Positions 1-52,935 of a stretch of 52,935 nt of DNA are shown here, one piece after another (within the stretch, counting starts at the first letter, position 1; each line of letters begins with the position of its first letter). The position numbers and the translations under genes were made by a program. The stretch lies in NCBI GenBank assembly GCA_029570205.1, contig JAKQSI010000042.1:1-52935 (forward strand). The letters are read 5' to 3'. The notes under the pieces were generated by a model, which saw only the letters and a list, made by a program, of their open reading frames with translations, did no database searches and had not been told where the DNA came from. Source of the stretch: Candidatus Omnitrophota bacterium. Its GTDB lineage: Bacteria; Hinthialibacterota; Hinthialibacteria; Hinthialibacterales; JAKPRU01.

Positions 1-40
1 CCAGGATTTCGGACACCTGAGATTCTTCACATTCAACCAT

Positions 41-236
41 AGTAGGCCAGGCGTCTCTGCCTGGTAGTAGGCCAGGCGTCTCTGCCTGGTAGTAGGCCAG
101 GCGTCTCTGCCTGGTAGTAGGCCAGGCGTCTCTGCCTGGTAGTAGGCCAGGCGTCCCTGCCTGGAGTAGGCCAGGCGTCCCTGCCTGGAGTAGGCCAGGC
201 GTCCCTGCCTGGAGTAGGCCAGGCGTCCCTGCCTGG
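41..236. repeat. Tandem hairpin repeat array, 8 copies
   Basis: Eight head-to-tail copies of a 24-25 bp unit, AGTAGG followed by the core CCAGGCGTCTCTGCCTGG. The first four units are 25 bp with loop GTCTCT and a trailing T; the last four are 24 bp with loop GTCCCT. Each core has 6-bp inverted arms (CCAGGC/GCCTGG), so every unit can form a hairpin. There are no variable spacers, so it is not CRISPR. The same unit forms a 19-copy array at 14042-14543, and a variant single copy lies near 50815. The array ends about 20 bp before the start codon of the next gene. Confidence 0.95.
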
Positions 237-257
237 TAAAAAAAATAGGCGCAGACC

Positions 258-773
258 ATGTTTCGCAACCGCATTCTCCCATTTCTATTCTTCTTGATCT
301 GCCTTGTCTTGGGATTCCTGTGCCTGATGGCAATAGAGAAGCGGGACTTGATTTTTCTTCTCAGTGGCGCACTGCTTCCACGGCTGGTTGTTCTGGTAGT
401 GGACTCATTGGAGGTTCCGGTGACCTATGGGGCGATCGCGCGTATTCCCGGACGATGGCAGAGCCTCTGGACCTGCGACCGGGATAAAGATGCTCCCGAA
501 CAATTTGCGGATGTCCTTCGCGTATACAGAATCGGCTCGTGGATTTGGGGGAAATGCCGCTTTTCCGCTGCCGACAGACCATACGTCATCAAGGGGCGGA
601 TTGTCCGGGGTGGGATGGTTCATGGACGGTGGAAATCCACACAGCGCGGGTCCGATTATCACGGCGTATTCATCATGCAAATGGGCGAGGACCCTGCCGA
701 ACTCCGTGGCGCGTGGCTCGGAACCAGCGAACGCCTGGGAATCCGTCAGGGTCAATGGCTCTGGAAACGCTGA
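258..773 (+). CDS. Small membrane protein of unknown function
   Basis: 171 aa, not recognised. Two hydrophobic segments at about residues 5-25 and 31-50 suggest an N-terminal membrane hairpin. The rest (60-171) is a soluble, Trp/Gly/Arg-rich domain with repeated short strands of the type GRW, GAW, GQW, which looks all-beta. Other frames across this stretch are open but lack a start with SD and look like shadows. The start ATG is preceded only by a weak AGGCG. It lies directly downstream of the hairpin array. The coding call rests on length, membrane pattern and a coherent composition. Confidence 0.6.
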   Translation: MFRNRILPFLFFLICLVLGFLCLMAIEKRDLIFLLSGALLPRLVVLVVDSLEVPVTYGAIARIPGRWQSLWTCDRDKDAPEQFADVLRVYRIGSWIWGKCRFSAADRPYVIKGRIVRGGMVHGRWKSTQRGSDYHGVFIMQMGEDPAELRGAWLGTSERLGIRQGQWLWKR

Positions 774-790
774 ATAGGAATCCTTCCGTT

Positions 791-826
791 GTCCACCGGG
801 TCCACAGGGTCCGTTTTGTCTACTCC
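791..826. repeat. 9-bp periodic GTCCAC repeat (short copy)
   Basis: Four consecutive 9-mers beginning GTCCAC, GTCCAC, GTCCGT and GTCTAC. The same period and the same terminal GTCTAC unit recur at 40974-41036. It lies between two plus-strand genes. Confidence 0.6.
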
Positions 827-898
827 AATCACCATTGATCCTTTTCCCGGAACAGTTCATGGTATTCGTATTACTCGTATTCAAAGGAGATCCGTCCT

Positions 899-1852
899 AT
901 GGCAAAAGAACGTGTTCAACTTGGTAATACCGCCCTTATGGTCAGCCCGGTCTGTTTCGGGTGCTGGCAAATGGGTCAGACTTTCTGGGGAACTGTTCCC
1001 GAAGAGGATCTGGTCGCCGCTGTCCATAAAGCGCTCGATGTCGGAATCAACTTCTTCGACAACGCCGATGCTTATGGTGACGGGCTGGCCGAGGAAATCC
1101 TGGGTCGTGCGCTGAAAGGCATCCCACGCGAGGACTTCGTTGTCGCTACAAAAGCCTGCCACCATTGGCTGCCGGAACACAACAATGAGCGTGTGTCCGA
1201 TCTTTCTTATGATTATTTGATCTGGGAATGTGAACAATCGTTGCGCCGATTGGGGCTTGAGACCATCGACTTGTACCAGGCGCACGCCTTTGATGTCTTT
1301 ACGCACCCCGAAGAAACCGCTCGGGCATTTGAGGTTCTGAAACAACAGGGGAAAATCCGGTACGCCGGATGCAGCAACTATAACGTCGAGCAACTCCGCG
1401 CCGCGCTTCGTTTCGGGCGAATGGATACCCTTCAGCCACGATATAACCTTTTGTGTCGAGAAGCGGAGGAGGATCTGTTTCCATTCTGCATGGCGGAGGG
1501 TATCGGTGTTTTGGCCTATTCCACCCTTCAATACGGCTTGCTGACAGGCAAATTCAGCGGGGATGAGACGTTTGATGACCTCCGAAAAACCCATCCGATG
1601 TTTCAGGGGCAGGAGTTCAAAAAGAATGTGAATCGCGTCAACCGGCTTCGTCCCATCGCGGAGGGCAACGGGATGACTGTAACACAGCAGGTGATTGCGG
1701 CAACTCTGGCGCATCCGGCGGTAACCTGCGCCCTTGTCGGAGTCAAGAGTCCGAAAAACATCGAAGAGGCCGCCGGAGCCATGGGCAAGCCCGTCTCACG
1801 CTGGGATTACTACCAGATCCGCAAGGCGCTGACATCGGACATCTGGCCCTGA
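899..1852 (+). CDS. Aldo/keto reductase
   Basis: 317 aa, the usual length for the AKR superfamily (NAD(P)H-dependent carbonyl reduction, cytoplasmic TIM barrel). The catalytic tetrad is visible: D54 and Y59 in FFDNADAYGDG, K85 in VVATKACHH and H129 in LYQAHAFD. The C-terminal cofactor-binding part contains a SPKNIEEA-type segment that fits the family. An AAAGGAGAT SD at 883-891 fixes the start. It converges on the DUF72 gene with a 23-bp gap and no obvious terminator. The substrate cannot be inferred. Confidence 0.93.
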   Translation: MAKERVQLGNTALMVSPVCFGCWQMGQTFWGTVPEEDLVAAVHKALDVGINFFDNADAYGDGLAEEILGRALKGIPREDFVVATKACHHWLPEHNNERVSDLSYDYLIWECEQSLRRLGLETIDLYQAHAFDVFTHPEETARAFEVLKQQGKIRYAGCSNYNVEQLRAALRFGRMDTLQPRYNLLCREAEEDLFPFCMAEGIGVLAYSTLQYGLLTGKFSGDETFDDLRKTHPMFQGQEFKKNVNRVNRLRPIAEGNGMTVTQQVIAATLAHPAVTCALVGVKSPKNIEEAAGAMGKPVSRWDYYQIRKALTSDIWP

Positions 1853-1875
1853 AAAACTGTTGGACCTCTTCAGGT

Positions 1876-2637
1876 TCAGGACAACGCTTCCTTCATCCAC
1901 AACGCATTTCGAACCGCCTGCCCCAGGTGGCAGTTGTTGAACAACAGAAAGACAATCTGGGCGGTCTTGGAAAGGCTGTCGATTTTCGGAAGCCACTCGG
2001 TCAGTTCCTCCTCGGAGTATTCGTAATTGTATCGGTCCCCGCCCCGCCACCAATGCTGTTTGTTCCGTCCGTGAAATCGAACGTAAGCAATGTGCGAGGT
2101 GACATGCGGGTCCGGCGGAACCAGGCCCGGAAGGTCCGGTTCATCGGGAATGCAATAGGTCATGTTCAATCCGCGAAGGAAATCCAGCACCTCCGGCGTG
2201 ACCCAACTGTCATGCCGGAACTCTACAGCCAGGTTCAGATCTCCCAGCCGCTCCCGCAACTCTTTCAAATACAGCGAGTTCTCCCGATTCCCCTTGAACG
2301 AAAACGGAAACTGAAGCAGCACACCCTGAAATTTGCCCTGATCCTGAAGCGGACGAATACACTCCAGAAATTGCGGGAAAATATCGGGATTCTTCCCGCG
2401 ATGGTGAGTCATGTCCTGGTGTGCCTTCACCCAGACATGGAAATCATCGGGAGTCGTCTCCGCGATTCCCGTCATCGTGCGCAGTGTGGGGATACGGTAA
2501 TACGTCACATTCAGTTCCAGCGTATCAAAAAACTGGCAATAGTACGAAAGCATTTTCCGGTCGGGAAGTGTCGGAGGATAAAAAACTCCCTTCCAGTCCT
2601 TGTATGAATAGCCCGATGTGCCGATATGAACATCCAT
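1876..2637 (-). CDS. DUF72 (YecE-like) protein
   Basis: 253 aa. Opens with the DUF72 signature (HIGTSGYSYKDWKGVFYP), followed by the family's FDTLELNVTYYRIP segment, the AVEFRHDSW motif near residue 137 and the C-terminal YVRFHGRN and LFNNCHLGQAVRNA motifs. DUF72 proteins are TIM-barrel proteins of undefined activity. A strong SD (AGGAGGGA) lies 9 bases before the ATG. Directly upstream on the same strand is a truncated transposase, so a native upstream partner or promoter may have been lost. Confidence 0.92.
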   Translation of the reverse strand: MDVHIGTSGYSYKDWKGVFYPPTLPDRKMLSYYCQFFDTLELNVTYYRIPTLRTMTGIAETTPDDFHVWVKAHQDMTHHRGKNPDIFPQFLECIRPLQDQGKFQGVLLQFPFSFKGNRENSLYLKELRERLGDLNLAVEFRHDSWVTPEVLDFLRGLNMTYCIPDEPDLPGLVPPDPHVTSHIAYVRFHGRNKQHWWRGGDRYNYEYSEEELTEWLPKIDSLSKTAQIVFLLFNNCHLGQAVRNALWMKEALS

Positions 2638-2664
2638 TGTGAGAATCCCTCCTGTCCATTCTCA

Positions 2665-3349
2665 TCACTTCCATACCCCCATCCTCTCCACCGTCTGCTG
2701 TACCTCACTCAGCTTCACGCACGAAAAACAGCCCCCCTTCTCCTCTTTCACACACCGCTCCACCAACTCCTTCCCTACCTTCTCGAATTCCTCCTTATGA
2801 CTCCGACGCAGCGTCTTCAAAAATCGCCGCATCACTCTCACAAAAATCTCCCCCCGATGCAAATGACGCATGTTCGACCGGATCAACGTACTGTCCAAAC
2901 GCTGCTCCCCCCGTCTCCACCTCAAACACTGCCAACAACCGATCCGTCAATCGCTCAAATATCACCCGGTCCAACCCCAACTCCACCATCCTCTTCCGAT
3001 ACCCCTGTACCGTCCGCTCACACACATACTTGTCCGCATTGCTCTCCCACCGAATGTCCAACGCATAATGCCACCGCGCATCAAACGCCAACGCCGACAC
3101 CACCTCCCGATCCGTCAGGTCCAGCATCTGTTGCAGCGCCACCACCCCCACCATCGTGTACAACTCTTTCGTCGGACGGCCCTGCTTCGCATCAAAACAC
3201 AACCGGCCCTGTTCGATCGGCAGCCACTCCAGCAACTCTCCCCGAACTATTCCCGGCCACCCCTTCGCCAACATCTTCTTCCGCTTCTCTCCCAGAAACT
3301 GCCATTCATCAAACAAATACGACGTCGCTCGATCTCGAATCCGTTGCAC
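2665..3349 (-). pseudogene. IS1182-type transposase, frameshifted and truncated
   Basis: The N-terminal part (3349 down to about 2923) reads as the InsH/DUF772-like N-terminal domain of IS1182-family transposases (YLFDEWQFLG, YTMVGVVALQQMLDLTDREV, RWHYALDI). Homology then continues in another frame from about 2925 (EQRLDSTLIRSNMRHLHRGE, EKVGKELVERC) to a stop at 2665. The switch falls at a G6 run on the coding strand (2907-2912); five G would restore the frame. The fused product is about 230 aa, and the C-terminal DDE catalytic half is missing. No inverted repeats or target duplication were identified. The coding strand is strikingly C-poor compared with neighbouring genes. Confidence 0.82.
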
Positions 3350-3524
3350 GATTCATCCCTCAACTTGCTGATTATATTACACTTAATATAACATACACCC
3401 CTCCAAAAATCACCCTCTTCCCCCTCCTTTTTCTCCATTCCCTCTATAATTCCTTCTCACCCTCCCCCGCCGACTTTTTGCCGGGGCGTCATTCTTGCAG
3501 AGGGGGGCTGGGGGTAACGAAAAC

Positions 3525-4088
3525 CTAATACGGCGGGGCAATAAATCGCGCGATAGCCCCATGGCTGATCAGCCCATTACTGGCCGCATAAAACGGCATT
3601 CCGGTTTCATAGCGCAGCGTCGGCCCGTGGCCGGAGAAAACTCCGATACTGCTGACCGCCTGCGCAAAAAGCCCCGGATTGTTCGGCATCCCGGCCATGA
3701 ACACCCTGGCCTGAAACTCCGAGAGAATGGGATCGAAATGGAAACAATACTGCCCATGCGAAACCTCTTCCGGCTGTCGTCCCTCCTGAAATCGGTCCCG
3801 AAGCGCATGGGGAAGGTAAGCGACCGGCGTAGTAAACGGGATTTGCTGGTAACACCCGTTCGCATGATGCCCGATGGCCGTTCTGCTGTTGCCGGGGGAG
3901 AGTCCGGAATCGAGAATATAAGTCTTGAACGCCATATCAATGGACCGCAGGGAACTCTCTGAATAGGCGATTTTCGATCGGATCTGGGCATTCATAAAAT
4001 TCGGGATTGCAATTGCCGCCAGGATACCGATGATCGCCACTACGATCAGCAATTCAATCAGCGTAAATCCGGATTTGCCTTTCCTCAT
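3525..4088 (-). CDS. Orphan type II/IV prepilin-like protein (GspG type)
   Basis: 187 aa from the ATG at 4088, chosen because an AAGGAGT SD lies just upstream; a longer frame exists but lacks support. A class III prepilin leader MRKGKSG is followed by FTLIELLIVVAIIGILAAIA, with Gly at -1, Phe at +1 and Glu at +5, then the GspG-like IPNFMNAQIRSK continuation. The C-terminal half is variable and probably forms the globular head. No secretion-system genes are adjacent. It is divergent from the FAH-family gene across a 92-bp intergenic region that must hold both promoters. It may be a minor pilin or a surface pseudopilin. Confidence 0.9.
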   Translation of the reverse strand: MRKGKSGFTLIELLIVVAIIGILAAIAIPNFMNAQIRSKIAYSESSLRSIDMAFKTYILDSGLSPGNSRTAIGHHANGCYQQIPFTTPVAYLPHALRDRFQEGRQPEEVSHGQYCFHFDPILSEFQARVFMAGMPNNPGLFAQAVSSIGVFSGHGPTLRYETGMPFYAASNGLISHGAIARFIAPPY

Positions 4089-4180
4089 CTTCAGGACTCC
4101 TTGTTTTGTTCCTTGTGCGCATGACTCGTTTGACCTATCATCTTTTGCACCTGCTTTTTCCCGAATAGGAGACACCTGCG

Positions 4181-5038
4181 ATGAGAACACTTGCCGAACA
4201 CTTATTATTGTACCTCTCTCTATCCATGTTTTCTATCGGAGTTCTTTTCTGCCCGGATGGATGGTGCGAAGAAAAGCCCATTGTCAAGTTTGCCCGGTTC
4301 CAGATGGGTGACGAGATTTCTTACGGAATTGTTGAGAACGACACAATTCACTGCATTTCCGGCGACCCGTTCGGTGAATGGAAGAAAACAGGGAAGACCT
4401 GCTCTCTGGCGGAGGTCGCGCTGCTGGCGCCGTGCGTTCCGCAGAAGATCCTCGCCCTTGCGGGGAATTTCGAAAGCCACTTGGGAACGATCCCCAAACC
4501 CGAACACCCGGAGGCATTCTTCAAGGTTCCGACGGTTCTGATCCCGCACGAGGGAACAATCCGCATTCCGCCCGGTGCAGGGCGTGTAGATGCAGAGGCG
4601 GAAATGGTGCTGGTGATCGGAAAGCGGGCGAAGAATGTCGCGCCGGAGGAGGCGTTGCAGCATGTTCTGGGAGTGACCTGCGGCAATGATGTCAGCGCAC
4701 GGGATTGGCAGAAAAACGACCGGCAGTGGTGGCGGGCCAAGGGTACGGACACATTCGGGCCGTGCGGTCCGTTTATCGTCTCGGGACTGGACTATGACAA
4801 CCTGCTGGTGCGAGGCCGAGTCAACGGCGAGGTAAAACAGGAACAACGCACGAATGAACTGATCCACGATGTCTCTACAATTGTCAGCTGGCTCAGCTAT
4901 CATGTCACCCTGGAACCGGGAGACCTCATTTTCACCGGCACACCCGGAACGACACCCCAAATCCGCCCCGGCGATATCGTCGAGGTGGAAGTCGAGGGGG
5001 TGGGCGTGTTGAGGAATACGGTGGCCGTGGGGCCTTGA
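4181..5038 (+). CDS. Fumarylacetoacetate hydrolase (FAH) family protein with N-terminal signal-like segment
   Basis: 285 aa. The FAH fold is clear: metal-binding acidic residues E139 and E141 in DAEAEMVLVIGKRAKN, then CGNDVSARDWQ, KGTDTFGPCGPFIV and the closing PGDLIFTGTPG motif. Family members hydrolyse or decarboxylate 2-oxo acids in aromatic-acid catabolism. Residues 1-29 (basic MRTLAEH, then LLLYLSLSMFSIGVLF) resemble a Sec signal or membrane anchor, unusual for this normally cytoplasmic family. An AGGAG at 4167 supports the ATG at 4181. An internal start that would remove the signal has no comparable SD. The substrate is unknown. Confidence 0.88.
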   Translation: MRTLAEHLLLYLSLSMFSIGVLFCPDGWCEEKPIVKFARFQMGDEISYGIVENDTIHCISGDPFGEWKKTGKTCSLAEVALLAPCVPQKILALAGNFESHLGTIPKPEHPEAFFKVPTVLIPHEGTIRIPPGAGRVDAEAEMVLVIGKRAKNVAPEEALQHVLGVTCGNDVSARDWQKNDRQWWRAKGTDTFGPCGPFIVSGLDYDNLLVRGRVNGEVKQEQRTNELIHDVSTIVSWLSYHVTLEPGDLIFTGTPGTTPQIRPGDIVEVEVEGVGVLRNTVAVGP

Positions 5039-5104
5039 TCCGACCTGCTTTGCCGTCTGACAGTCCGTAATGGGATAGTCAAGGGCAACATCCCCGGGAA
5101 ATAA

Positions 5105-6832
5105 ATGACTACGGATTGTAGAACGAACTCCCAATCCCTCAATTTCGCGGGACATTCAACGAACGAACAGATGGATCCTCACCTCTCCTGGTTGGAATAC
5201 ACCGCGAGTACGCATCCTTATCTCCGTTTACTGATTCTGGCCGGTCTGCTCTATCTTCCCTGGCTGAATGCAGAGCCGCTTCGATCCGAGATCGAGGGGA
5301 ATCGCATGTTGGTAGCACGCGAAATGCTGCAAAACGGCGACTGGGTTGTTCCGACTTTGAACGGCGGACCGTATTTGTACAAACCGCCACTCACAAGTTG
5401 GGTGATCTGTCTGTTTTCTTATCCCTGCGGAGACGTGACGGTTTGGACAGGGAGACTTCCGTCAGTTTTGTCTGTGCTGGCGCTGGTCTGCCTGGTGGCC
5501 TGGTGGGGACGCAGAGAATTGGACGCCCGGACCGGGTTCCTGGCCGCCGTTATTGCAGCGTCGTCAGGCTTGGTCTTTGAAAAGGGAACCCGGGCGGAGG
5601 TCGAGGCATTGCTGATGCTGACCACGACAGGTTCATTGATCGGATTCTGGTATGCCATCAGGGAAAAAGGTCGCCGGAAAGTCGGTGCGGTATTGCTCGG
5701 CGGTGTGTCTCTGGGAGCGGCCATCCTGGTGAAAGGGCCGGTGGCTCCCGTTATGTTTGCCGTAACGGCGGCCGTAATGCTGGTCGTCGGGGGGCAATCC
5801 CGCGTTTCCATATTCCTCGTAACTTTGTGCATGGCGGGAATCGCGACTCTGGTTGTTCTGCCCTGGGTTGTTTTACTCTCCTGTCGCGTGGGATTCGGCG
5901 AGCTGCTTAAGATCGTCGAGGGACAAGTTGTACGGCGGGTTCAGTCTGCGACAAAAACGAATGTCGAACCGTTTTGGTTTTATCCCCCGGCTCTTCTGGG
6001 TGGTCTTCTCCCCTGGAGTTTTCTTATCCCCGGCCTCTGGGCCATTCGAAATCCCAATCACCTTCCAAACACGGACAAGCGCGCCCAGTGGTTCTTACTG
6101 ATGGCGTGGTCGGTCGGAACCCTTATTCTTTTCAGTTTCTCTTCGGGAAAAGAAAACCGCTATCTCATATCGACTTACCCGGCATGGGCGCTCCTGCTGG
6201 CATGGGGCTGGCTGGCGCATCAAGATCCCGAATGGTTGAAGAAATACCGGGCACTGCTCGGAAACCTCGTCGGTTGGGGGACATGGTTCCTCCCGTTCCT
6301 TGCCGCCGTGGCGGTTTTCTTCATAAGGCCGCAAGCGTGGTTCTGGGGAGTCGGAGCCGGAGCGATTCTGTTGATCGCACGCCTGGCGGCTGCTTGGGGA
6401 CAGCGCATTCGGAAAAAAGAACTTCTGTTTGCGGCGCTTCTTCTCGGTGTTTTCGGAGCAAAAATGTATTGGGCCGAGGTGTACCAGAGCAGACAGGCAG
6501 ACCTCTATCCGATCGCGGCCTTTGGACAGGAAATCGCAGATCATCTCAGGCCGGATGAACGGTTAATCGCCGTAAATTGGTATCACTCGTATATACAATT
6601 CTTCGTGAAACATCCGTTCGATCTTTTCGAGAATCCGAAAACCTTTCGAAATGAAATTGCCACGGGACGGTTGCGGGACCGATATGTGCTGGTGCTCGCC
6701 GACGATCTCCCGCAGGGAGCCGAGGGGAGTCTGACGGTCGTTTTCGAAAAGAAAATCGGCCGATCCGTTTATCGGCTTCTTTACATTCCGAAGGAAGTTT
6801 CCGAATTACCGTCTATCAGGAAATCGCGCTGA
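5105..6832 (+). CDS. ArnT-like glycosyltransferase family 39 membrane protein
   Basis: Up to 575 aa; the ATG at 5171 (MDPHLSW) is an alternative start and neither has a good SD. The first periplasmic loop carries the GT39/ArnT acidic motif region (RSEIEGNRMLVAREML then DWVVPTLNGGPYLYKPPLTSW), where the acidic residue acts in polyprenyl-phosphate-sugar transfer. About 11-12 hydrophobic helices follow, including a SGKENRYLI segment, and a short soluble C-terminal domain ends the protein. It probably moves a sugar from a polyprenyl phosphate carrier to a lipid or protein at the outer face of the inner membrane. The acceptor is unknown; no lipid A genes are adjacent. Confidence 0.87.
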   Translation: MTTDCRTNSQSLNFAGHSTNEQMDPHLSWLEYTASTHPYLRLLILAGLLYLPWLNAEPLRSEIEGNRMLVAREMLQNGDWVVPTLNGGPYLYKPPLTSWVICLFSYPCGDVTVWTGRLPSVLSVLALVCLVAWWGRRELDARTGFLAAVIAASSGLVFEKGTRAEVEALLMLTTTGSLIGFWYAIREKGRRKVGAVLLGGVSLGAAILVKGPVAPVMFAVTAAVMLVVGGQSRVSIFLVTLCMAGIATLVVLPWVVLLSCRVGFGELLKIVEGQVVRRVQSATKTNVEPFWFYPPALLGGLLPWSFLIPGLWAIRNPNHLPNTDKRAQWFLLMAWSVGTLILFSFSSGKENRYLISTYPAWALLLAWGWLAHQDPEWLKKYRALLGNLVGWGTWFLPFLAAVAVFFIRPQAWFWGVGAGAILLIARLAAAWGQRIRKKELLFAALLLGVFGAKMYWAEVYQSRQADLYPIAAFGQEIADHLRPDERLIAVNWYHSYIQFFVKHPFDLFENPKTFRNEIATGRLRDRYVLVLADDLPQGAEGSLTVVFEKKIGRSVYRLLYIPKEVSELPSIRKSR

Positions 6833-7071
6833 AGCGGACAGAACAAGGTTTCGCCGTTTACCGCAAAACCTGTGATTTAAAGCAACCCCCTCTTCGGAAA
6901 GATGGGCGGGGATACGGACAGAAGGTCGAATCTACGGACTGATCCGCCTCTTTCGATATCTCCCGAAAAAACTCAGAATCTTTTGATCCAGGATGTTTTG
7001 TCGTTCCTTCCCCTCTCCATCCTCGGAGACAGAACTGAGAGGCAAGGGATTCGACAAAAGCCATGATCGGT

Positions 7072-7099
7072 TTGTGATGTCCTGCCGGAATTGTATAAT
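7072..7099 (+). promoter_or_regulatory. Candidate sigma-70 promoter for the MFS gene
   Basis: TTGTGA (7072-7077), a 16-bp spacer, then a perfect TATAAT (7094-7099), about 50 bp before the MFS start codon. A second TATAAT at 7107-7112 has no matching -35. The remainder of the 319-bp gap 6833-7151 shows no convincing gene. Confidence 0.5.
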
Positions 7100-7151
7100 T
7101 GGTGGGTATAATTCTTGAGTTACGGATCGAGATGAGTAAACAGGGGAATCT

Positions 7152-8561
7152 ATGAATCAACGTTTCAAGACGGCAACCTCGGATGAAAAACCGAATTTAA
7201 TAGAAAAGACACCCGAAAGAATAGAGACTGCAAAATGTGATGACAGGCCGGCAGGACTTCGCTCCCGCCTGACGTTGCTTTTGCGCGCGTTCCGGCACAG
7301 GAACTATCGGCTTTTCTTCAGCGGCCAGGTCATTTCGCTTACCGGCACATGGATGCAGACTGTGGCGCAGTCTTGGCTTGTCTATCGACTGACCGGCTCA
7401 TCGATGGCGCTGGGATTGGTCGGATTCACCTCACAAATTCCGATTTTCCTCTTCGCCACAATTGGGGGCGCTGTCGCAGACCGGTACTCCCGCCACCGTA
7501 TCATTGTGGCGACTCAGACCATTTCCATGATCCTGGCCTTTATTCTGGCCGGTCTGACACTCTCCGGACGTGTGCAGATATGGCATGTGTATGTCCTGGC
7601 TGCCCTGCTGGGGACTGTGAATGCTTTCGACATCCCGGCACGACAGGCATTTGTGGTGGACATGGTGGGGCGAGAGGATCTCATCAATGCCGTCGCGCTC
7701 AATTCCTCCGTGTTCAACAGTGCGCGAATTATCGGCCCTGCCATCGCAGGCGTATTGGTGGCGAGCCTCGGTGAGGGATGGTGTTTTTTCGCGAATGCTG
7801 TCAGCTACATCGGCGTGATTACGGGTCTGCTGATGATGGAAGTCCAGACGCAGAAACATGTGCAGATGGCCGGCTCGGCGTTGTCCGGCATGGTGGATGG
7901 ATTCGGCTATGTCGGGCGTACCAGGCCGGTTCGCGCCTTACTGATTTTACTGGGATGTGTCAGCCTGATGGGGATGCCGTATGCCGTGCTGATGCCGATT
8001 TTTGCGGACCAGATTTTGCATGGCGGCGCACGCGGGCTTGGGCTGCTGATGGGCGCATCGGGTGTCGGTGCGGTGATAGGTGCGATACGGCTGGCGATGC
8101 ATCCCGACGCAAATGACTTGGGACATGTGGTAACTTATGCCGCCATGGGATTCGGCGCCAGCCTGATCCTGTTTTCCCTTTCGCGTTCCTTCTGGCTTTC
8201 GGTAGCGCTCTTAATTCCGGTCGGGTTCTGTATGATTGTCGAGACCGCTTCCTCCAATACGCTGATTCAAACAATGACACCGGGCCTGTTGCGTGGACGT
8301 GTGATGGCAGTCCATGCGATGATGTTTACGGGGATGGCCCCGTTCGGTGCGCTGTTGGCAGGGACGCTGGCTCATCACTTGGGTGCGCCGATCACATTAA
8401 TCATCGGCGGTGTGGTGTGCATCATTGCGGGCGCCGGGTTCGGTCTGCGCTTGCCGCCGTTTCGATATGACGCACACCATGTCCTTGTCGCCCTCCGCAG
8501 GGCCGGCGGTGACCTGGTGGATGAAACGACTGCAGAGGGGAGCGTTCATGCTACCCGTTGA
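7152..8561 (+). CDS. MFS transporter, EntS/MFS_3 type exporter
   Basis: 469 aa. After a polar N-terminus (1-50) the protein has the typical MFS_3 opening (RAFRHRNYRLFFSGQVISLTG, WMQTVAQSWLVYRLTGS) and the loop 2-3 motif (GGAVADRYSRHRII). Twelve hydrophobic segments are expected; FDIPARQAFVVDMV and LNSSVFNSARIIGPAIAG are characteristic of the enterobactin-exporter-like subgroup. Such proteins export small molecules by proton antiport at the inner membrane. The ligand cannot be told from sequence. The C-terminal 30 residues are hydrophilic. No partner gene is immediately adjacent. Confidence 0.93.
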   Translation: MNQRFKTATSDEKPNLIEKTPERIETAKCDDRPAGLRSRLTLLLRAFRHRNYRLFFSGQVISLTGTWMQTVAQSWLVYRLTGSSMALGLVGFTSQIPIFLFATIGGAVADRYSRHRIIVATQTISMILAFILAGLTLSGRVQIWHVYVLAALLGTVNAFDIPARQAFVVDMVGREDLINAVALNSSVFNSARIIGPAIAGVLVASLGEGWCFFANAVSYIGVITGLLMMEVQTQKHVQMAGSALSGMVDGFGYVGRTRPVRALLILLGCVSLMGMPYAVLMPIFADQILHGGARGLGLLMGASGVGAVIGAIRLAMHPDANDLGHVVTYAAMGFGASLILFSLSRSFWLSVALLIPVGFCMIVETASSNTLIQTMTPGLLRGRVMAVHAMMFTGMAPFGALLAGTLAHHLGAPITLIIGGVVCIIAGAGFGLRLPPFRYDAHHVLVALRRAGGDLVDETTAEGSVHATR

Positions 8562-8599
8562 TCTTCCTTCTCCCCTTTCTCCCGGAAATCGCCTCTTCT

Positions 8600-8630
8600 C
8601 CCTCTCCCGGCGGGAGAGGGTCGGGTGAGG
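8600..8630. repeat. CCCTCTCC/GGGAGAGGG palindromic repeat, copy 1
   Basis: CCCTCTCCCGG then CGGGAGAGGG followed by TCGGGTGAGG. Related copies lie at 16031-16064 and 45944-45984. This type of palindrome with a trailing GGGTGAGG is widespread as an intergenic repetitive element in many bacteria. Here it sits about 40 bp after the MFS stop and could act as an mRNA end hairpin. Confidence 0.7.
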
Positions 8631-8864
8631 CTCCACGGTTCGCCTGGCCGGGGTGAGGGTTCGCCGGCCACTTGGTTTTGGGGAGGGTCCATGGATCACC
8701 TGGCCGGGGGGGGGCTGCCGGATCACCTCTAATACTCTGTAGCCGTCCGGTGAACCACGTGGTTGTGCAGGGAGAAATTGGGAGTAGACTAGCCATGCGG
8801 GTGAGCCATGGTAAGAAATCGATTGACACGTAACAAAACGAGGGATGGTGCGTTATCGGCGCCG

Positions 8865-8960
8865 GTGGTACTGATTCACGCCTGTGAACGGCGCGGGATG
8901 GAGCTGTTCGGCTACCTCCGGCATGTCTTGCGCCGGATCGCCGATCACCCGATGAACCGG
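8865..8960 (+). pseudogene. IS66-family transposase C-terminal remnant
   Basis: The reading VVLIHACERRGMELFGYL followed by RHVLRRIADHPMNR matches the end of the IS66 TnpC transposase, where a conserved segment of the type LI..A...G..P..YLRDVL.RI..HP occurs. Only about 32 residues remain, and the downstream sequence no longer resembles the family. The remaining bases of 8562-9262 hold the palindromic repeat at 8600 and GC-rich low-complexity sequence around 8640-8730, with no other convincing gene. Confidence 0.6.
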
Positions 8961-9262
8961 CCCTGCTCCGCAGGCACGTTCCCATTACAATCGCATAATT
9001 CCAGCTCCCACAGCAGCGCGGGGGGTGAAAAGAGCGCTACGGGAACGGGAGGTTTTTGGGGATACATTCCCAAAGAGGGCATTCTCCCCGTTTTTTCTGC
9101 GGCCTACCTTGACCCCGGATTAGTTACAGCCTATATTAACTTTATGAATATTGCGTCATACCGGCATTTGAACAGGGAATTTGTGTGATCGTAGCCTCGA
9201 TTTTACGGTCCACATTTTTATGCGAAAGGTTTTTTGAACAATCCGTGTCCGAGGCAGCGAGT

Positions 9263-10522
9263 ATGGAAAGCGAAAGTAACAAGAAGCATTACAATCCATA
9301 TATTGTATTTTGTATCATTGTTTCCAATTTTATCGTGTTGCTTGTTGTGCTGAATGTGGCTTTGTTTTTTCTGTATTTTTCGATAGACATTTACCGCCAG
9401 AGAAATACCCCCGCGTATCCCCAGGTAAATCCGGACCACTTACGCCAGGCCTTCCCATATTTGTCGGAGGCGGAGTTGAAAGAGTTTAACGAAGAACACC
9501 ATCGTACAATGCAGATCTTTGCGCCTTTTGTGGGATACAGACCGGTTCAGTATGACAGGGAAGGGAACATAGTTGATCCATCCCAATCCAAATATATTAA
9601 AATAAATCCAAACGGCTACCGTGAGATAAAAAATCAATCCGCGTGGCCTGTTAATCCAAAGGATATAAACATTTTCTTTTTCGGCGGATCGACCGGATTT
9701 GGGTATGGAGCTCCTTTCGATAAGACAATAGCATCGTATCTGCAGGAGTTTATGAGAAGTTCTATCCATCAAACAATTAACATCTATAATTTCGGACGTC
9801 CTGCATACACCAGCACGCAGGAAAGGTTGTTGTTTGAAGACCTTCTATTAAAAGGTAATATACCGACTATTGCACTATTCTTTCACGGATTGAATGATTC
9901 ATTTGTTCACAATCAGGATGGGATGGACATAGGCTATATTAAACGTTATGACGAATACGACGCGAGTACCAACAGGGCCTACATACTAAACAACACGCTC
10001 CGTATCAAGGGACGATGTGAAAACATGATTCTTGCGTTGAATTATCTTCCCATGAAAAGATTAGCGGATTCGTTGAAATACGGATTGGGGCTTTCTTCGC
10101 CCCTTGAAAAGATCCAAGTTCAAGTTGTGGATTCTGATAGTAAACGACGGCAACGTTACGAGCGATTGTCTGTAAATCAGGAAATGATCGACCATATTGC
10201 GCTGAGATATCGTGTATTCACTCTGCACATTATTCAGCCGATTCCTGTCTATAAGTATGATATTCAATACCACTTTCTGTCTTCCGTGCCGGGGGATTAT
10301 TTTTCACGTTTTTATGAAGGACCTTTTATTGTTTACAGGGACATACTGGAAAACAGTGAATTACGGAAGCAGCAGAATGTATTATGGTTAGCGGATATTC
10401 AGGAGAATATGAGGAGAAATCTGTACATTGACGACTGCCACTATACGGCGGAATTCAATCAAATCCTTGCGGAGGCAATCGGCAGGGAGGTGTTAAAAGT
10501 TATGTTTCAAGATGTACATTGA
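9263..10522 (+). CDS. Membrane-anchored SGNH-hydrolase-like protein
   Basis: 419 aa from ATG 9263, preceded by GAGGCAG; a GTG at 9185 would add 26 residues. A single transmembrane helix (about 13-40) is followed by an extracytoplasmic domain. SGNH blocks are visible: S143 in FFGGSTGFGYG, G178 in NFGRPAYTS, N211 in HGLNDSF, and D390/H393 in DDCHYT. Family members act as esterases or acetyltransferases on glycans and lipids. Block I has GGST rather than GDS, as in several polysaccharide-modifying subfamilies. Codon use is clearly more AT-rich than in neighbours, and transposase remnants lie on both sides, suggesting horizontal acquisition. Confidence 0.78.
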   Translation: MESESNKKHYNPYIVFCIIVSNFIVLLVVLNVALFFLYFSIDIYRQRNTPAYPQVNPDHLRQAFPYLSEAELKEFNEEHHRTMQIFAPFVGYRPVQYDREGNIVDPSQSKYIKINPNGYREIKNQSAWPVNPKDINIFFFGGSTGFGYGAPFDKTIASYLQEFMRSSIHQTINIYNFGRPAYTSTQERLLFEDLLLKGNIPTIALFFHGLNDSFVHNQDGMDIGYIKRYDEYDASTNRAYILNNTLRIKGRCENMILALNYLPMKRLADSLKYGLGLSSPLEKIQVQVVDSDSKRRQRYERLSVNQEMIDHIALRYRVFTLHIIQPIPVYKYDIQYHFLSSVPGDYFSRFYEGPFIVYRDILENSELRKQQNVLWLADIQENMRRNLYIDDCHYTAEFNQILAEAIGREVLKVMFQDVH

Positions 10523-10589
10523 GGGACTATCGCTTTCTTAGTCGGAACGGGGGCGGAATGGCCCAGGTCCAATGAGACAGTTCCGTTTG

Positions 10590-10745
10590 GAAATTAGTCA
10601 GATGGCGGGTGCAGGCGTTGTTGCGGGCGGGCCGCCTGGTTGCGCAACCGCTCGTTTTCTTTCTCGAACCGGCTCCGTTTCCGCTTCCAGCCCCGGTGAT
10701 CATCCCGCAGGGCGCGATGGGTTGCCTCTCGGTACAGCGTGCGCC
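10590..10745 (-). other. Possible IS66-like N-terminal transposase remnant
   Basis: One minus frame reads FEKENERLRNQAARP then QQRLHPPSD followed by a stop. This resembles the ENERLRR...NSS.PPSSD region near the start of IS66-type transposases. The match is short and no start codon or continuation is seen, so the call is tentative. Confidence 0.25.
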
Positions 10746-10814
10746 GGTGGACTGGCGCGCATGTCTCACGGTAGCCATTTTAAAAGGTCACCTTTTATAG
10801 CATAAATAGTGTGG

Positions 10815-10830
10815 CGATAAGAACTTATCG
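10815..10830. repeat. Short inverted repeat upstream of IS1380 remnant
   Basis: CGATAAG-AA-CTTATCG, two perfect 7-bp arms with a 2-nt centre, 20 bp upstream of the IS1380 transposase remnant. It could be an element end or an operator; no partner copy is seen at the right side. Confidence 0.4.
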
Positions 10831-10850
10831 TATGCCGGGAAGTTGTCCTT

Positions 10851-11118
10851 ATGAAAACAGCGTGTACAGGAATGTTATTCGATTTTCAACCGTTGCAGAA
10901 GCGGGAAGTGGTGGCTTCCTTTGATGGGGGAACGATCAGGTCGGACGCAGGCGGGCTGCTGTTGCGGGAGGTGGAGCAGCGGTGTGGGATTCTCCGGCAG
11001 TTCAGCGAGTGTTTTCGGGATTTGCGGGATACGGAACGGATCGAACACACAGCAGTTGTATTTGTTTGCGGATCGGACAAGTTCGCATGAGATGTGGGCG
11101 AACCGGACCCGTCTTTTG
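10851..11118 (+). pseudogene. IS1380-family transposase, internal-deletion remnant
   Basis: Residues 1-66 in the frame starting at 10851 (DFQPLQKREVVASFDGG, SDAGGLLLREVEQRCG, CFRDLRDTERIEH) match the start of IS1380 transposases. Only 4 bp later, in another frame (11053-11118), QLYLFADRTSSHEMWANRTR matches the conserved C-terminal region (LFADRTSCH...ANQ.RL). The central several hundred codons, including the catalytic DDE core, are missing. What remains is an internal-deletion derivative that cannot encode transposase. It ends about 60 bp before the FAD oxidoreductase start. Confidence 0.75.
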
Positions 11119-11178
11119 ACCCGCCCCCGTGATGTTTTACCTGTCAACATACGGGTAATGCTGATATTCTCTTTTATT

Positions 11179-12564
11179 ATGGCACAAACCATCGCAATCA
11201 TCGGGGCCGGGGTGACCGGCCTGGGAGCGGCGTACCGGATTCGCCAGGAGTCGCCGGATTCCCGTCTGCTCGTTTTTGAGCGGGATGAAATGATCGGCGG
11301 CATGGCGAAAACCCTCGAGTGGGAAGGCTGTCGGCTCGATCTGGGTCCCCACCGTTTCTACACGGAAATCGCCGGTATTGAGCCGTTTGTCCGCAAATTG
11401 TGTTCGAATTGCTTTGTGCCTGTTCGACGACGAAGCCGGATGCGGCTGCGCAATAAACTCATTCGGTATCCAGTCAGTCCCCTGGAGGTCGTGAATGTTC
11501 TGGGGGTCGGCTCATCCTTCGGAATTGCCTGGTCTTCGATCCGCCATCTGGTCTCTGGAAAACAATCTTCTGTAATTACCTATAACGACTATATTTGCAA
11601 TAGATTCGGTGACAGACTGTATGAACTATTATTCGGACCGTACGCGCGGAAAGTCTGGGGCTGCGATCCATCAGACCTGGAGGCGGAAACCGCCATTGTC
11701 CGCCTTCGCGGGGATACAATCTGGCAGTCTCTGCTGGATGCAGTACGGGGCAAAGGAAGCAGTTTCGTTTCGACTTTCCTGTATCCCACAGGTGGTATCG
11801 GTCAGATTTCCCGGAATCTGGCAGCGTGTCTCAAGGAGAGCGAACTGATCCTCAATACGGGTGAAGTTTTCCCCGTCGTTGAGAACGGCAAATGTACTGG
11901 TGTGAGGAACCGGCAGGGCGAATCATGGAAAACAGATACCGTCCTCTCCACAATTCCTCTACCGGATCTGACAAGGTCGGTTTTCGACCCCGAATCGTCA
12001 GTCTGTCTCTCCGCAAAGGCGTTAACATTTCGAGGGCTGGTACTGTTGTTTCTCCTCTATGAAAAGGACCTTGCGATTCGGGATACCTGGCTCTATTTCC
12101 CCGAACCGGAGATCCCGTTCACGCGCCTGAGTGTTCCGAAAAACTTCCACCCGGACAATGTACCTTCCGGCAAGACCGTGATCTGCCTGGAGTTTCCGTG
12201 CGAGCCGGGGGATACGATCTATCAAGCAGGGGAATCCGAGCTTCGTTCCATTGCGGATGAATATCTGCGCCGAATCGGCTTGGCGGACTGTAGCGCCACA
12301 GCGGGATTGGTGGTGCGGCTTCGCGAGGGATATCCGGTTTACCGGGTTGGATATCGGAGTCATTTCAATTCGATCATTTCCGCGCTGAAAACCATCCCGA
12401 ACTTGATCACAGCGGGAAGACAGGGGCTTTTCCGGCACAACAATATGGATCAGGCCATTCAAATGGGACTGATTGCGGGAGAACAGATTGTCCGTTCGCC
12501 GAACGGCAGCACGGAATGGTACGATGGCCTCTCGCGCTTTGAGGGATACCGAATTGTTGACTGA
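11179..12564 (+). CDS. FAD-dependent oxidoreductase (amine oxidase / UDP-galactopyranose mutase-like)
   Basis: 461 aa from ATG 11179; ATG 11158 would add 7 residues. Neither has a clear SD. The N-terminus is a dinucleotide-binding fold (IAIIGAGVTGLGAAYRI), followed by GGMAKT and a DLGPHRFY motif as in protoporphyrinogen-oxidase and mutase-like flavoproteins. LYELLFGPYARKVWGCDP is typical of the family found beside sugar and lipid gene clusters. The C-terminal part GRQGLFRHNNMDQAIQMG completes the FAD site. It is 12 bp upstream of the first radical-SAM gene, probably in one transcript. The frame extends upstream into the IS1380 remnant by chance. Substrate unknown. Confidence 0.88.
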   Translation: MAQTIAIIGAGVTGLGAAYRIRQESPDSRLLVFERDEMIGGMAKTLEWEGCRLDLGPHRFYTEIAGIEPFVRKLCSNCFVPVRRRSRMRLRNKLIRYPVSPLEVVNVLGVGSSFGIAWSSIRHLVSGKQSSVITYNDYICNRFGDRLYELLFGPYARKVWGCDPSDLEAETAIVRLRGDTIWQSLLDAVRGKGSSFVSTFLYPTGGIGQISRNLAACLKESELILNTGEVFPVVENGKCTGVRNRQGESWKTDTVLSTIPLPDLTRSVFDPESSVCLSAKALTFRGLVLLFLLYEKDLAIRDTWLYFPEPEIPFTRLSVPKNFHPDNVPSGKTVICLEFPCEPGDTIYQAGESELRSIADEYLRRIGLADCSATAGLVVRLREGYPVYRVGYRSHFNSIISALKTIPNLITAGRQGLFRHNNMDQAIQMGLIAGEQIVRSPNGSTEWYDGLSRFEGYRIVD

Positions 12565-12576
12565 GGAAATGCAAGA

Positions 12577-13992
12577 GTGTGGAACAAAGCGCTTCTGATT
12601 GTGCCGGCGACCGGCAAATATATCCGTGAGGAACGGTGCCAGACTCCCCTCGAGGAGATGCACACCATTGCTCTACGCCCTCCCATGGATCTTTTATATC
12701 TGGCCGGTTCGCTGGAAAGCGCCGGTGTGGAATGCCGAATTCGGGACTACCCGGCGCTGGGGGAATCCTGGGATGCGCTTCGGCAGGAGTTGCAAGAGTT
12801 CCATCCAAATGCGCTCATCCTTTCGGTTACCACGCCGACCCTGGAAGAGGATCTGAAAGCCGCCATCGTTGCAAAAGAGATCGACCCGTCAATCTGCACC
12901 ATCACCAAAGGTCCGCATTTCCATCGCCTGGACCTGGATGCCCTAAGAAGCTACCCCGCGCTGGACATTATCATGCGCGGCGAATACGAGGAAACTATTG
13001 TCGAGCTGGCACAAGAACATCCCTTGCCGGAAATCGCCGGTATCTCCTATCGCAAACAGGGAGAGCCTGTGCGAAATGCAGATCGTCCGTTTGTGGACGA
13101 CTTGGATCGCATTCCGTTTCCGGCTCGCCATCTAATCAATAACACTCTGTATTACCGTCCCGATACCGGGGCAGTCCAGACCACCATAGTCACCAGCCGG
13201 GGTTGTCCGTACCCGTGTATCTTCTGCCTGGCAGGAGAGGTATCCGGCAAAAAAGCGAGGGTCCGGTCGCCTCAAAATGTGCTGGCGGAGGTGAGAGAAT
13301 GTGTCCAGTGCCACGGCATCCGGGATTTCCTCTTTCGCTCCGATTTATTTACTTCTAACCGCCAGTGGGTACTAGACTTATGTAAGACAATTCAAGATTC
13401 AGGATTAAGCATTTCCTGGTCCTGCAACAGCCGGGTAGACACCATTGATACCCAAATGCTGGCTGCAATGAAACAAGCGGGGTGCTGGCTGATCGCATTC
13501 GGTGTGGAGAGCGGGAGCCGCGAGCTTCTTAAAAAAATGCGAAAAGCAACCGACCTGGAGACAGCCGAGAGGACACTTCGCCTGTGTCGGCAGGCCGGAA
13601 TCAAGTCCAGTGTTTATTTTGTGATCGGGCTGCCTTGGGAGACACGGGCGACTTATGAGGAATCCGTGGCATTCGCCAAACGTCTCGACCCCGATTTTCT
13701 GGAGGTTTTTTTCGCGTACCCGTTTCATGGGACGGAGTTCTATTCTATCGCTGTGCAGGAAGGACTTCTATCGGACGGAGAAATTCCACATGAAGGATAC
13801 AATCATCCCTCCATCCCGACGCTTTATCTCGACAAGCAGCAACTGGCCGGACTTCGGAAAGAGTTTCTGCGGTCGTTCTATCTGCGCCCGCGATTCATTT
13901 TCCGGACATTGTGGAATACAAAATCTCCAAGGGTCTTCTGGAATTACCTGGTTTATGGAAGCCGACAATTGGTAGACTTTTTAAAAGGGTGA
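12577..13992 (+). CDS. B12-binding-type radical SAM protein (BchE-like), first of two
   Basis: 471 aa from a GTG at 12577, with GAGGAA 7-8 bases upstream. Residues about 1-150 form a cobalamin-binding-like Rossmann domain, but the DxHxxG cobalt-ligand motif is absent, as in many BchE-type members. The radical SAM core has C210-x3-C214-x2-C217 (SRGCPYPCIFC), the GVESGS motif and FVIGLPWET. The C-terminal segment (FLRSFYLRPRFIFR) resembles that of the next radical-SAM gene, showing the two are paralogous. The family catalyses methylations, cyclisations and other radical rearrangements of lipids and tetrapyrroles. Product unknown. Confidence 0.9.
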   Translation: MWNKALLIVPATGKYIREERCQTPLEEMHTIALRPPMDLLYLAGSLESAGVECRIRDYPALGESWDALRQELQEFHPNALILSVTTPTLEEDLKAAIVAKEIDPSICTITKGPHFHRLDLDALRSYPALDIIMRGEYEETIVELAQEHPLPEIAGISYRKQGEPVRNADRPFVDDLDRIPFPARHLINNTLYYRPDTGAVQTTIVTSRGCPYPCIFCLAGEVSGKKARVRSPQNVLAEVRECVQCHGIRDFLFRSDLFTSNRQWVLDLCKTIQDSGLSISWSCNSRVDTIDTQMLAAMKQAGCWLIAFGVESGSRELLKKMRKATDLETAERTLRLCRQAGIKSSVYFVIGLPWETRATYEESVAFAKRLDPDFLEVFFAYPFHGTEFYSIAVQEGLLSDGEIPHEGYNHPSIPTLYLDKQQLAGLRKEFLRSFYLRPRFIFRTLWNTKSPRVFWNYLVYGSRQLVDFLKG

Positions 13993-14041
13993 AGGATGAA
14001 TGAGGAAGGATGAAATGACAAGCACGGAGGCCTGTCCCACC

Positions 14042-14543
14042 AGTAGGCCAGGCGTCTCTGCCTGGTAGTAGGCCAGGCGTCCCTGCCTGGCAGTAGGCCA
14101 GGCGTCCCTGCCTGGCAGTAGGCCAGGCGTCCCTGCCTGGCAGTAGGCCAGGCGTCTCTGCCTGGTAGCAGGCCAGGCGTCCCTGCCTGGCAGTAGGCCA
14201 GGCGTCCCTGCCTGGCAGTAGGCCAGGCGTCCCTGCCTGGTACAGTAGGCCAGGCGTCTCTGCCTGGTAGCAGGCCAGGCGTCTCTGCCTGGCAATTGAT
14301 TTCAGTAGTAGGCCAGGCGTCCCTGCCTGGCAGTAGGCCAGGCGTCCCTGCCTGGCAGTAGGCCAGGCGTCTCTGCCTGGCAGTAGGCCAGGCGTCCCTG
14401 CCTGGCAATTGATTTCAGTAGGCCAGGCGTCTCTGCCTGGTAGTAGGCCAGGCGTCTCTGCCTGGTAGTAGGCCAGGCGTCTCTGCCTGGCAGTAGGCCA
14501 GGCGTCCCTGCCTGGTACAGTAGGCCAGGCGTCTCTGCCTGGC
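14042..14543. repeat. Tandem hairpin repeat array, 19 copies, between radical-SAM genes
   Basis: Nineteen copies of the AGTAGG + CCAGGCGTCTCTGCCTGG unit also seen at 41-236. Loops alternate irregularly between GTCTCT and GTCCCT, and two units begin AGCAGG. Copies 10 and 14 are followed by the same 10-bp insert AATTGATTTC, and copies 8 and 18 by TAC, so blocks of units were duplicated together. The array starts about 50 bp after the first radical-SAM gene and stops 19 bp before the second, so it lies inside the likely transcript as a chain of 6-bp-stem hairpins. Minus-strand frames are open through it but are an artefact of the period. Confidence 0.95.
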
Positions 14544-14562
14544 TGTCAGCGGAATACAAACC

Positions 14563-15993
14563 ATGCGCGTCTTACTATTAAATCCGCCTGCCGATCAGCC
14601 GTACCTGCGGGATTACTATTGCAGCCATTCGGCGAAGGCGAACTACTTCTGGCATCCCTATGACCTGCTGGTTCAAAGCGGATTCCTCTCGAACCGGCAT
14701 GAGGTCTTTGCATTAGATGCCAATGTATTGGGGCTGTCGTTCGATGCAGCGCGGCGACGGGTTGAGGACATCAAGCCGGAAGCCATTTTCCTCCTGACCG
14801 GCGCGGCCAGTTGGCGGAACGATTTCGCTTTTATGGACAGCCTGAATGTTCCTCCATCTATGCCCGTTGTTGCCACGGGGGACCTGATGCTCTCCAAGGG
14901 GGCAGAATACCTGGAGCGAACACCCTGGCTCACAGCAGTGTTGCAGGATTTCACCGTGGATACCGTTGCGACCTACCTGGCCCTTTGGGACCCAAACCGG
15001 CGCGGCCCGCACTATGATGTTGAATTGCCTCATTTGCAGTATCGCACGGGCAATGAAATCCATCAGGGTCCACGCCCACGGGAAAGCCGCTTCACACTGC
15101 CGCTCCCCCGTGTCGATCTGTTCCCGATGAACCGATATCGCATCCCGCACGGGAAATACCGTCATTTCTGGTCTACATTGACCGATTTCGGATGTCCATT
15201 CCATTGCAGTTTCTGTGTAAGCGGAACACTGCCTTACAAAACACGCGATCCGGACAATGTGATGCGGGAACTTCGCTACGCCCGCGACTTGGGATACAGG
15301 GAACTATGGGTGAAAGATGTCACCTTCGGGGTGAATCGAAAACACACCCAGGAATTCCTGCACCTGTTAGCGAAGGAGAATCTCGGATTCTCCTGGGTGG
15401 CGCTGTCGCGGGTGGATGTGGTCAACGAGGAATTGCTGGAGCGGATGGCGCGGACTGGATGCCATACCATTCAGCTCGGTGTGGAATCGGCGGATGAATC
15501 CATCCTCCGGACGATCGACAAGCAGATCAGTCCCCAACGAGTGAAGCAGATTTTCGCTCTCTGCCGACGGTTGGGGATACGGACATTGGCGCACTTCATT
15601 ATCGGTCTGCCGGGAGAAACAGAAGAAAGCGCACAGCGGACCATTGAATTTGCCAAGGAACTGGAGCCGGATTTTGCCTCGTTCAACATCGCTACACCCA
15701 AAGTAGGAACTCCCTTGCGCGCACAGGCCATTGAGAAAGGCTGGACAGATGCCGAGGTGGATACGCTGGATAATTCCACTGCGTTTCCATCCATGGAGAT
15801 CGGATCGCTTTCCTCTCAGCGGGTGTGGGAGTTGCGGAACCGGGCGATCCGCGAGTTTCACCTGCGACCGCGATACCTGGTGCGTAAAACATTGGGCGTG
15901 CGCTCGGTGTGGGAGTTGTCCCGGTCCATCCAAAACGCGATAGCGCTTCTGCGCTCCACGCGTGGCTCTCCCAAAGGTGGAGAATCCCTGTAA
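14563..15993 (+). CDS. B12-binding-type radical SAM protein (BchE-like), second of two
   Basis: 476 aa. Starts MRVLLLNPP, the classic first strand of the cobalamin-binding-like domain of B12 radical-SAM proteins; no DxHxxG motif is seen. Core cysteines are C211, C215 and C218 (TDFGCPFHCSFC), followed by LGVESADESIL and FIIGLPGETEESA. The end (REFHLRPRYLVRKTLG) parallels the upstream paralogue. The ATG has only a weak AGCGGA upstream, and the hairpin array ends 19 bp before it, so translation may depend on coupling or be modulated by the repeats. It probably works in the same pathway as the preceding FAD oxidoreductase and radical-SAM gene. Confidence 0.9.
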   Translation: MRVLLLNPPADQPYLRDYYCSHSAKANYFWHPYDLLVQSGFLSNRHEVFALDANVLGLSFDAARRRVEDIKPEAIFLLTGAASWRNDFAFMDSLNVPPSMPVVATGDLMLSKGAEYLERTPWLTAVLQDFTVDTVATYLALWDPNRRGPHYDVELPHLQYRTGNEIHQGPRPRESRFTLPLPRVDLFPMNRYRIPHGKYRHFWSTLTDFGCPFHCSFCVSGTLPYKTRDPDNVMRELRYARDLGYRELWVKDVTFGVNRKHTQEFLHLLAKENLGFSWVALSRVDVVNEELLERMARTGCHTIQLGVESADESILRTIDKQISPQRVKQIFALCRRLGIRTLAHFIIGLPGETEESAQRTIEFAKELEPDFASFNIATPKVGTPLRAQAIEKGWTDAEVDTLDNSTAFPSMEIGSLSSQRVWELRNRAIREFHLRPRYLVRKTLGVRSVWELSRSIQNAIALLRSTRGSPKGGESL

Positions 15994-16030
15994 GCCGTGT
16001 CTGTACGCTGTCTTGAAGAAAGTCGACCGT

Positions 16031-16064
16031 CTCCCCTTCCGTTCGAGAAAGGGTTGAGGTGAGG
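16031..16064. repeat. CCCTCTCC-type palindromic repeat, copy 2 (degenerate)
   Basis: CTCCCCTTCCGTTCGAG then AAAGGGTTGAGGTGAGGGG: the same arrangement as 8600-8630 and 45944-45984 with a weaker stem. It lies 40 bp after the second radical-SAM gene and may act as an mRNA end structure. Confidence 0.5.
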
Positions 16065-16105
16065 GGATGCTGTGACCCAGCTGTGACCGACCTTGTCACC
16101 TTGTC

Positions 16106-16133
16106 TTGTATCTGTCGAGCGGGAAGATATAAT
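16106..16133 (+). promoter_or_regulatory. Candidate promoter for the tRNA pair
   Basis: TTGTAT (16106-16111), 16 bp, then a perfect TATAAT (16128-16133), about 115 bp upstream of tRNA-Lys. The -10 is perfect; the -35 is weak. Confidence 0.35.
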
Positions 16134-16248
16134 AATAAATTGTTTGCCTGTCGGAGGTTACCTGGTCGAGCAAGTCCGGGAAAGTCCCGAAAACAGATCT
16201 GCTGTCGGGATGCTTCCTGTTTCCTGTTCGGGGGAATTGACCAATCGA

Positions 16249-16321
16249 GGGTGGGTAGCTCAGCTGGCAGAGCATGGGACTTTTAATCCCAGGGCCGCGG
16301 GTTCGACCCCCGCCCCACTCA
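16249..16321 (+). tRNA. tRNA-Lys (UUU anticodon)
   Basis: 73-nt cloverleaf. The acceptor GGGTGGG pairs with CCCACTC (one G-T pair); D-arm GCTC/GAGC; anticodon stem TGGGA/TCCCA with loop CTTTTAA (anticodon TTT); T-arm GCGGG-TTCGACC-CCCGC; discriminator A. CCA is not encoded. It is 22 bp upstream of tRNA-Glu and probably cotranscribed with it. Confidence 0.97.
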
Positions 16322-16343
16322 TCGACGGACACGATAGATTGTT

Positions 16344-16415
16344 GTCCCCATCGTCTAGTGGTTAGGACACAGGCCTTTCAAGCCTGCAACACGGGTTCAA
16401 CCCCCGTTGGGGACG
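16344..16415 (+). tRNA. tRNA-Glu (UUC anticodon)
   Basis: 72-nt cloverleaf. The acceptor GTCCCCA pairs with TGGGGAC; anticodon stem CAGGC/GCCTG with loop CTTTCAA (anticodon TTC); T-arm ACGGG-TTCAACC-CCCGT; discriminator G. CCA is not encoded. T-rich sequence follows, but no terminator hairpin is seen. Confidence 0.97.
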
Positions 16416-16544
16416 TTTCTTCTTTTCTTTGATTCATATCGCCCTTCCCTTTGACTTCCACCGTTTAAAAAATAATATCGTTTGGTTGAAAATGAGGCTA
16501 TTTTGTGTAGCCAGGAGTGTATTATATCCCATGGAGGATGTCCA

Positions 16545-17159
16545 ATGCGTCGCGCTTTCACACTGATTGAACTGCTGATTGTGGTGGCTATTATCGGGAT
16601 TCTCGCGGCGATCGCCGTGCCGAATTTCCTCAACGCCCGGGTCCGTGCAAAAGTTGCCAAGGTGGACTCGGATATGAACGCCCTCTCCAAGGCGCTGGAG
16701 ATGTATTTGCTTGACAACAATTCCTATCCGGGCGATCACGACCTGGATGAGTATACCGGGGCTCAGCGCGGGCTGTTTCGCCTCACCAGTCCAATCTCCT
16801 ACATTGCCTCTCTCCCCAGCGATCCCTTTATTGAAAAGACCTTAGCGACAACACTCGGGCTTGGGAACTCAAATGCCTATGCTTCAAACGGCCGGCCGGA
16901 CTACGAATTGGGCTCCGGCGCCGACAACGGTGGCACGCAAAAAGTACAGGCCTACAGCCTGATGAGCTACGGTCCGGATTACTTAGATGACAATGCCAAC
17001 CATGATTCTTTCCCGTTTGGAACGGATATGGATCGCTACAGTCCGACCAATGGCATCCGCTCCCCCGGCAACATTTTCAAGTTTGGCGGTGATTATATGG
17101 CGGGTTGTATTATCCTGGATTGGGGCAAGGAACTTCTTGGAAGCAAGTGCGGGGGATAA
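16545..17159 (+). CDS. Orphan prepilin-like protein (GspG type) with Ala at -1
   Basis: 204 aa from ATG 16545, fixed by GGAGG at 16533-16537. The leader is only MRRA, then FTLIELLIVVAIIGILAAIA, VPNFLNARVRAKVAKVDSDM and a GspG-like LSKALEMYLLDNNSYPG segment. The residue before the cleavage site is Ala, not the usual Gly. The remainder is a probable exposed domain ending in a CGG tail. No pilus or secretion genes adjoin it. It converges on the LysM amidase gene, 22 bp away, with no visible terminator between. Confidence 0.9.
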   Translation: MRRAFTLIELLIVVAIIGILAAIAVPNFLNARVRAKVAKVDSDMNALSKALEMYLLDNNSYPGDHDLDEYTGAQRGLFRLTSPISYIASLPSDPFIEKTLATTLGLGNSNAYASNGRPDYELGSGADNGGTQKVQAYSLMSYGPDYLDDNANHDSFPFGTDMDRYSPTNGIRSPGNIFKFGGDYMAGCIILDWGKELLGSKCGG

Positions 17160-17181
17160 GAAGTGTGCTGCTCTGCATCCC

Positions 17182-19047
17182 TTACCGCACCGGAACCAGC
17201 AGCTGTTGGCCCGGTTTAATCGCGTCGGACCTCATGCCGTTGAGAGTCTTCAGGCGTGATACCGTCGTGTCGTACCGTTGTGCAATGGAGTGCAACGAAT
17301 CCCCGCGTTGAATGCGATACTTCGCTGTTCGAGACAGGCTGGGTGGATCGGCCTCCGAGCTCTGTGCGGTCGCACGAGCCGGAACCCGGATTGTCTGACC
17401 CGGCTCAAGACGACCGCTCTTAAGGCGGTTCGTTTTCATCAACTCATTGATCGATGTCCCATAGCGCCGGGAAATCTCAAATAAGGTGTCGCCCGACCGG
17501 ACCGTATAACTCTCCGTCAACGGCGAGGAATTCACTTTCGGAATCTTGATCTCCTCGCCCAACAGAACGGATGTCCCGCGCCCTTTGCCGTTGATTTTCT
17601 GCAGGGTTGTGACATTCGTTCCGTATTCCTCTGCAATGGTGAACAGCGACTCTCCTTTTTTGACCACATGAATATCGTATTTCTCATCGGGAACAGCCAC
17701 CTTCTGCGGCTCAAACTCGATCTCTTTATAGACCTCGCCGTTGCAGCGATCCTGGAAAAACAGCGCAATTCCCTGGTAAAGAGATCGAGCCAGTTTCCAT
17801 CGAAACTCAGTGGTTTTCAGGTTTCGAGCATCCTGGGGGTTGGATAGAAAAGCCAGTTCCACAAGCGCGGAGGGCATTGCTAGGGTACGCAGCACACGGA
17901 ATCCCCTGGTTTTGATCGGCGGATCGCGTGGCACGAGTCCACGGACACCGAGCAGCTCTTTTTTCAGGTATTCGACAAACAGTGCGGTTTCTTCCACTGT
18001 GATATCGCGCTGCATGGCGAACAGCAGCTTGCCCACTTCCGCGTCCACCTGCGAGTCCGGCAGGTCCAGATCGAGCGCGGCCAGGTCGCTGTTGTCTACG
18101 TCCTCGATTTGCTTGGCATATTCCGATTGCGAGCCATCGCGTCCCAGGCAAAAGATTTCGAATCCACGCGCCTCCGCACGCCGTTGAACGCCGGGGCACC
18201 AATTCAAATGCAAAGAAATAAACACATCTCCGCGCATTCGCCGCGCAAATTCCAGGCGAGCGCCAAGGCTCTTGTTTTTAAGGTCTTTCCAGGCGCCGGA
18301 ATAGTCATCTTTTCCCATCACGGGAAGGTAATCGCCATCGCGGGTCAGGTAGGCTTTCATATTCTCGGTTTGGTTAATCAGCTCCGCCAGCTTCCTTGCG
18401 ATGTCCAGGACAATTGTTTTCTCTTCCAGGTCATAAGAAGAGTTTTGACATCCGGGGTCCAGCCACCCATGCCCGGGATCGATGATGACGATTCGTTTCC
18501 CCTCTGCGCGAAGCCGTTTCGCCTCTTCTTCCATGGCCGCCTCATAAAGTATTCCCTGCGGCTGATCGATCAGCAGAATGATCTGTCCGCTTCCATTCCA
18601 GCTCAGCGGTCGATGCACGACCTCGTCGGTCGGCACTCCGGGCTGAAGATGGACTATCACTTGGGTGGAATGCTTCTCGCGGTTTTCCTCCACACGGACA
18701 CGTTGAATCGCGCCTTTTCCGATATCGCGTTCCCACGGGGTATCCCCACGGCTGACATCCGGCATGTCAATGCAGACTTTTCCGCCATCCATCGGAATGA
18801 ACCGATAGTCCGAAACGCCGGATTTTGTCTTAATCAATACGATGCTGAATGCGGGATGATCGGTCACAACATCGACCGAATGCAGGACATTGGCGCTGCC
18901 GAAATTAAGTTGTAAACCAAATAAAATCAATAAAATAGCGAGGCGGATGAGATTTGGGCAAACCACAATACGTCTCCGTTTCCTACTCCTCGTTATTCGC
19001 CACCCGAACCGACAAATGCGGATTCCCGCATTCTCTTTTGTCGGCAT
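17182..19047 (-). CDS. N-acetylmuramoyl-L-alanine amidase with AMIN domain and three LysM repeats
   Basis: 621 aa from ATG 19047; a start at 19107 would add 20 residues, and SD support is weak for both. A basic N-terminus and hydrophobic segment (about 30-52) act as export signal or anchor. An AMIN-like domain (about 55-160) is followed by a zinc Amidase_3 domain with H193 (IDPGHGW), H280 (SLHLNW) and the catalytic-type E397 (SALVELAFLSN). Three LysM repeats lie at about 458-504, 512-557 and 575-621. It cleaves the amide bond between muramic acid and peptide in peptidoglycan, typically in cell separation. It is downstream of a TPR protein and an FlhB-type protein on the same strand. Confidence 0.93.
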   Translation of the reverse strand: MPTKENAGIRICRFGWRITRSRKRRRIVVCPNLIRLAILLILFGLQLNFGSANVLHSVDVVTDHPAFSIVLIKTKSGVSDYRFIPMDGGKVCIDMPDVSRGDTPWERDIGKGAIQRVRVEENREKHSTQVIVHLQPGVPTDEVVHRPLSWNGSGQIILLIDQPQGILYEAAMEEEAKRLRAEGKRIVIIDPGHGWLDPGCQNSSYDLEEKTIVLDIARKLAELINQTENMKAYLTRDGDYLPVMGKDDYSGAWKDLKNKSLGARLEFARRMRGDVFISLHLNWCPGVQRRAEARGFEIFCLGRDGSQSEYAKQIEDVDNSDLAALDLDLPDSQVDAEVGKLLFAMQRDITVEETALFVEYLKKELLGVRGLVPRDPPIKTRGFRVLRTLAMPSALVELAFLSNPQDARNLKTTEFRWKLARSLYQGIALFFQDRCNGEVYKEIEFEPQKVAVPDEKYDIHVVKKGESLFTIAEEYGTNVTTLQKINGKGRGTSVLLGEEIKIPKVNSSPLTESYTVRSGDTLFEISRRYGTSINELMKTNRLKSGRLEPGQTIRVPARATAQSSEADPPSLSRTAKYRIQRGDSLHSIAQRYDTTVSRLKTLNGMRSDAIKPGQQLLVPVR

Positions 19048-19142
19048 ATTCACATACAACCTTAAGTATCTTAGCCTTAGAACACCCGGTTTGTCAACAA
19101 CTATCAACCCAGTAATCTTAACCCTCGGAAGTTGGCCGGAAA

Positions 19143-19571
19143 TTACAGATCCCTTAAGTGCGCGCGGACCTCATCAAGATCCCTTTGGCGGCAAGGCCGA
19201 ATGGGGTTCTCTTTCTCGACCGCATCAATGAATTTCTGGAAGTAAGTTGTCGCCCTCTTCTTCTCCTCGCGTTTCTCATAAGCCAGAGCCAGATTGTAGA
19301 ATAACTCGGGGACATCCAGCCCCATCGCTTCGGCATCCTCAAGGGATTTCAATCCTTGCGCCAATTTTCCCGCTCTGCACAACAGCGCTCCCGTGTTGTA
19401 ATGATCCAGGGCCGTCAGAGGTTTCCAGCCTAGTTTGGCTTTCATATTATGGATCTCTTCTCCAGGAAGCGAATAGAACAGGGTCCAACCGTAACGTTCG
19501 AACGCATATCCTTCACTTTCCTTGAGAAGGCCCTGAAAACGTTTTTTTTCAAACTCGTACAGATCGACCAT
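19143..19571 (-). CDS. TPR-repeat protein
   Basis: 142 aa with a GGGAG SD. An N-terminal polar helix region is followed by TPR-like helices (DHYNTGALLCRAGKLAQGLKS, PELFYNLALAYEKREEKKRA). No signal peptide, so it is probably a cytoplasmic adaptor. It sits 29 bp after the FlhB-type gene and 95 bp before the amidase, suggesting one transcriptional unit. No specific function can be assigned. Confidence 0.82.
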   Translation of the reverse strand: MVDLYEFEKKRFQGLLKESEGYAFERYGWTLFYSLPGEEIHNMKAKLGWKPLTALDHYNTGALLCRAGKLAQGLKSLEDAEAMGLDVPELFYNLALAYEKREEKKRATTYFQKFIDAVEKENPIRPCRQRDLDEVRAHLRDL

Positions 19572-19600
19572 CGAAACATTCTCCCTTTATGAAAGCCGGT

Positions 19601-19903
19601 TTATATCCGGCTTTCGTTCTCGGTCATTTTGCGGTTGAGATTATAGACAAACGCCAGGACTTCTGCCACGGCTTTATAGAGTTCCGGCGGAATCACATCC
19701 CCGAGTTCGACCTTTGCGAGGACTTCCACCAGGTCGGGATCCTGATAAAGCGGAATATCATATTCCTTCGCGATTGCCAGAATCTGTTCGGCGATGTAGC
19801 CGGAACCTTTGGCGACCACATGGGGTGCGCTGTCTTCCCCGCGTCGATACCGCAATGCGACGGCTTTCTTGCGGGGCGGGGATATGTCGTGTTCCGGTTC
19901 CAT
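19601..19903 (-). CDS. Stand-alone FlhB/YscU-type cytoplasmic domain protein
   Basis: 100 aa. Matches the C-terminal cytoplasmic domain of FlhB/YscU export-switch proteins ([61 protein letters not shown]). It lacks the membrane region and the NPTH autocleavage site, as in short FlhB-related (FlhX-like) proteins. Full FlhB controls substrate specificity of flagellar or type III export; the short form can partly replace the cleaved domain. No flagellar gene is present in the window. It is first in a likely three-gene unit with the TPR protein and the amidase. Confidence 0.88.
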
Positions 19904-20097
19904 CTGGTCGTTTTTCCGCGATCGGTGAATTATCAGGCTACCATGAACCGTATCTTTCGGGCCACCGAACCCCTGGGATGCGGCTCGATCAAACCGCCGA
20001 ATCCTTGTATGATCCGCTTCTGTGTGGCAGCATCAATATCGTCACACAAATCCATCCGGTGACCATTATTTGCCGTCAGGCACGGAAAGGAAATATC

Positions 20098-21447
20098 ATG
20101 TCGAGCGAATCGGAAATCACCAGAAGATCTTTCGTCAAAACAACTGCTGGAGGCAGTCTGGCTCTGAGTCTTGGAGGTCTTGCGTGCAAGACCACGGGGA
20201 CAAAGGCCGCTGCTCCCGGGATTGCCGCCACAAGGTTGGCGAACGAGTCCATTCAAATCGGAGTCATCGGTATCGGCGGCAGAGGTCGGTACCTGCTTGA
20301 TAAAGCCATCGAACTGAGCAACGACAAAAACATCAACTGCAAGGTTGTTGCTGTTTGCGATGTTTACGCCAAACGTCGAAACGCAGCGGCTCAGAAAGCC
20401 GCTGCGCAAGGATTTGAGTTCTACCGAGATTTATTGGACCGTGCCGATATCAATGCGGTCATCATTGCCACGCCCGACCATTGGCACGCGCCGATGGCCC
20501 TCGATGCGATCAACGCAGGGAAAGACGTTTACCTTGAGAAACCGATGACCCATACCGTCGATGAAGCGCGCCAAGTTCACGAAGCCGTACTTCGCACGGG
20601 TGCGGTACTCCAGGTCGGGAGTCAGACCACTTCCAGCGACCAGTGGTGGAAAGCCCGTGAGGTCGTCGCAAAAGGGATGCTCGGCAAGATGCTCATGTCC
20701 CAGGGGTCGTATCACCGCAATTCCAAGGAGGGTGAGTGGAATTACAGCATCGATCCAGGGGCAGGCCCTGATGGGAAAGGCGATGATTTCATCAACTGGA
20801 AAGAATGGCTCGGACCTGCGCCCGCACGGGAGTGGGACCCCGAACGGTTCTTCCGATTCCGCAAGTTCTGGGACTATTCCGGTGGCATCGCCACAGACCT
20901 CTTCTATCATGTGATCGCCCCCCTCAATCTTGTTTGGGGGGAGGGCGAATTTCCGTACCGGGTTGTGGGAACCGGTGGAATCTGGTGTTTCCATGACAGG
21001 GAAGTACCCGATACCTTCATGCTCTGTGCCGATTATCCCACCGGGCATTCTGTAGTCCTTTCATCCTCCATGGCCAACGACACCCACATTCCGGGCTTGA
21101 TTCGCGGGCACGAGGCCACTCTGATTATGGTAGAACATGGAGAGTTTGAGGGAAGCACGCCGTATATCACGGTGGAGGCTCAGCGCGCTTTCCGTGAGGA
21201 TTTCACCAACAAGTGGGGCCGGGACAAAATCGTCATCAAGACCGAGCCGGAAAAAAGGGATGACCACATGGTCAACTGGCTGCGTTGCATTCGGACAAGA
21301 GAGAAACCTGTTCTGCACTCCGAATTGGGGTACAAGGCTATGGCGGCGATCGGGATGTCCGTTCAGTCATTCCGCGAAGGTAAGGTTCTCTATTTCGATT
21401 CGGAAAAACAGAAAGTCGTTACCGAGCCGCCGAAAATCAGGGCGTGA
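20098..21447 (+). CDS. Tat-exported Gfo/Idh/MocA family oxidoreductase
   Basis: 449 aa from ATG 20098 with AAAGGAAA just upstream. A twin-arginine signal ([20 protein letters not shown]) precedes the NAD(P)-binding domain ([19 protein letters not shown]) and the family motif [32 protein letters not shown] is the usual sugar-dehydrogenase-like loop. The C-terminal domain (about 150-440) carries the substrate site. Exported members with this pattern are common in PVC-type bacteria and are thought to act on sugars or glycosides in the periplasm with a pre-bound cofactor. Followed by a strong terminator. Confidence 0.93.
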
Positions 21448-21477
21448 GAGGTTGAGAATCGCTCTGCTTGCATCACT

Positions 21478-21504
21478 GGGGGCGCATGTCCATGCGCCCC
21501 TTTT
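21478..21504 (+). terminator. Rho-independent terminator after the oxidoreductase
   Basis: Stem GGGGCGCATG / CATGCGCCCC (21479-21488 / 21491-21500) with a 2-nt centre, followed by TTTT. It lies 31 bp past the stop of the Gfo/Idh/MocA gene, and just before the 3' end of the opposing restriction gene. Confidence 0.8.
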
Positions 21505-21518
21505 GATTGGTATCTTTA

Positions 21519-24500
21519 CTATTCCAGCGCCGGATCATCGAACAGGGTTCTTTCCATGCTGGGCAGACTGGGCGGTTTGCGAAGTTCCGGGGGAACGGGG
21601 GGCAACTCATCGGCCGAGAAACATGGTCCTTCGCATACAGCCTCCAGAAGGTCGGCTTGTTCGGGATATCCCGCCACGGTTGCCTCCAATACCCACAGCA
21701 GTTCCAGCAATTCCGTTGTAAACTCGCCGGTCCAGCATTCGGGGCGGATATCGTCCAATGGGGAGGATTTCCTGCCCGCGCCCCTTTTCATACGGTACTT
21801 GAGCCATGACTGCACGACCTTGAGGCCGGAAACCTCAAATTCGTAAACCTCAGGCGCGACCGGGCGAAACTCGCCGTCGCCCACATGCAGCGTTCGTGTG
21901 GATTCTTCATACTGAAACGATTCGGGATACCCATCCGGTTTGCCCGGCACGGCTTTCACACATCGTGCCTTCCCCCTGGGAATCTGTCCGGGATTCTTTC
22001 CTTTGGGGATGAATCGTTCGCCGTATGTGTGCAGCCAGAGCAATCGTTTTCCCGCCCGACAAATCTTTGTAAACAATCCGGCATCTTTGGTGATTGGGAC
22101 TCGCACTTCGCGCGTCCCCAGTTCATCTGCATAGCGTGACGTAAACGCCGGTTGCGCCAACACACCGTAAATGTATGCCAGAAAATCTTCCGGTGTCACT
22201 TTTCGGTTATATGTTCCCGTAAGCAAGTCAAGCAGGCCAGGCAGGATATTTGGCTCCGTTGCATTGGAGCTGCGGTAAAGGGGCAAAATATCCTTTCCAC
22301 CACGCCCCGCAAAATAGTGGCGGTCGAGAACATGGGATGAACACATAATGGCCGCTCCGGCTCCCAGCTCAAGAACGACTGAACCGGCCAGGAATACCTG
22401 TCTTGGTCCACGGCAATACCATAGAGCCGGGCGCAGATAATCGCCCAAACGATTGTCTGCCAGAATCCACTGTCGGTCGAGACTGCGATACGCATAGCGA
22501 ACGATAGGAGGTTCCGGAGCGCTCCGAGGCAATGCTTCCAGGGATTTCTCCCGATTGCCGTTGGGAGGCGTTTGGGGACACGGTGACACGATCTTTCGGT
22601 CTCGCGTTTCGTGAAATGCCTCTGCCCTGTCTTTGGAGCAGAGAAGCATTCGCCAACGTTTTTTCAGTGTTTCCCGATCGGGACAGATCGGCCATGTGCG
22701 CTTGAATTCGCATCCCGAATGCTGCCACGGCATCAGGTCTGTCAACAGCGGCCAGTTGAAATATTGGCCCGTTCCGCCGGGTCGGAAGGAGGCTTGCCAT
22801 TCATTGGAGCAATCTTGCCACGGCAGATCCATAAATGATTGTATCGAGTCCAGTCTTTTGAGTTTCTCGCTTCTTATGCCGTCAATCCGAATATAATGGA
22901 CCTTCGCGGGTCGGTTCTTTTTGATCTTGCCGTAGCGAACGGTAACCGCGATGGCTACTGGGGTTCGAATGGCGAAAATATTTTCGCTCTTGCGTGTGCC
23001 GCGTCCCTCCCCACCCAGGTCCAGAATCCAGACCTCATCACACACTCGCCGGATATGCTCCCTCATTCCGCAAAAGGCGTCGCCATCAAGGTAACTGGAT
23101 GCGCTGATGAAACTCACAACCCCCGGCCCGATGCCGGTGGTTTGCTCGAACACTTTCCAGAGCGCCCAGCGCCAGAAATACACATAGAGGTTGTAGAGAT
23201 TCTTAACATGGACTCCATATCCGGCGGCAACGGCGGGGTTGAGAAAATCGTTGAAAATCGCCGTGTCCCCTTGCCGGTTATTGCCCCAGCGAACCCATCC
23301 GCCGGTGCGGGCCTTGTTGTCGTCGCCCGCTGCTTCATGACGGTCGTAGGGTGGATTCCCCAGGCACACGAGGACCGGGACCTCCCGTTTCACCTTGAGC
23401 GCTTTGGCGTGCTGCTCGGCGATGGGCTGGAGAATGAACGGCAAGTACGGCGGTTCCGCATCGGGGCTTTCAAGGGTATCGGTCAGGTAGATATGAGTCC
23501 CGTCCTTGGGTAGTTCGGCGCCGCGATCACGCAGGGCACGGCTGACCCGCAACTCGGTCACCGCGTAAGGGCCGACCATCAGTTCAAAACCATACAGGTT
23601 GGCAACAAGAACGCCAGCTTGGCCCGATACGGCTCCAGCGCCCTGCTCGGCCTCGATTCGGTTCAGCGCGTGTTCGATGACACCCAACAGATAGGTCCCC
23701 GTACCGGAGGCGGGATCAAGCGTCACAACGCCGGGATCGGCAAATCCCAGAGGTTTATCAAGATGATTAACAAGCAGATCATCGATCAGCCGAACTTGGG
23801 CGCGCACAACCTCAATGGGGGTGTAATAGGCCCCCACGTCCTTGCGCAGCTTTGGGTCGTAGACGGCGAGAAAATCTTCGTAAAAATAAAGCCAGGGATT
23901 TTCGCGACCGGCGAGTGTTGCGGACGGCACAACGGCGATGACGCGCAAGAGCAGATCCAGTGAGGCCGCCATTTCCACACGCGCATCACGATCCGTCAGC
24001 ACTTGGAGCGCACGGGAAAGAAGGTTGTGTTGTGCGGCGAGGGCCTTTTCCGCGCTCTCAAGTGTGAGCGGGTCGGCTCCTTCACTGCGCCCCAAGAGCA
24101 GGGCGAACGTAACGGTTTGGGCGTAGGCGTCCGCGAATTGCTCATCCGAGGCATCCGGGAACAGCAACTGTCGCCAGTCCCTGGCAAGGTAGTGCAAAGG
24201 CGAGTCAGGCCGCTTCAGTGCGTCAGTTACATCCTCACGCAGCATTCGGCAAAGCGGAGCCAGAAGATCGGCAAATCCCTTGAGATCGAGTCTTCCCTGA
24301 CTGTCGGTGGGGATGATGGGCTGCCAGGAGAAAAAGTCGCGCAGGAGGCGTTCGATAGCAACCGCATCCTCCGTGGCAATGGCCTTCTCCCCCTCCGCTG
24401 TGATATCTCCGGAAAGCCGGGCGATCTTTCCCACAAGTTCCCCGCTCCGGTAAAGCGCCCATTCGTTCCCATCTGTGTAAAGGATATTGGGAATACCCGA

Positions 24501-24818
24501 AAAACGCTTCCATTGTTCCCGGTTGTGACCCTGGAAACGTGCTGTGTTCGCGCCGACACCGGGGGCTTTCAGTTCCACATAACCTGCAAGCAGTCCGTTT
24601 AGATGAACAGCATAATCAGGTCGGCCCAGGCGACCGGGCAGCGCGCTTTCACCTGTGCAGACCACATCCCAGCCGAAAGCACAGGCAACGTCAGAGAGGA
24701 GATGCTCGAATGGTCCTCGCAACTGATCTTCCGGCTCACCGGCGGTCAGCTGCGACATCTTTGCGGCCACACTCTCCGCAAAGTCCCTCAACGCCGTCAG
24801 GATGGCATGTTCCGGCAT
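21519..24818 (-). CDS. Type ISP-like restriction-modification protein without helicase domain
   Basis: 1,099 aa with a GGGAG SD. The N-terminal nuclease-like domain shows a PD-(D/E)xK pattern (D68, E82, K84 in RPDYAVHLNGLLAGYVELKA). A helical segment (about 150-330) leads to an N6-adenine methyltransferase with SAM motif I at 368-374 (DPASGTG) and catalytic NPPY at 488-491. A long target-recognition region of type ISP C-terminal kind follows (FLAYIYGVLAQPAFTSRY, RVPITKDAGLFTKI). Classical ISP enzymes such as LlaBIII also carry a RecA-like ATPase; no Walker motifs are seen here, so it resembles a single-chain type IIG-like enzyme. Solitary, no second defence gene adjacent. Confidence 0.87.
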   Translation of the reverse strand: MPEHAILTALRDFAESVAAKMSQLTAGEPEDQLRGPFEHLLSDVACAFGWDVVCTGESALPGRLGRPDYAVHLNGLLAGYVELKAPGVGANTARFQGHNREQWKRFSGIPNILYTDGNEWALYRSGELVGKIARLSGDITAEGEKAIATEDAVAIERLLRDFFSWQPIIPTDSQGRLDLKGFADLLAPLCRMLREDVTDALKRPDSPLHYLARDWRQLLFPDASDEQFADAYAQTVTFALLLGRSEGADPLTLESAEKALAAQHNLLSRALQVLTDRDARVEMAASLDLLLRVIAVVPSATLAGRENPWLYFYEDFLAVYDPKLRKDVGAYYTPIEVVRAQVRLIDDLLVNHLDKPLGFADPGVVTLDPASGTGTYLLGVIEHALNRIEAEQGAGAVSGQAGVLVANLYGFELMVGPYAVTELRVSRALRDRGAELPKDGTHIYLTDTLESPDAEPPYLPFILQPIAEQHAKALKVKREVPVLVCLGNPPYDRHEAAGDDNKARTGGWVRWGNNRQGDTAIFNDFLNPAVAAGYGVHVKNLYNLYVYFWRWALWKVFEQTTGIGPGVVSFISASSYLDGDAFCGMREHIRRVCDEVWILDLGGEGRGTRKSENIFAIRTPVAIAVTVRYGKIKKNRPAKVHYIRIDGIRSEKLKRLDSIQSFMDLPWQDCSNEWQASFRPGGTGQYFNWPLLTDLMPWQHSGCEFKRTWPICPDRETLKKRWRMLLCSKDRAEAFHETRDRKIVSPCPQTPPNGNREKSLEALPRSAPEPPIVRYAYRSLDRQWILADNRLGDYLRPALWYCRGPRQVFLAGSVVLELGAGAAIMCSSHVLDRHYFAGRGGKDILPLYRSSNATEPNILPGLLDLLTGTYNRKVTPEDFLAYIYGVLAQPAFTSRYADELGTREVRVPITKDAGLFTKICRAGKRLLWLHTYGERFIPKGKNPGQIPRGKARCVKAVPGKPDGYPESFQYEESTRTLHVGDGEFRPVAPEVYEFEVSGLKVVQSWLKYRMKRGAGRKSSPLDDIRPECWTGEFTTELLELLWVLEATVAGYPEQADLLEAVCEGPCFSADELPPVPPELRKPPSLPSMERTLFDDPALE

Positions 24819-25017
24819 TCGACTTGCACTCCCTTGTGAAACCCGAAATCGTCGGAATTCAAGTGCGGGCTATTTTATCGGATTTGTTCGTTGATCACTA
24901 CCGAAACGGAAGGTCTTCAGATGCTCATCTTCATGCACGTGCAAGTGCAATCTTTCCAAATGGGCCGCAACACGGCGCCGGTTTTCCCTGAATCTCACCC
25001 GAAGGAGATACCACAAC

Positions 25018-25101
25018 ATGAGCATCTCTTCGTGTGACCGGTCGATGCGGCGAAAAAATAATAATTATTCCGGACCACCACGGTATACAGGGTCGTCGTA
25101 G
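25018..25101 (+). other. Possible 27-aa leader or gene-start remnant
   Basis: GAAGGAGAT ending 9 bases before an ATG gives a near-ideal ribosome site, but the frame (MSISSCDRSMRRKN...) stops after 27 codons and runs antisense into the 3' end of the GntR gene. It may be the surviving start of a deleted gene. The rest of 24819-25064 holds nothing recognisable. Confidence 0.2.
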
Positions 25102-25781
25102 TTGACCTTGTGCAGGTGATGCAAAAACATCGCAACCTCAAAAGCATAAGCGTCCCGCTTCTCCAACGCTGCAACAATGAGGCGATGTTTTTCGAGGGTA
25201 ATTTCGGTCGCCGGGACAGTGGAAGAATAGGTCAACATGGATTTGAAAAAGGGATCCAATAGTTCCCAGAACCATATTGCCAATTTGTTGCCCGACATTC
25301 GAACGAGTCGCTCATGAAACTTGCGATTCAGTTGGAACCAGAGCGCCTGATCATTTCCCCAATTGAGCATTTTTTCGTAAGTCCGGCGCAAATCAACTAC
25401 GTCTTCATAGGTAGCTCGTCTGAATATCTCCGGCGCCAGACCGATCTCCAACGCGCTCCGGAAACTTCCCATGTGGGCAAACACGTCCTGGGAAACATTA
25501 TTGTCGGTCAGCAGGCGGATGAAATCCAGCAATGTAAACGAGCGCTGCAAACGCATCCCCCGTTTCCGTCGGCTGTCGATGATCCCCATTGCCCGCAGGC
25601 GCGTCAGCGCCTCACGAACGCTGGTCCGACTGATCCCGGTCTGCTGAACGATGAAATCCTCCGACGGCAAAGGATCCCCAATGGCAATATGCTGATCTCG
25701 AATATACTCGCCGATCCACTCGAAAATTCCGTCCGTCGTCGAACCTTTGTTGTTTGTCCTTTTTGGTCGCGTGGTTTTCAT
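25065..25781 (-). CDS. GntR-family regulator, FadR/FCD subfamily
   Basis: 238 aa from ATG 25781; a GTG at 25877 would add 32 residues of unusual composition, and SD support is weak for both. The winged helix (about 20-85) shows PLPSEDFIVQQTGISRTSVREALTRLRAMGII, typical of GntR. The C-terminal all-helical ligand-sensing FCD domain follows (RSALEIGLAPEIF, LNRKFHERLVRMSGN with the metal/ligand-binding His, and EKHRLIVAALEKRDAYAFEVAM). Members repress sugar-acid or organic-acid catabolism genes; no such operon adjoins it, so the target is unknown. A prepilin gene with its own promoter lies divergently 350 bp away. Confidence 0.92.
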   Translation of the reverse strand: MKTTRPKRTNNKGSTTDGIFEWIGEYIRDQHIAIGDPLPSEDFIVQQTGISRTSVREALTRLRAMGIIDSRRKRGMRLQRSFTLLDFIRLLTDNNVSQDVFAHMGSFRSALEIGLAPEIFRRATYEDVVDLRRTYEKMLNWGNDQALWFQLNRKFHERLVRMSGNKLAIWFWELLDPFFKSMLTYSSTVPATEITLEKHRLIVAALEKRDAYAFEVAMFLHHLHKVNYDDPVYRGGPE

Positions 25782-25954
25782 TCTCGTGGGAACCCCCAAT
25801 CCTGTTATGTATCCACATTTTTCTGCTTTCCTCCGAATCCCGGAGAAAAACAGAATATCCCCTCTTGACTTTTTCACCTTCGACTGAATCTAAAGTTTCT
25901 CAAGCAATACGGCAAGTGTCAACTGGTGTCGGCGAAAAACAGGGCATTTTCATG

Positions 25955-25983
25955 TTGACATGTGGGATATGACGGAGTAAGAT
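25955..25983 (+). promoter_or_regulatory. Sigma-70-type promoter for the third prepilin
   Basis: Perfect TTGACA (25955-25960), 17-bp spacer, TAAGAT (25978-25983; 4 of 6 to consensus). It would give a leader of roughly 140 nt before the prepilin ATG at 26129. It lies in the intergenic region shared with the divergent GntR gene. Confidence 0.55.
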
Positions 25984-26128
25984 TCTTTTGGTTCCACAGC
26001 CGGGCTTGCTTTCCGGGTGATCGGGGTCTGTATTTTCTCTTGTTTTTGTGTCCTTCCTGGGTTTCCCTGTCGGAGAAAACTTTTCTTTGACCGGATAGCT
26101 GCCGCTATCACTCATTCGGAGGAGACAC

Positions 26129-26731
26129 ATGAGACGCTCAGCCTTCACTTTGATTGAACTTCTGATCGTCGTGGCCATCATCGGGATTCTGGCCGCCATC
26201 GCGGTCCCGAATTTCCTCAACGCTCGGGCGAAAGCGAAAATCGCGCGCGTTTGGGGTGACTTTGACGCCCTAAAAATCGCATTGGAGACTTTCGCGCTCG
26301 ACAACAACGGACGGTATCCCAACACCAACGGCACCGCCAATGATGACTACTACCCAATGAGGCGGCTGACGAGTCCCATCGCCTATATTCCCGCCTTGCC
26401 CCAAAAAGATCCGTTCGTTCCACGGGACACCGGCGATGGGATGCCTGGCGGGACCCGTGACTACTGGTGGAATCCCTATTGGTTGGTCACATTTCCGGAA
26501 ACAACCCTGTACATTGTGGAGGCTGGCCCATTACGTTGGCAGATCGCCAGTGTAGGACCGGATCAATTCTTTGACTGTTCGCCCTTCGTTAAGCCGGAAG
26601 TTCGACACTCGGCTTGTTGGCTTCCCTACCACCCCACTAACGGTGTAAATAGTTGGGGCGAGATATACATGACCGGTCCAGGCGGTGTCTCTTCCGACAC
26701 TGTGAACATCAGCGCACGGCCCAGCCGTTGA
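26129..26731 (+). CDS. Orphan prepilin-like protein (GspG type) with Ala at -1
   Basis: 200 aa, with a GGAGGAG SD. Leader MRRSA, then FTLIELLIVVAIIGILAAIA, VPNFLNARAKAKIARVWGDF and a GspG-like IALETFALDNNGRYPN stretch. Ala occupies -1 as in the 16545 prepilin. The C-terminal domain has paired cysteines (FFDCSPF and HSACWL) that could form a disulfide. It stands alone; the upstream neighbour is a divergent GntR regulator. Confidence 0.9.
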   Translation: MRRSAFTLIELLIVVAIIGILAAIAVPNFLNARAKAKIARVWGDFDALKIALETFALDNNGRYPNTNGTANDDYYPMRRLTSPIAYIPALPQKDPFVPRDTGDGMPGGTRDYWWNPYWLVTFPETTLYIVEAGPLRWQIASVGPDQFFDCSPFVKPEVRHSACWLPYHPTNGVNSWGEIYMTGPGGVSSDTVNISARPSR

Positions 26732-26750
26732 CCGCAAAAAGATATGCCTT

Positions 26751-26846
26751 GGTGTGATAGCATTTAACCTGAAACGAACCCTGGCCGACCTCGCGGATCG
26801 GCTGCCGGAATTGGTGGAAGGGTTTCGCGCGTGCTGGGCGGCGTAA
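26751..26846 (+). pseudogene. Possible transposase C-terminal remnant
   Basis: One frame reads VIAFNLKRTLADLADRLPEL then VEGFRACWAA and stops. The FNLKR(T/L)L segment resembles the last helix of several DDE transposase families. It is too short to name the family. The remaining bases of 26732-27156 contain only open but start-less frames and the hairpin at 27103. Confidence 0.25.
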
Positions 26847-27102
26847 CCGTCGCGGAGAATCTGGCGGAGAGTTTTGAGGTGGTGTGGGCGCATCCGCACG
26901 GCCATGTCGGAATACGTTCGCACCGATTCTGTTTGACGACGAGGAGGCGGCAACGGCTCAAGCGGCGGGCGTTTCCATTGATGTATTTGCGAAGCGTTCT
27001 CCAATGCGCCCGGCAACGACACACTGAATTCTGCTATATGCCTAATAATGACAGGTAGTTACACGTTTGTTGTTAAAGGAAGTTCGGGATAGAACAAAGT
27101 CA

Positions 27103-27124
27103 GGGGCACGGTGCGCCGTGCCCC
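27103..27124 (-). terminator. Hairpin downstream of groEL, probable terminator
   Basis: GGGGCACGG-TGCG-CCGTGCCCC, a 9-bp GC stem with a 4-nt loop, 33 bp past the groEL stop. On the minus strand it is followed by TGACTTTGTTC, only a weak T tract. It is the first strong hairpin at the end of the long minus-strand gene series. Confidence 0.55.
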
Positions 27125-27156
27125 CATCTTTCACTCTCTTACAAAGGAATCCTTCC

Positions 27157-28791
27157 TCACATCATGCCGGGCATTCCGCCGCCGTGGGGTCCGTGCGCAT
27201 GAGCAGGCGGTTCCTTTTTGGGAATCTCCGTGACAACCGCCTCAGTGGTCAGCAAAAGTCCGGCGATGCTGACCGCATTCAGCAGCGCTGTGCGGGTCAC
27301 CATGGTCGGATCAATCACACCGGCCTTCACTAAGTCTTCGATTTGACCGGTGAGCGCGTTGTATCCCATGTTGCCTTTGGCTTTCTTGATCTGCTCCACA
27401 ATCATGCCGCCACGTTCGCCTGCATTTGTTGCAATGATCTCGGCCGGTTGCTGAATCGCAGAGGCAAGAATTTCCGCTCCCAGTTTTTCATCGCCGGGCA
27501 AGTCCAGTTCGTCCAGTTGTTTGAGGCACCGCAGAAGCGCGACTCCACCGCCCGGAACGATGCCTTCCAGCACAGCGGCACGGGTTGCATGAAGCGCGTC
27601 CTCCACACGGGCCTTTTTCTCTTTCATCTCGGATTCCGTGGCCGCGCCCACATTGATCACGGCAATCCCGCCAGACATTTTGGCAAGTCGCTCCTGGTAT
27701 TTCTCACGGTCGTAGTCGGATGTCGTTTCCAGAATCATCGTGCGAAGCTGATCCACACGCGCCTTAATCGCAGCGGTTTTTCCGCCACCCTCGATCAGCG
27801 TGGTGGAATCGGAATCGACAATTACCCGTTTGGCCGTGCCCAAATCGCGAAGGGTAATTCCTTCCAGGCGCAACCCGAGATCCTCCGAGACCACCTGCCC
27901 GCCGGTGAGAATGGCGATGTCCTGAAGCATGGCTTTGCGCCGATCTCCGAATCCCGGCGCTTTCACCGCACAGCAGGGCAGCACGCCGCGAATTCGGTTG
28001 ACTACCAGGGCAGCCAGGGCTTCTCCTTCGACATCCTCTGCTATCACCAGCAGCGGCTTGCCGGATTGCGCAACCCGCTCCAACAGGGGAAGAAAATCGT
28101 TCAAATTAGAGATCTTCTTCTCGTGCAGCAGGATCAGGCAATCTTCCAGGATTGCCTGCATGGTCTCACTCTCCGTAACAAAATATGGGGACAGATACCC
28201 CTTGTCGAACTGCATCCCTTCAACCACCTCAAGAGTCGTTTCGACGGTCTTTCCGTCTTCGACCGTAATCACACCGTCCTGCCCGACTTTCTCCATGGCA
28301 TCCGCGATCAATGACCCGATTTCGGGATCGTTGTTGGATGAAATCGAGGCGACATTCGCAATCTCTTCACGGTCCTTGACCCGTTTCGAGAGCTTATTCA
28401 ACGCCTCGGCAACTGTCTGCGCCGCCTTGTCCAGGCCGCGTTTGATCGCCATGGCGTCGTGTCCGGCAGACAGCATTTTCAGGCCGGATCGGAAAATCTC
28501 TTCCGCGATCACCGTGGCGGTTGTGGTTCCATCCCCGGCGATATCGCTCGTCTTGGAGGCCACCTCTTTCACCAGTCGAGCGCCCATATTTTCAATCGGC
28601 TTCTCCAGCTCGATTTCCTTGGCGACGGTCACTCCGTCCTTGGTGATCGTGGGGGTCCCGGATGACTTGCTCAGGGCCACGTTTCTCCCTTTCGGCCCCA
28701 ATGTGGCTTTCACCGCTCGGGCGAGCTTCTCCACACCGATCATCAACTGCTTGCGCGCTTCCGCTTCAAAGGTCAACTGCTTCGCTGCCAT
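27157..28791 (-). CDS. groEL: Chaperonin GroEL (60 kDa)
   Basis: 544 aa, standard length. Begins [17 protein letters not shown] and carries the ATP-binding segments [24 protein letters not shown] and [15 protein letters not shown]. The tail is [14 protein letters not shown], a GGM end with added His. It forms the double-ring ATP-dependent folding chamber in the cytoplasm. A GGAGAG SD supports the start. No groES lies next to it; instead it is 79 bp downstream of batE at the end of the Bat gene series. No CIRCE operator is visible upstream. It may be a second GroEL copy specialised for this context. Confidence 0.97.
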
Positions 28792-28870
28792 AGTTCATCT
28801 CTCCGTTCTATTCCGTATGATTGAATCTATGTTGTTACACTCTTGCGAGCGTTTGATTCCCCGGTACAAC

Positions 28871-29674
28871 TCAAATCACTTCCAGGTCCTTACTTGGAAG
28901 CCAGCCGGTGAAACCATTTGGGAGACGAATTTGAACCCAATCCGGACGTCTCGATTCGACTTTCACTGCTGTGCCTTCATGCAAAGAAAATGCCGCTGAA
29001 TAATTCTCCCCCGGTCCGGTCCGCACCTCGCTCACAGCCGCGAGAATGATGGCACGATTTCGGCTTTCATTTTGGTAAATCTTGATTCCCGCGCTCAGAA
29101 CACCGAACAACAAGAGGATCAACAAGGTCACGCGGAGCCACCCCGTCCGGCGCGTGATCCCGCTGTCGGGGTGAATAATCCTCCAAGCATACAAGATTGC
29201 GGTCATCCATAAAAGCAAGGCCACGCCCAGAAGGTTCTCCCGCAGGTTCAACAGGCAATTCAACCGGATAACGAACCCCATTGTGCCCCCATACTGAACC
29301 GGCTTCAGTTCCTCGTCCACCATCAGATTCCGAACAAATTCCAGATTATGACGAATATCTCGGTTGCGCGGCAAATACTCCAAAGCGCGCTCGTATTCCA
29401 GGATGGCCGGTCCGAGCTCACCTTGCCGAAAGTGCGCATTGGCCAGATTGTAATGGAGATACCCGTTCCGAATGCCCATATCCAGCAGGAATTGGTATCC
29501 GGCCTCCGCTTGGGCCAGTTGCCCCTGTTCGTACAGGGAATTAGCCAGGCGGAATATCGCGCCCCGGTTTCCGCTGCAGCTGTCGTATATTTGCGGCAAA
29601 TCCACAGCCGCGCCCGCCGGAACGGGAACAAGCGCAATCGCTGCGAACAGGCAGATCGAGAGACGCTTTATCAT
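28871..29674 (-). CDS. BatE-like TPR/SH3 membrane protein
   Basis: 267 aa from ATG 29674, which overlaps the BatD stop as ATGA and has an AGGGGAA SD; a longer upstream frame is not needed. A Sec signal peptide (IKRLSICLFAAIALVPVPAGA) is followed by TPR repeats (NGYLHYNLANAHFRQGELGP), two transmembrane segments (about 150-205) and a C-terminal bacterial SH3 domain (VRTGPGENYSAAFSLHEG, GFTGWLPSKDLEVI). This is the usual BatE architecture, and it is last of the Bat genes as in Bacteroides-type operons. Probably an envelope scaffold. Confidence 0.87.
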   Translation of the reverse strand: MIKRLSICLFAAIALVPVPAGAAVDLPQIYDSCSGNRGAIFRLANSLYEQGQLAQAEAGYQFLLDMGIRNGYLHYNLANAHFRQGELGPAILEYERALEYLPRNRDIRHNLEFVRNLMVDEELKPVQYGGTMGFVIRLNCLLNLRENLLGVALLLWMTAILYAWRIIHPDSGITRRTGWLRVTLLILLLFGVLSAGIKIYQNESRNRAIILAAVSEVRTGPGENYSAAFSLHEGTAVKVESRRPDWVQIRLPNGFTGWLPSKDLEVI

Positions 29675-31521
29675 GCCGTTTCCCCTTTGATCGCCATTAG
29701 TTTTCCAAGAAGGTTCTCGGTGCGCTGAAGGTCGGAACGAAGGTTGGAATTCATCGCGCCGCCGAACCGACACGCCTCGAAATCCTCCAGGGTAGTTATT
29801 AACTCCTGAACGTATTCATCGGGAACACCTTTTTGTTGCATCTGTCTGCCCAAGTCACGGACAGTCATTCCGGCAGCGGGAAGATTCCAGCGATTGCCGA
29901 CATAATCCACCAGGGCCTTCGTGAGCGCGGCGTAGGCCTTGTCCCCGTTGCCGCCGGCGACCGCTTTTCGCGCTTCGGACAGCATCCGCCGGGCCATTTT
30001 GGGAGCCTTCCGGTTTCGCGCATAATCCGGGTCCGTTTCCAGCCGACGCCGATGTCGTGCCCAGACCGCCGCTCCAGCCGGCATCCCCAACGGGAGCAAA
30101 CACATCAACACAAAGATCGGCTGTCGGTACAGGTCCAGACGAACGTCTATTGCCCCCGGAACGCCCACGGCTATGTGACGAAAATCCTCCCCGGTAAGAA
30201 TGATCTCCCGTTTCGCTCCGGCCCCCGCCCCCAGCAGAATCCGGTCGCTTTGGCCTTCGCCTCGCGCGGAAATCTGTAAGTGTATCGGTTCCGTGGCTAA
30301 CGTATGGTATTCATTGTCGTTCGGATTGAAAAAAGCAAAACGAATCGGGCCGATTTCCGTACTGGATGTCGATTTCGGAACCAGTACATACTCATAAGCG
30401 ATCCGCCCGGCAACGCCATCCTCCAGTACCGAGATATCCTCATTCTTTGTATTGTCATATTGCTCGAACGGAGTGAGGTCCGGCAAAGTCGGCGGCGGAC
30501 AATTCTTAATGTTTCCTTTTCCGCTGAGTTCCACGCGAAGAGTAAACGCATCTCCCTCACGCAATTCCCGCTTGTTGACCGTAGCCGTAAGGTTAAACTC
30601 TCCAACCGCGCCGTCGAAAATGTCCGGACGCCCTTCGGGGGGAAACGGGATTACCTCCAGGTTGAACGGCTGCGACGTAACATTCACCGTCTGTGTCGGA
30701 CCGAGTTGGAAAACCCCGAAGCCCATCCCGCCCACCGTTACCGATATGGCTGCCGGATCCACGTTCAGCGCTCCCGTAGAAAGCGGAAACACTACGTAAT
30801 GTTTCAGCAGCACAACCCCGACGGCTCGACCCCCAATGTTCCGGCTCTCAATCGGATATTGTGTAATGGGTAATTCTTCCACCACACACCGCTTGAACAG
30901 GCTTGTCGTAAGGTTCCCGAAATCTTCGATCTGGCGGACCTCGCTCATTTTCTGCGGGGGAACAAGAAGGAAATACCGAATGACCACCGCCTCCCCCACG
31001 TAGGCTCTCGTTTTCGACGGCTGCGCTACCAGCTGAATCACCCCCGATGAAACGCCCTGCGGCACGCCTCCCGGCGGTTGGCCCGACGGCGGACCCGGCA
31101 TCGGAGCGCCCGCCGGTACAACCGTTAAGGAAACCGCATTTCCTACGGCGCTTTCTCCCCCCTGTTCTACCCGAATACCTTCAATTGTAAAACTTCCCTC
31201 ACGTTGCGGAACCACAATACAATTTAAGGTCCGCCTGTATTCGGCGCTCATCCTCCCATTGACAATTTGAAAACTCTGCGACATTCCGCCGCCTCCCATC
31301 AAATGAAAACTCAGACCATCTACCGGCGGGACCTGCGGAACCGGCGGATTTCCCTTGTCGGAAACAATCTCGATGCTCATCCCGACTTGTTCCCCAACGT
31401 GCGCCGCCGCCTTTTCCAATGTCACACTAACAGAACACGTACCCATCGCCCTTCCCGCCGCGATCACGAACAGGAAGGCCGCCCAGACCAGCCGACACAC
31501 ATGCCGTCCACCCTTTCTCAT
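29671..31521 (-). CDS. batD: BatD family protein
   Basis: 616 aa. N-terminal signal peptide (VCRLVWAAFLFVIAAGRAMG), then tandem beta-sandwich domains of the BatD/oxygen-tolerance family (VSVTLEKAAAHVGEQVGMSI, YIVVPQREGSF-type strands), a transmembrane helix near residues 465-485 and a cytoplasmic helical tail (about 490-616). The ectodomain presumably binds partners in the periplasm while BatA/B provide VWA domains. Three bases separate it from batC upstream, and ATGA overlaps batE downstream. This is the largest of three BatD-like proteins in the operon. Confidence 0.88.
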   Translation of the reverse strand: MRKGGRHVCRLVWAAFLFVIAAGRAMGTCSVSVTLEKAAAHVGEQVGMSIEIVSDKGNPPVPQVPPVDGLSFHLMGGGGMSQSFQIVNGRMSAEYRRTLNCIVVPQREGSFTIEGIRVEQGGESAVGNAVSLTVVPAGAPMPGPPSGQPPGGVPQGVSSGVIQLVAQPSKTRAYVGEAVVIRYFLLVPPQKMSEVRQIEDFGNLTTSLFKRCVVEELPITQYPIESRNIGGRAVGVVLLKHYVVFPLSTGALNVDPAAISVTVGGMGFGVFQLGPTQTVNVTSQPFNLEVIPFPPEGRPDIFDGAVGEFNLTATVNKRELREGDAFTLRVELSGKGNIKNCPPPTLPDLTPFEQYDNTKNEDISVLEDGVAGRIAYEYVLVPKSTSSTEIGPIRFAFFNPNDNEYHTLATEPIHLQISARGEGQSDRILLGAGAGAKREIILTGEDFRHIAVGVPGAIDVRLDLYRQPIFVLMCLLPLGMPAGAAVWARHRRRLETDPDYARNRKAPKMARRMLSEARKAVAGGNGDKAYAALTKALVDYVGNRWNLPAAGMTVRDLGRQMQQKGVPDEYVQELITTLEDFEACRFGGAMNSNLRSDLQRTENLLGKLMAIKGETA

Positions 31522-31524
31522 GGT

Positions 31525-32313
31525 CTACCAATCTTTCTCTACTGTGTACGACCCGCCGCTTGGCCGGCGCAACATCTCCCGGCGTTGTTCCGCCTCATCC
31601 TCCTGAAGACGGTCCAATAGCCGTTCCGCATCCTCACGCGATAGTTGAACCTCCTTCTGCGGCTGATCGGGATTCTCGTTTTCCACTTCTTCCCCGGATT
31701 CGCTCTGCTCAGGCTGTTTCTTTTCTTTGTCCTGTTCTTTTTCGCCTTGCTGTTGTTCCTGGTTCTCTTGCCCCTGCTCTTGCTTCTGTTCCTGTTGTTG
31801 CGATTGCTGCTGTTGCTGATCCTGCGACCGTTGTTGGTTTTTCATCTTGTCCAGCTGCTCTTTTAACTTCTTTCGAGCAATCTCCAGGTTGTACTTGGCG
31901 TCTTCATCTTTATTATTCAATTTCAGCGACCGCACGTATGCCTCAATGGCCCCGGCATAGTCCTCCTGTTCAAACGAAGCATTACCGATGTTGTAATGGG
32001 CCTTTGCCTCCAGGAGGACGTCATTGGACCCGAAAACACGGCTGTACTCTTCTATAGCTTTCTGGTAATCTCCCTGCTTATACCAGCTATTGCCGATATT
32101 AAAATGCAGTTCGCGAGATTCGGGATCGAACACGGCAGCCGCATCCGCATAGATTCCCAATGCTTTCTCATACTCCCCGGCGGCGAATTGGCGATTGCCT
32201 TCCTCCACACGCTCACGGTACGGGTTCATCCACCCGGCAAAGAACATCACCGCAACACACAGTGTAAAGCATGGAACAACTCGACGATGTATGAATAGCT
32301 CGGAATTCATCAT
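31525..32313 (-). CDS. batC: BatC-like TPR protein with Gln/Glu-rich tail
   Basis: About 262 aa. ATGATG at 32313-32308 overlaps the batB stop. A hydrophobic N-terminal segment (VPCFTLCVAVMFFAGW) anchors it in the membrane. Three TPR units follow (FAAGEYEKALGIYADAAAVF, LHFNIGNSWYKQGDYQKAIEEY, AHYNIGNASFEQEDYAGAIEAY), then a low-complexity region (about 145-210) built of Q, E and K, and a charged coiled-coil end. This is standard BatC organisation. The low-complexity tract is not a sequencing artefact pattern; codons vary. Confidence 0.88.
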   Translation of the reverse strand: MMNSELFIHRRVVPCFTLCVAVMFFAGWMNPYRERVEEGNRQFAAGEYEKALGIYADAAAVFDPESRELHFNIGNSWYKQGDYQKAIEEYSRVFGSNDVLLEAKAHYNIGNASFEQEDYAGAIEAYVRSLKLNNKDEDAKYNLEIARKKLKEQLDKMKNQQRSQDQQQQQSQQQEQKQEQGQENQEQQQGEKEQDKEKKQPEQSESGEEVENENPDQPQKEVQLSREDAERLLDRLQEDEAEQRREMLRRPSGGSYTVEKDW

Positions 32314-33338
32314 CCTGCCTTCTCCTCCTGCACGATAATCCGCTTTCGATCCGATAGGATCGTCTCCAGCAGCAACAGGACAAACGCCGGTAAAAGAAAC
32401 CACTGAAAGCGGTCTTCATATTGGACAGTCAGCAGCGAACGCTGGGCCTTCTCTGCCCGATTCTGCTCAATATCTTCATAGATTTTATTCAGTTCAAACT
32501 CATCGGCGCTGGCGTGATAGTACTTCCCGCCCGTCTCGGTAGCGATTTTCAGGAGCATTCCTTCATCCAGTCTCGATTGAACCAACTCCCCGTTTTTCTG
32601 CTTTTTCCATTCTACCAGCTGTCCCTTTTCATCCCGGATCGGAATCGGCACCCCTGACAGCGAACCGATTCCAATGGTATAAATCTGTATCCCTTCCGCG
32701 GCGGCTTTCTCAACCGCGGCCATCGGATCGCCGGTTGTCTGTTCACCGTCGGTTAAAAGAATAAGAACCTTATATTGTCGTTCGGTCTCTACAAATTTGT
32801 TCCGGGCCAGATCAATCGCGCGGTCCAGGGAGGTTCCCGGTACAGGAACGCTTCCGACATCTACCTCGGATAAAAACATCTTCGCCGCGGTGTAGTCGGA
32901 CGTAAGAGGACATTGGACAAATGCCTCGCCTGCAAATACAATCAATCCGACGCGATCCCCCTGAAGCCGGTCAATGAGACGTTCGAGCTCATGTTTGGCG
33001 CGTGCCATCCGATTGGGTGTGATATCCTCGGCCAGCATCGAGGCCGAGGTATCCAGCGCAATGATGATATCCCGCCCCTTACTCACCAACGTCGTCTCTT
33101 TCATACCCCATTGTGGACGTGCCATCGCCAGGATCAGAAACAAGACCGCAAAGAACACCATCGCCAGCTTCGCCCGCTGTTTTCCCCGGCTGACATGCAC
33201 GGTTAATCGTTCCAGCAGATCGATATTTCCAATCTGTTCCAATGCTTTCCGACGCCGGAGCCACGACCAGCGAAGAAAGAAAAACAGCGGAATCAGCAAA
33301 AGCAAACCGTTTAACACAAACTCAGTTCCGAACACCAT
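32310..33338 (-). CDS. batB: BatB, VWA-domain membrane protein
   Basis: 342 aa. Transmembrane helices at about 10-25 and 58-75, then a cytoplasmic or periplasmic VWA domain with MIDAS motif D96-TSAS and downstream MIDAS-type residues in PGTSLDRAIDL and ILLTDGEQTTGD, and a C-terminal helix (about 315-332). BatA and BatB form a VWA pair that is thought to act with the MoxR ATPase in envelope-associated complex assembly or stress resistance. It lies 14 bp after batA and overlaps batC by ATGA. Confidence 0.92.
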   Translation of the reverse strand: MVFGTEFVLNGLLLLIPLFFFLRWSWLRRRKALEQIGNIDLLERLTVHVSRGKQRAKLAMVFFAVLFLILAMARPQWGMKETTLVSKGRDIIIALDTSASMLAEDITPNRMARAKHELERLIDRLQGDRVGLIVFAGEAFVQCPLTSDYTAAKMFLSEVDVGSVPVPGTSLDRAIDLARNKFVETERQYKVLILLTDGEQTTGDPMAAVEKAAAEGIQIYTIGIGSLSGVPIPIRDEKGQLVEWKKQKNGELVQSRLDEGMLLKIATETGGKYYHASADEFELNKIYEDIEQNRAEKAQRSLLTVQYEDRFQWFLLPAFVLLLLETILSDRKRIIVQEEKAG

Positions 33339-33352
33339 CGCAAACTGTTACC

Positions 33353-34369
33353 TCAGGGCAATTTCCGGAATCGTGTATTTGTCAATACGATCTCTATAAT
33401 CAATAAAATCAGGGCGGGAACGGCAAAATAGAGAAATAGTTCTTCAAACCTTCTGTGTCCTCGGGACTGGACCGTCGTTTTCTCCAGGGAGTCGATTTCT
33501 TGAAATATCTTTTGAAACGAAGCCCGGTCCGTTGCCCGGTAATACTTTCCCCCGGTCGTCTCTGCAATTCGCCGTAACACCTCCTCATCCATCGACACCT
33601 GCTGGGGAATATGCGTGATCTCCCCCATCACCTCCCGCCGTATGTAGCCCGTCCCGTAGCCGCCGATCCCAATGGTGTACACTTTCACCCCGACTGCTTT
33701 TGCCAGCTCCGCCGCCGTAATCGGGTCGATTTCGCCGGCGTTGTTCTCGCCGTCGGAAAGAAGAATGATCACCTTGCTCTTGGCTTCCGATCCGCGAAAG
33801 CGATTCACACAATTCGCCAGCGCCATCCCAATAGCCGTTCGATTGGGGTCCACCATATTGATATGCACTTGGTCAAGGAAATTCTTCAGGATTCCATAGT
33901 CGACCGTCAGCGGACATTGTGTATAGGCTTGCGCGGCGTAAACCAGCATCCCGATCCGGTCCGTTGTTCTGCCCTCTATGAAATCCCGAACAACCTCTTT
34001 GGTCACTTCGAGACGTGTCCGGTTCCCCTTCGCATCTAGGTCAATAATCTCCATACTGCCTGAAACATCAATCGCCAATACAATATCTACTCCCTCGGTC
34101 TTTACGTCCTGCAAAACGATCTCCGCCTGCGGTCGAGCCAGGGCAAGGATCAAAAGCGCAAGGATGAGCAGGCGGACAGAATAGAGCCACCGGCGAATCC
34201 TGTGCGAGAACGGCTCAACCGGTCTGCCTGCAACACCGAACGCCTCCTTGATTCTCCGCACATCCGAATAGATCATCGGGCCCGAAGCGGTCCGTCCGTG
34301 ACGCATTCGCCACCACAGAACAGGCAGAATCAATAACAACAACAGGTACAGCGGATAAGCGAATCTCAT
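33353..34369 (-). CDS. batA: BatA, VWA-domain membrane protein
   Basis: 338 aa. N-terminal helix (3-20), second helix (63-80, ILALLILALARPQ), a VWA domain with MIDAS D101-VSGS and LLSDGENNAGEIDP, and a C-terminal helix (about 312-330). The domain layout and the ARPQ motif before the VWA domain are those of BatA. It overlaps the upstream BatD-like gene by ATGA. Paired with batB as in canonical Bat operons. Confidence 0.92.
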   Translation of the reverse strand: MRFAYPLYLLLLLILPVLWWRMRHGRTASGPMIYSDVRRIKEAFGVAGRPVEPFSHRIRRWLYSVRLLILALLILALARPQAEIVLQDVKTEGVDIVLAIDVSGSMEIIDLDAKGNRTRLEVTKEVVRDFIEGRTTDRIGMLVYAAQAYTQCPLTVDYGILKNFLDQVHINMVDPNRTAIGMALANCVNRFRGSEAKSKVIILLSDGENNAGEIDPITAAELAKAVGVKVYTIGIGGYGTGYIRREVMGEITHIPQQVSMDEEVLRRIAETTGGKYYRATDRASFQKIFQEIDSLEKTTVQSRGHRRFEELFLYFAVPALILLIIEIVLTNTRFRKLP

Positions 34370-35421
34370 GATCCATCCCCCCGTGGGTTCGTCGCCGCTG
34401 CTTCATCGACCGCCGGCTCTTGAGGAGACGTCTCGACGCTTGGCACAATCTCCCGACTCATCTCCACTGCGTGAACCGCTAACTCGATCAAACGAATTGC
34501 CTTGTCCGCATCCGGTTCCTGTCGCGCAAATTTCATTAAATCGCAGCTGGAAAAGATGTCTTTGAAATGTTCTTGTGTCGCCGGCGAAATCCCCTGCTCG
34601 CGAAGCTTCGTCAGGATTTCCTCCGTGGTCATGTCCATGGCCGCGATGCTCCAGCGTCCGTGGATGTACACCCGAAGAATGTCCGATAGACGTGTAGAGA
34701 ACTCCTTATATTGCTTATTAGCCAACAGTTCCCGCTTCTCACGCAGCGCCTGAAGGGCCATCAGCGCGCGCTCATGCGGCGGCAATGGCGGTTCCAGCGC
34801 CACCTCCACCTCATCCTTTCTCCGCAGGAAAAAGAACCAGATTATCCCCGCCGTTACAAGCAGAACTGCCGCCGCGATCCCTAACACCAGCGGCCACCGA
34901 CTTCGCCCGACCACAGTGACAGGCGGCTTGATGTCCCGGATCGTTAGATTCTCTGATTCCTCGGATGTCAACTCCCGTACATGAATATCGATAGCGTCCG
35001 TCTTTACTTCGCCCATCTCCCCGGACTGTGTCCGGAATTTCACAGTGATGGGCGGAAACGTATAGTCCCCCGTGAAATAGGTGGAGAGTACATAGACATC
35101 GCTCCGGACCATTCGGCTCCCATGCCGCTCCGGGGTACCGATTCGTACATCTTTGATCTCGAATTGCCCGAGTTCCATGCCCGGAGTCGATGCCTCGATG
35201 GTAACGGACGGATCGTACGTGATCTTTACTGTGCAAAGAATGTCGTCCCCGATCGTGATCTCGTTCTTGTCTACCGTTGTCTCGATACTCGGATAGAGTT
35301 CAGCCGGGATGGCCGCCCGCACGAACATCGCGAGGCCGACGCATAGCCCCAGCAAAACCGGGCTCTGCAACAGCGGAAGTCGGACACGGAAGGAAAAACG
35401 TCTGAATGTCAATGTTCTCAT
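34366..35421 (-). CDS. BatD-like protein upstream of batA
   Basis: 351 aa. Signal-anchor (about 15-40), an extracytoplasmic beta domain (VDKNEITIGDDILCTVKITY, FTGDYTFPPITVKF), one transmembrane helix (about 178-198) and a cytoplasmic helical region (REKRELLANKQYKEFSTRLS, DILRVYIHGRW) of the kind that occupies this position in MoxR/DUF58/VWA operons. The role is probably as a membrane adaptor for BatA. ATGA overlaps at both ends point to translational coupling. Confidence 0.8.
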   Translation of the reverse strand: MRTLTFRRFSFRVRLPLLQSPVLLGLCVGLAMFVRAAIPAELYPSIETTVDKNEITIGDDILCTVKITYDPSVTIEASTPGMELGQFEIKDVRIGTPERHGSRMVRSDVYVLSTYFTGDYTFPPITVKFRTQSGEMGEVKTDAIDIHVRELTSEESENLTIRDIKPPVTVVGRSRWPLVLGIAAAVLLVTAGIIWFFFLRRKDEVEVALEPPLPPHERALMALQALREKRELLANKQYKEFSTRLSDILRVYIHGRWSIAAMDMTTEEILTKLREQGISPATQEHFKDIFSSCDLMKFARQEPDADKAIRLIELAVHAVEMSREIVPSVETSPQEPAVDEAAATNPRGDGS

Positions 35422-36698
35422 TGCTGGACCACAGTGGCCTCCGGGGTTGGGACCGGCGTCGGAAATCGATCCGAATAAATAATTACTTTTTGCTCCTCGA
35501 GCATTGTTTTCATCAGTTGCCGCATCTGTTCCTCTTCCTTCATTCGGCGAAGCGCGAGTTCCACCTGCTTTCGCACCTCGTCTAACGGTTTGTAACGTTC
35601 CGGGGTCTTGCCGGTTACAGCGAAAATATGTACACCTTTTGCCGAACGGATCGGACCGGTTGCGTCACCTGTCTCCAGGGCGCTTACCGCCCTCGCAATC
35701 TCCGGCTCGTTGCCGATCTGGGGGATGATCGAGCTCCCCTCGCGCAAGCTCCCCAGTTCCCCGCCTTTCTCTCGCGTCGAGGCATCCATGGAACATTCTT
35801 TCGCGAGATCGCTGAATTGTTCCCCCGCCTCGATGCGTTTCAGAATGTCCGCCGCCTGGTCTTCTGCCGAAAGCTGGATATGCGCAACCTGAATGGTGGC
35901 CGGGTCCTTGTACTCATCCCGATGGGCTTCGTAATACAGATTGTAATCGCTCTCATCCAGCTTCACCCGGCTCGATATTTCTTCCTCATACACTTTTTGA
36001 ATAATGAGCTGGCGCCCTATCTCGCGGAGTTGTTTCTGAACGTCCGGATTCCTTTCATACCCCTTTCTCGCCCCCATATCATACAGAAGTTCACGCAGAA
36101 CAAATTGCTCAAGAAGTTCCCGTTTCTTTGCAGGGTCGTCATACTGAGACCGGATCGGCGGCGGCATTTTATCCAGTTCCCGGTCGAGCTCGCTCATCGT
36201 AATGGTTCTGTCGCCGATTGTGGCGACAACAGGCCCGGTTGGCGATGTATCATCGCGGTCGGCATTAACATCCGCGAGTGACCGCATTTGACGCGTTGCA
36301 TCGGAGCCGCGATTCAGGTTCTCGAGACATGTAACGATATGCCGCTGCGCATCCTTCACGATCTCGGCTTGGGGATACAGTTCCTTTACACGAATGAATG
36401 TGGCCAGCGCCGATTCATAATCGCCTAGTTTGTCCTCGTAAATGGATCCGATCTTGTACAAGATATTGGCTCTGGCGCCGGGCGGAATGTCCGCGGCGTC
36501 AAGGTAAGACCTGTATGTGTCTATCGCCGCCTGGTACAATTCCTGCTGTTCCAGAACCGCCGCTAATTGTCGCAGCTGTTCCGATGCGACCTTCGGGGTA
36601 CTGTCCGGAATGAAAAAAAGCAATAAAGACAGATTTACAATCAACAGTACGATGACTGCCGTTTGAAACAATACGCCTTTCATGACTGCATACCTCAA
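35418..36698 (-). CDS. TPR and PpiC-type peptidyl-prolyl isomerase (SurA-like)
   Basis: 426 aa. An N-terminal membrane anchor (about 8-30) is followed by TPR helices (YQAAIDTYRSYLDAADIPPG, KIGSIYEDKLGDYESALATF), a SurA-like chaperone region (about 160-260: VVATIGDRTITMSELDREL, RELLYDMGARKG) and a parvulin domain (about 268-365: IQVAHIQLSAEDQAADILKR, CSMDASTREKGGELGSLREG, ETGDATGPIRSAKGVHIFAV). It should isomerise prolines and assist folding of exported proteins. It overlaps the downstream BatD-like gene by 4 bp, so it is a true member of the Bat transcript, which is unusual. Confidence 0.9.
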   Translation of the reverse strand: MRYAVMKGVLFQTAVIVLLIVNLSLLLFFIPDSTPKVASEQLRQLAAVLEQQELYQAAIDTYRSYLDAADIPPGARANILYKIGSIYEDKLGDYESALATFIRVKELYPQAEIVKDAQRHIVTCLENLNRGSDATRQMRSLADVNADRDDTSPTGPVVATIGDRTITMSELDRELDKMPPPIRSQYDDPAKKRELLEQFVLRELLYDMGARKGYERNPDVQKQLREIGRQLIIQKVYEEEISSRVKLDESDYNLYYEAHRDEYKDPATIQVAHIQLSAEDQAADILKRIEAGEQFSDLAKECSMDASTREKGGELGSLREGSSIIPQIGNEPEIARAVSALETGDATGPIRSAKGVHIFAVTGKTPERYKPLDEVRKQVELALRRMKEEEQMRQLMKTMLEEQKVIIYSDRFPTPVPTPEATVVQQ

Positions 36699-36708
36699 TC
36701 CGTCCTGC

Positions 36709-37584
36709 CTATAAACGACTGGCGCGCTTATTGAAAAATTGGACCAGTGGGTCGATATACGGCTGATCGGTTCTCACCGGAATATGATCGACCTGTAGAC
36801 GGCGAAAACTCCGCTGCAAATCATTTTGCATGGAGGCGTTCCGCTCGGCAAAACGACGGCGAAGATCCCAGTCATACGTGTCGATCAGTACAACCTCGCC
36901 TGTCTCGGCATCCTGTAACTCGAGGAATCCGACTGGCGGCAATTCAAGTTCCCGCGGATCGGTAATTCCAATTGTAATCAAATCGTGTTTCTGGTTAATA
37001 ATCCGCAGCGGGTCCTCATAATCGGAGCCCAGGAAGTCGGATATAACAAATACCACAGACCTGCGATGGAGTACCCGTCCAAGAAATTCCAGCGCCATCC
37101 GAAGATCCGTTCCGCTTCCTTCGGGGCGGGCATAGAGCAATTCACGGATCAACCGGAGAACATGCTTCTTTCCTTTTTTGGGAGGAATAAACTTCTCGAT
37201 CCGATTGGTAAACTCGATCAGGCCGACACAGTCATTGTTCTTAATCGCGGAAAAGGCCAGGACCGCAGACAGTTCAACCCCGAGATCCGCTTTCATCTGC
37301 TCGGCGGTCCCGAATGCTCCGGAGGACGACACATCTACCGCCAGCATAACCGTGAGCTCGCGTTCTTCCCGAAAGCGTTTCACAAACGGGTGTCCCATGC
37401 GGGCCGTGACATTCCAGTCGATAGACCGAACGTCATCGCCCAACTGGTACTCGCGGACTTCCTCAAACTCCATCCCACGCCCTTTGAAAACGGAATGGTA
37501 CTCGCCCGCCAGAACATCGTTGACGAGACGATTGGTTCGGATCTCGATTCGTCGAATCTTCTTGATTAAATCACGCGGTATCAT
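36709..37584 (-). CDS. DUF58 domain protein (MoxR partner)
   Basis: 291 aa. Signature GRGMEFEEVREYQLGDDVRS then IDWNVTARMG at about 35-63, followed by a VWA-like fold with an incomplete MIDAS (VDVSSSG at 83-89). DUF58 proteins normally follow moxR and are thought to be client adaptors of the AAA+ ATPase. Here its start overlaps the glycosyltransferase stop by 14 bp, so the usual moxR-DUF58 pair is split by that gene. Confidence 0.93.
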   Translation of the reverse strand: MIPRDLIKKIRRIEIRTNRLVNDVLAGEYHSVFKGRGMEFEEVREYQLGDDVRSIDWNVTARMGHPFVKRFREERELTVMLAVDVSSSGAFGTAEQMKADLGVELSAVLAFSAIKNNDCVGLIEFTNRIEKFIPPKKGKKHVLRLIRELLYARPEGSGTDLRMALEFLGRVLHRRSVVFVISDFLGSDYEDPLRIINQKHDLITIGITDPRELELPPVGFLELQDAETGEVVLIDTYDWDLRRRFAERNASMQNDLQRSFRRLQVDHIPVRTDQPYIDPLVQFFNKRASRL

Positions 37585-38485
37585 GTTTCTCTGTAAGCCG
37601 TTCCCTGAGCGCCCGAATCTCCTGTTGTTGGCGCCGGATTGCCTGCCCAGCCTCCGTAAGACGGGCTTCCGCCTGGCGCAGCTGCCAGGTCAGTTCCTGT
37701 ATTGTTTTATCTTTTCCGCGCATCTCGCGTTTCAGCGCAAAAGTGGATTTGAATACCTCATCGAAAATAGCATTTCGTTCGTCTTTGTAACGTTCCCGGA
37801 TGATCTTCTCTGCTTCGGGATATCGTTCTCGTTCGACCATGTTCGAGTTGTCGTCCCATCGCCGATATTCGCCGGTAATCTTCGCTATGTGGAGAAAATC
37901 ATATTTCCGCGACAGCCGGATCAAAAAATCCCAGTCTTCAAAAACTGCTAATGTCTCATCGAACAGCCCGACATCCTCCAAACAGTCACGGCGAATCAAA
38001 AGGCAGTTTACCGGAATGTAATTGCCGAGGAGAAAATTATTCCGCTCAAAATCGAACGAGTAGGTTAAATGTTCGAGTACTCGTTTCCATTCGCCGGTTT
38101 CAGGGACCCGTTCGAACGTTACATTCTTGACATCGGAATAGACAACGGGAAGGTTGCGCTCCAGGGCGACCGGGACAAGGGTCTCCAGGAAGTTCTCGTA
38201 GACAATATCATCATCGTCCAGGAATCCGATGTACCGGCCTCGCGCTCCTGTAATTCCGGTGTTGAGGGCGGCGGTGCGACCGCGATTTGTCTCATGGCAG
38301 AGGTAGCGACAGGCAAGACGACCTGCGAGGGAGTCGAGGATGCTCCGGACATCGACGCCGGCATCGTTGACCACAACGGCCTCCAGATCCCGGTAGGTCT
38401 GCCGCGCCAGACTGTCGAGGCAAACCGCGAGTCTTTCGGGCCGGTTGTAGGTACGGACAATTATCGAGACAAGTGGATCCGACAT
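37571..38485 (-). CDS. Family 2 glycosyltransferase with C-terminal coiled coil, inside the Bat operon
   Basis: 304 aa. The GT-A fold starts VSIIVRTYNRPERLAVCLDS; acidic DDDD at 90-93 (GFLDDDDIVYENF) is the metal/nucleotide-sugar motif, and RDCLEDVGLFDETLAVFEDW is the acceptor-side motif. The C-terminal 50 residues (KDKTIQELTWQLRQAEARL...) are a coiled coil. No membrane helices. Its SD (GAGGTG) overlaps the MoxR stop codon and its end overlaps DUF58, so expression is tightly coupled to both. Donor and acceptor are unknown. Confidence 0.92.
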   Translation of the reverse strand: MSDPLVSIIVRTYNRPERLAVCLDSLARQTYRDLEAVVVNDAGVDVRSILDSLAGRLACRYLCHETNRGRTAALNTGITGARGRYIGFLDDDDIVYENFLETLVPVALERNLPVVYSDVKNVTFERVPETGEWKRVLEHLTYSFDFERNNFLLGNYIPVNCLLIRRDCLEDVGLFDETLAVFEDWDFLIRLSRKYDFLHIAKITGEYRRWDDNSNMVERERYPEAEKIIRERYKDERNAIFDEVFKSTFALKREMRGKDKTIQELTWQLRQAEARLTEAGQAIRRQQQEIRALRERLTEKHDTA

Positions 38486-38494
38486 CGGAACACC

Positions 38495-39487
<993 letters not shown>

Positions 39488-39526
39488 CGATATCGTCTCC
39501 TCATATTCCATACATGGATGGGGTCA

Positions 39527-40495
39527 TCATGATTGCCGGGAAGTGTCTCGAACGGCGAGGAGGCGTTTCGCATCCTCCCAGATTCGATCCAGCTCTTCCC
39601 GGGAGGGTGTGCCCGGCGAGTATTTCCCTTCGGCACACCTTGTAAAGAACGAATCAACCAGCCGTCGGGTATCGCTATCCGTATCCGGCGGCAGATCCTT
39701 GGACGAGGTCAATCGCCCCTTGTGATAAGAGTATCGTTTCGCCAATTCCTCGCCCACAATTCGCTCAAGCGTGCTGTAATACCGCCCGGGATCTCCCTCC
39801 ATACGCCATCGGCGCGCCTGCGCAAGAAGGTCCTCAACCGGAGATGACGCGGGAGGTTGCGTGAGAAGAGGCTCCGCATGTTTCCTCCGACGACAGGCGA
39901 TCAATCGGATACCCACCGCCACAAACGCTATCCCGGCAATAATCCCGAAGGCGAGCGGCAGAAACCGACTCAGGGAAGGCTTCGCAGGCCCAATGGTTGC
40001 TTCACACGGCAACGTTGACAACCGCTTCAATTCTTCTCCATTCTTTGCACAAACCACAACCTCCGCCGATCCCACACGCGCTGTCCCCTCTTCGATCGGC
40101 ATCAGACGAAACAAATAGATTTCTTCCTTGCGAACTCCCTCAGAGGAATTGTGCGCTATGCTGCGAGTCGAGCCGGACAGAATCTTAAGATTCTCCGTTT
40201 CCGGCGTTCTATCCAGGCGCATGGAAAAAGCCTGGCCTGAATCCAGCCAGCTGACTCTAATCTGAAAAGTTACCGGCTCGCCCAGACAAAACGTCTGGTT
40301 AGAGGGGAATTCGGCTGTGACTTCAATATCTTGCTCGTCCAAAGGCGGGAGAGTGGCGGAACTTACTCCCGCATCAGCGGCATCCTGCGCCGCAAGACTA
40401 TGCGCGATTGCAAATACGCAGACGGTTAAAAGAAAAAAACGGACACTGTTTCGCAAAAAACTCAAATACGAAACACCGTCCTTACCCATCCTCAT
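39527..40495 (-). CDS. BatD-like single-pass membrane protein
   Basis: 322 aa from ATG 40495, which overlaps the upstream stop as ATGA; the open frame extends 135 codons further upstream antisense-like and is not credible there. A signal-anchor (SVRFFLLTVCVFAIAHSLAA) is followed by a beta domain (IEVTAEFPSNQTFCLGEPV, FRLMPIEEGTARVGSAEVVV), a transmembrane helix (about 195-215) and a cytoplasmic helical tail (DLLAQARRWRMEGDPGRYYS). The pattern matches BatD-like accessory proteins placed beside MoxR. Confidence 0.78.
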   Translation of the reverse strand: MRMGKDGVSYLSFLRNSVRFFLLTVCVFAIAHSLAAQDAADAGVSSATLPPLDEQDIEVTAEFPSNQTFCLGEPVTFQIRVSWLDSGQAFSMRLDRTPETENLKILSGSTRSIAHNSSEGVRKEEIYLFRLMPIEEGTARVGSAEVVVCAKNGEELKRLSTLPCEATIGPAKPSLSRFLPLAFGIIAGIAFVAVGIRLIACRRRKHAEPLLTQPPASSPVEDLLAQARRWRMEGDPGRYYSTLERIVGEELAKRYSYHKGRLTSSKDLPPDTDSDTRRLVDSFFTRCAEGKYSPGTPSREELDRIWEDAKRLLAVRDTSRQS

Positions 40496-40944
40496 TGCAT
40501 TTCCCCGGTCGCCCCCTCGATCTCCGGAGAGAATGGCCGTTGTATGACCTGAATTGATTCCTCCGCACGACGCAATGCTTCCGGGAACGGCTGATACAGA
40601 GAACGAATCGAATACAGCGCCGCGCAGAGAGTTCGTAAGGCATCCAGCCCCTGTTCCGTATTTCCCGCAGCGTTCCATTGTGCCGCAAGTTCCTCCAGGC
40701 GAGTTACGGCCTCTCGGTTCACCGGCAGGCCCGGCACGTAACTCCGCAGCGCCCACTGGTAATGCCACACCGCTTCTTTCCAATCCTGTTCGGAAACCGC
40801 TTGCTCTGCTTTCTGAAAATGACTCTCGGCCTGATAAATCAATTTCGCAACAATAAGAATCAGGATAAGGCAGGTCAGAATCAGCCCCTGCTTCACCCAC
40901 CTCACAAATTGCCTCAGACCGATCAGTCCCGAATCCTCATTCAT
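40492..40944 (-). CDS. Small single-pass membrane protein at the head of the Bat operon
   Basis: 150 aa from ATG 40944 with AAGGG upstream; longer frames run into a 9-bp repeat and are not credible. One transmembrane helix (about 20-40, ILTCLILILIVAKLIY) is followed by an extracytoplasmic helical region (ESHFQKAEQAVSEQDWKEAV, WHYQWALRSYVPG) resembling one TPR pair. Unknown function. It overlaps the BatD-like gene by ATGA and so is coupled to the Bat section. Confidence 0.72.
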   Translation of the reverse strand: MNEDSGLIGLRQFVRWVKQGLILTCLILILIVAKLIYQAESHFQKAEQAVSEQDWKEAVWHYQWALRSYVPGLPVNREAVTRLEELAAQWNAAGNTEQGLDALRTLCAALYSIRSLYQPFPEALRRAEESIQVIQRPFSPEIEGATGEMQ

Positions 40945-40973
40945 GCCCTTGCCAGTTCGCCCCATCTTCCCCT

Positions 40974-41036
40974 GTCCACCACGTCCACCACATCCTCCCT
41001 GTCCACTGTGTCCACTCTGTCCACTCTGTCTACAAA
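40974..41036. repeat. 9-bp periodic GTCCAC repeat (long copy)
   Basis: Seven consecutive 9-mers, most beginning GTCCAC, ending with GTCTACAAA. A four-unit version lies at 791-826 and ends in the same GTCTAC variant. It precedes the first gene of the Bat section. Confidence 0.75.
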
Positions 41037-41038
41037 AT

Positions 41039-41063
41039 GGGTGGCACAGGCTTCCAGCCTGTG
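41039..41063. repeat. 25-bp hairpin repeat, copy A
   Basis: GGGTGG followed by CACAGGCT-TCC-AGCCTGTG: 8-bp arms with a 3-nt loop. An identical 25-bp copy lies at 49156-49180. It lies 6 bp after the FmdB-type gene on the minus strand and may end or attenuate its transcript. Confidence 0.85.
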
Positions 41064-41069
41064 ACAAGG

Positions 41070-41390
41070 TTAGCTTTTTTTCTCGCCTTTCGATTTCGCC
41101 GTCGATTCCGATTTCCCGGCAGATAAATCTTTCGTGCTGCTTCCGGTGGGCTTGGATTCCTCTCTTGCCTTGCCCCTGTATTCCTTCTTCCGATAATCGG
41201 TCTCGTAGAAACCGGAGCCTTTAAAAATGATTCCGGCTCCTGCACCGATCAGGCGTTCGACAGGGCATTTCTTCTTCCTCTCCGGGCACTCGCCATTACT
41301 CTCAATGTATTTCAAAGGCTTTTCCGTCATGGACTGGAAAACCTCGATAATGCGGCCGCATTCCTTGCAGCGGTATTCGTATGTGGGCAT
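41070..41390 (-). CDS. FmdB-family zinc ribbon protein
   Basis: 106 aa, GGGAG SD. The N-terminal zinc ribbon MPTYEYRCKECGRIIEVFQS with C8/C11 and a second cysteine pair in GECPERKKKCPVERL is the FmdB/CxxC_CXXC_SSSS signature, followed by the GAGAGIIFKGSGFYETDYR segment. The Lys/Ser-rich tail (about 75-106) is disordered. FmdB-type proteins are presumed regulators or small metal-binding proteins with no settled function. It lies 72 bp after dnaK in the same direction. Confidence 0.92.
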   Translation of the reverse strand: MPTYEYRCKECGRIIEVFQSMTEKPLKYIESNGECPERKKKCPVERLIGAGAGIIFKGSGFYETDYRKKEYRGKAREESKPTGSSTKDLSAGKSESTAKSKGEKKS

Positions 41391-41462
41391 ATCATTCTCC
41401 CTCGCGCTTTCAGAAGAATACGCATCGGGAATCGACGGCGATAACCTCCGACGATTCCGCGG

Positions 41463-43421
41463 TCAGTCTTTTTCCACGGTATATTCCGCATCAACTACAT
41501 TGTCGTCATCCGGCTTGGCGCCGGTGGAAGCCTGCTGTTGCGAGGTTGATCCGCTTGCAAAACCCGATGTCGGGCCTGCGCCGCCGGCCGCACCGGCAGT
41601 CTGCTGCTGGGCCTGCTGACGCTGGACTTCCTCGTAGATCGCCTGCCCGATCTTGTGTGTCGCTTTCTCGAGCGCTTCTTTTCGGGAGCGAATCTGACCC
41701 GGATCTCCGCCTTCCAGGGCTTGTTTGAGATCCTGAATGGCATCCTCAACCGCTTTCTTGTCCGCCACAGAGACTTTATCGCCGTATTCGTTCAAAGACT
41801 TCTCCGTGGAATAGACCAGCGCATCGGCCTCGTTTTTCAGCGTGATGATTTCCTGTTGCCGCTTGTCTTCCTCGGCGTGCAGTTCCGCATCATGCACCAT
41901 CTTCTCGATCTCGTCTTTCGAGAGACCGCTGGATGACTCAATGCGGATCTTCTGTTCCTTGCCCGTACCAAGGTCTTTGGCGGAAACATGGACAATCCCG
42001 TTCGCGTCGATATCGAACGTCACCTCGATCTGAGGCACTCCTCTCGGCGCAGGCGGAATCCCGACCAGATCAAACCGTCCAAGAGTGCGGTTCTGGGCCG
42101 CCATGGGTCGCTCACCCTGCAAAACATGGATGGACACGGCGGGCTGATTATCCGAGGCCGTTGAGAAAATCTGGCTCTTACGGGTTGGAATGGTGGTATT
42201 ACGCTCGATCAATTTCGTGAACACACCGCCCAGCGTCTCGATCCCCAGGGAGAGCGGCGTGACGTCCAGAAGCAGGACATCCTTCACATCCTTGGTCAGC
42301 ACACCTGCCTGAATCGCTGCGCCAACCGCAACTACTTCGTCCGGATTCACTCCCTTGTGAGGCTCTTTTCCGAAAAGGTCCTTTACGATTTTCTGTACCA
42401 TCGGAATGCGTGTAGAGCCGCCGACCAGAATTACCTCATCAATTTGATTCGGTTGCAATCCGGCATCTTCCAGCGCGCGTCGGCACGGCGGTATTGTTCG
42501 CTCGATCACGCCGGAAGCCAAGCGCTCGAACTGGGCGCGAGTCAGCTTCATTCGGAGATGTTTCGGACCGGAGGCATCGGCGGTGATATACGGAATCTCG
42601 ATGGTGACTTCCTGGCGCGAAGACAACTCGCACTTCGCGCTCTCCGCCGCGTCCTTCAGACGCTGAAGAGCAATGGGGTCTCGTTTCAGGTCTATTCCCT
42701 GGTCTTTCCGGAACTCATCCACCAGCCAGTCGATCAGGACCTTGTCGATATCATCGCCGCCCAAGTGCGTATCACCGTTGGTCGATTTGACCTCGAACAC
42801 ACCGTCCCCGAGCTCCAGAATGGAAATGTCGAATGTGCCGCCACCGAAATCGTAAACAGCAATCTTCTCATCTTTCTTGCGGTCCAGGCCGTAAGCCAGC
42901 GCCGCGGCCGTCGGCTCGTTGATAATCCGAAGTACTTCCAGCCCGGCGATACGCCCCGCGTCTTTTGTGGATTGACGCTGGCTGTCGTTGAAATAGGCCG
43001 GAACGGTAATCACCGCTTGGGTGACTTTCTGCCCGAGGTAATCTTCCGCCGTCTGTTTCATCTTCTGCAAAACATAAGCGGAGATCTCTTCCGGGGCACA
43101 GACCTTGTCTTTGACCTTGAATCGCACCATTCCGCCGGGACCTTCAATTATCTGGAACGGAACCATTTCAATTTCCGACTTGACTTCGTCGATCCGCCGC
43201 CCGATAAACCTCTTTGCGGAAAATATGGTTCCCGTCGGATTGGTGATGGCCTGACGTTTCGCCGCCTTGCCGACCAAACGCTCGCCGCTATCTGTGAAAG
43301 CCACCACAGAGGGCGTCGTTCGATCTCCTTCCGCATTCGGAATTACAACAGGTTCGCCGCCTTCAATCACAGCGACTACCGAATTAGTGGTTCCTAAATC
43401 AATACCGATTACTTTGGACAT
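41463..43421 (-). CDS. dnaK: Chaperone DnaK (Hsp70)
   Basis: 652 aa, with a strong AAGGAGG SD. Begins [20 protein letters not shown] (ATPase phosphate 1 motif) and carries [34 protein letters not shown] and [19 protein letters not shown]. The substrate-binding domain (about 390-510) includes the [14 protein letters not shown] linker region. The C-terminal lid is Gln/Ala/Gly-rich, then ends [15 protein letters not shown]. Follows grpE by 142 bp; no dnaJ is present in the window. Confidence 0.98.
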
Positions 43422-43563
43422 GGCAGATGCCTCCTTCTAGGGCCTTTACAAATGTTTAACTTTTCCATAAGGATAATATGTTCACGAAATTCTTGACCTG
43501 TTACATTTTTTACCTGCTCCAACGTCGGCCCGTCTTGCATCTCTCTGTCCCTTTCTTCAATGT

Positions 43564-44172
43564 TTAATTCTTAATTGCCCCTTCTTCTGTCGCTACCGCT
43601 ACCTTTACTCGCGGCGCTCGCAACACCCGTTCTCCAAGCACGTAGCCGGGAGTGATCTCTTCGATAATCGTGCCGGGTTCAACATCCGTACGCGCCTCTT
43701 GAAGAATCGCTTCGTGCAGGTACGGATCGAACGGTTCACCGACCGTGGCAATTCGCTCCAATCCTCGAGATCGAAGGACCTCCAGAAGGCGTCCGAAAAC
43801 CATCTCCACGCCTTCCTTGTAAGAATTCACGTCATGCGTCTCTTCGGCAACAATCCGCGCCCGGTGAAGATTATCCACCACATCCAGCAACTCCATCATA
43901 AAATCCTCAAGCAGACGATCCGCCCATTGGGCGCGCTCCCGCTCGATCCGCTTTTTATAGTTCTCAAATTCCGCCTTGAGACGTTGCAGATGATCGAGAT
44001 ATTCATCCCGTTCCTGGGCTTTCCGACTGAGTTCCTCCATATTCAGACTTGTCTCCTCTCTTGGTTCTTCGGGTTCCTGAGATTCCTTTGCCCATTGTTC
44101 CTCCAGGGCGAGTTTGATCTCTTTTTTCTTATTTTCTTTCGACGTATCCTCGATCATGGAATCCGATTTCAT
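43564..44172 (-). CDS. grpE: Nucleotide exchange factor GrpE
   Basis: 202 aa from ATG 44172, with AGAGG upstream; a start 24 bases earlier overlaps the protease stop. A charged N-terminal coiled coil (about 1-75) leads to the GrpE signature (LQRLKAEFENYKKRIERER) and a C-terminal beta domain (VGEPFDPYLHEAILQEA, GYVLGERVLRAPRVKVA). It releases ADP from DnaK. Gene order protease-grpE-dnaK on one strand suggests a stress operon. Confidence 0.95.
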   Translation of the reverse strand: MKSDSMIEDTSKENKKKEIKLALEEQWAKESQEPEEPREETSLNMEELSRKAQERDEYLDHLQRLKAEFENYKKRIERERAQWADRLLEDFMMELLDVVDNLHRARIVAEETHDVNSYKEGVEMVFGRLLEVLRSRGLERIATVGEPFDPYLHEAILQEARTDVEPGTIIEEITPGYVLGERVLRAPRVKVAVATEEGAIKN

Positions 44173-44192
44173 TGACCTCTTCCTTCCATTTT

Positions 44193-45671
44193 TCATTCGT
44201 TTGGTTTGTTCTCAATCTCCGTTCGCCATTTAGACCATCCCCGATTTTCTTCATATCGGTAGAAATATATTATGAACGTCTCGGCATTCGCCAATTTCCT
44301 GCGGAGGATATCAATATCCGTCAGATCACTAACTCGAAATACAGCATTGGCCAGACCCGGAGCCGCAATCTCGGTAATGATATCTCCAGGTTCCAGCTCG
44401 GCCCGATCTGCTGGAGAATTGTTCGCCACCCTGCTCACCACAAGCCCCTCAACCGATGAATCCATATTCCACTGTTTCCGCCATTTCTGGTCGAGAGGCT
44501 TCAGCTCCATTCCAAGCCATTGGTTATTATCTTTCGGGCCGGATTGCCTGGATGCTCGAGCGGATCCAGGTTTCAAAGCAATACTCACATTCCGGGATTT
44601 CCCTTCACGCAGTATGCCGATTTGGACATCGGAAGCGTTCACCGGAACCAGTTCCGTGCCGATATCATCCCCGGACCGGATTCGTCTCCCGTTGACCAAT
44701 TGAATAAGGTCCAGCGGCTCCAATTGCCCCGAGGCCGCACCCGATGGATCAACATTCGTAACCAGCACACCGGACAGATCCTTCACCGAACGAAATCCGG
44801 GTATTTTCGAACGCAGCGCCATTCGCAGCGTCGGTGAAAGATCTTGAAACTGGATTCCAAGGCGATATTCCAGGGGCGGCTGCCTCAGAACATAGTAGTT
44901 GTACACTTTCCGAACACGATTGACCGGAATAGCGAACCCGATTCCCACCGAACCACCCGAAGGTGTTGCGATAGCCGTGTTGATTCCGATCAATTCGCCA
45001 TCCAAATTGATCAGCGGGCCGCCGCTGTTGCCCGGATTAATATCTGCATCGGTCTGGATCAGGTTCGGCAGAACCACACCGTTATCGCCTTCGATATACC
45101 GACCCAGTTGACTGATAATGCCTTGGGTTACCGTATGGCTTTGTCCCAACGCATACCCGATGGCGATCACAGTCTCCCCGATCATAAGGTCCGATGAATT
45201 TCCCAGGGGCAGGTACTGTTTCGGCGGTTCACCGAGAATCCTTAGAACGGCAATGTCCTCCGCGGGATCGCGCCCTACAATCTCCGCTTTGCGCTGTTCG
45301 TCTTCGCCGTGCAGAAGAACCAGAATCTCATCCGGCTCCGCTCCCTCTCCCTCCCCGTAACTGACCACATGACTGTTGGTGATTACATACCCCTCACGGT
45401 CCACCACCACACCGGAACCGAGCGAGGTCCCGACATAAGTATCCTGAAATAATCCGCGCGGCAGAAAAAAGTCGTCGAAGGGTGTTCGGAACAGCAAGAA
45501 CGGCGACCTGTCCACACGGATCTTCTTTTTCGTGCTGATATCGACAACAGCCGGAATGGCTTTCTCAACAGCCAGAACCACCGGTGTCCGACGGGTATCA
45601 ACCGAAGCCTCTATCGGACCCGGCATTGAAAAAGCGACTATGATTGCCAATCCGACAATGAATCTCTTCAT
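44193..45671 (-). CDS. DegP/HtrA-type periplasmic serine protease with two PDZ domains
   Basis: 492 aa from ATG 45671 (longer frames exist; no clear SD). A Sec signal peptide (MKRFIVGLAIIVAFSMPGPI) precedes a trypsin-like domain with triad H101 (VITNSHVVSYG), D139 (DPAEDIAVLRI) and S216 (DINPGNSGGPL). PDZ1 (about 270-360: LGIQFQDLSPTLRMAL, SGVLVTNVDPSGAA) and PDZ2 (about 385-490: WLGMELKPLD, LVVSRVANNSPADRAELEPG) follow. Cleaves or refolds misfolded envelope proteins. It lies 20 bp upstream of grpE, joining envelope and cytoplasmic quality control. Confidence 0.93.
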   Translation of the reverse strand: MKRFIVGLAIIVAFSMPGPIEASVDTRRTPVVLAVEKAIPAVVDISTKKKIRVDRSPFLLFRTPFDDFFLPRGLFQDTYVGTSLGSGVVVDREGYVITNSHVVSYGEGEGAEPDEILVLLHGEDEQRKAEIVGRDPAEDIAVLRILGEPPKQYLPLGNSSDLMIGETVIAIGYALGQSHTVTQGIISQLGRYIEGDNGVVLPNLIQTDADINPGNSGGPLINLDGELIGINTAIATPSGGSVGIGFAIPVNRVRKVYNYYVLRQPPLEYRLGIQFQDLSPTLRMALRSKIPGFRSVKDLSGVLVTNVDPSGAASGQLEPLDLIQLVNGRRIRSGDDIGTELVPVNASDVQIGILREGKSRNVSIALKPGSARASRQSGPKDNNQWLGMELKPLDQKWRKQWNMDSSVEGLVVSRVANNSPADRAELEPGDIITEIAAPGLANAVFRVSDLTDIDILRRKLANAETFIIYFYRYEENRGWSKWRTEIENKPNE

Positions 45672-45943
45672 CGTACCGCTCATCATAGAACAAAACGATT
45701 TACTATGGTTTCCCATTTCAAGCGCAAGTTTTATTCCATCGTCCGGTTCGCAGCAGAAATGTTTTTTTAACTTCTTAAAATACAAGTACTTATGTATCAC
45801 GACTCACCGCAAAAAGATAAAACAACACGTTGGCAACACCTTGTTTTCCTTGTTTGATAGAGTCACTTTGGCACGATTTGGACTCATTCAGCCTTGCAAG
45901 TGCGCCAAAACGACGACCCCAATATCAGATTTCACTTGGCCTT

Positions 45944-45984
45944 CCCCCCTCTCCGTACTCGGAGAAGGGGGCCGGGGGGTGAGG
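45944..45984. repeat. CCCTCTCC-type palindromic repeat, copy 3
   Basis: CCCCCCTCTCCG-TACT-CGGAGAAGGGGG followed by GGGGGGTGAGG. Third copy of the element at 8600 and 16031. The rest of 45672-46173 holds two A+T-rich stretches and no convincing gene; it must contain the promoters of both the protease operon and the plus-strand gene. Confidence 0.7.
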
Positions 45985-46173
45985 TTCTTCTCCCTTTCTT
46001 TTTGCTTTTTCGTGATCCACTCCAAAAACCTCTCAACCGCTGCTTTGACAACTTTTTACAACATTTTACACAACCGTGAAATTTTCCTTGATCCAATGAG
46101 ATACACTGCAAGTGAAAGAAAAGGCGAGAGGAGTGAAGAGCACAGAGATTGGGAAAGCAAGGAGGCTCGAACC

Positions 46174-47160
46174 ATGAAAGAGTCAGCAAAAGAACATCAG
46201 ACCAGTACACGTGAAGAGTTGGCGGTCTTCTATCTTGAACGACTCATGGATCAATTAGATCGTGAATGCTTCCTCCTGGCGCATCGTACTTTCGTTCGCC
46301 ATCGTGCCGATTTTCTGACAATCCTGGATGCCGAGCTGGTGGAAGGATTGCAGAGACGGGTACAGAGCGAAGTCCCGAAGGAATTGGGATCGCCCGAGCG
46401 AGTTGTGGAGAAGGTTACCCACGCTGTGCAGTTCGGCGAATATCGGGCCGCCTATGACATTGGAACCGAATATCTCCTGGCCCACGACCGCCCCAATGCA
46501 CCAAATGGAACCCTGACCATCCTGGAAACCATCCGAAACCTGGTGGCGGATGCGCGTCGGTTCCACTTCGAGCCCGACGATCTTCAGGTCAACACGGCAG
46601 TCAACGCCGAAATCGGATTCATCGTGGAACGCCGCGGAATTTGCGCAAAAACCGGCCAGCCGCTCAGCGGAAATCCCGGATTCACCTGGGTGGATACCAT
46701 CGGGAATCGATATCGGTGTTTCGTTAAACAGGTGGAAAACGTTCAGGTTGGCGACCTGCTCCGCCTCAAAATCACCAATATCACGAACAGCTTCATCGAA
46801 ACGGCCAAGGGAAAAGAACGCATTGTCTATTTTGAACCCCGTGTCCAGAAAGGCGACATTGTTCCAGTGGAGGTGCTTAGCCTCTCTCATAACGGACACA
46901 GTTTTACCTTTCGACTTCACAGCTACGATGGATTCCTGTGGCTGAAACATCGTTCGGTCGATAAGACGGTCTTCAACGAACAGAATGTGCGCGTCGGCGA
47001 CAGGGTACTGGCCGAGGTGCTGTATACAACGGAAGAAATGAAGGTTGGCTCGAAAGGCACTCCGAAAAGGTTGGGGCTGGTGAAAGCGTTGCCGATCAGG
47101 CGGCTGGACGGTCCGGCGACGGCCGGTCCAGGTAGAGACGCTGCCACCATTCCAAACTGA
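46174..47160 (+). CDS. Protein of unknown function with TRAM/OB-like repeats
   Basis: 328 aa from ATG 46174, set by a strong AAGGAGG SD at 46159-46165; upstream codons stay open but lack support. Not recognised. Residues about 1-150 are helical and charged. A middle segment contains RRGICAKTGQPLSG with one Cys. The C-terminal half has two stretches of the type VENVQVGDLLRLKITNI and VRVGDRVLAEVLY that resemble TRAM or OB-fold RNA-binding strands, with a third possible one between. It could bind RNA. The last 65 bases overlap the 3' end of the convergent asnB gene, so both C-termini share DNA on opposite strands. Confidence 0.75.
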   Translation: MKESAKEHQTSTREELAVFYLERLMDQLDRECFLLAHRTFVRHRADFLTILDAELVEGLQRRVQSEVPKELGSPERVVEKVTHAVQFGEYRAAYDIGTEYLLAHDRPNAPNGTLTILETIRNLVADARRFHFEPDDLQVNTAVNAEIGFIVERRGICAKTGQPLSGNPGFTWVDTIGNRYRCFVKQVENVQVGDLLRLKITNITNSFIETAKGKERIVYFEPRVQKGDIVPVEVLSLSHNGHSFTFRLHSYDGFLWLKHRSVDKTVFNEQNVRVGDRVLAEVLYTTEEMKVGSKGTPKRLGLVKALPIRRLDGPATAGPGRDAATIPN

Positions 47161-49024
47161 GCAACATCCACAACGCATTATCGAATTCACGCCTGCCCGC
47201 CTGGTGGTCCTCTACCAGGCGGCGAATTGTTTTCGGGTCAAAGAGGCCTCGATTCGCCACCGACTTCTCGCTGCAAATGTCCTCGATGACATCCCGCAAT
47301 TCCTTCCTGAACCACTGTCCCACCGGAACATCGAAACCATGCTTCGGCTTTTGGAGAATTGCCGCAGGCAGAAGATCCGCAAAGGCCTGCTTGAGAACCC
47401 ATTTCGTCGTGCCTCCGCGCAATTTCAGATGGCCGGGTAATGAGAACACCTGCTCGATCAGTTGATGGTCCAGGAAGGGCACACGAACCTCCAGGGAACT
47501 GAGCATGGACATGCGGTCCGTTTTGACCAGCATGTCATCCGGCAGACATTGTCGGCAATCGGTCCAAAGCATCCGGTTGACCGGATCGGCGGAACGGATG
47601 TCCCCGTAAATCCCCCGGATCAGGTCACGCGCAGCCGAATTTTTGATGAACGCGCGAACATCCCCGCTGTAAATCGACCGGCGAAGATCATCCTCAAAAT
47701 GAATTGCCCACCCTGCATGACGTTCTACCGGATCAGGGTCCAGACCCCGCAGGAATTTCTTAAACTGCCGGAACTTGTCCAGGACCGTACCGGACCGCGA
47801 TTCAGGAAGAATTCGCTGGATTGCCGTGTTGAAAATCTTCAGCACGGGACCGGGAATCCACTCCACATAACGGCGATAGTACTCCCCGGTGTATTTACGG
47901 TATCCGGCGAATATCTCATCCGCGCCATCGCCGGAGAGAATCACTTTCAGACGCTCGTGCGCCAGACGGGAGACGGCATAAGTCGGCAAGGCGGAGGCAT
48001 CCGCCAGCGGTTCATCAAACGCCCACATAATCTCCGGAAGCCATTCCAGCAGATTCTGATGCGTGAGACGCTGTTCATGATGCTCCGTTTGAAAATGATT
48101 CGCCACCAGGCGGGCATCGGAGGTTTCATCGAAACCGGCGGCCCCCTCAAATCCGATGGAGAAAGTGGGGAACCCGGGGCCGCACAGTTCCGCCATCACG
48201 GCCACAACCACACTGGAGTCAATCCCGCCCGACAGGAAAGCCCCAACCGGAACATCTGCCAGAAGGTGCGCCCGAACCGAATCTTTCACGCTCTCCCGAA
48301 CCAGCTCCATCGCTTCTTTATCCGGGATATCCCGGCATTCAAGGGTCTCCCAGGGTGTCCAATAACGGCGCAGTTGAATGTTTCCTCGCTCAGCTATCAG
48401 CATTTCGCCGGGATGGAGCTTCCGCACACTCTCTAACAGGGTCCACGGCGCGGGAGTTCCCAGAAACGCCATGTAGAGATCCAATGCCTCCAGGTCGATT
48501 CTTTTTGGAACAGCGGGGTCGCTGAGAATGGATTTGATTTCCGAAGCAAATCGAATCCCCACGCCCGGTTGATATGAATAATAGAGCGGCTTGATGCCCA
48601 CCCGGTCCCGCGCCAGGATCAGTCGCCGATTGCGCCGATCCCAGAGCGCAAGCGCGAACATCCCCCGCGTCTTCTCCAGAAAATCCGAGCCGTACGCGCG
48701 ATACAAATGAAGAAACGATTCGGTGTCGGAGGAAGTGCGGTATCGAAATCCTCTGCCTTCCAGCTCCCGACGGATTTCGGGGTGGTTGTAGAGTTCTCCG
48801 TTGTATACAACCCAGAGATCGCCATCCTCGGTGGACATGGGCTGATGCCCGTCATCAACACCGATGATGGAGAGTCGTCGATGTCCCAGCCCCAATGCCG
48901 GTTCGATATGAATACCCTCATCGTCCGGTCCCCGATGTTCGAGAATGCGTGTCATTCTGCCCAGCAGGTCCCGTTCGACCGCGCGTTCACCATCGAACCA
49001 GTGTATACCGCAAATACCGCACAT
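47096..49024 (-). CDS. asnB: Asparagine synthase (glutamine-hydrolysing)
   Basis: 642 aa, GAGGAGAT SD. Starts MCGICGIHWF with the N-terminal Cys nucleophile of the glutaminase domain; EHRGPDDEGI and the GHRRLSIIG motif follow. The synthetase domain has the PP-loop FLSGGIDSSVVVAV and LSGDGADEIFAGYRKY. It makes asparagine or amidates another acceptor; the length and the EWWQRLYLD C-terminus fit the amidotransferase group often found in exopolysaccharide clusters. The C-terminal region overlaps the convergent 46174-47160 gene by 65 bp. Both ends look authentic by their motifs. Confidence 0.93.
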   Translation of the reverse strand: MCGICGIHWFDGERAVERDLLGRMTRILEHRGPDDEGIHIEPALGLGHRRLSIIGVDDGHQPMSTEDGDLWVVYNGELYNHPEIRRELEGRGFRYRTSSDTESFLHLYRAYGSDFLEKTRGMFALALWDRRNRRLILARDRVGIKPLYYSYQPGVGIRFASEIKSILSDPAVPKRIDLEALDLYMAFLGTPAPWTLLESVRKLHPGEMLIAERGNIQLRRYWTPWETLECRDIPDKEAMELVRESVKDSVRAHLLADVPVGAFLSGGIDSSVVVAVMAELCGPGFPTFSIGFEGAAGFDETSDARLVANHFQTEHHEQRLTHQNLLEWLPEIMWAFDEPLADASALPTYAVSRLAHERLKVILSGDGADEIFAGYRKYTGEYYRRYVEWIPGPVLKIFNTAIQRILPESRSGTVLDKFRQFKKFLRGLDPDPVERHAGWAIHFEDDLRRSIYSGDVRAFIKNSAARDLIRGIYGDIRSADPVNRMLWTDCRQCLPDDMLVKTDRMSMLSSLEVRVPFLDHQLIEQVFSLPGHLKLRGGTTKWVLKQAFADLLPAAILQKPKHGFDVPVGQWFRKELRDVIEDICSEKSVANRGLFDPKTIRRLVEDHQAGRREFDNALWMLLSLEWWQRLYLDRPSPDRPAA

Positions 49025-49155
49025 AGGCCGATCTCCTCATTGAGAACGAAAGTATGCGGGAAAATGCAACGCAACCTGTAGGGAAGGGGAGGGTCCATAC
49101 CCATCAACTCCGAGGCCCTGTCATCCGGGTGCAATCCGGAATCCACGAAAAACCC

Positions 49156-49180
49156 GGGTGGCACAGGCTTCCAGCCTGTG
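49156..49180. repeat. 25-bp hairpin repeat, copy B
   Basis: Identical over 25 bp to 41039-41063 (GGGTGG then CACAGGCT-TCC-AGCCTGTG). It lies in the 668-bp gap 49025-49692, which otherwise contains only start-less frames and no recognisable gene. Confidence 0.85.
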
Positions 49181-49692
49181 AAAATCGCCCTCGAAGATCG
49201 GGGAAGGCTAACTTGGGTTGAATTCACTGGACTTATGCACTTGTACCCGCCCGAAATACCACGAGAAGCAAAACAACAATCCGTTGCATTCTCGGTTACC
49301 ATCTGCTGAATCGCGTACTGATGGGGTAGGAACGGGAGAGACTGACCGGATTGATCGGAATACGTGAACTCAGCGGTTGGTAAAGGGGGGATGCCCGGGC
49401 AGAAAGGCGATTCAAGGGTGGTGGAACGAGGCCGCCGGGGTGGAGTCTCATTGACCATCGGCGACTCGCCGGTATGGCGCACCTCGTTTTGTTGTAACCT
49501 TTAATGACCCGACCGCCTTATCTCCGGTATTCGCGCACAAAATGCTTCGCCCACTACGTTTTTCCGTCCTGGAAATCTTCCTGTTCAACCTCCGTTTCTA
49601 CATGAATTTCTCAAACGAGGTTGTCTCAAGGAACGTCGGGAGAGAAAGCGGCTTTCCTCTTGCCGGGTAAAACATCCGGGCGCAACCCCAGG

Positions 49693-50688
49693 TCACCCTT
49701 CAATCATCGCATGTTCGATCTGAGACAGATTTCCCTGTCCCAGGTTGAGGCGTGCAGCGGTTGCCAGGTAGCGCGCGGGGCGGGCGGCTTCCACCAGGGT
49801 CGGCAAACCTTTCGCTTTCCGAACGGATTCGATCATTTCCGTGCCGATCGTGTCGATTGCCAGGCGATCCGTCGAGACAAGAATCGACTCGTAGTTAAAT
49901 GCACAATTCTCGCGATAGGTCGGCCCGCCATCAAAGCATCCGCGAAGGCCGTCCATCACGACAAGGCGGTGTTTCTGTCCCACAATCGGGATCGCATTGA
50001 TCTCTGCGATATACGGATCGCAGCCGTTGTCATGGTGCGGCCCCGGATCTTTCGTAATCCCATGTGAGAGATTCTTGAGGGAAAGCGTCGTGCCCGCCAC
50101 ATCATGATCCTTGATAATCGGTATGTTAATGAGCGCAGTTATCTGTTCGGTCAGGATCTTTGAAAGCTGTGCCGAACCGGAACCGAAATGTGTTTCGGTT
50201 TCATCATGCCCACCGGCATCCGAACGACTGCTGTACACACGAACCCCCGTTTTGCCGGTATTAAAATCCATCCCGATTGCTTTGATGTGCGCATCCCGGT
50301 CCTCCCAAACGATGATATTGTTCTCTTTTACACCCGCCTCTAACAGCCCACGGATGACAGCCTGAATCAGCTCGCGTTTTGTAGACAATAGCGGACCGCC
50401 GAGGCCGTTCACTTTCAGGCCGACCACATCCTCGCCGGAGACATATTTCGACCACTGCTCTTTCCGTGAGTGCGCACCGGTCAGTTCCCTCATGGCGCGG
50501 TCCAGCATCTCCTGTGTGCCCTGGGGGTCCGGGCGGAAGTTGTCGCGGATAATTCCCGGACGGTGCGCCTCAATCACGCGGCTTTTCTCCTTGGCGGCGA
50601 AAGGCGCGAGAGACGGAAGAGTTGCCAGCCATGCCGTGGTTTGAAGAAATTGTCGTCGGTCGATGTGGGGAGATTTCGGTTCGTTCAT
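49693..50688 (-). CDS. Tat-exported DUF362 domain protein
   Basis: 331 aa from ATG 50688; the frame stays open further upstream through repeat DNA but has no start support. Twin-arginine signal (DRRQFLQTTAWLATLPSL), then the DUF362 region (VSGEDVVGLKVNGLGGPL, HVRGLLEAGVKENNIIVWED-type segment, INIPIIKDHDVAGTTLSLKN, DGLRGCFDGGPTYRENCAF). DUF362 proteins are of unknown activity; many are exported and some carry Fe-S clusters. No cysteine-rich cluster motif is seen. Followed in the genome by the convergent prepared gap described for the asnB side. Confidence 0.88.
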   Translation of the reverse strand: MNEPKSPHIDRRQFLQTTAWLATLPSLAPFAAKEKSRVIEAHRPGIIRDNFRPDPQGTQEMLDRAMRELTGAHSRKEQWSKYVSGEDVVGLKVNGLGGPLLSTKRELIQAVIRGLLEAGVKENNIIVWEDRDAHIKAIGMDFNTGKTGVRVYSSRSDAGGHDETETHFGSGSAQLSKILTEQITALINIPIIKDHDVAGTTLSLKNLSHGITKDPGPHHDNGCDPYIAEINAIPIVGQKHRLVVMDGLRGCFDGGPTYRENCAFNYESILVSTDRLAIDTIGTEMIESVRKAKGLPTLVEAARPARYLATAARLNLGQGNLSQIEHAMIEG

Positions 50689-50814
50689 TACGTCGTGTGT
50701 CCTTTGTGGCCTTGCCTGTGTAGAAAATGTTGTTTCATTTTCGCCATGGAACCGGGAGATTGCAATGCCGACCGAGATGGGCTGCCCATCGACAGGCACA
50801 GAGGCCTGTCCCAC

Positions 50815-50840
50815 CAGTGGGTCAGGCGTCTCTGCCTGAC
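50815..50840. repeat. Single variant of the tandem hairpin unit
   Basis: AGTGG then GTCAGGCGTCTCTGCCTGAC: the same loop GTCTCT and GCCTG arm as in the arrays at 41 and 14042, but with outer arms GTCAGGC/GCCTGAC. It is preceded by GAGGCCTGTCCCACCAGT, which also precedes the 14042 array. Confidence 0.75.
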
Positions 50841-50900
50841 AAAGAAGGGCGGGATGGGCACGATGTCGGCAGATCTTTGGTGGGCCACCCCTTCGCAGCA

Positions 50901-50983
50901 TAGGGTGGGCTCAAGCCCGTCTGCGGGCTAGCCCACCATAACTGAGCGTGGTGGGCTACCGCTTCGCGCTTGAGCCTACCCTA
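50901..50983. repeat. Large inverted repeat between DUF362 gene and PflX-like gene
   Basis: TAGGGTGGGCTCAAG (50901-50915) and CTTGAGCCTACCCTA (50969-50983) pair at 14 of 15 positions. Within this, GGTGGGCT ... AGCCCACC (50903-50938) and GTGGGCTACC form alternative stems. With the hairpin at 50815 it fills the 357-bp gap 50689-51045; no gene is seen there. Confidence 0.7.
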
Positions 50984-51045
50984 CCGGCAAAAGATAACCG
51001 GGTTTTCGGTACACTCAGACATCTGTGCGCAGAGAAAGAACTGTC

Positions 51046-51990
51046 ATGCGGATTGATTTGGACGTTCTGAAAGAGCGGACAGAAATCGCCTGGGAGAGCC
51101 TTCGGGCCTGTGCGCTGTGCCCCCGGAAATGCGGGGTGGATCGGCTCGCGGGAAAGATCGGATATTGCGGAAGCCGCGGGCGCTGGGGTAACGGCGAGGC
51201 GGAACCGGAGTGCGTATACTTCTCCAGCGCGGGTCCGCATTTCGGCGAGGAAACCTGCCTTGTGGGCCGGGGTGGCTCCGGGACGGTGTTCTTTTCGGGA
51301 TGTAACCTTTCCTGCATGTTTTGTCAGAACTCCGAGATCAGCCAGGGCGGAGAGGGAATCTGGGTTCCGATCAGCCGATTGGCCTCAATCTTCCTCTCCT
51401 TGCAGAATCGCGGTTGCCATAACTTGAACATTGTGACGCCGACGCATTTTGTGGCGCATCTTCTTAGAGCCTTGGTAACAGCAACAGGGATCGGATTCCG
51501 GCTTCCGCTGGTTTACAACTGCGGGGGATATGAATCCGTCGAGACAATCCAACTGCTGGATGGAATTGTGGATATTTACATGCCGGATTTTAAATATACC
51601 GATCCAAAAATCGCCAAAGAACTCTCCGCTGCGCCGGATTATCCGCAATACGCCAAGGCCGCATTGAAAGCCATGCACCGCCAGGTCGGTGATTTGCGCA
51701 CGGATGGTCCCGCCGGAACCGCAACCCGGGGGCTATTGATCCGTCATCTGGTTCTGCCGGAGAATCTGGCTGGAACGGAAGAGGCCATGCGGTTCATCGC
51801 GGAGGAGATTTCCACTGAGTCTTATGTCAACATCATGGACCAATACCGCCCATGCCATCATGCGTGGCGGCGTCCTGCCCTGTCTCGTTCCATCACAGCC
51901 GAGGAATATCAGGCCGCTGTGGATGCGGCCATCCGATACGGCCTTCACCGTGGATTCCCTCGAAAACGGTCTTATTCCGCTCTGTGGTAA
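51046..51990 (+). CDS. PflX-like radical SAM protein (pyruvate-formate-lyase-activase family)
   Basis: 314 aa from ATG 51046, with a weak GAGAAAG. An N-terminal Cys cluster (C22, C25, C29 in ACALCPRKCG and C41) precedes the radical SAM motif C86-x3-C90-x2-C93 (FSGCNLSCMFCQNSEISQ). ETCLVGRGGSGTVFF and VYNCGGYESVETIQLLDG are typical of the COG1313/PflX group. It probably generates a 5'-deoxyadenosyl radical to activate a glycyl-radical or other protein; the target is not in this window. Confidence 0.93.
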   Translation: MRIDLDVLKERTEIAWESLRACALCPRKCGVDRLAGKIGYCGSRGRWGNGEAEPECVYFSSAGPHFGEETCLVGRGGSGTVFFSGCNLSCMFCQNSEISQGGEGIWVPISRLASIFLSLQNRGCHNLNIVTPTHFVAHLLRALVTATGIGFRLPLVYNCGGYESVETIQLLDGIVDIYMPDFKYTDPKIAKELSAAPDYPQYAKAALKAMHRQVGDLRTDGPAGTATRGLLIRHLVLPENLAGTEEAMRFIAEEISTESYVNIMDQYRPCHHAWRRPALSRSITAEEYQAAVDAAIRYGLHRGFPRKRSYSALW

Positions 51991-52042
51991 ATCCTTTCCG
52001 GTGGCTTTGAAAACATACGGACAATCCATAAACTGGACAATT

Positions 52043-52820
52043 ATGCCTGAACCGAACAAAACCGTCGTATTCCTCGATGTTGGGGATACGTTGATTTTCG
52101 CGCGTCGCACGATGCACGAGGCCATTGTTGCCATCTGCAAAAAAGCAGGACTGGAAGTCGAAGAACAATTTGTGCGAGAAAACGCAATTGAGATTAAACC
52201 GACCCTCGGTCCTGTGACCACACTGGACCTGGAGGCGTTCCGGGCGTGGTGGATGCGACTGTATACGGAACTTCTGAACCGCTGCGGGTATCCGGGAAAT
52301 ATCCAGAAAGCACAAGAAGAACTGTGGAGTATCTGGCGTTCCGGAACCGCGTTACGCCTGTTCCCCGATACTCTGCACGCGCTGGACGCGCTCCACCGGC
52401 AGGGATTATCGGATGGCCATCATTTCAAACTGGGATGATACCCTGGACACAGTGCTTGAAAGCACGAACATTCGAAAGTATTTCGAGAAGGTGTTCGGCT
52501 CATATTCCCTGGGTGTGGAGAAACCCGATCGGGAGATTTTCCGGCTCGCCTTACACGAAATGGCCGTTGATTCCCGCCATGCCTGGCATGTCGGCGACAG
52601 TCTGGACAACGATGTGGAAGGGGCCATGGCGGCGGGTATTCGGCCAATTCTGATCGATTATTTCGGGAAATATGACGGCGCTCCGCCGGGAGTCCCGCTC
52701 GCAAGATCCTTGTCGGATGTTGCGCAAATTCTGGACGGAAAAACACAGGCAAAGCAGATCGGCAATCTGGAAGACTCGGGCACAAAGAGGTACCTTGCCT
52801 CAATCTGGAAAAATCGGTGA
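52043..52820 (+). pseudogene. HAD-family hydrolase, split by a single frameshift
   Basis: The first part (from ATG 52043) carries motif I D-x-G-D (VVFLDVGDTLIFARRTMHEA) and a helical cap. Homology then shifts frame near 52402-52410 and continues with motif II SNW (RMAIISNWDDTLDTVLES), motif III Lys (LGVEKPDREIFRLALHEM) and motif IV (WHVGDSLDNDVEGAMAAGIR). Deleting one T in GGATTATCGG restores a single reading of roughly 258 aa. As sequenced neither half is functional. It may be a recent mutation or an assembly error. The intact protein would be a soluble phosphatase of the phosphoglycolate-type subgroup. Substrate unknown. Confidence 0.8.
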
Positions 52821-52826
52821 TTTATT

Positions 52827-52935
52827 ATGGATCGGATTGAGCGGATTGTGCAGCAGGTCAATTTCAAGAGCGACGGACTCGTTCCGGTGGTCGCCCAGGA
52901 TGAGAAAACCGGCCGGGTGCTGATGCTGGCCTATA
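52827..52935 (+). CDS. hisI: Phosphoribosyl-AMP cyclohydrolase, N-terminal part
   Basis: 36 codons before the window ends: MDRIERIVQQVNF then KSDGLVPVVAQDEKTGRVLM, ending LAY. This matches the start of HisI (or HisIE), where the conserved QD...G.VLM.AYMN block begins. HisI opens the ring of phosphoribosyl-AMP in histidine synthesis. It starts 6 bp after the HAD frame's stop, so the two were probably cotranscribed. The start codon has only a weak upstream site. Confidence 0.8.
   Translation, partial: MDRIERIVQQVNFKSDGLVPVVAQDEKTGRVLMLAY

What the first reader, a model, noticed from the sequence alone, without database searches (positions are those of the whole stretch)
27157..45671. Bat/MoxR operon embedded in a chaperone and envelope-protease gene series
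Seventeen consecutive minus-strand genes run DegP-type protease, grpE, dnaK, FmdB-like, small TM protein, BatD-like, moxR, GT2, DUF58, TPR-PpiC isomerase, BatD-like, batA, batB, batC, batD, batE, groEL. Spacings in the Bat part are -4, 39, 9, -14, 10, -4, -4, 14, -4, 3 and -4 bp. Known Bat operons have moxR-DUF58-batA-E; joining them to Hsp70, Hsp60, DegP and a SurA-like isomerase suggests a dedicated folding and quality-control system for envelope or metal proteins. The operon structure is read from sequence; the joint role is inference.
Basis: partly seen in the sequence, partly recalled or inferred. Interest (0 to 1): 0.68.

Follow-up and report, generated by a model that had tools for sequence, protein, structure and literature searches.

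The report
Chaperone genes joined to Bat operon
In a little-known bacterial class, the cell's main heat-shock chaperone genes sit in one conserved run of genes with the poorly understood MoxR/Bat membrane machine and a spare GroEL, which suggests that Bat is part of the general protein-repair system; each gene is of a known kind, and the arrangement is the news.

Summary
Seventeen minus-strand genes (45671 down to 27157) read degP-grpE-dnaK-fmdB-TPR/TM-BatD-like-moxR-GT2-DUF58-PpiC-BatD-like-batA-B-C-D-E-groEL. The proposed refutation (no linkage in relatives) failed. The dnaK-to-moxR linkage holds in all 13 class genomes where it can be read. This includes one genome in which the cluster was cut between moxR and DUF58 and the chaperones stayed with moxR. 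The flanking genes are not conserved. GroEL is a second, monophyletic, faster-evolving paralogue without groES. It sits at the Bat locus in all ten class genomes that have two groELs. Other phyla show related pairings with dnaK, clpB, hsp20, htpG, degP or groESL, and Leptospira has bat-htpG (PMC3557215). The 'dedicated' Hsp70 is not supported: this is the cell's only canonical DnaK. Best reading: the MoxR-Bat machine is an arm of the general heat/envelope proteostasis response, with a specialised extra chaperonin. Co-transcription, regulation and clients are untested. No HrcA or CIRCE was found, and no sigma-32 over the family cut-off. It is a new variant of a known kind.

The parts
44193..45671 (-). 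degP/HtrA-type periplasmic serine protease with signal peptide and two PDZ domains
   Evidence: Trypsin_2 112.6 bits, PDZ; best NCBIfam hit 'Do family' at 312.7 bits, below its 416.2 cut-off; His, Asp and Ser of the triad readable
43564..44196 (-). grpE
   Evidence: PF01025 148.7 bits
41463..43421 (-). dnaK, the only canonical DnaK of the genome
   Evidence: TIGR02350 998 bits over cut-off 822.55; other Hsp70s at most 584 bits to PF00012
41070..41390 (-). FmdB-like zinc-ribbon protein
   Evidence: PF09723 38.3 bits; CxxC motifs
40492..40942 (-). small protein with one TM helix and a weak TPR-like segment; occupies the place of the small TPR protein upstream of moxR in KSB1 loci
   Evidence: (hhalign to BatC 93.8%); positional equivalent in L013/L028
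39527..40495 (-). BatD-like receptor 1 (Ig-like domain, TM, cytosolic helical domain)
   Evidence: hhalign to BatD 98.7%, to BatD-like 2 99.3%
38495..39511 (-). moxR AAA+ ATPase
   Evidence: PF07726 223.5 bits; Walker A and B intact
37571..38485 (-). GT2 glycosyltransferase inserted between moxR and DUF58; order-specific
   Evidence: PF00535 88 bits; present between moxR and DUF58 in 9/9 genomes of the order, absent in the other families
36709..37584 (-). DUF58 protein with VWA domain and MIDAS motif
   Evidence: PF01882 284 bits; DVSSS motif
35418..36683 (-). TPR plus parvulin (PpiC-type) peptidyl-prolyl isomerase with N-terminal TM helix
   Evidence: PF13145 61.7 bits, TPR; TM helix
34366..35421 (-). 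BatD-like receptor 2
   Evidence: hhalign to BatD 99.8%; AlphaFold model: beta-sandwich 45-149, TM 176-202, helical bundle 215-321, mean pLDDT 84
33353..34369 (-). batA, VWA protein
   Evidence: PF00092 82.5 and PF07584 43.1 bits, both over cut-off; MIDAS DVSGS
32310..33338 (-). batB, VWA protein
   Evidence: PF00092 80.4 and PF07584 26.9 bits, both over cut-off; MIDAS DTSAS
31525..32313 (-). batC, TPR protein
   Evidence: TPR families; NF047507 94 bits, below its 175 cut-off
29671..31521 (-). batD
   Evidence: PF13584 95.8 bits over 24.1
28871..29674 (-). batE, TPR plus SH3
   Evidence: PF08239 37.5, PF07719 32.5 bits
27157..28791 (-). groEL2, Bat-linked chaperonin paralogue without groES
   Evidence: TIGR02348 799.5 bits over 582.1; second copy in genome; groES only at the other locus; clade
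27101..27126 (-). intrinsic-terminator-like hairpin right after groEL2
   Evidence: 11 bp stem, longest of the region; number of such sites overall not above chance
45672..46186 (-). presumed promoter region of degP, facing a divergent plus-strand gene; parts conserved in a congener
   Evidence: no promoter demonstrated

Best explanation
This is an extended MoxR-Bat envelope machine built into the organism's principal Hsp70 heat-shock gene cluster and, in this lineage, joined by a specialised second GroEL. Shown: gene content, order and conservation; intact ATPase, MIDAS and protease motifs; three BatD-type receptors that share an Ig-like domain, one TM helix and a cytosolic helical domain; GroEL2 as a separate clade with ATP-, substrate- and GroES-contact residues kept. 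Inferred: under heat or envelope stress the block is co-expressed. DnaK/GrpE and GroEL2 (using the single GroES made elsewhere) hold and fold proteins in the cytosol. MoxR with the DUF58 VWA protein docks on the cytosolic domains of the BatD-type receptors and remodels membrane or exported clients in contact with BatA/B. The TPR-parvulin and DegP refold or degrade clients in the periplasm.
For: grpE-dnaK-fmdB upstream of moxR in 13/13 readable class genomes; degP at the head in 9/12; groEL2 at the Bat end in 10/10 genomes with two groELs. When G012 split the cluster, the chaperone block stayed with moxR. Flank genes are not conserved beyond the genus. Related pairings elsewhere: degP-dnaK-clpB-TPR-BatD-moxR in KSB1 (L013, G058), dnaK-clpB (G014), dnaK-hsp20 (G068), grpE-dnaJ-degP-dnaK (L028), htpG in two Omnitrophota loci, groESL just upstream of moxR (G055). 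dnaK within 10 kb on the same strand in 3 of 49 other-phylum genomes against 0.2 expected. Literature: heat raises bat transcription and moxR affects heat survival in Riemerella (PMC11834572); a MoxR protein prevents thermal aggregation with ATP (PMC11432383); bat-htpG neighbours in Leptospira (PMC3557215); stand-alone GroEL2 uses the single GroES in Myxococcus (PMC5406781). Motifs. Receptors.
Against: No expression data. No HrcA (5 genomes), no CIRCE in the window, no sigma factor over the RpoH cut-off, so no known heat-shock control is identified. Chaperone-block junctions are 72-142 bp and gaps in relatives reach several hundred bp. Most other phyla (over 85% of those sampled) have Bat without adjacent chaperones. 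In Leptospira, genes in the bat-htpG run appeared independently transcribed (PMC3557215).
Confidence: 0.58

Rival explanations
1. Conserved neighbourhood without functional union: the housekeeping degP-grpE-dnaK cluster and the Bat operon are neighbours kept together by shared high expression or inheritance in this class. Each block has its own promoter, and GroEL2 is a spare chaperonin that landed downstream.
For: 72-142 bp junctions in the chaperone part, low-complexity insertions in G001 at the grpE-dnaK gap; independent transcription seen in the Leptospira bat-htpG run (PMC3557215); most other phyla lack the linkage.
Against: The chaperone block stayed with moxR when G012 split the cluster; recurrent pairing of Bat with different chaperones in several phyla above a rough random expectation; flanks outside the block are not conserved.
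Confidence: 0.27
2. Dedicated metalloprotein maturation cassette: MoxR-DUF58-BatA/B insert a metal cofactor into an envelope enzyme, as NorQ-NorD do for nitric oxide reductase, with chaperones recruited for that client.
For: MoxR with VWA proteins bearing intact MIDAS motifs is the NorQD-like pair (PMC9976466); FmdB-like zinc ribbon in the cluster.
Against: No metalloenzyme gene was recognised in the cluster or among the flanking genes scanned, apart from radical-SAM genes more than 10 kb away on the other strand; the DnaK is the general one, not a dedicated one.
Confidence: 0.1
3. Aerotolerance system: Bat proteins supply reducing power or protect against oxidative damage in the periplasm, as first proposed for Bacteroides fragilis.
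For: Same batA-E gene set.
Against: Deletion of bat genes in Leptospira biflexa gave no oxidative-stress phenotype (PMC3557215); no redox enzyme in the cluster.
Confidence: 0.05

Closest known systems
Bat operon (moxR-DUF58-batA-E) of Bacteroides, Riemerella, Leptospira
   Same: MoxR, DUF58, BatA/B with VWA and MIDAS, TPR proteins BatC/E, BatD, in the same order
   Different: Here headed by degP-grpE-dnaK-fmdB, with two extra BatD-type receptors, a TPR-parvulin, an inserted GT2 and a terminal groEL2
Leptospira bat-htpG cluster (PMC3557215)
   Same: A cytosolic heat-shock chaperone gene directly beside bat genes; HtpG about fourfold lower in the membrane fraction of the bat deletion
   Different: Hsp90 there; Hsp70, GrpE, DegP and Hsp60 here
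   Same: dnaK (with degP, clpB, hsp20 or dnaJ) upstream of moxR, often with a small TPR protein and a BatD-like protein between
   Different: No GT2, no groEL at the end in the stretches read, clpB or hsp20 added
Stand-alone second GroEL, e.g. Myxococcus xanthus GroEL2 (PMC5406781)
   Same: Second groEL without groES in a genome with one groES
   Different: Tied to the Bat operon in ten of ten class genomes with two groELs; inter-ring pair charge-swapped in this genus
NorQ-NorD MoxR/VWA pair (PMC9976466)
   Same: MoxR AAA+ ring acting with a VWA protein through its MIDAS
   Different: One VWA partner and one known client there; three VWA proteins, three membrane receptors and no known client here

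Membership tests
Bat operon | MoxR AAA+ ATPase with Walker motifs | tested here: met
   PF07726 223.5 bits; GVPGLAKT and VLADE
Bat operon | DUF58 protein next to moxR | tested here: met
   PF01882 284 bits; separated from moxR by one GT2 gene
Bat operon | Two membrane VWA proteins (BatA/BatB N-terminal domain) with MIDAS | tested here: met
   PF07584 43.1 and 26.9 bits over 25.9; DxSxS motifs
Bat operon | BatD and TPR proteins BatC, BatE | tested here: met
   PF13584 95.8 bits; TPR hits
Bat operon | Stress-survival (aerotolerance or heat) phenotype | not testable with these tools
   needs a genetic experiment
GroEL (group I chaperonin) | NCBIfam GroEL equivalog over cut-off | tested here: met
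   TIGR02348 799.5 over 582.1
GroEL (group I chaperonin) | ATPase and GroES/substrate contact residues (D52, D87, D398, Y199, Y203, F204, L234, L237, L259, V263, V264) | tested here: met
   all kept in the window's GroEL2
GroEL (group I chaperonin) | groES in the same operon | tested here: not met
   only groES is on contig C113; G011 still has groES at its Bat locus
DnaK | NCBIfam DnaK equivalog over cut-off | tested here: met
   TIGR02350 998 over 822.55
DegP/HtrA (Do family) | Trypsin-like domain plus PDZ domains, signal peptide | tested here: met
DegP/HtrA (Do family) | NCBIfam Do-family model over cut-off | tested here: not met
   312.7 bits against 416.2; HtrA-like, subfamily unsure
HrcA/CIRCE heat-shock operon | CIRCE element and hrcA gene | tested here: not met
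   no CIRCE in the window with up to 3 mismatches; HrcA in 0 of 5 class genomes
Sigma-32 heat-shock regulon | RpoH-type sigma factor and promoter | tested here: inconclusive
   sigma factors match rpoH_proteo only below cut-off in 5 genomes; no promoter shown
Single operon | One transcript from degP to groEL | not testable with these tools
   spacing, strand, divergent upstream gene and terminator are compatible

The most novel reading that the evidence does not exclude
GroEL2 is an orthogonal chaperonin specialised for the MoxR-Bat machine or its exported clients. It forms its own double rings (inter-ring pair R452/E461 reversed to E/R in this genus, neutralised or partly lost in some relatives) and hands folded or held clients to the BatD-type receptors.
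Probability: 0.13. Interest if true: 0.72.

Novelty: new variant of a known kind. Interest (0 to 1): 0.46.

Why it matters
What MoxR-Bat machines do is a long-standing open question; the oxidative-stress idea has not held up in Leptospira. A class-wide lock between the main Hsp70 genes and moxR, recurring pairing with other heat-shock chaperones in unrelated phyla, and a Bat-bound GroEL paralogue point to general proteostasis. That gives direct tests: heat induction, aggregate load, and pull-down of BatD cytosolic domains with MoxR/DUF58.

Tried and rejected
CIRCE search in the window with 3 mismatches: none. HrcA in five class genomes: none. RpoH: no match over cut-off. Promoter and terminator scan: numbers at chance, only the terminator after groEL stands out by stem length. 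Intercistronic hairpin before groEL: conserved in three congeners but folding is not unusual (z -1.53). Wanted a dedicated Hsp70: rejected, it is the only canonical DnaK. Fold search with the BatD-like 2 model: only generic Ig-plus-TM matches such as translocon-associated TRAP subunits, nothing recognisable for the cytosolic helical bundle. Chlamydia heat-shock paper: the DUF58 matches were DUF582, irrelevant. Taxonomic name of the class: not established.
Full report
Observation. The window carries 17 consecutive minus-strand genes from degP (starts 45671) to groEL (ends 27157). Small corrections: the 'small TM protein' is 40492-40942, with a weak TPR-like segment; the PpiC gene more likely starts at an ATG at 36683 than at the TTG; moxR has two possible starts. 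Genes from the TM protein to batE are packed tightly (-14 to about 39 bp). The junctions grpE-dnaK, dnaK-fmdB, fmdB-TM and batE-groEL are 72-142 bp. A divergent plus-strand gene lies upstream (start near 46187), and the longest-stem terminator of the region lies right after groEL.

Conservation inside the class. The genome (G000, 4.39 Mb, 93% complete) has 13 held relatives in its class, in five families. The canonical DnaK gene of each genome, well separated from the weaker Hsp70 paralogues, lies upstream of moxR with grpE and fmdB in G000, G001 and G003-G013, that is 13 of 13 genomes where it can be read (grpE of G008 lies beyond its contig end). G002's contig breaks inside the BatD-like gene. 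In G012 the cluster has been cut exactly between moxR and DUF58: degP-grpE-dnaK-fmdB-TM-BatD-like-moxR is at C2:431-438 kb and DUF58-PpiC-BatD-like-batA-E at C2:120 kb. degP heads the block in 9 of 12 readable genomes. In G004 and G007 the upstream gene is an MGS/AICAR-transformylase-type gene instead. The GT2 gene stands between moxR and DUF58 in all nine genomes of the order and in none of the other families, where moxR and DUF58 are 20-60 bp apart. Genes outside the block are not conserved beyond the genus.

The second GroEL. Ten class genomes have two groEL genes, and in all ten one copy sits after batE. The four genomes of families f3 and f4 have a single groEL on another contig. G000's single groES is with the other copy. 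In a maximum-likelihood tree the Bat-linked GroELs of the order form one clade (100/99). The G011 copy, which has broken frames, falls outside it with low support. They diverge faster than the housekeeping GroELs of the same genomes (65-71% against 79-82% identity to G000 for the order's second family). All tested ATPase, substrate and GroES-contact residues are kept in the window's protein. In this genus the inter-ring pair R452/E461 (E. coli numbering) is reversed to E452/R461; in G006 and G007 it is partly or wholly neutral. G011 still has a groES upstream of its Bat-linked groEL. This suggests that a groESL copy came first and groES was lost in the order; that is inference.

Not a dedicated Hsp70. 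In G000 the cluster's DnaK scores 884 bits to HSP70 and the next Hsp70s 584 and 580. DnaJ, with its zinc-finger domain, is elsewhere in single copy. So the Bat genes are attached to the general Hsp70 genes, not the reverse.

Other phyla. Among 80 named loci found by DUF58 similarity and 49 further genomes with a close DUF58, most have moxR-DUF58-bat without chaperones. The exceptions form a pattern. KSB1 locus L013 reads degP-dnaK-clpB-TPR-BatD-like-moxR-DUF58-PpiC-BatD-like-batA-E, and G058 has the same layout. L028 has grpE-dnaJ-degP-dnaK upstream, G014 dnaK-clpB, G068 dnaK-hsp20, G067 clpB. Two Omnitrophota loci (L032, L035) have htpG, and G055 has groES-groEL directly upstream of moxR. For the 49 genomes a rough random-placement expectation gives 0.2 genomes with dnaK within 10 kb on the same strand; 3 were found (Poisson P about 0.001). 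For dnaK, groEL or clpB together, 5 were found against 0.6 expected. This ignores shared ancestry between families and assumes one clpB per genome, so it is only an indication.

Anatomy and mechanism. MoxR has Walker A and B; DUF58, BatA and BatB have DxSxS MIDAS motifs; DegP has its catalytic residues. BatD and the two BatD-like proteins are homologous across the Ig-like domain and the cytosolic part (98.7-99.8%). An AlphaFold model of BatD-like 2 (44 sequences, mean pLDDT 84) shows an N-terminal helix, an Ig-like sandwich (45-149), a TM helix (176-202) and a cytosolic helical bundle (215-321). The bundle has no solved look-alike in the best matches. The cluster therefore encodes three receptors with the same cytosolic domain, a plausible docking site for MoxR/DUF58; that step is inference. 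In Riemerella, heat raises bat transcription and moxR level tracks heat survival (PMC11834572). A cyanobacterial MoxR protects citrate synthase from thermal aggregation with ATP (PMC11432383). In Leptospira biflexa, htpG follows the bat genes and HtpG falls about fourfold in the membrane fraction of the deletion, while no oxidative phenotype was found (PMC3557215); the authors note that this fall matches a fall in htpG transcript, so it may be a polar effect. In Myxococcus, a stand-alone GroEL2 works with the single GroES (PMC5406781). NorQ-NorD shows how a MoxR ring uses a VWA MIDAS to remodel a membrane client (PMC9976466). Together these favour a general heat/envelope proteostasis role.

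What is not shown. No transcript, no regulator and no client. HrcA was not found in five class genomes and no CIRCE lies in the window; no sigma factor passes the RpoH model's cut-off, so how these bacteria control heat shock is open. Literature searches of an open-access library turned up no report of a Bat operon joined to dnaK or groEL; most subscription papers are not in it.

Verdict. The finding is real, conserved and more than chance. Every part belongs to a known family; the combination, the class-wide lock of moxR to the main Hsp70 genes and the Bat-bound GroEL paralogue are the new part. New variant of a known kind.

Noticed in passing
window 27157-28791: GroEL2 of this genus has the inter-ring salt-bridge pair R452/E461 reversed to E452/R461 relative to its own housekeeping GroEL, which might keep the two GroELs from forming mixed rings.
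   Followed up: partly
L098 and L176 (G011): The Bat-linked groEL of G011 is preceded by groES, but groEL and dnaK reading frames in this genome are broken in places; sequencing error or decay not decided.
   Followed up: partly
window 28792-28870, minus strand: A short hairpin with GNRA-type loop (ACGCTC-GCAA-GAGTGT) between batE and groEL is conserved in three congeners; G001 has a duplicated copy about 400 bp apart.
   Followed up: partly
L013, L028, L007, L008 and others: The TPR-parvulin gene after DUF58 is widespread in Bat operons of KSB1, Zixibacteria, Gemmatimonadota, Victivallales and Hydrogenedentes.
   Followed up: partly
window 37571-38485: GT2 glycosyltransferase inserted between moxR and DUF58 with a 14 bp overlap, conserved in the whole order; its target is unknown.
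   Followed up: partly
G000:C99 (L109): A second, divergent Hsp70 has its own GrpE-like neighbour (44 and 32% identity).
   Followed up: no
window 21519-24818 and 25065-25877, minus strand: Downstream of the cluster lie a type ISP restriction-modification enzyme and an FCD/GntR regulator.
   Followed up: no
window 34366-35421: The conserved cytosolic helical bundle of BatD-type proteins, with a Cys-Asp-x-x-Lys-Phe-Ala-like motif, shows no solved look-alike among the best fold matches; the Ig-plus-TM part resembles TRAP translocon subunits only in general shape.
   Followed up: partly
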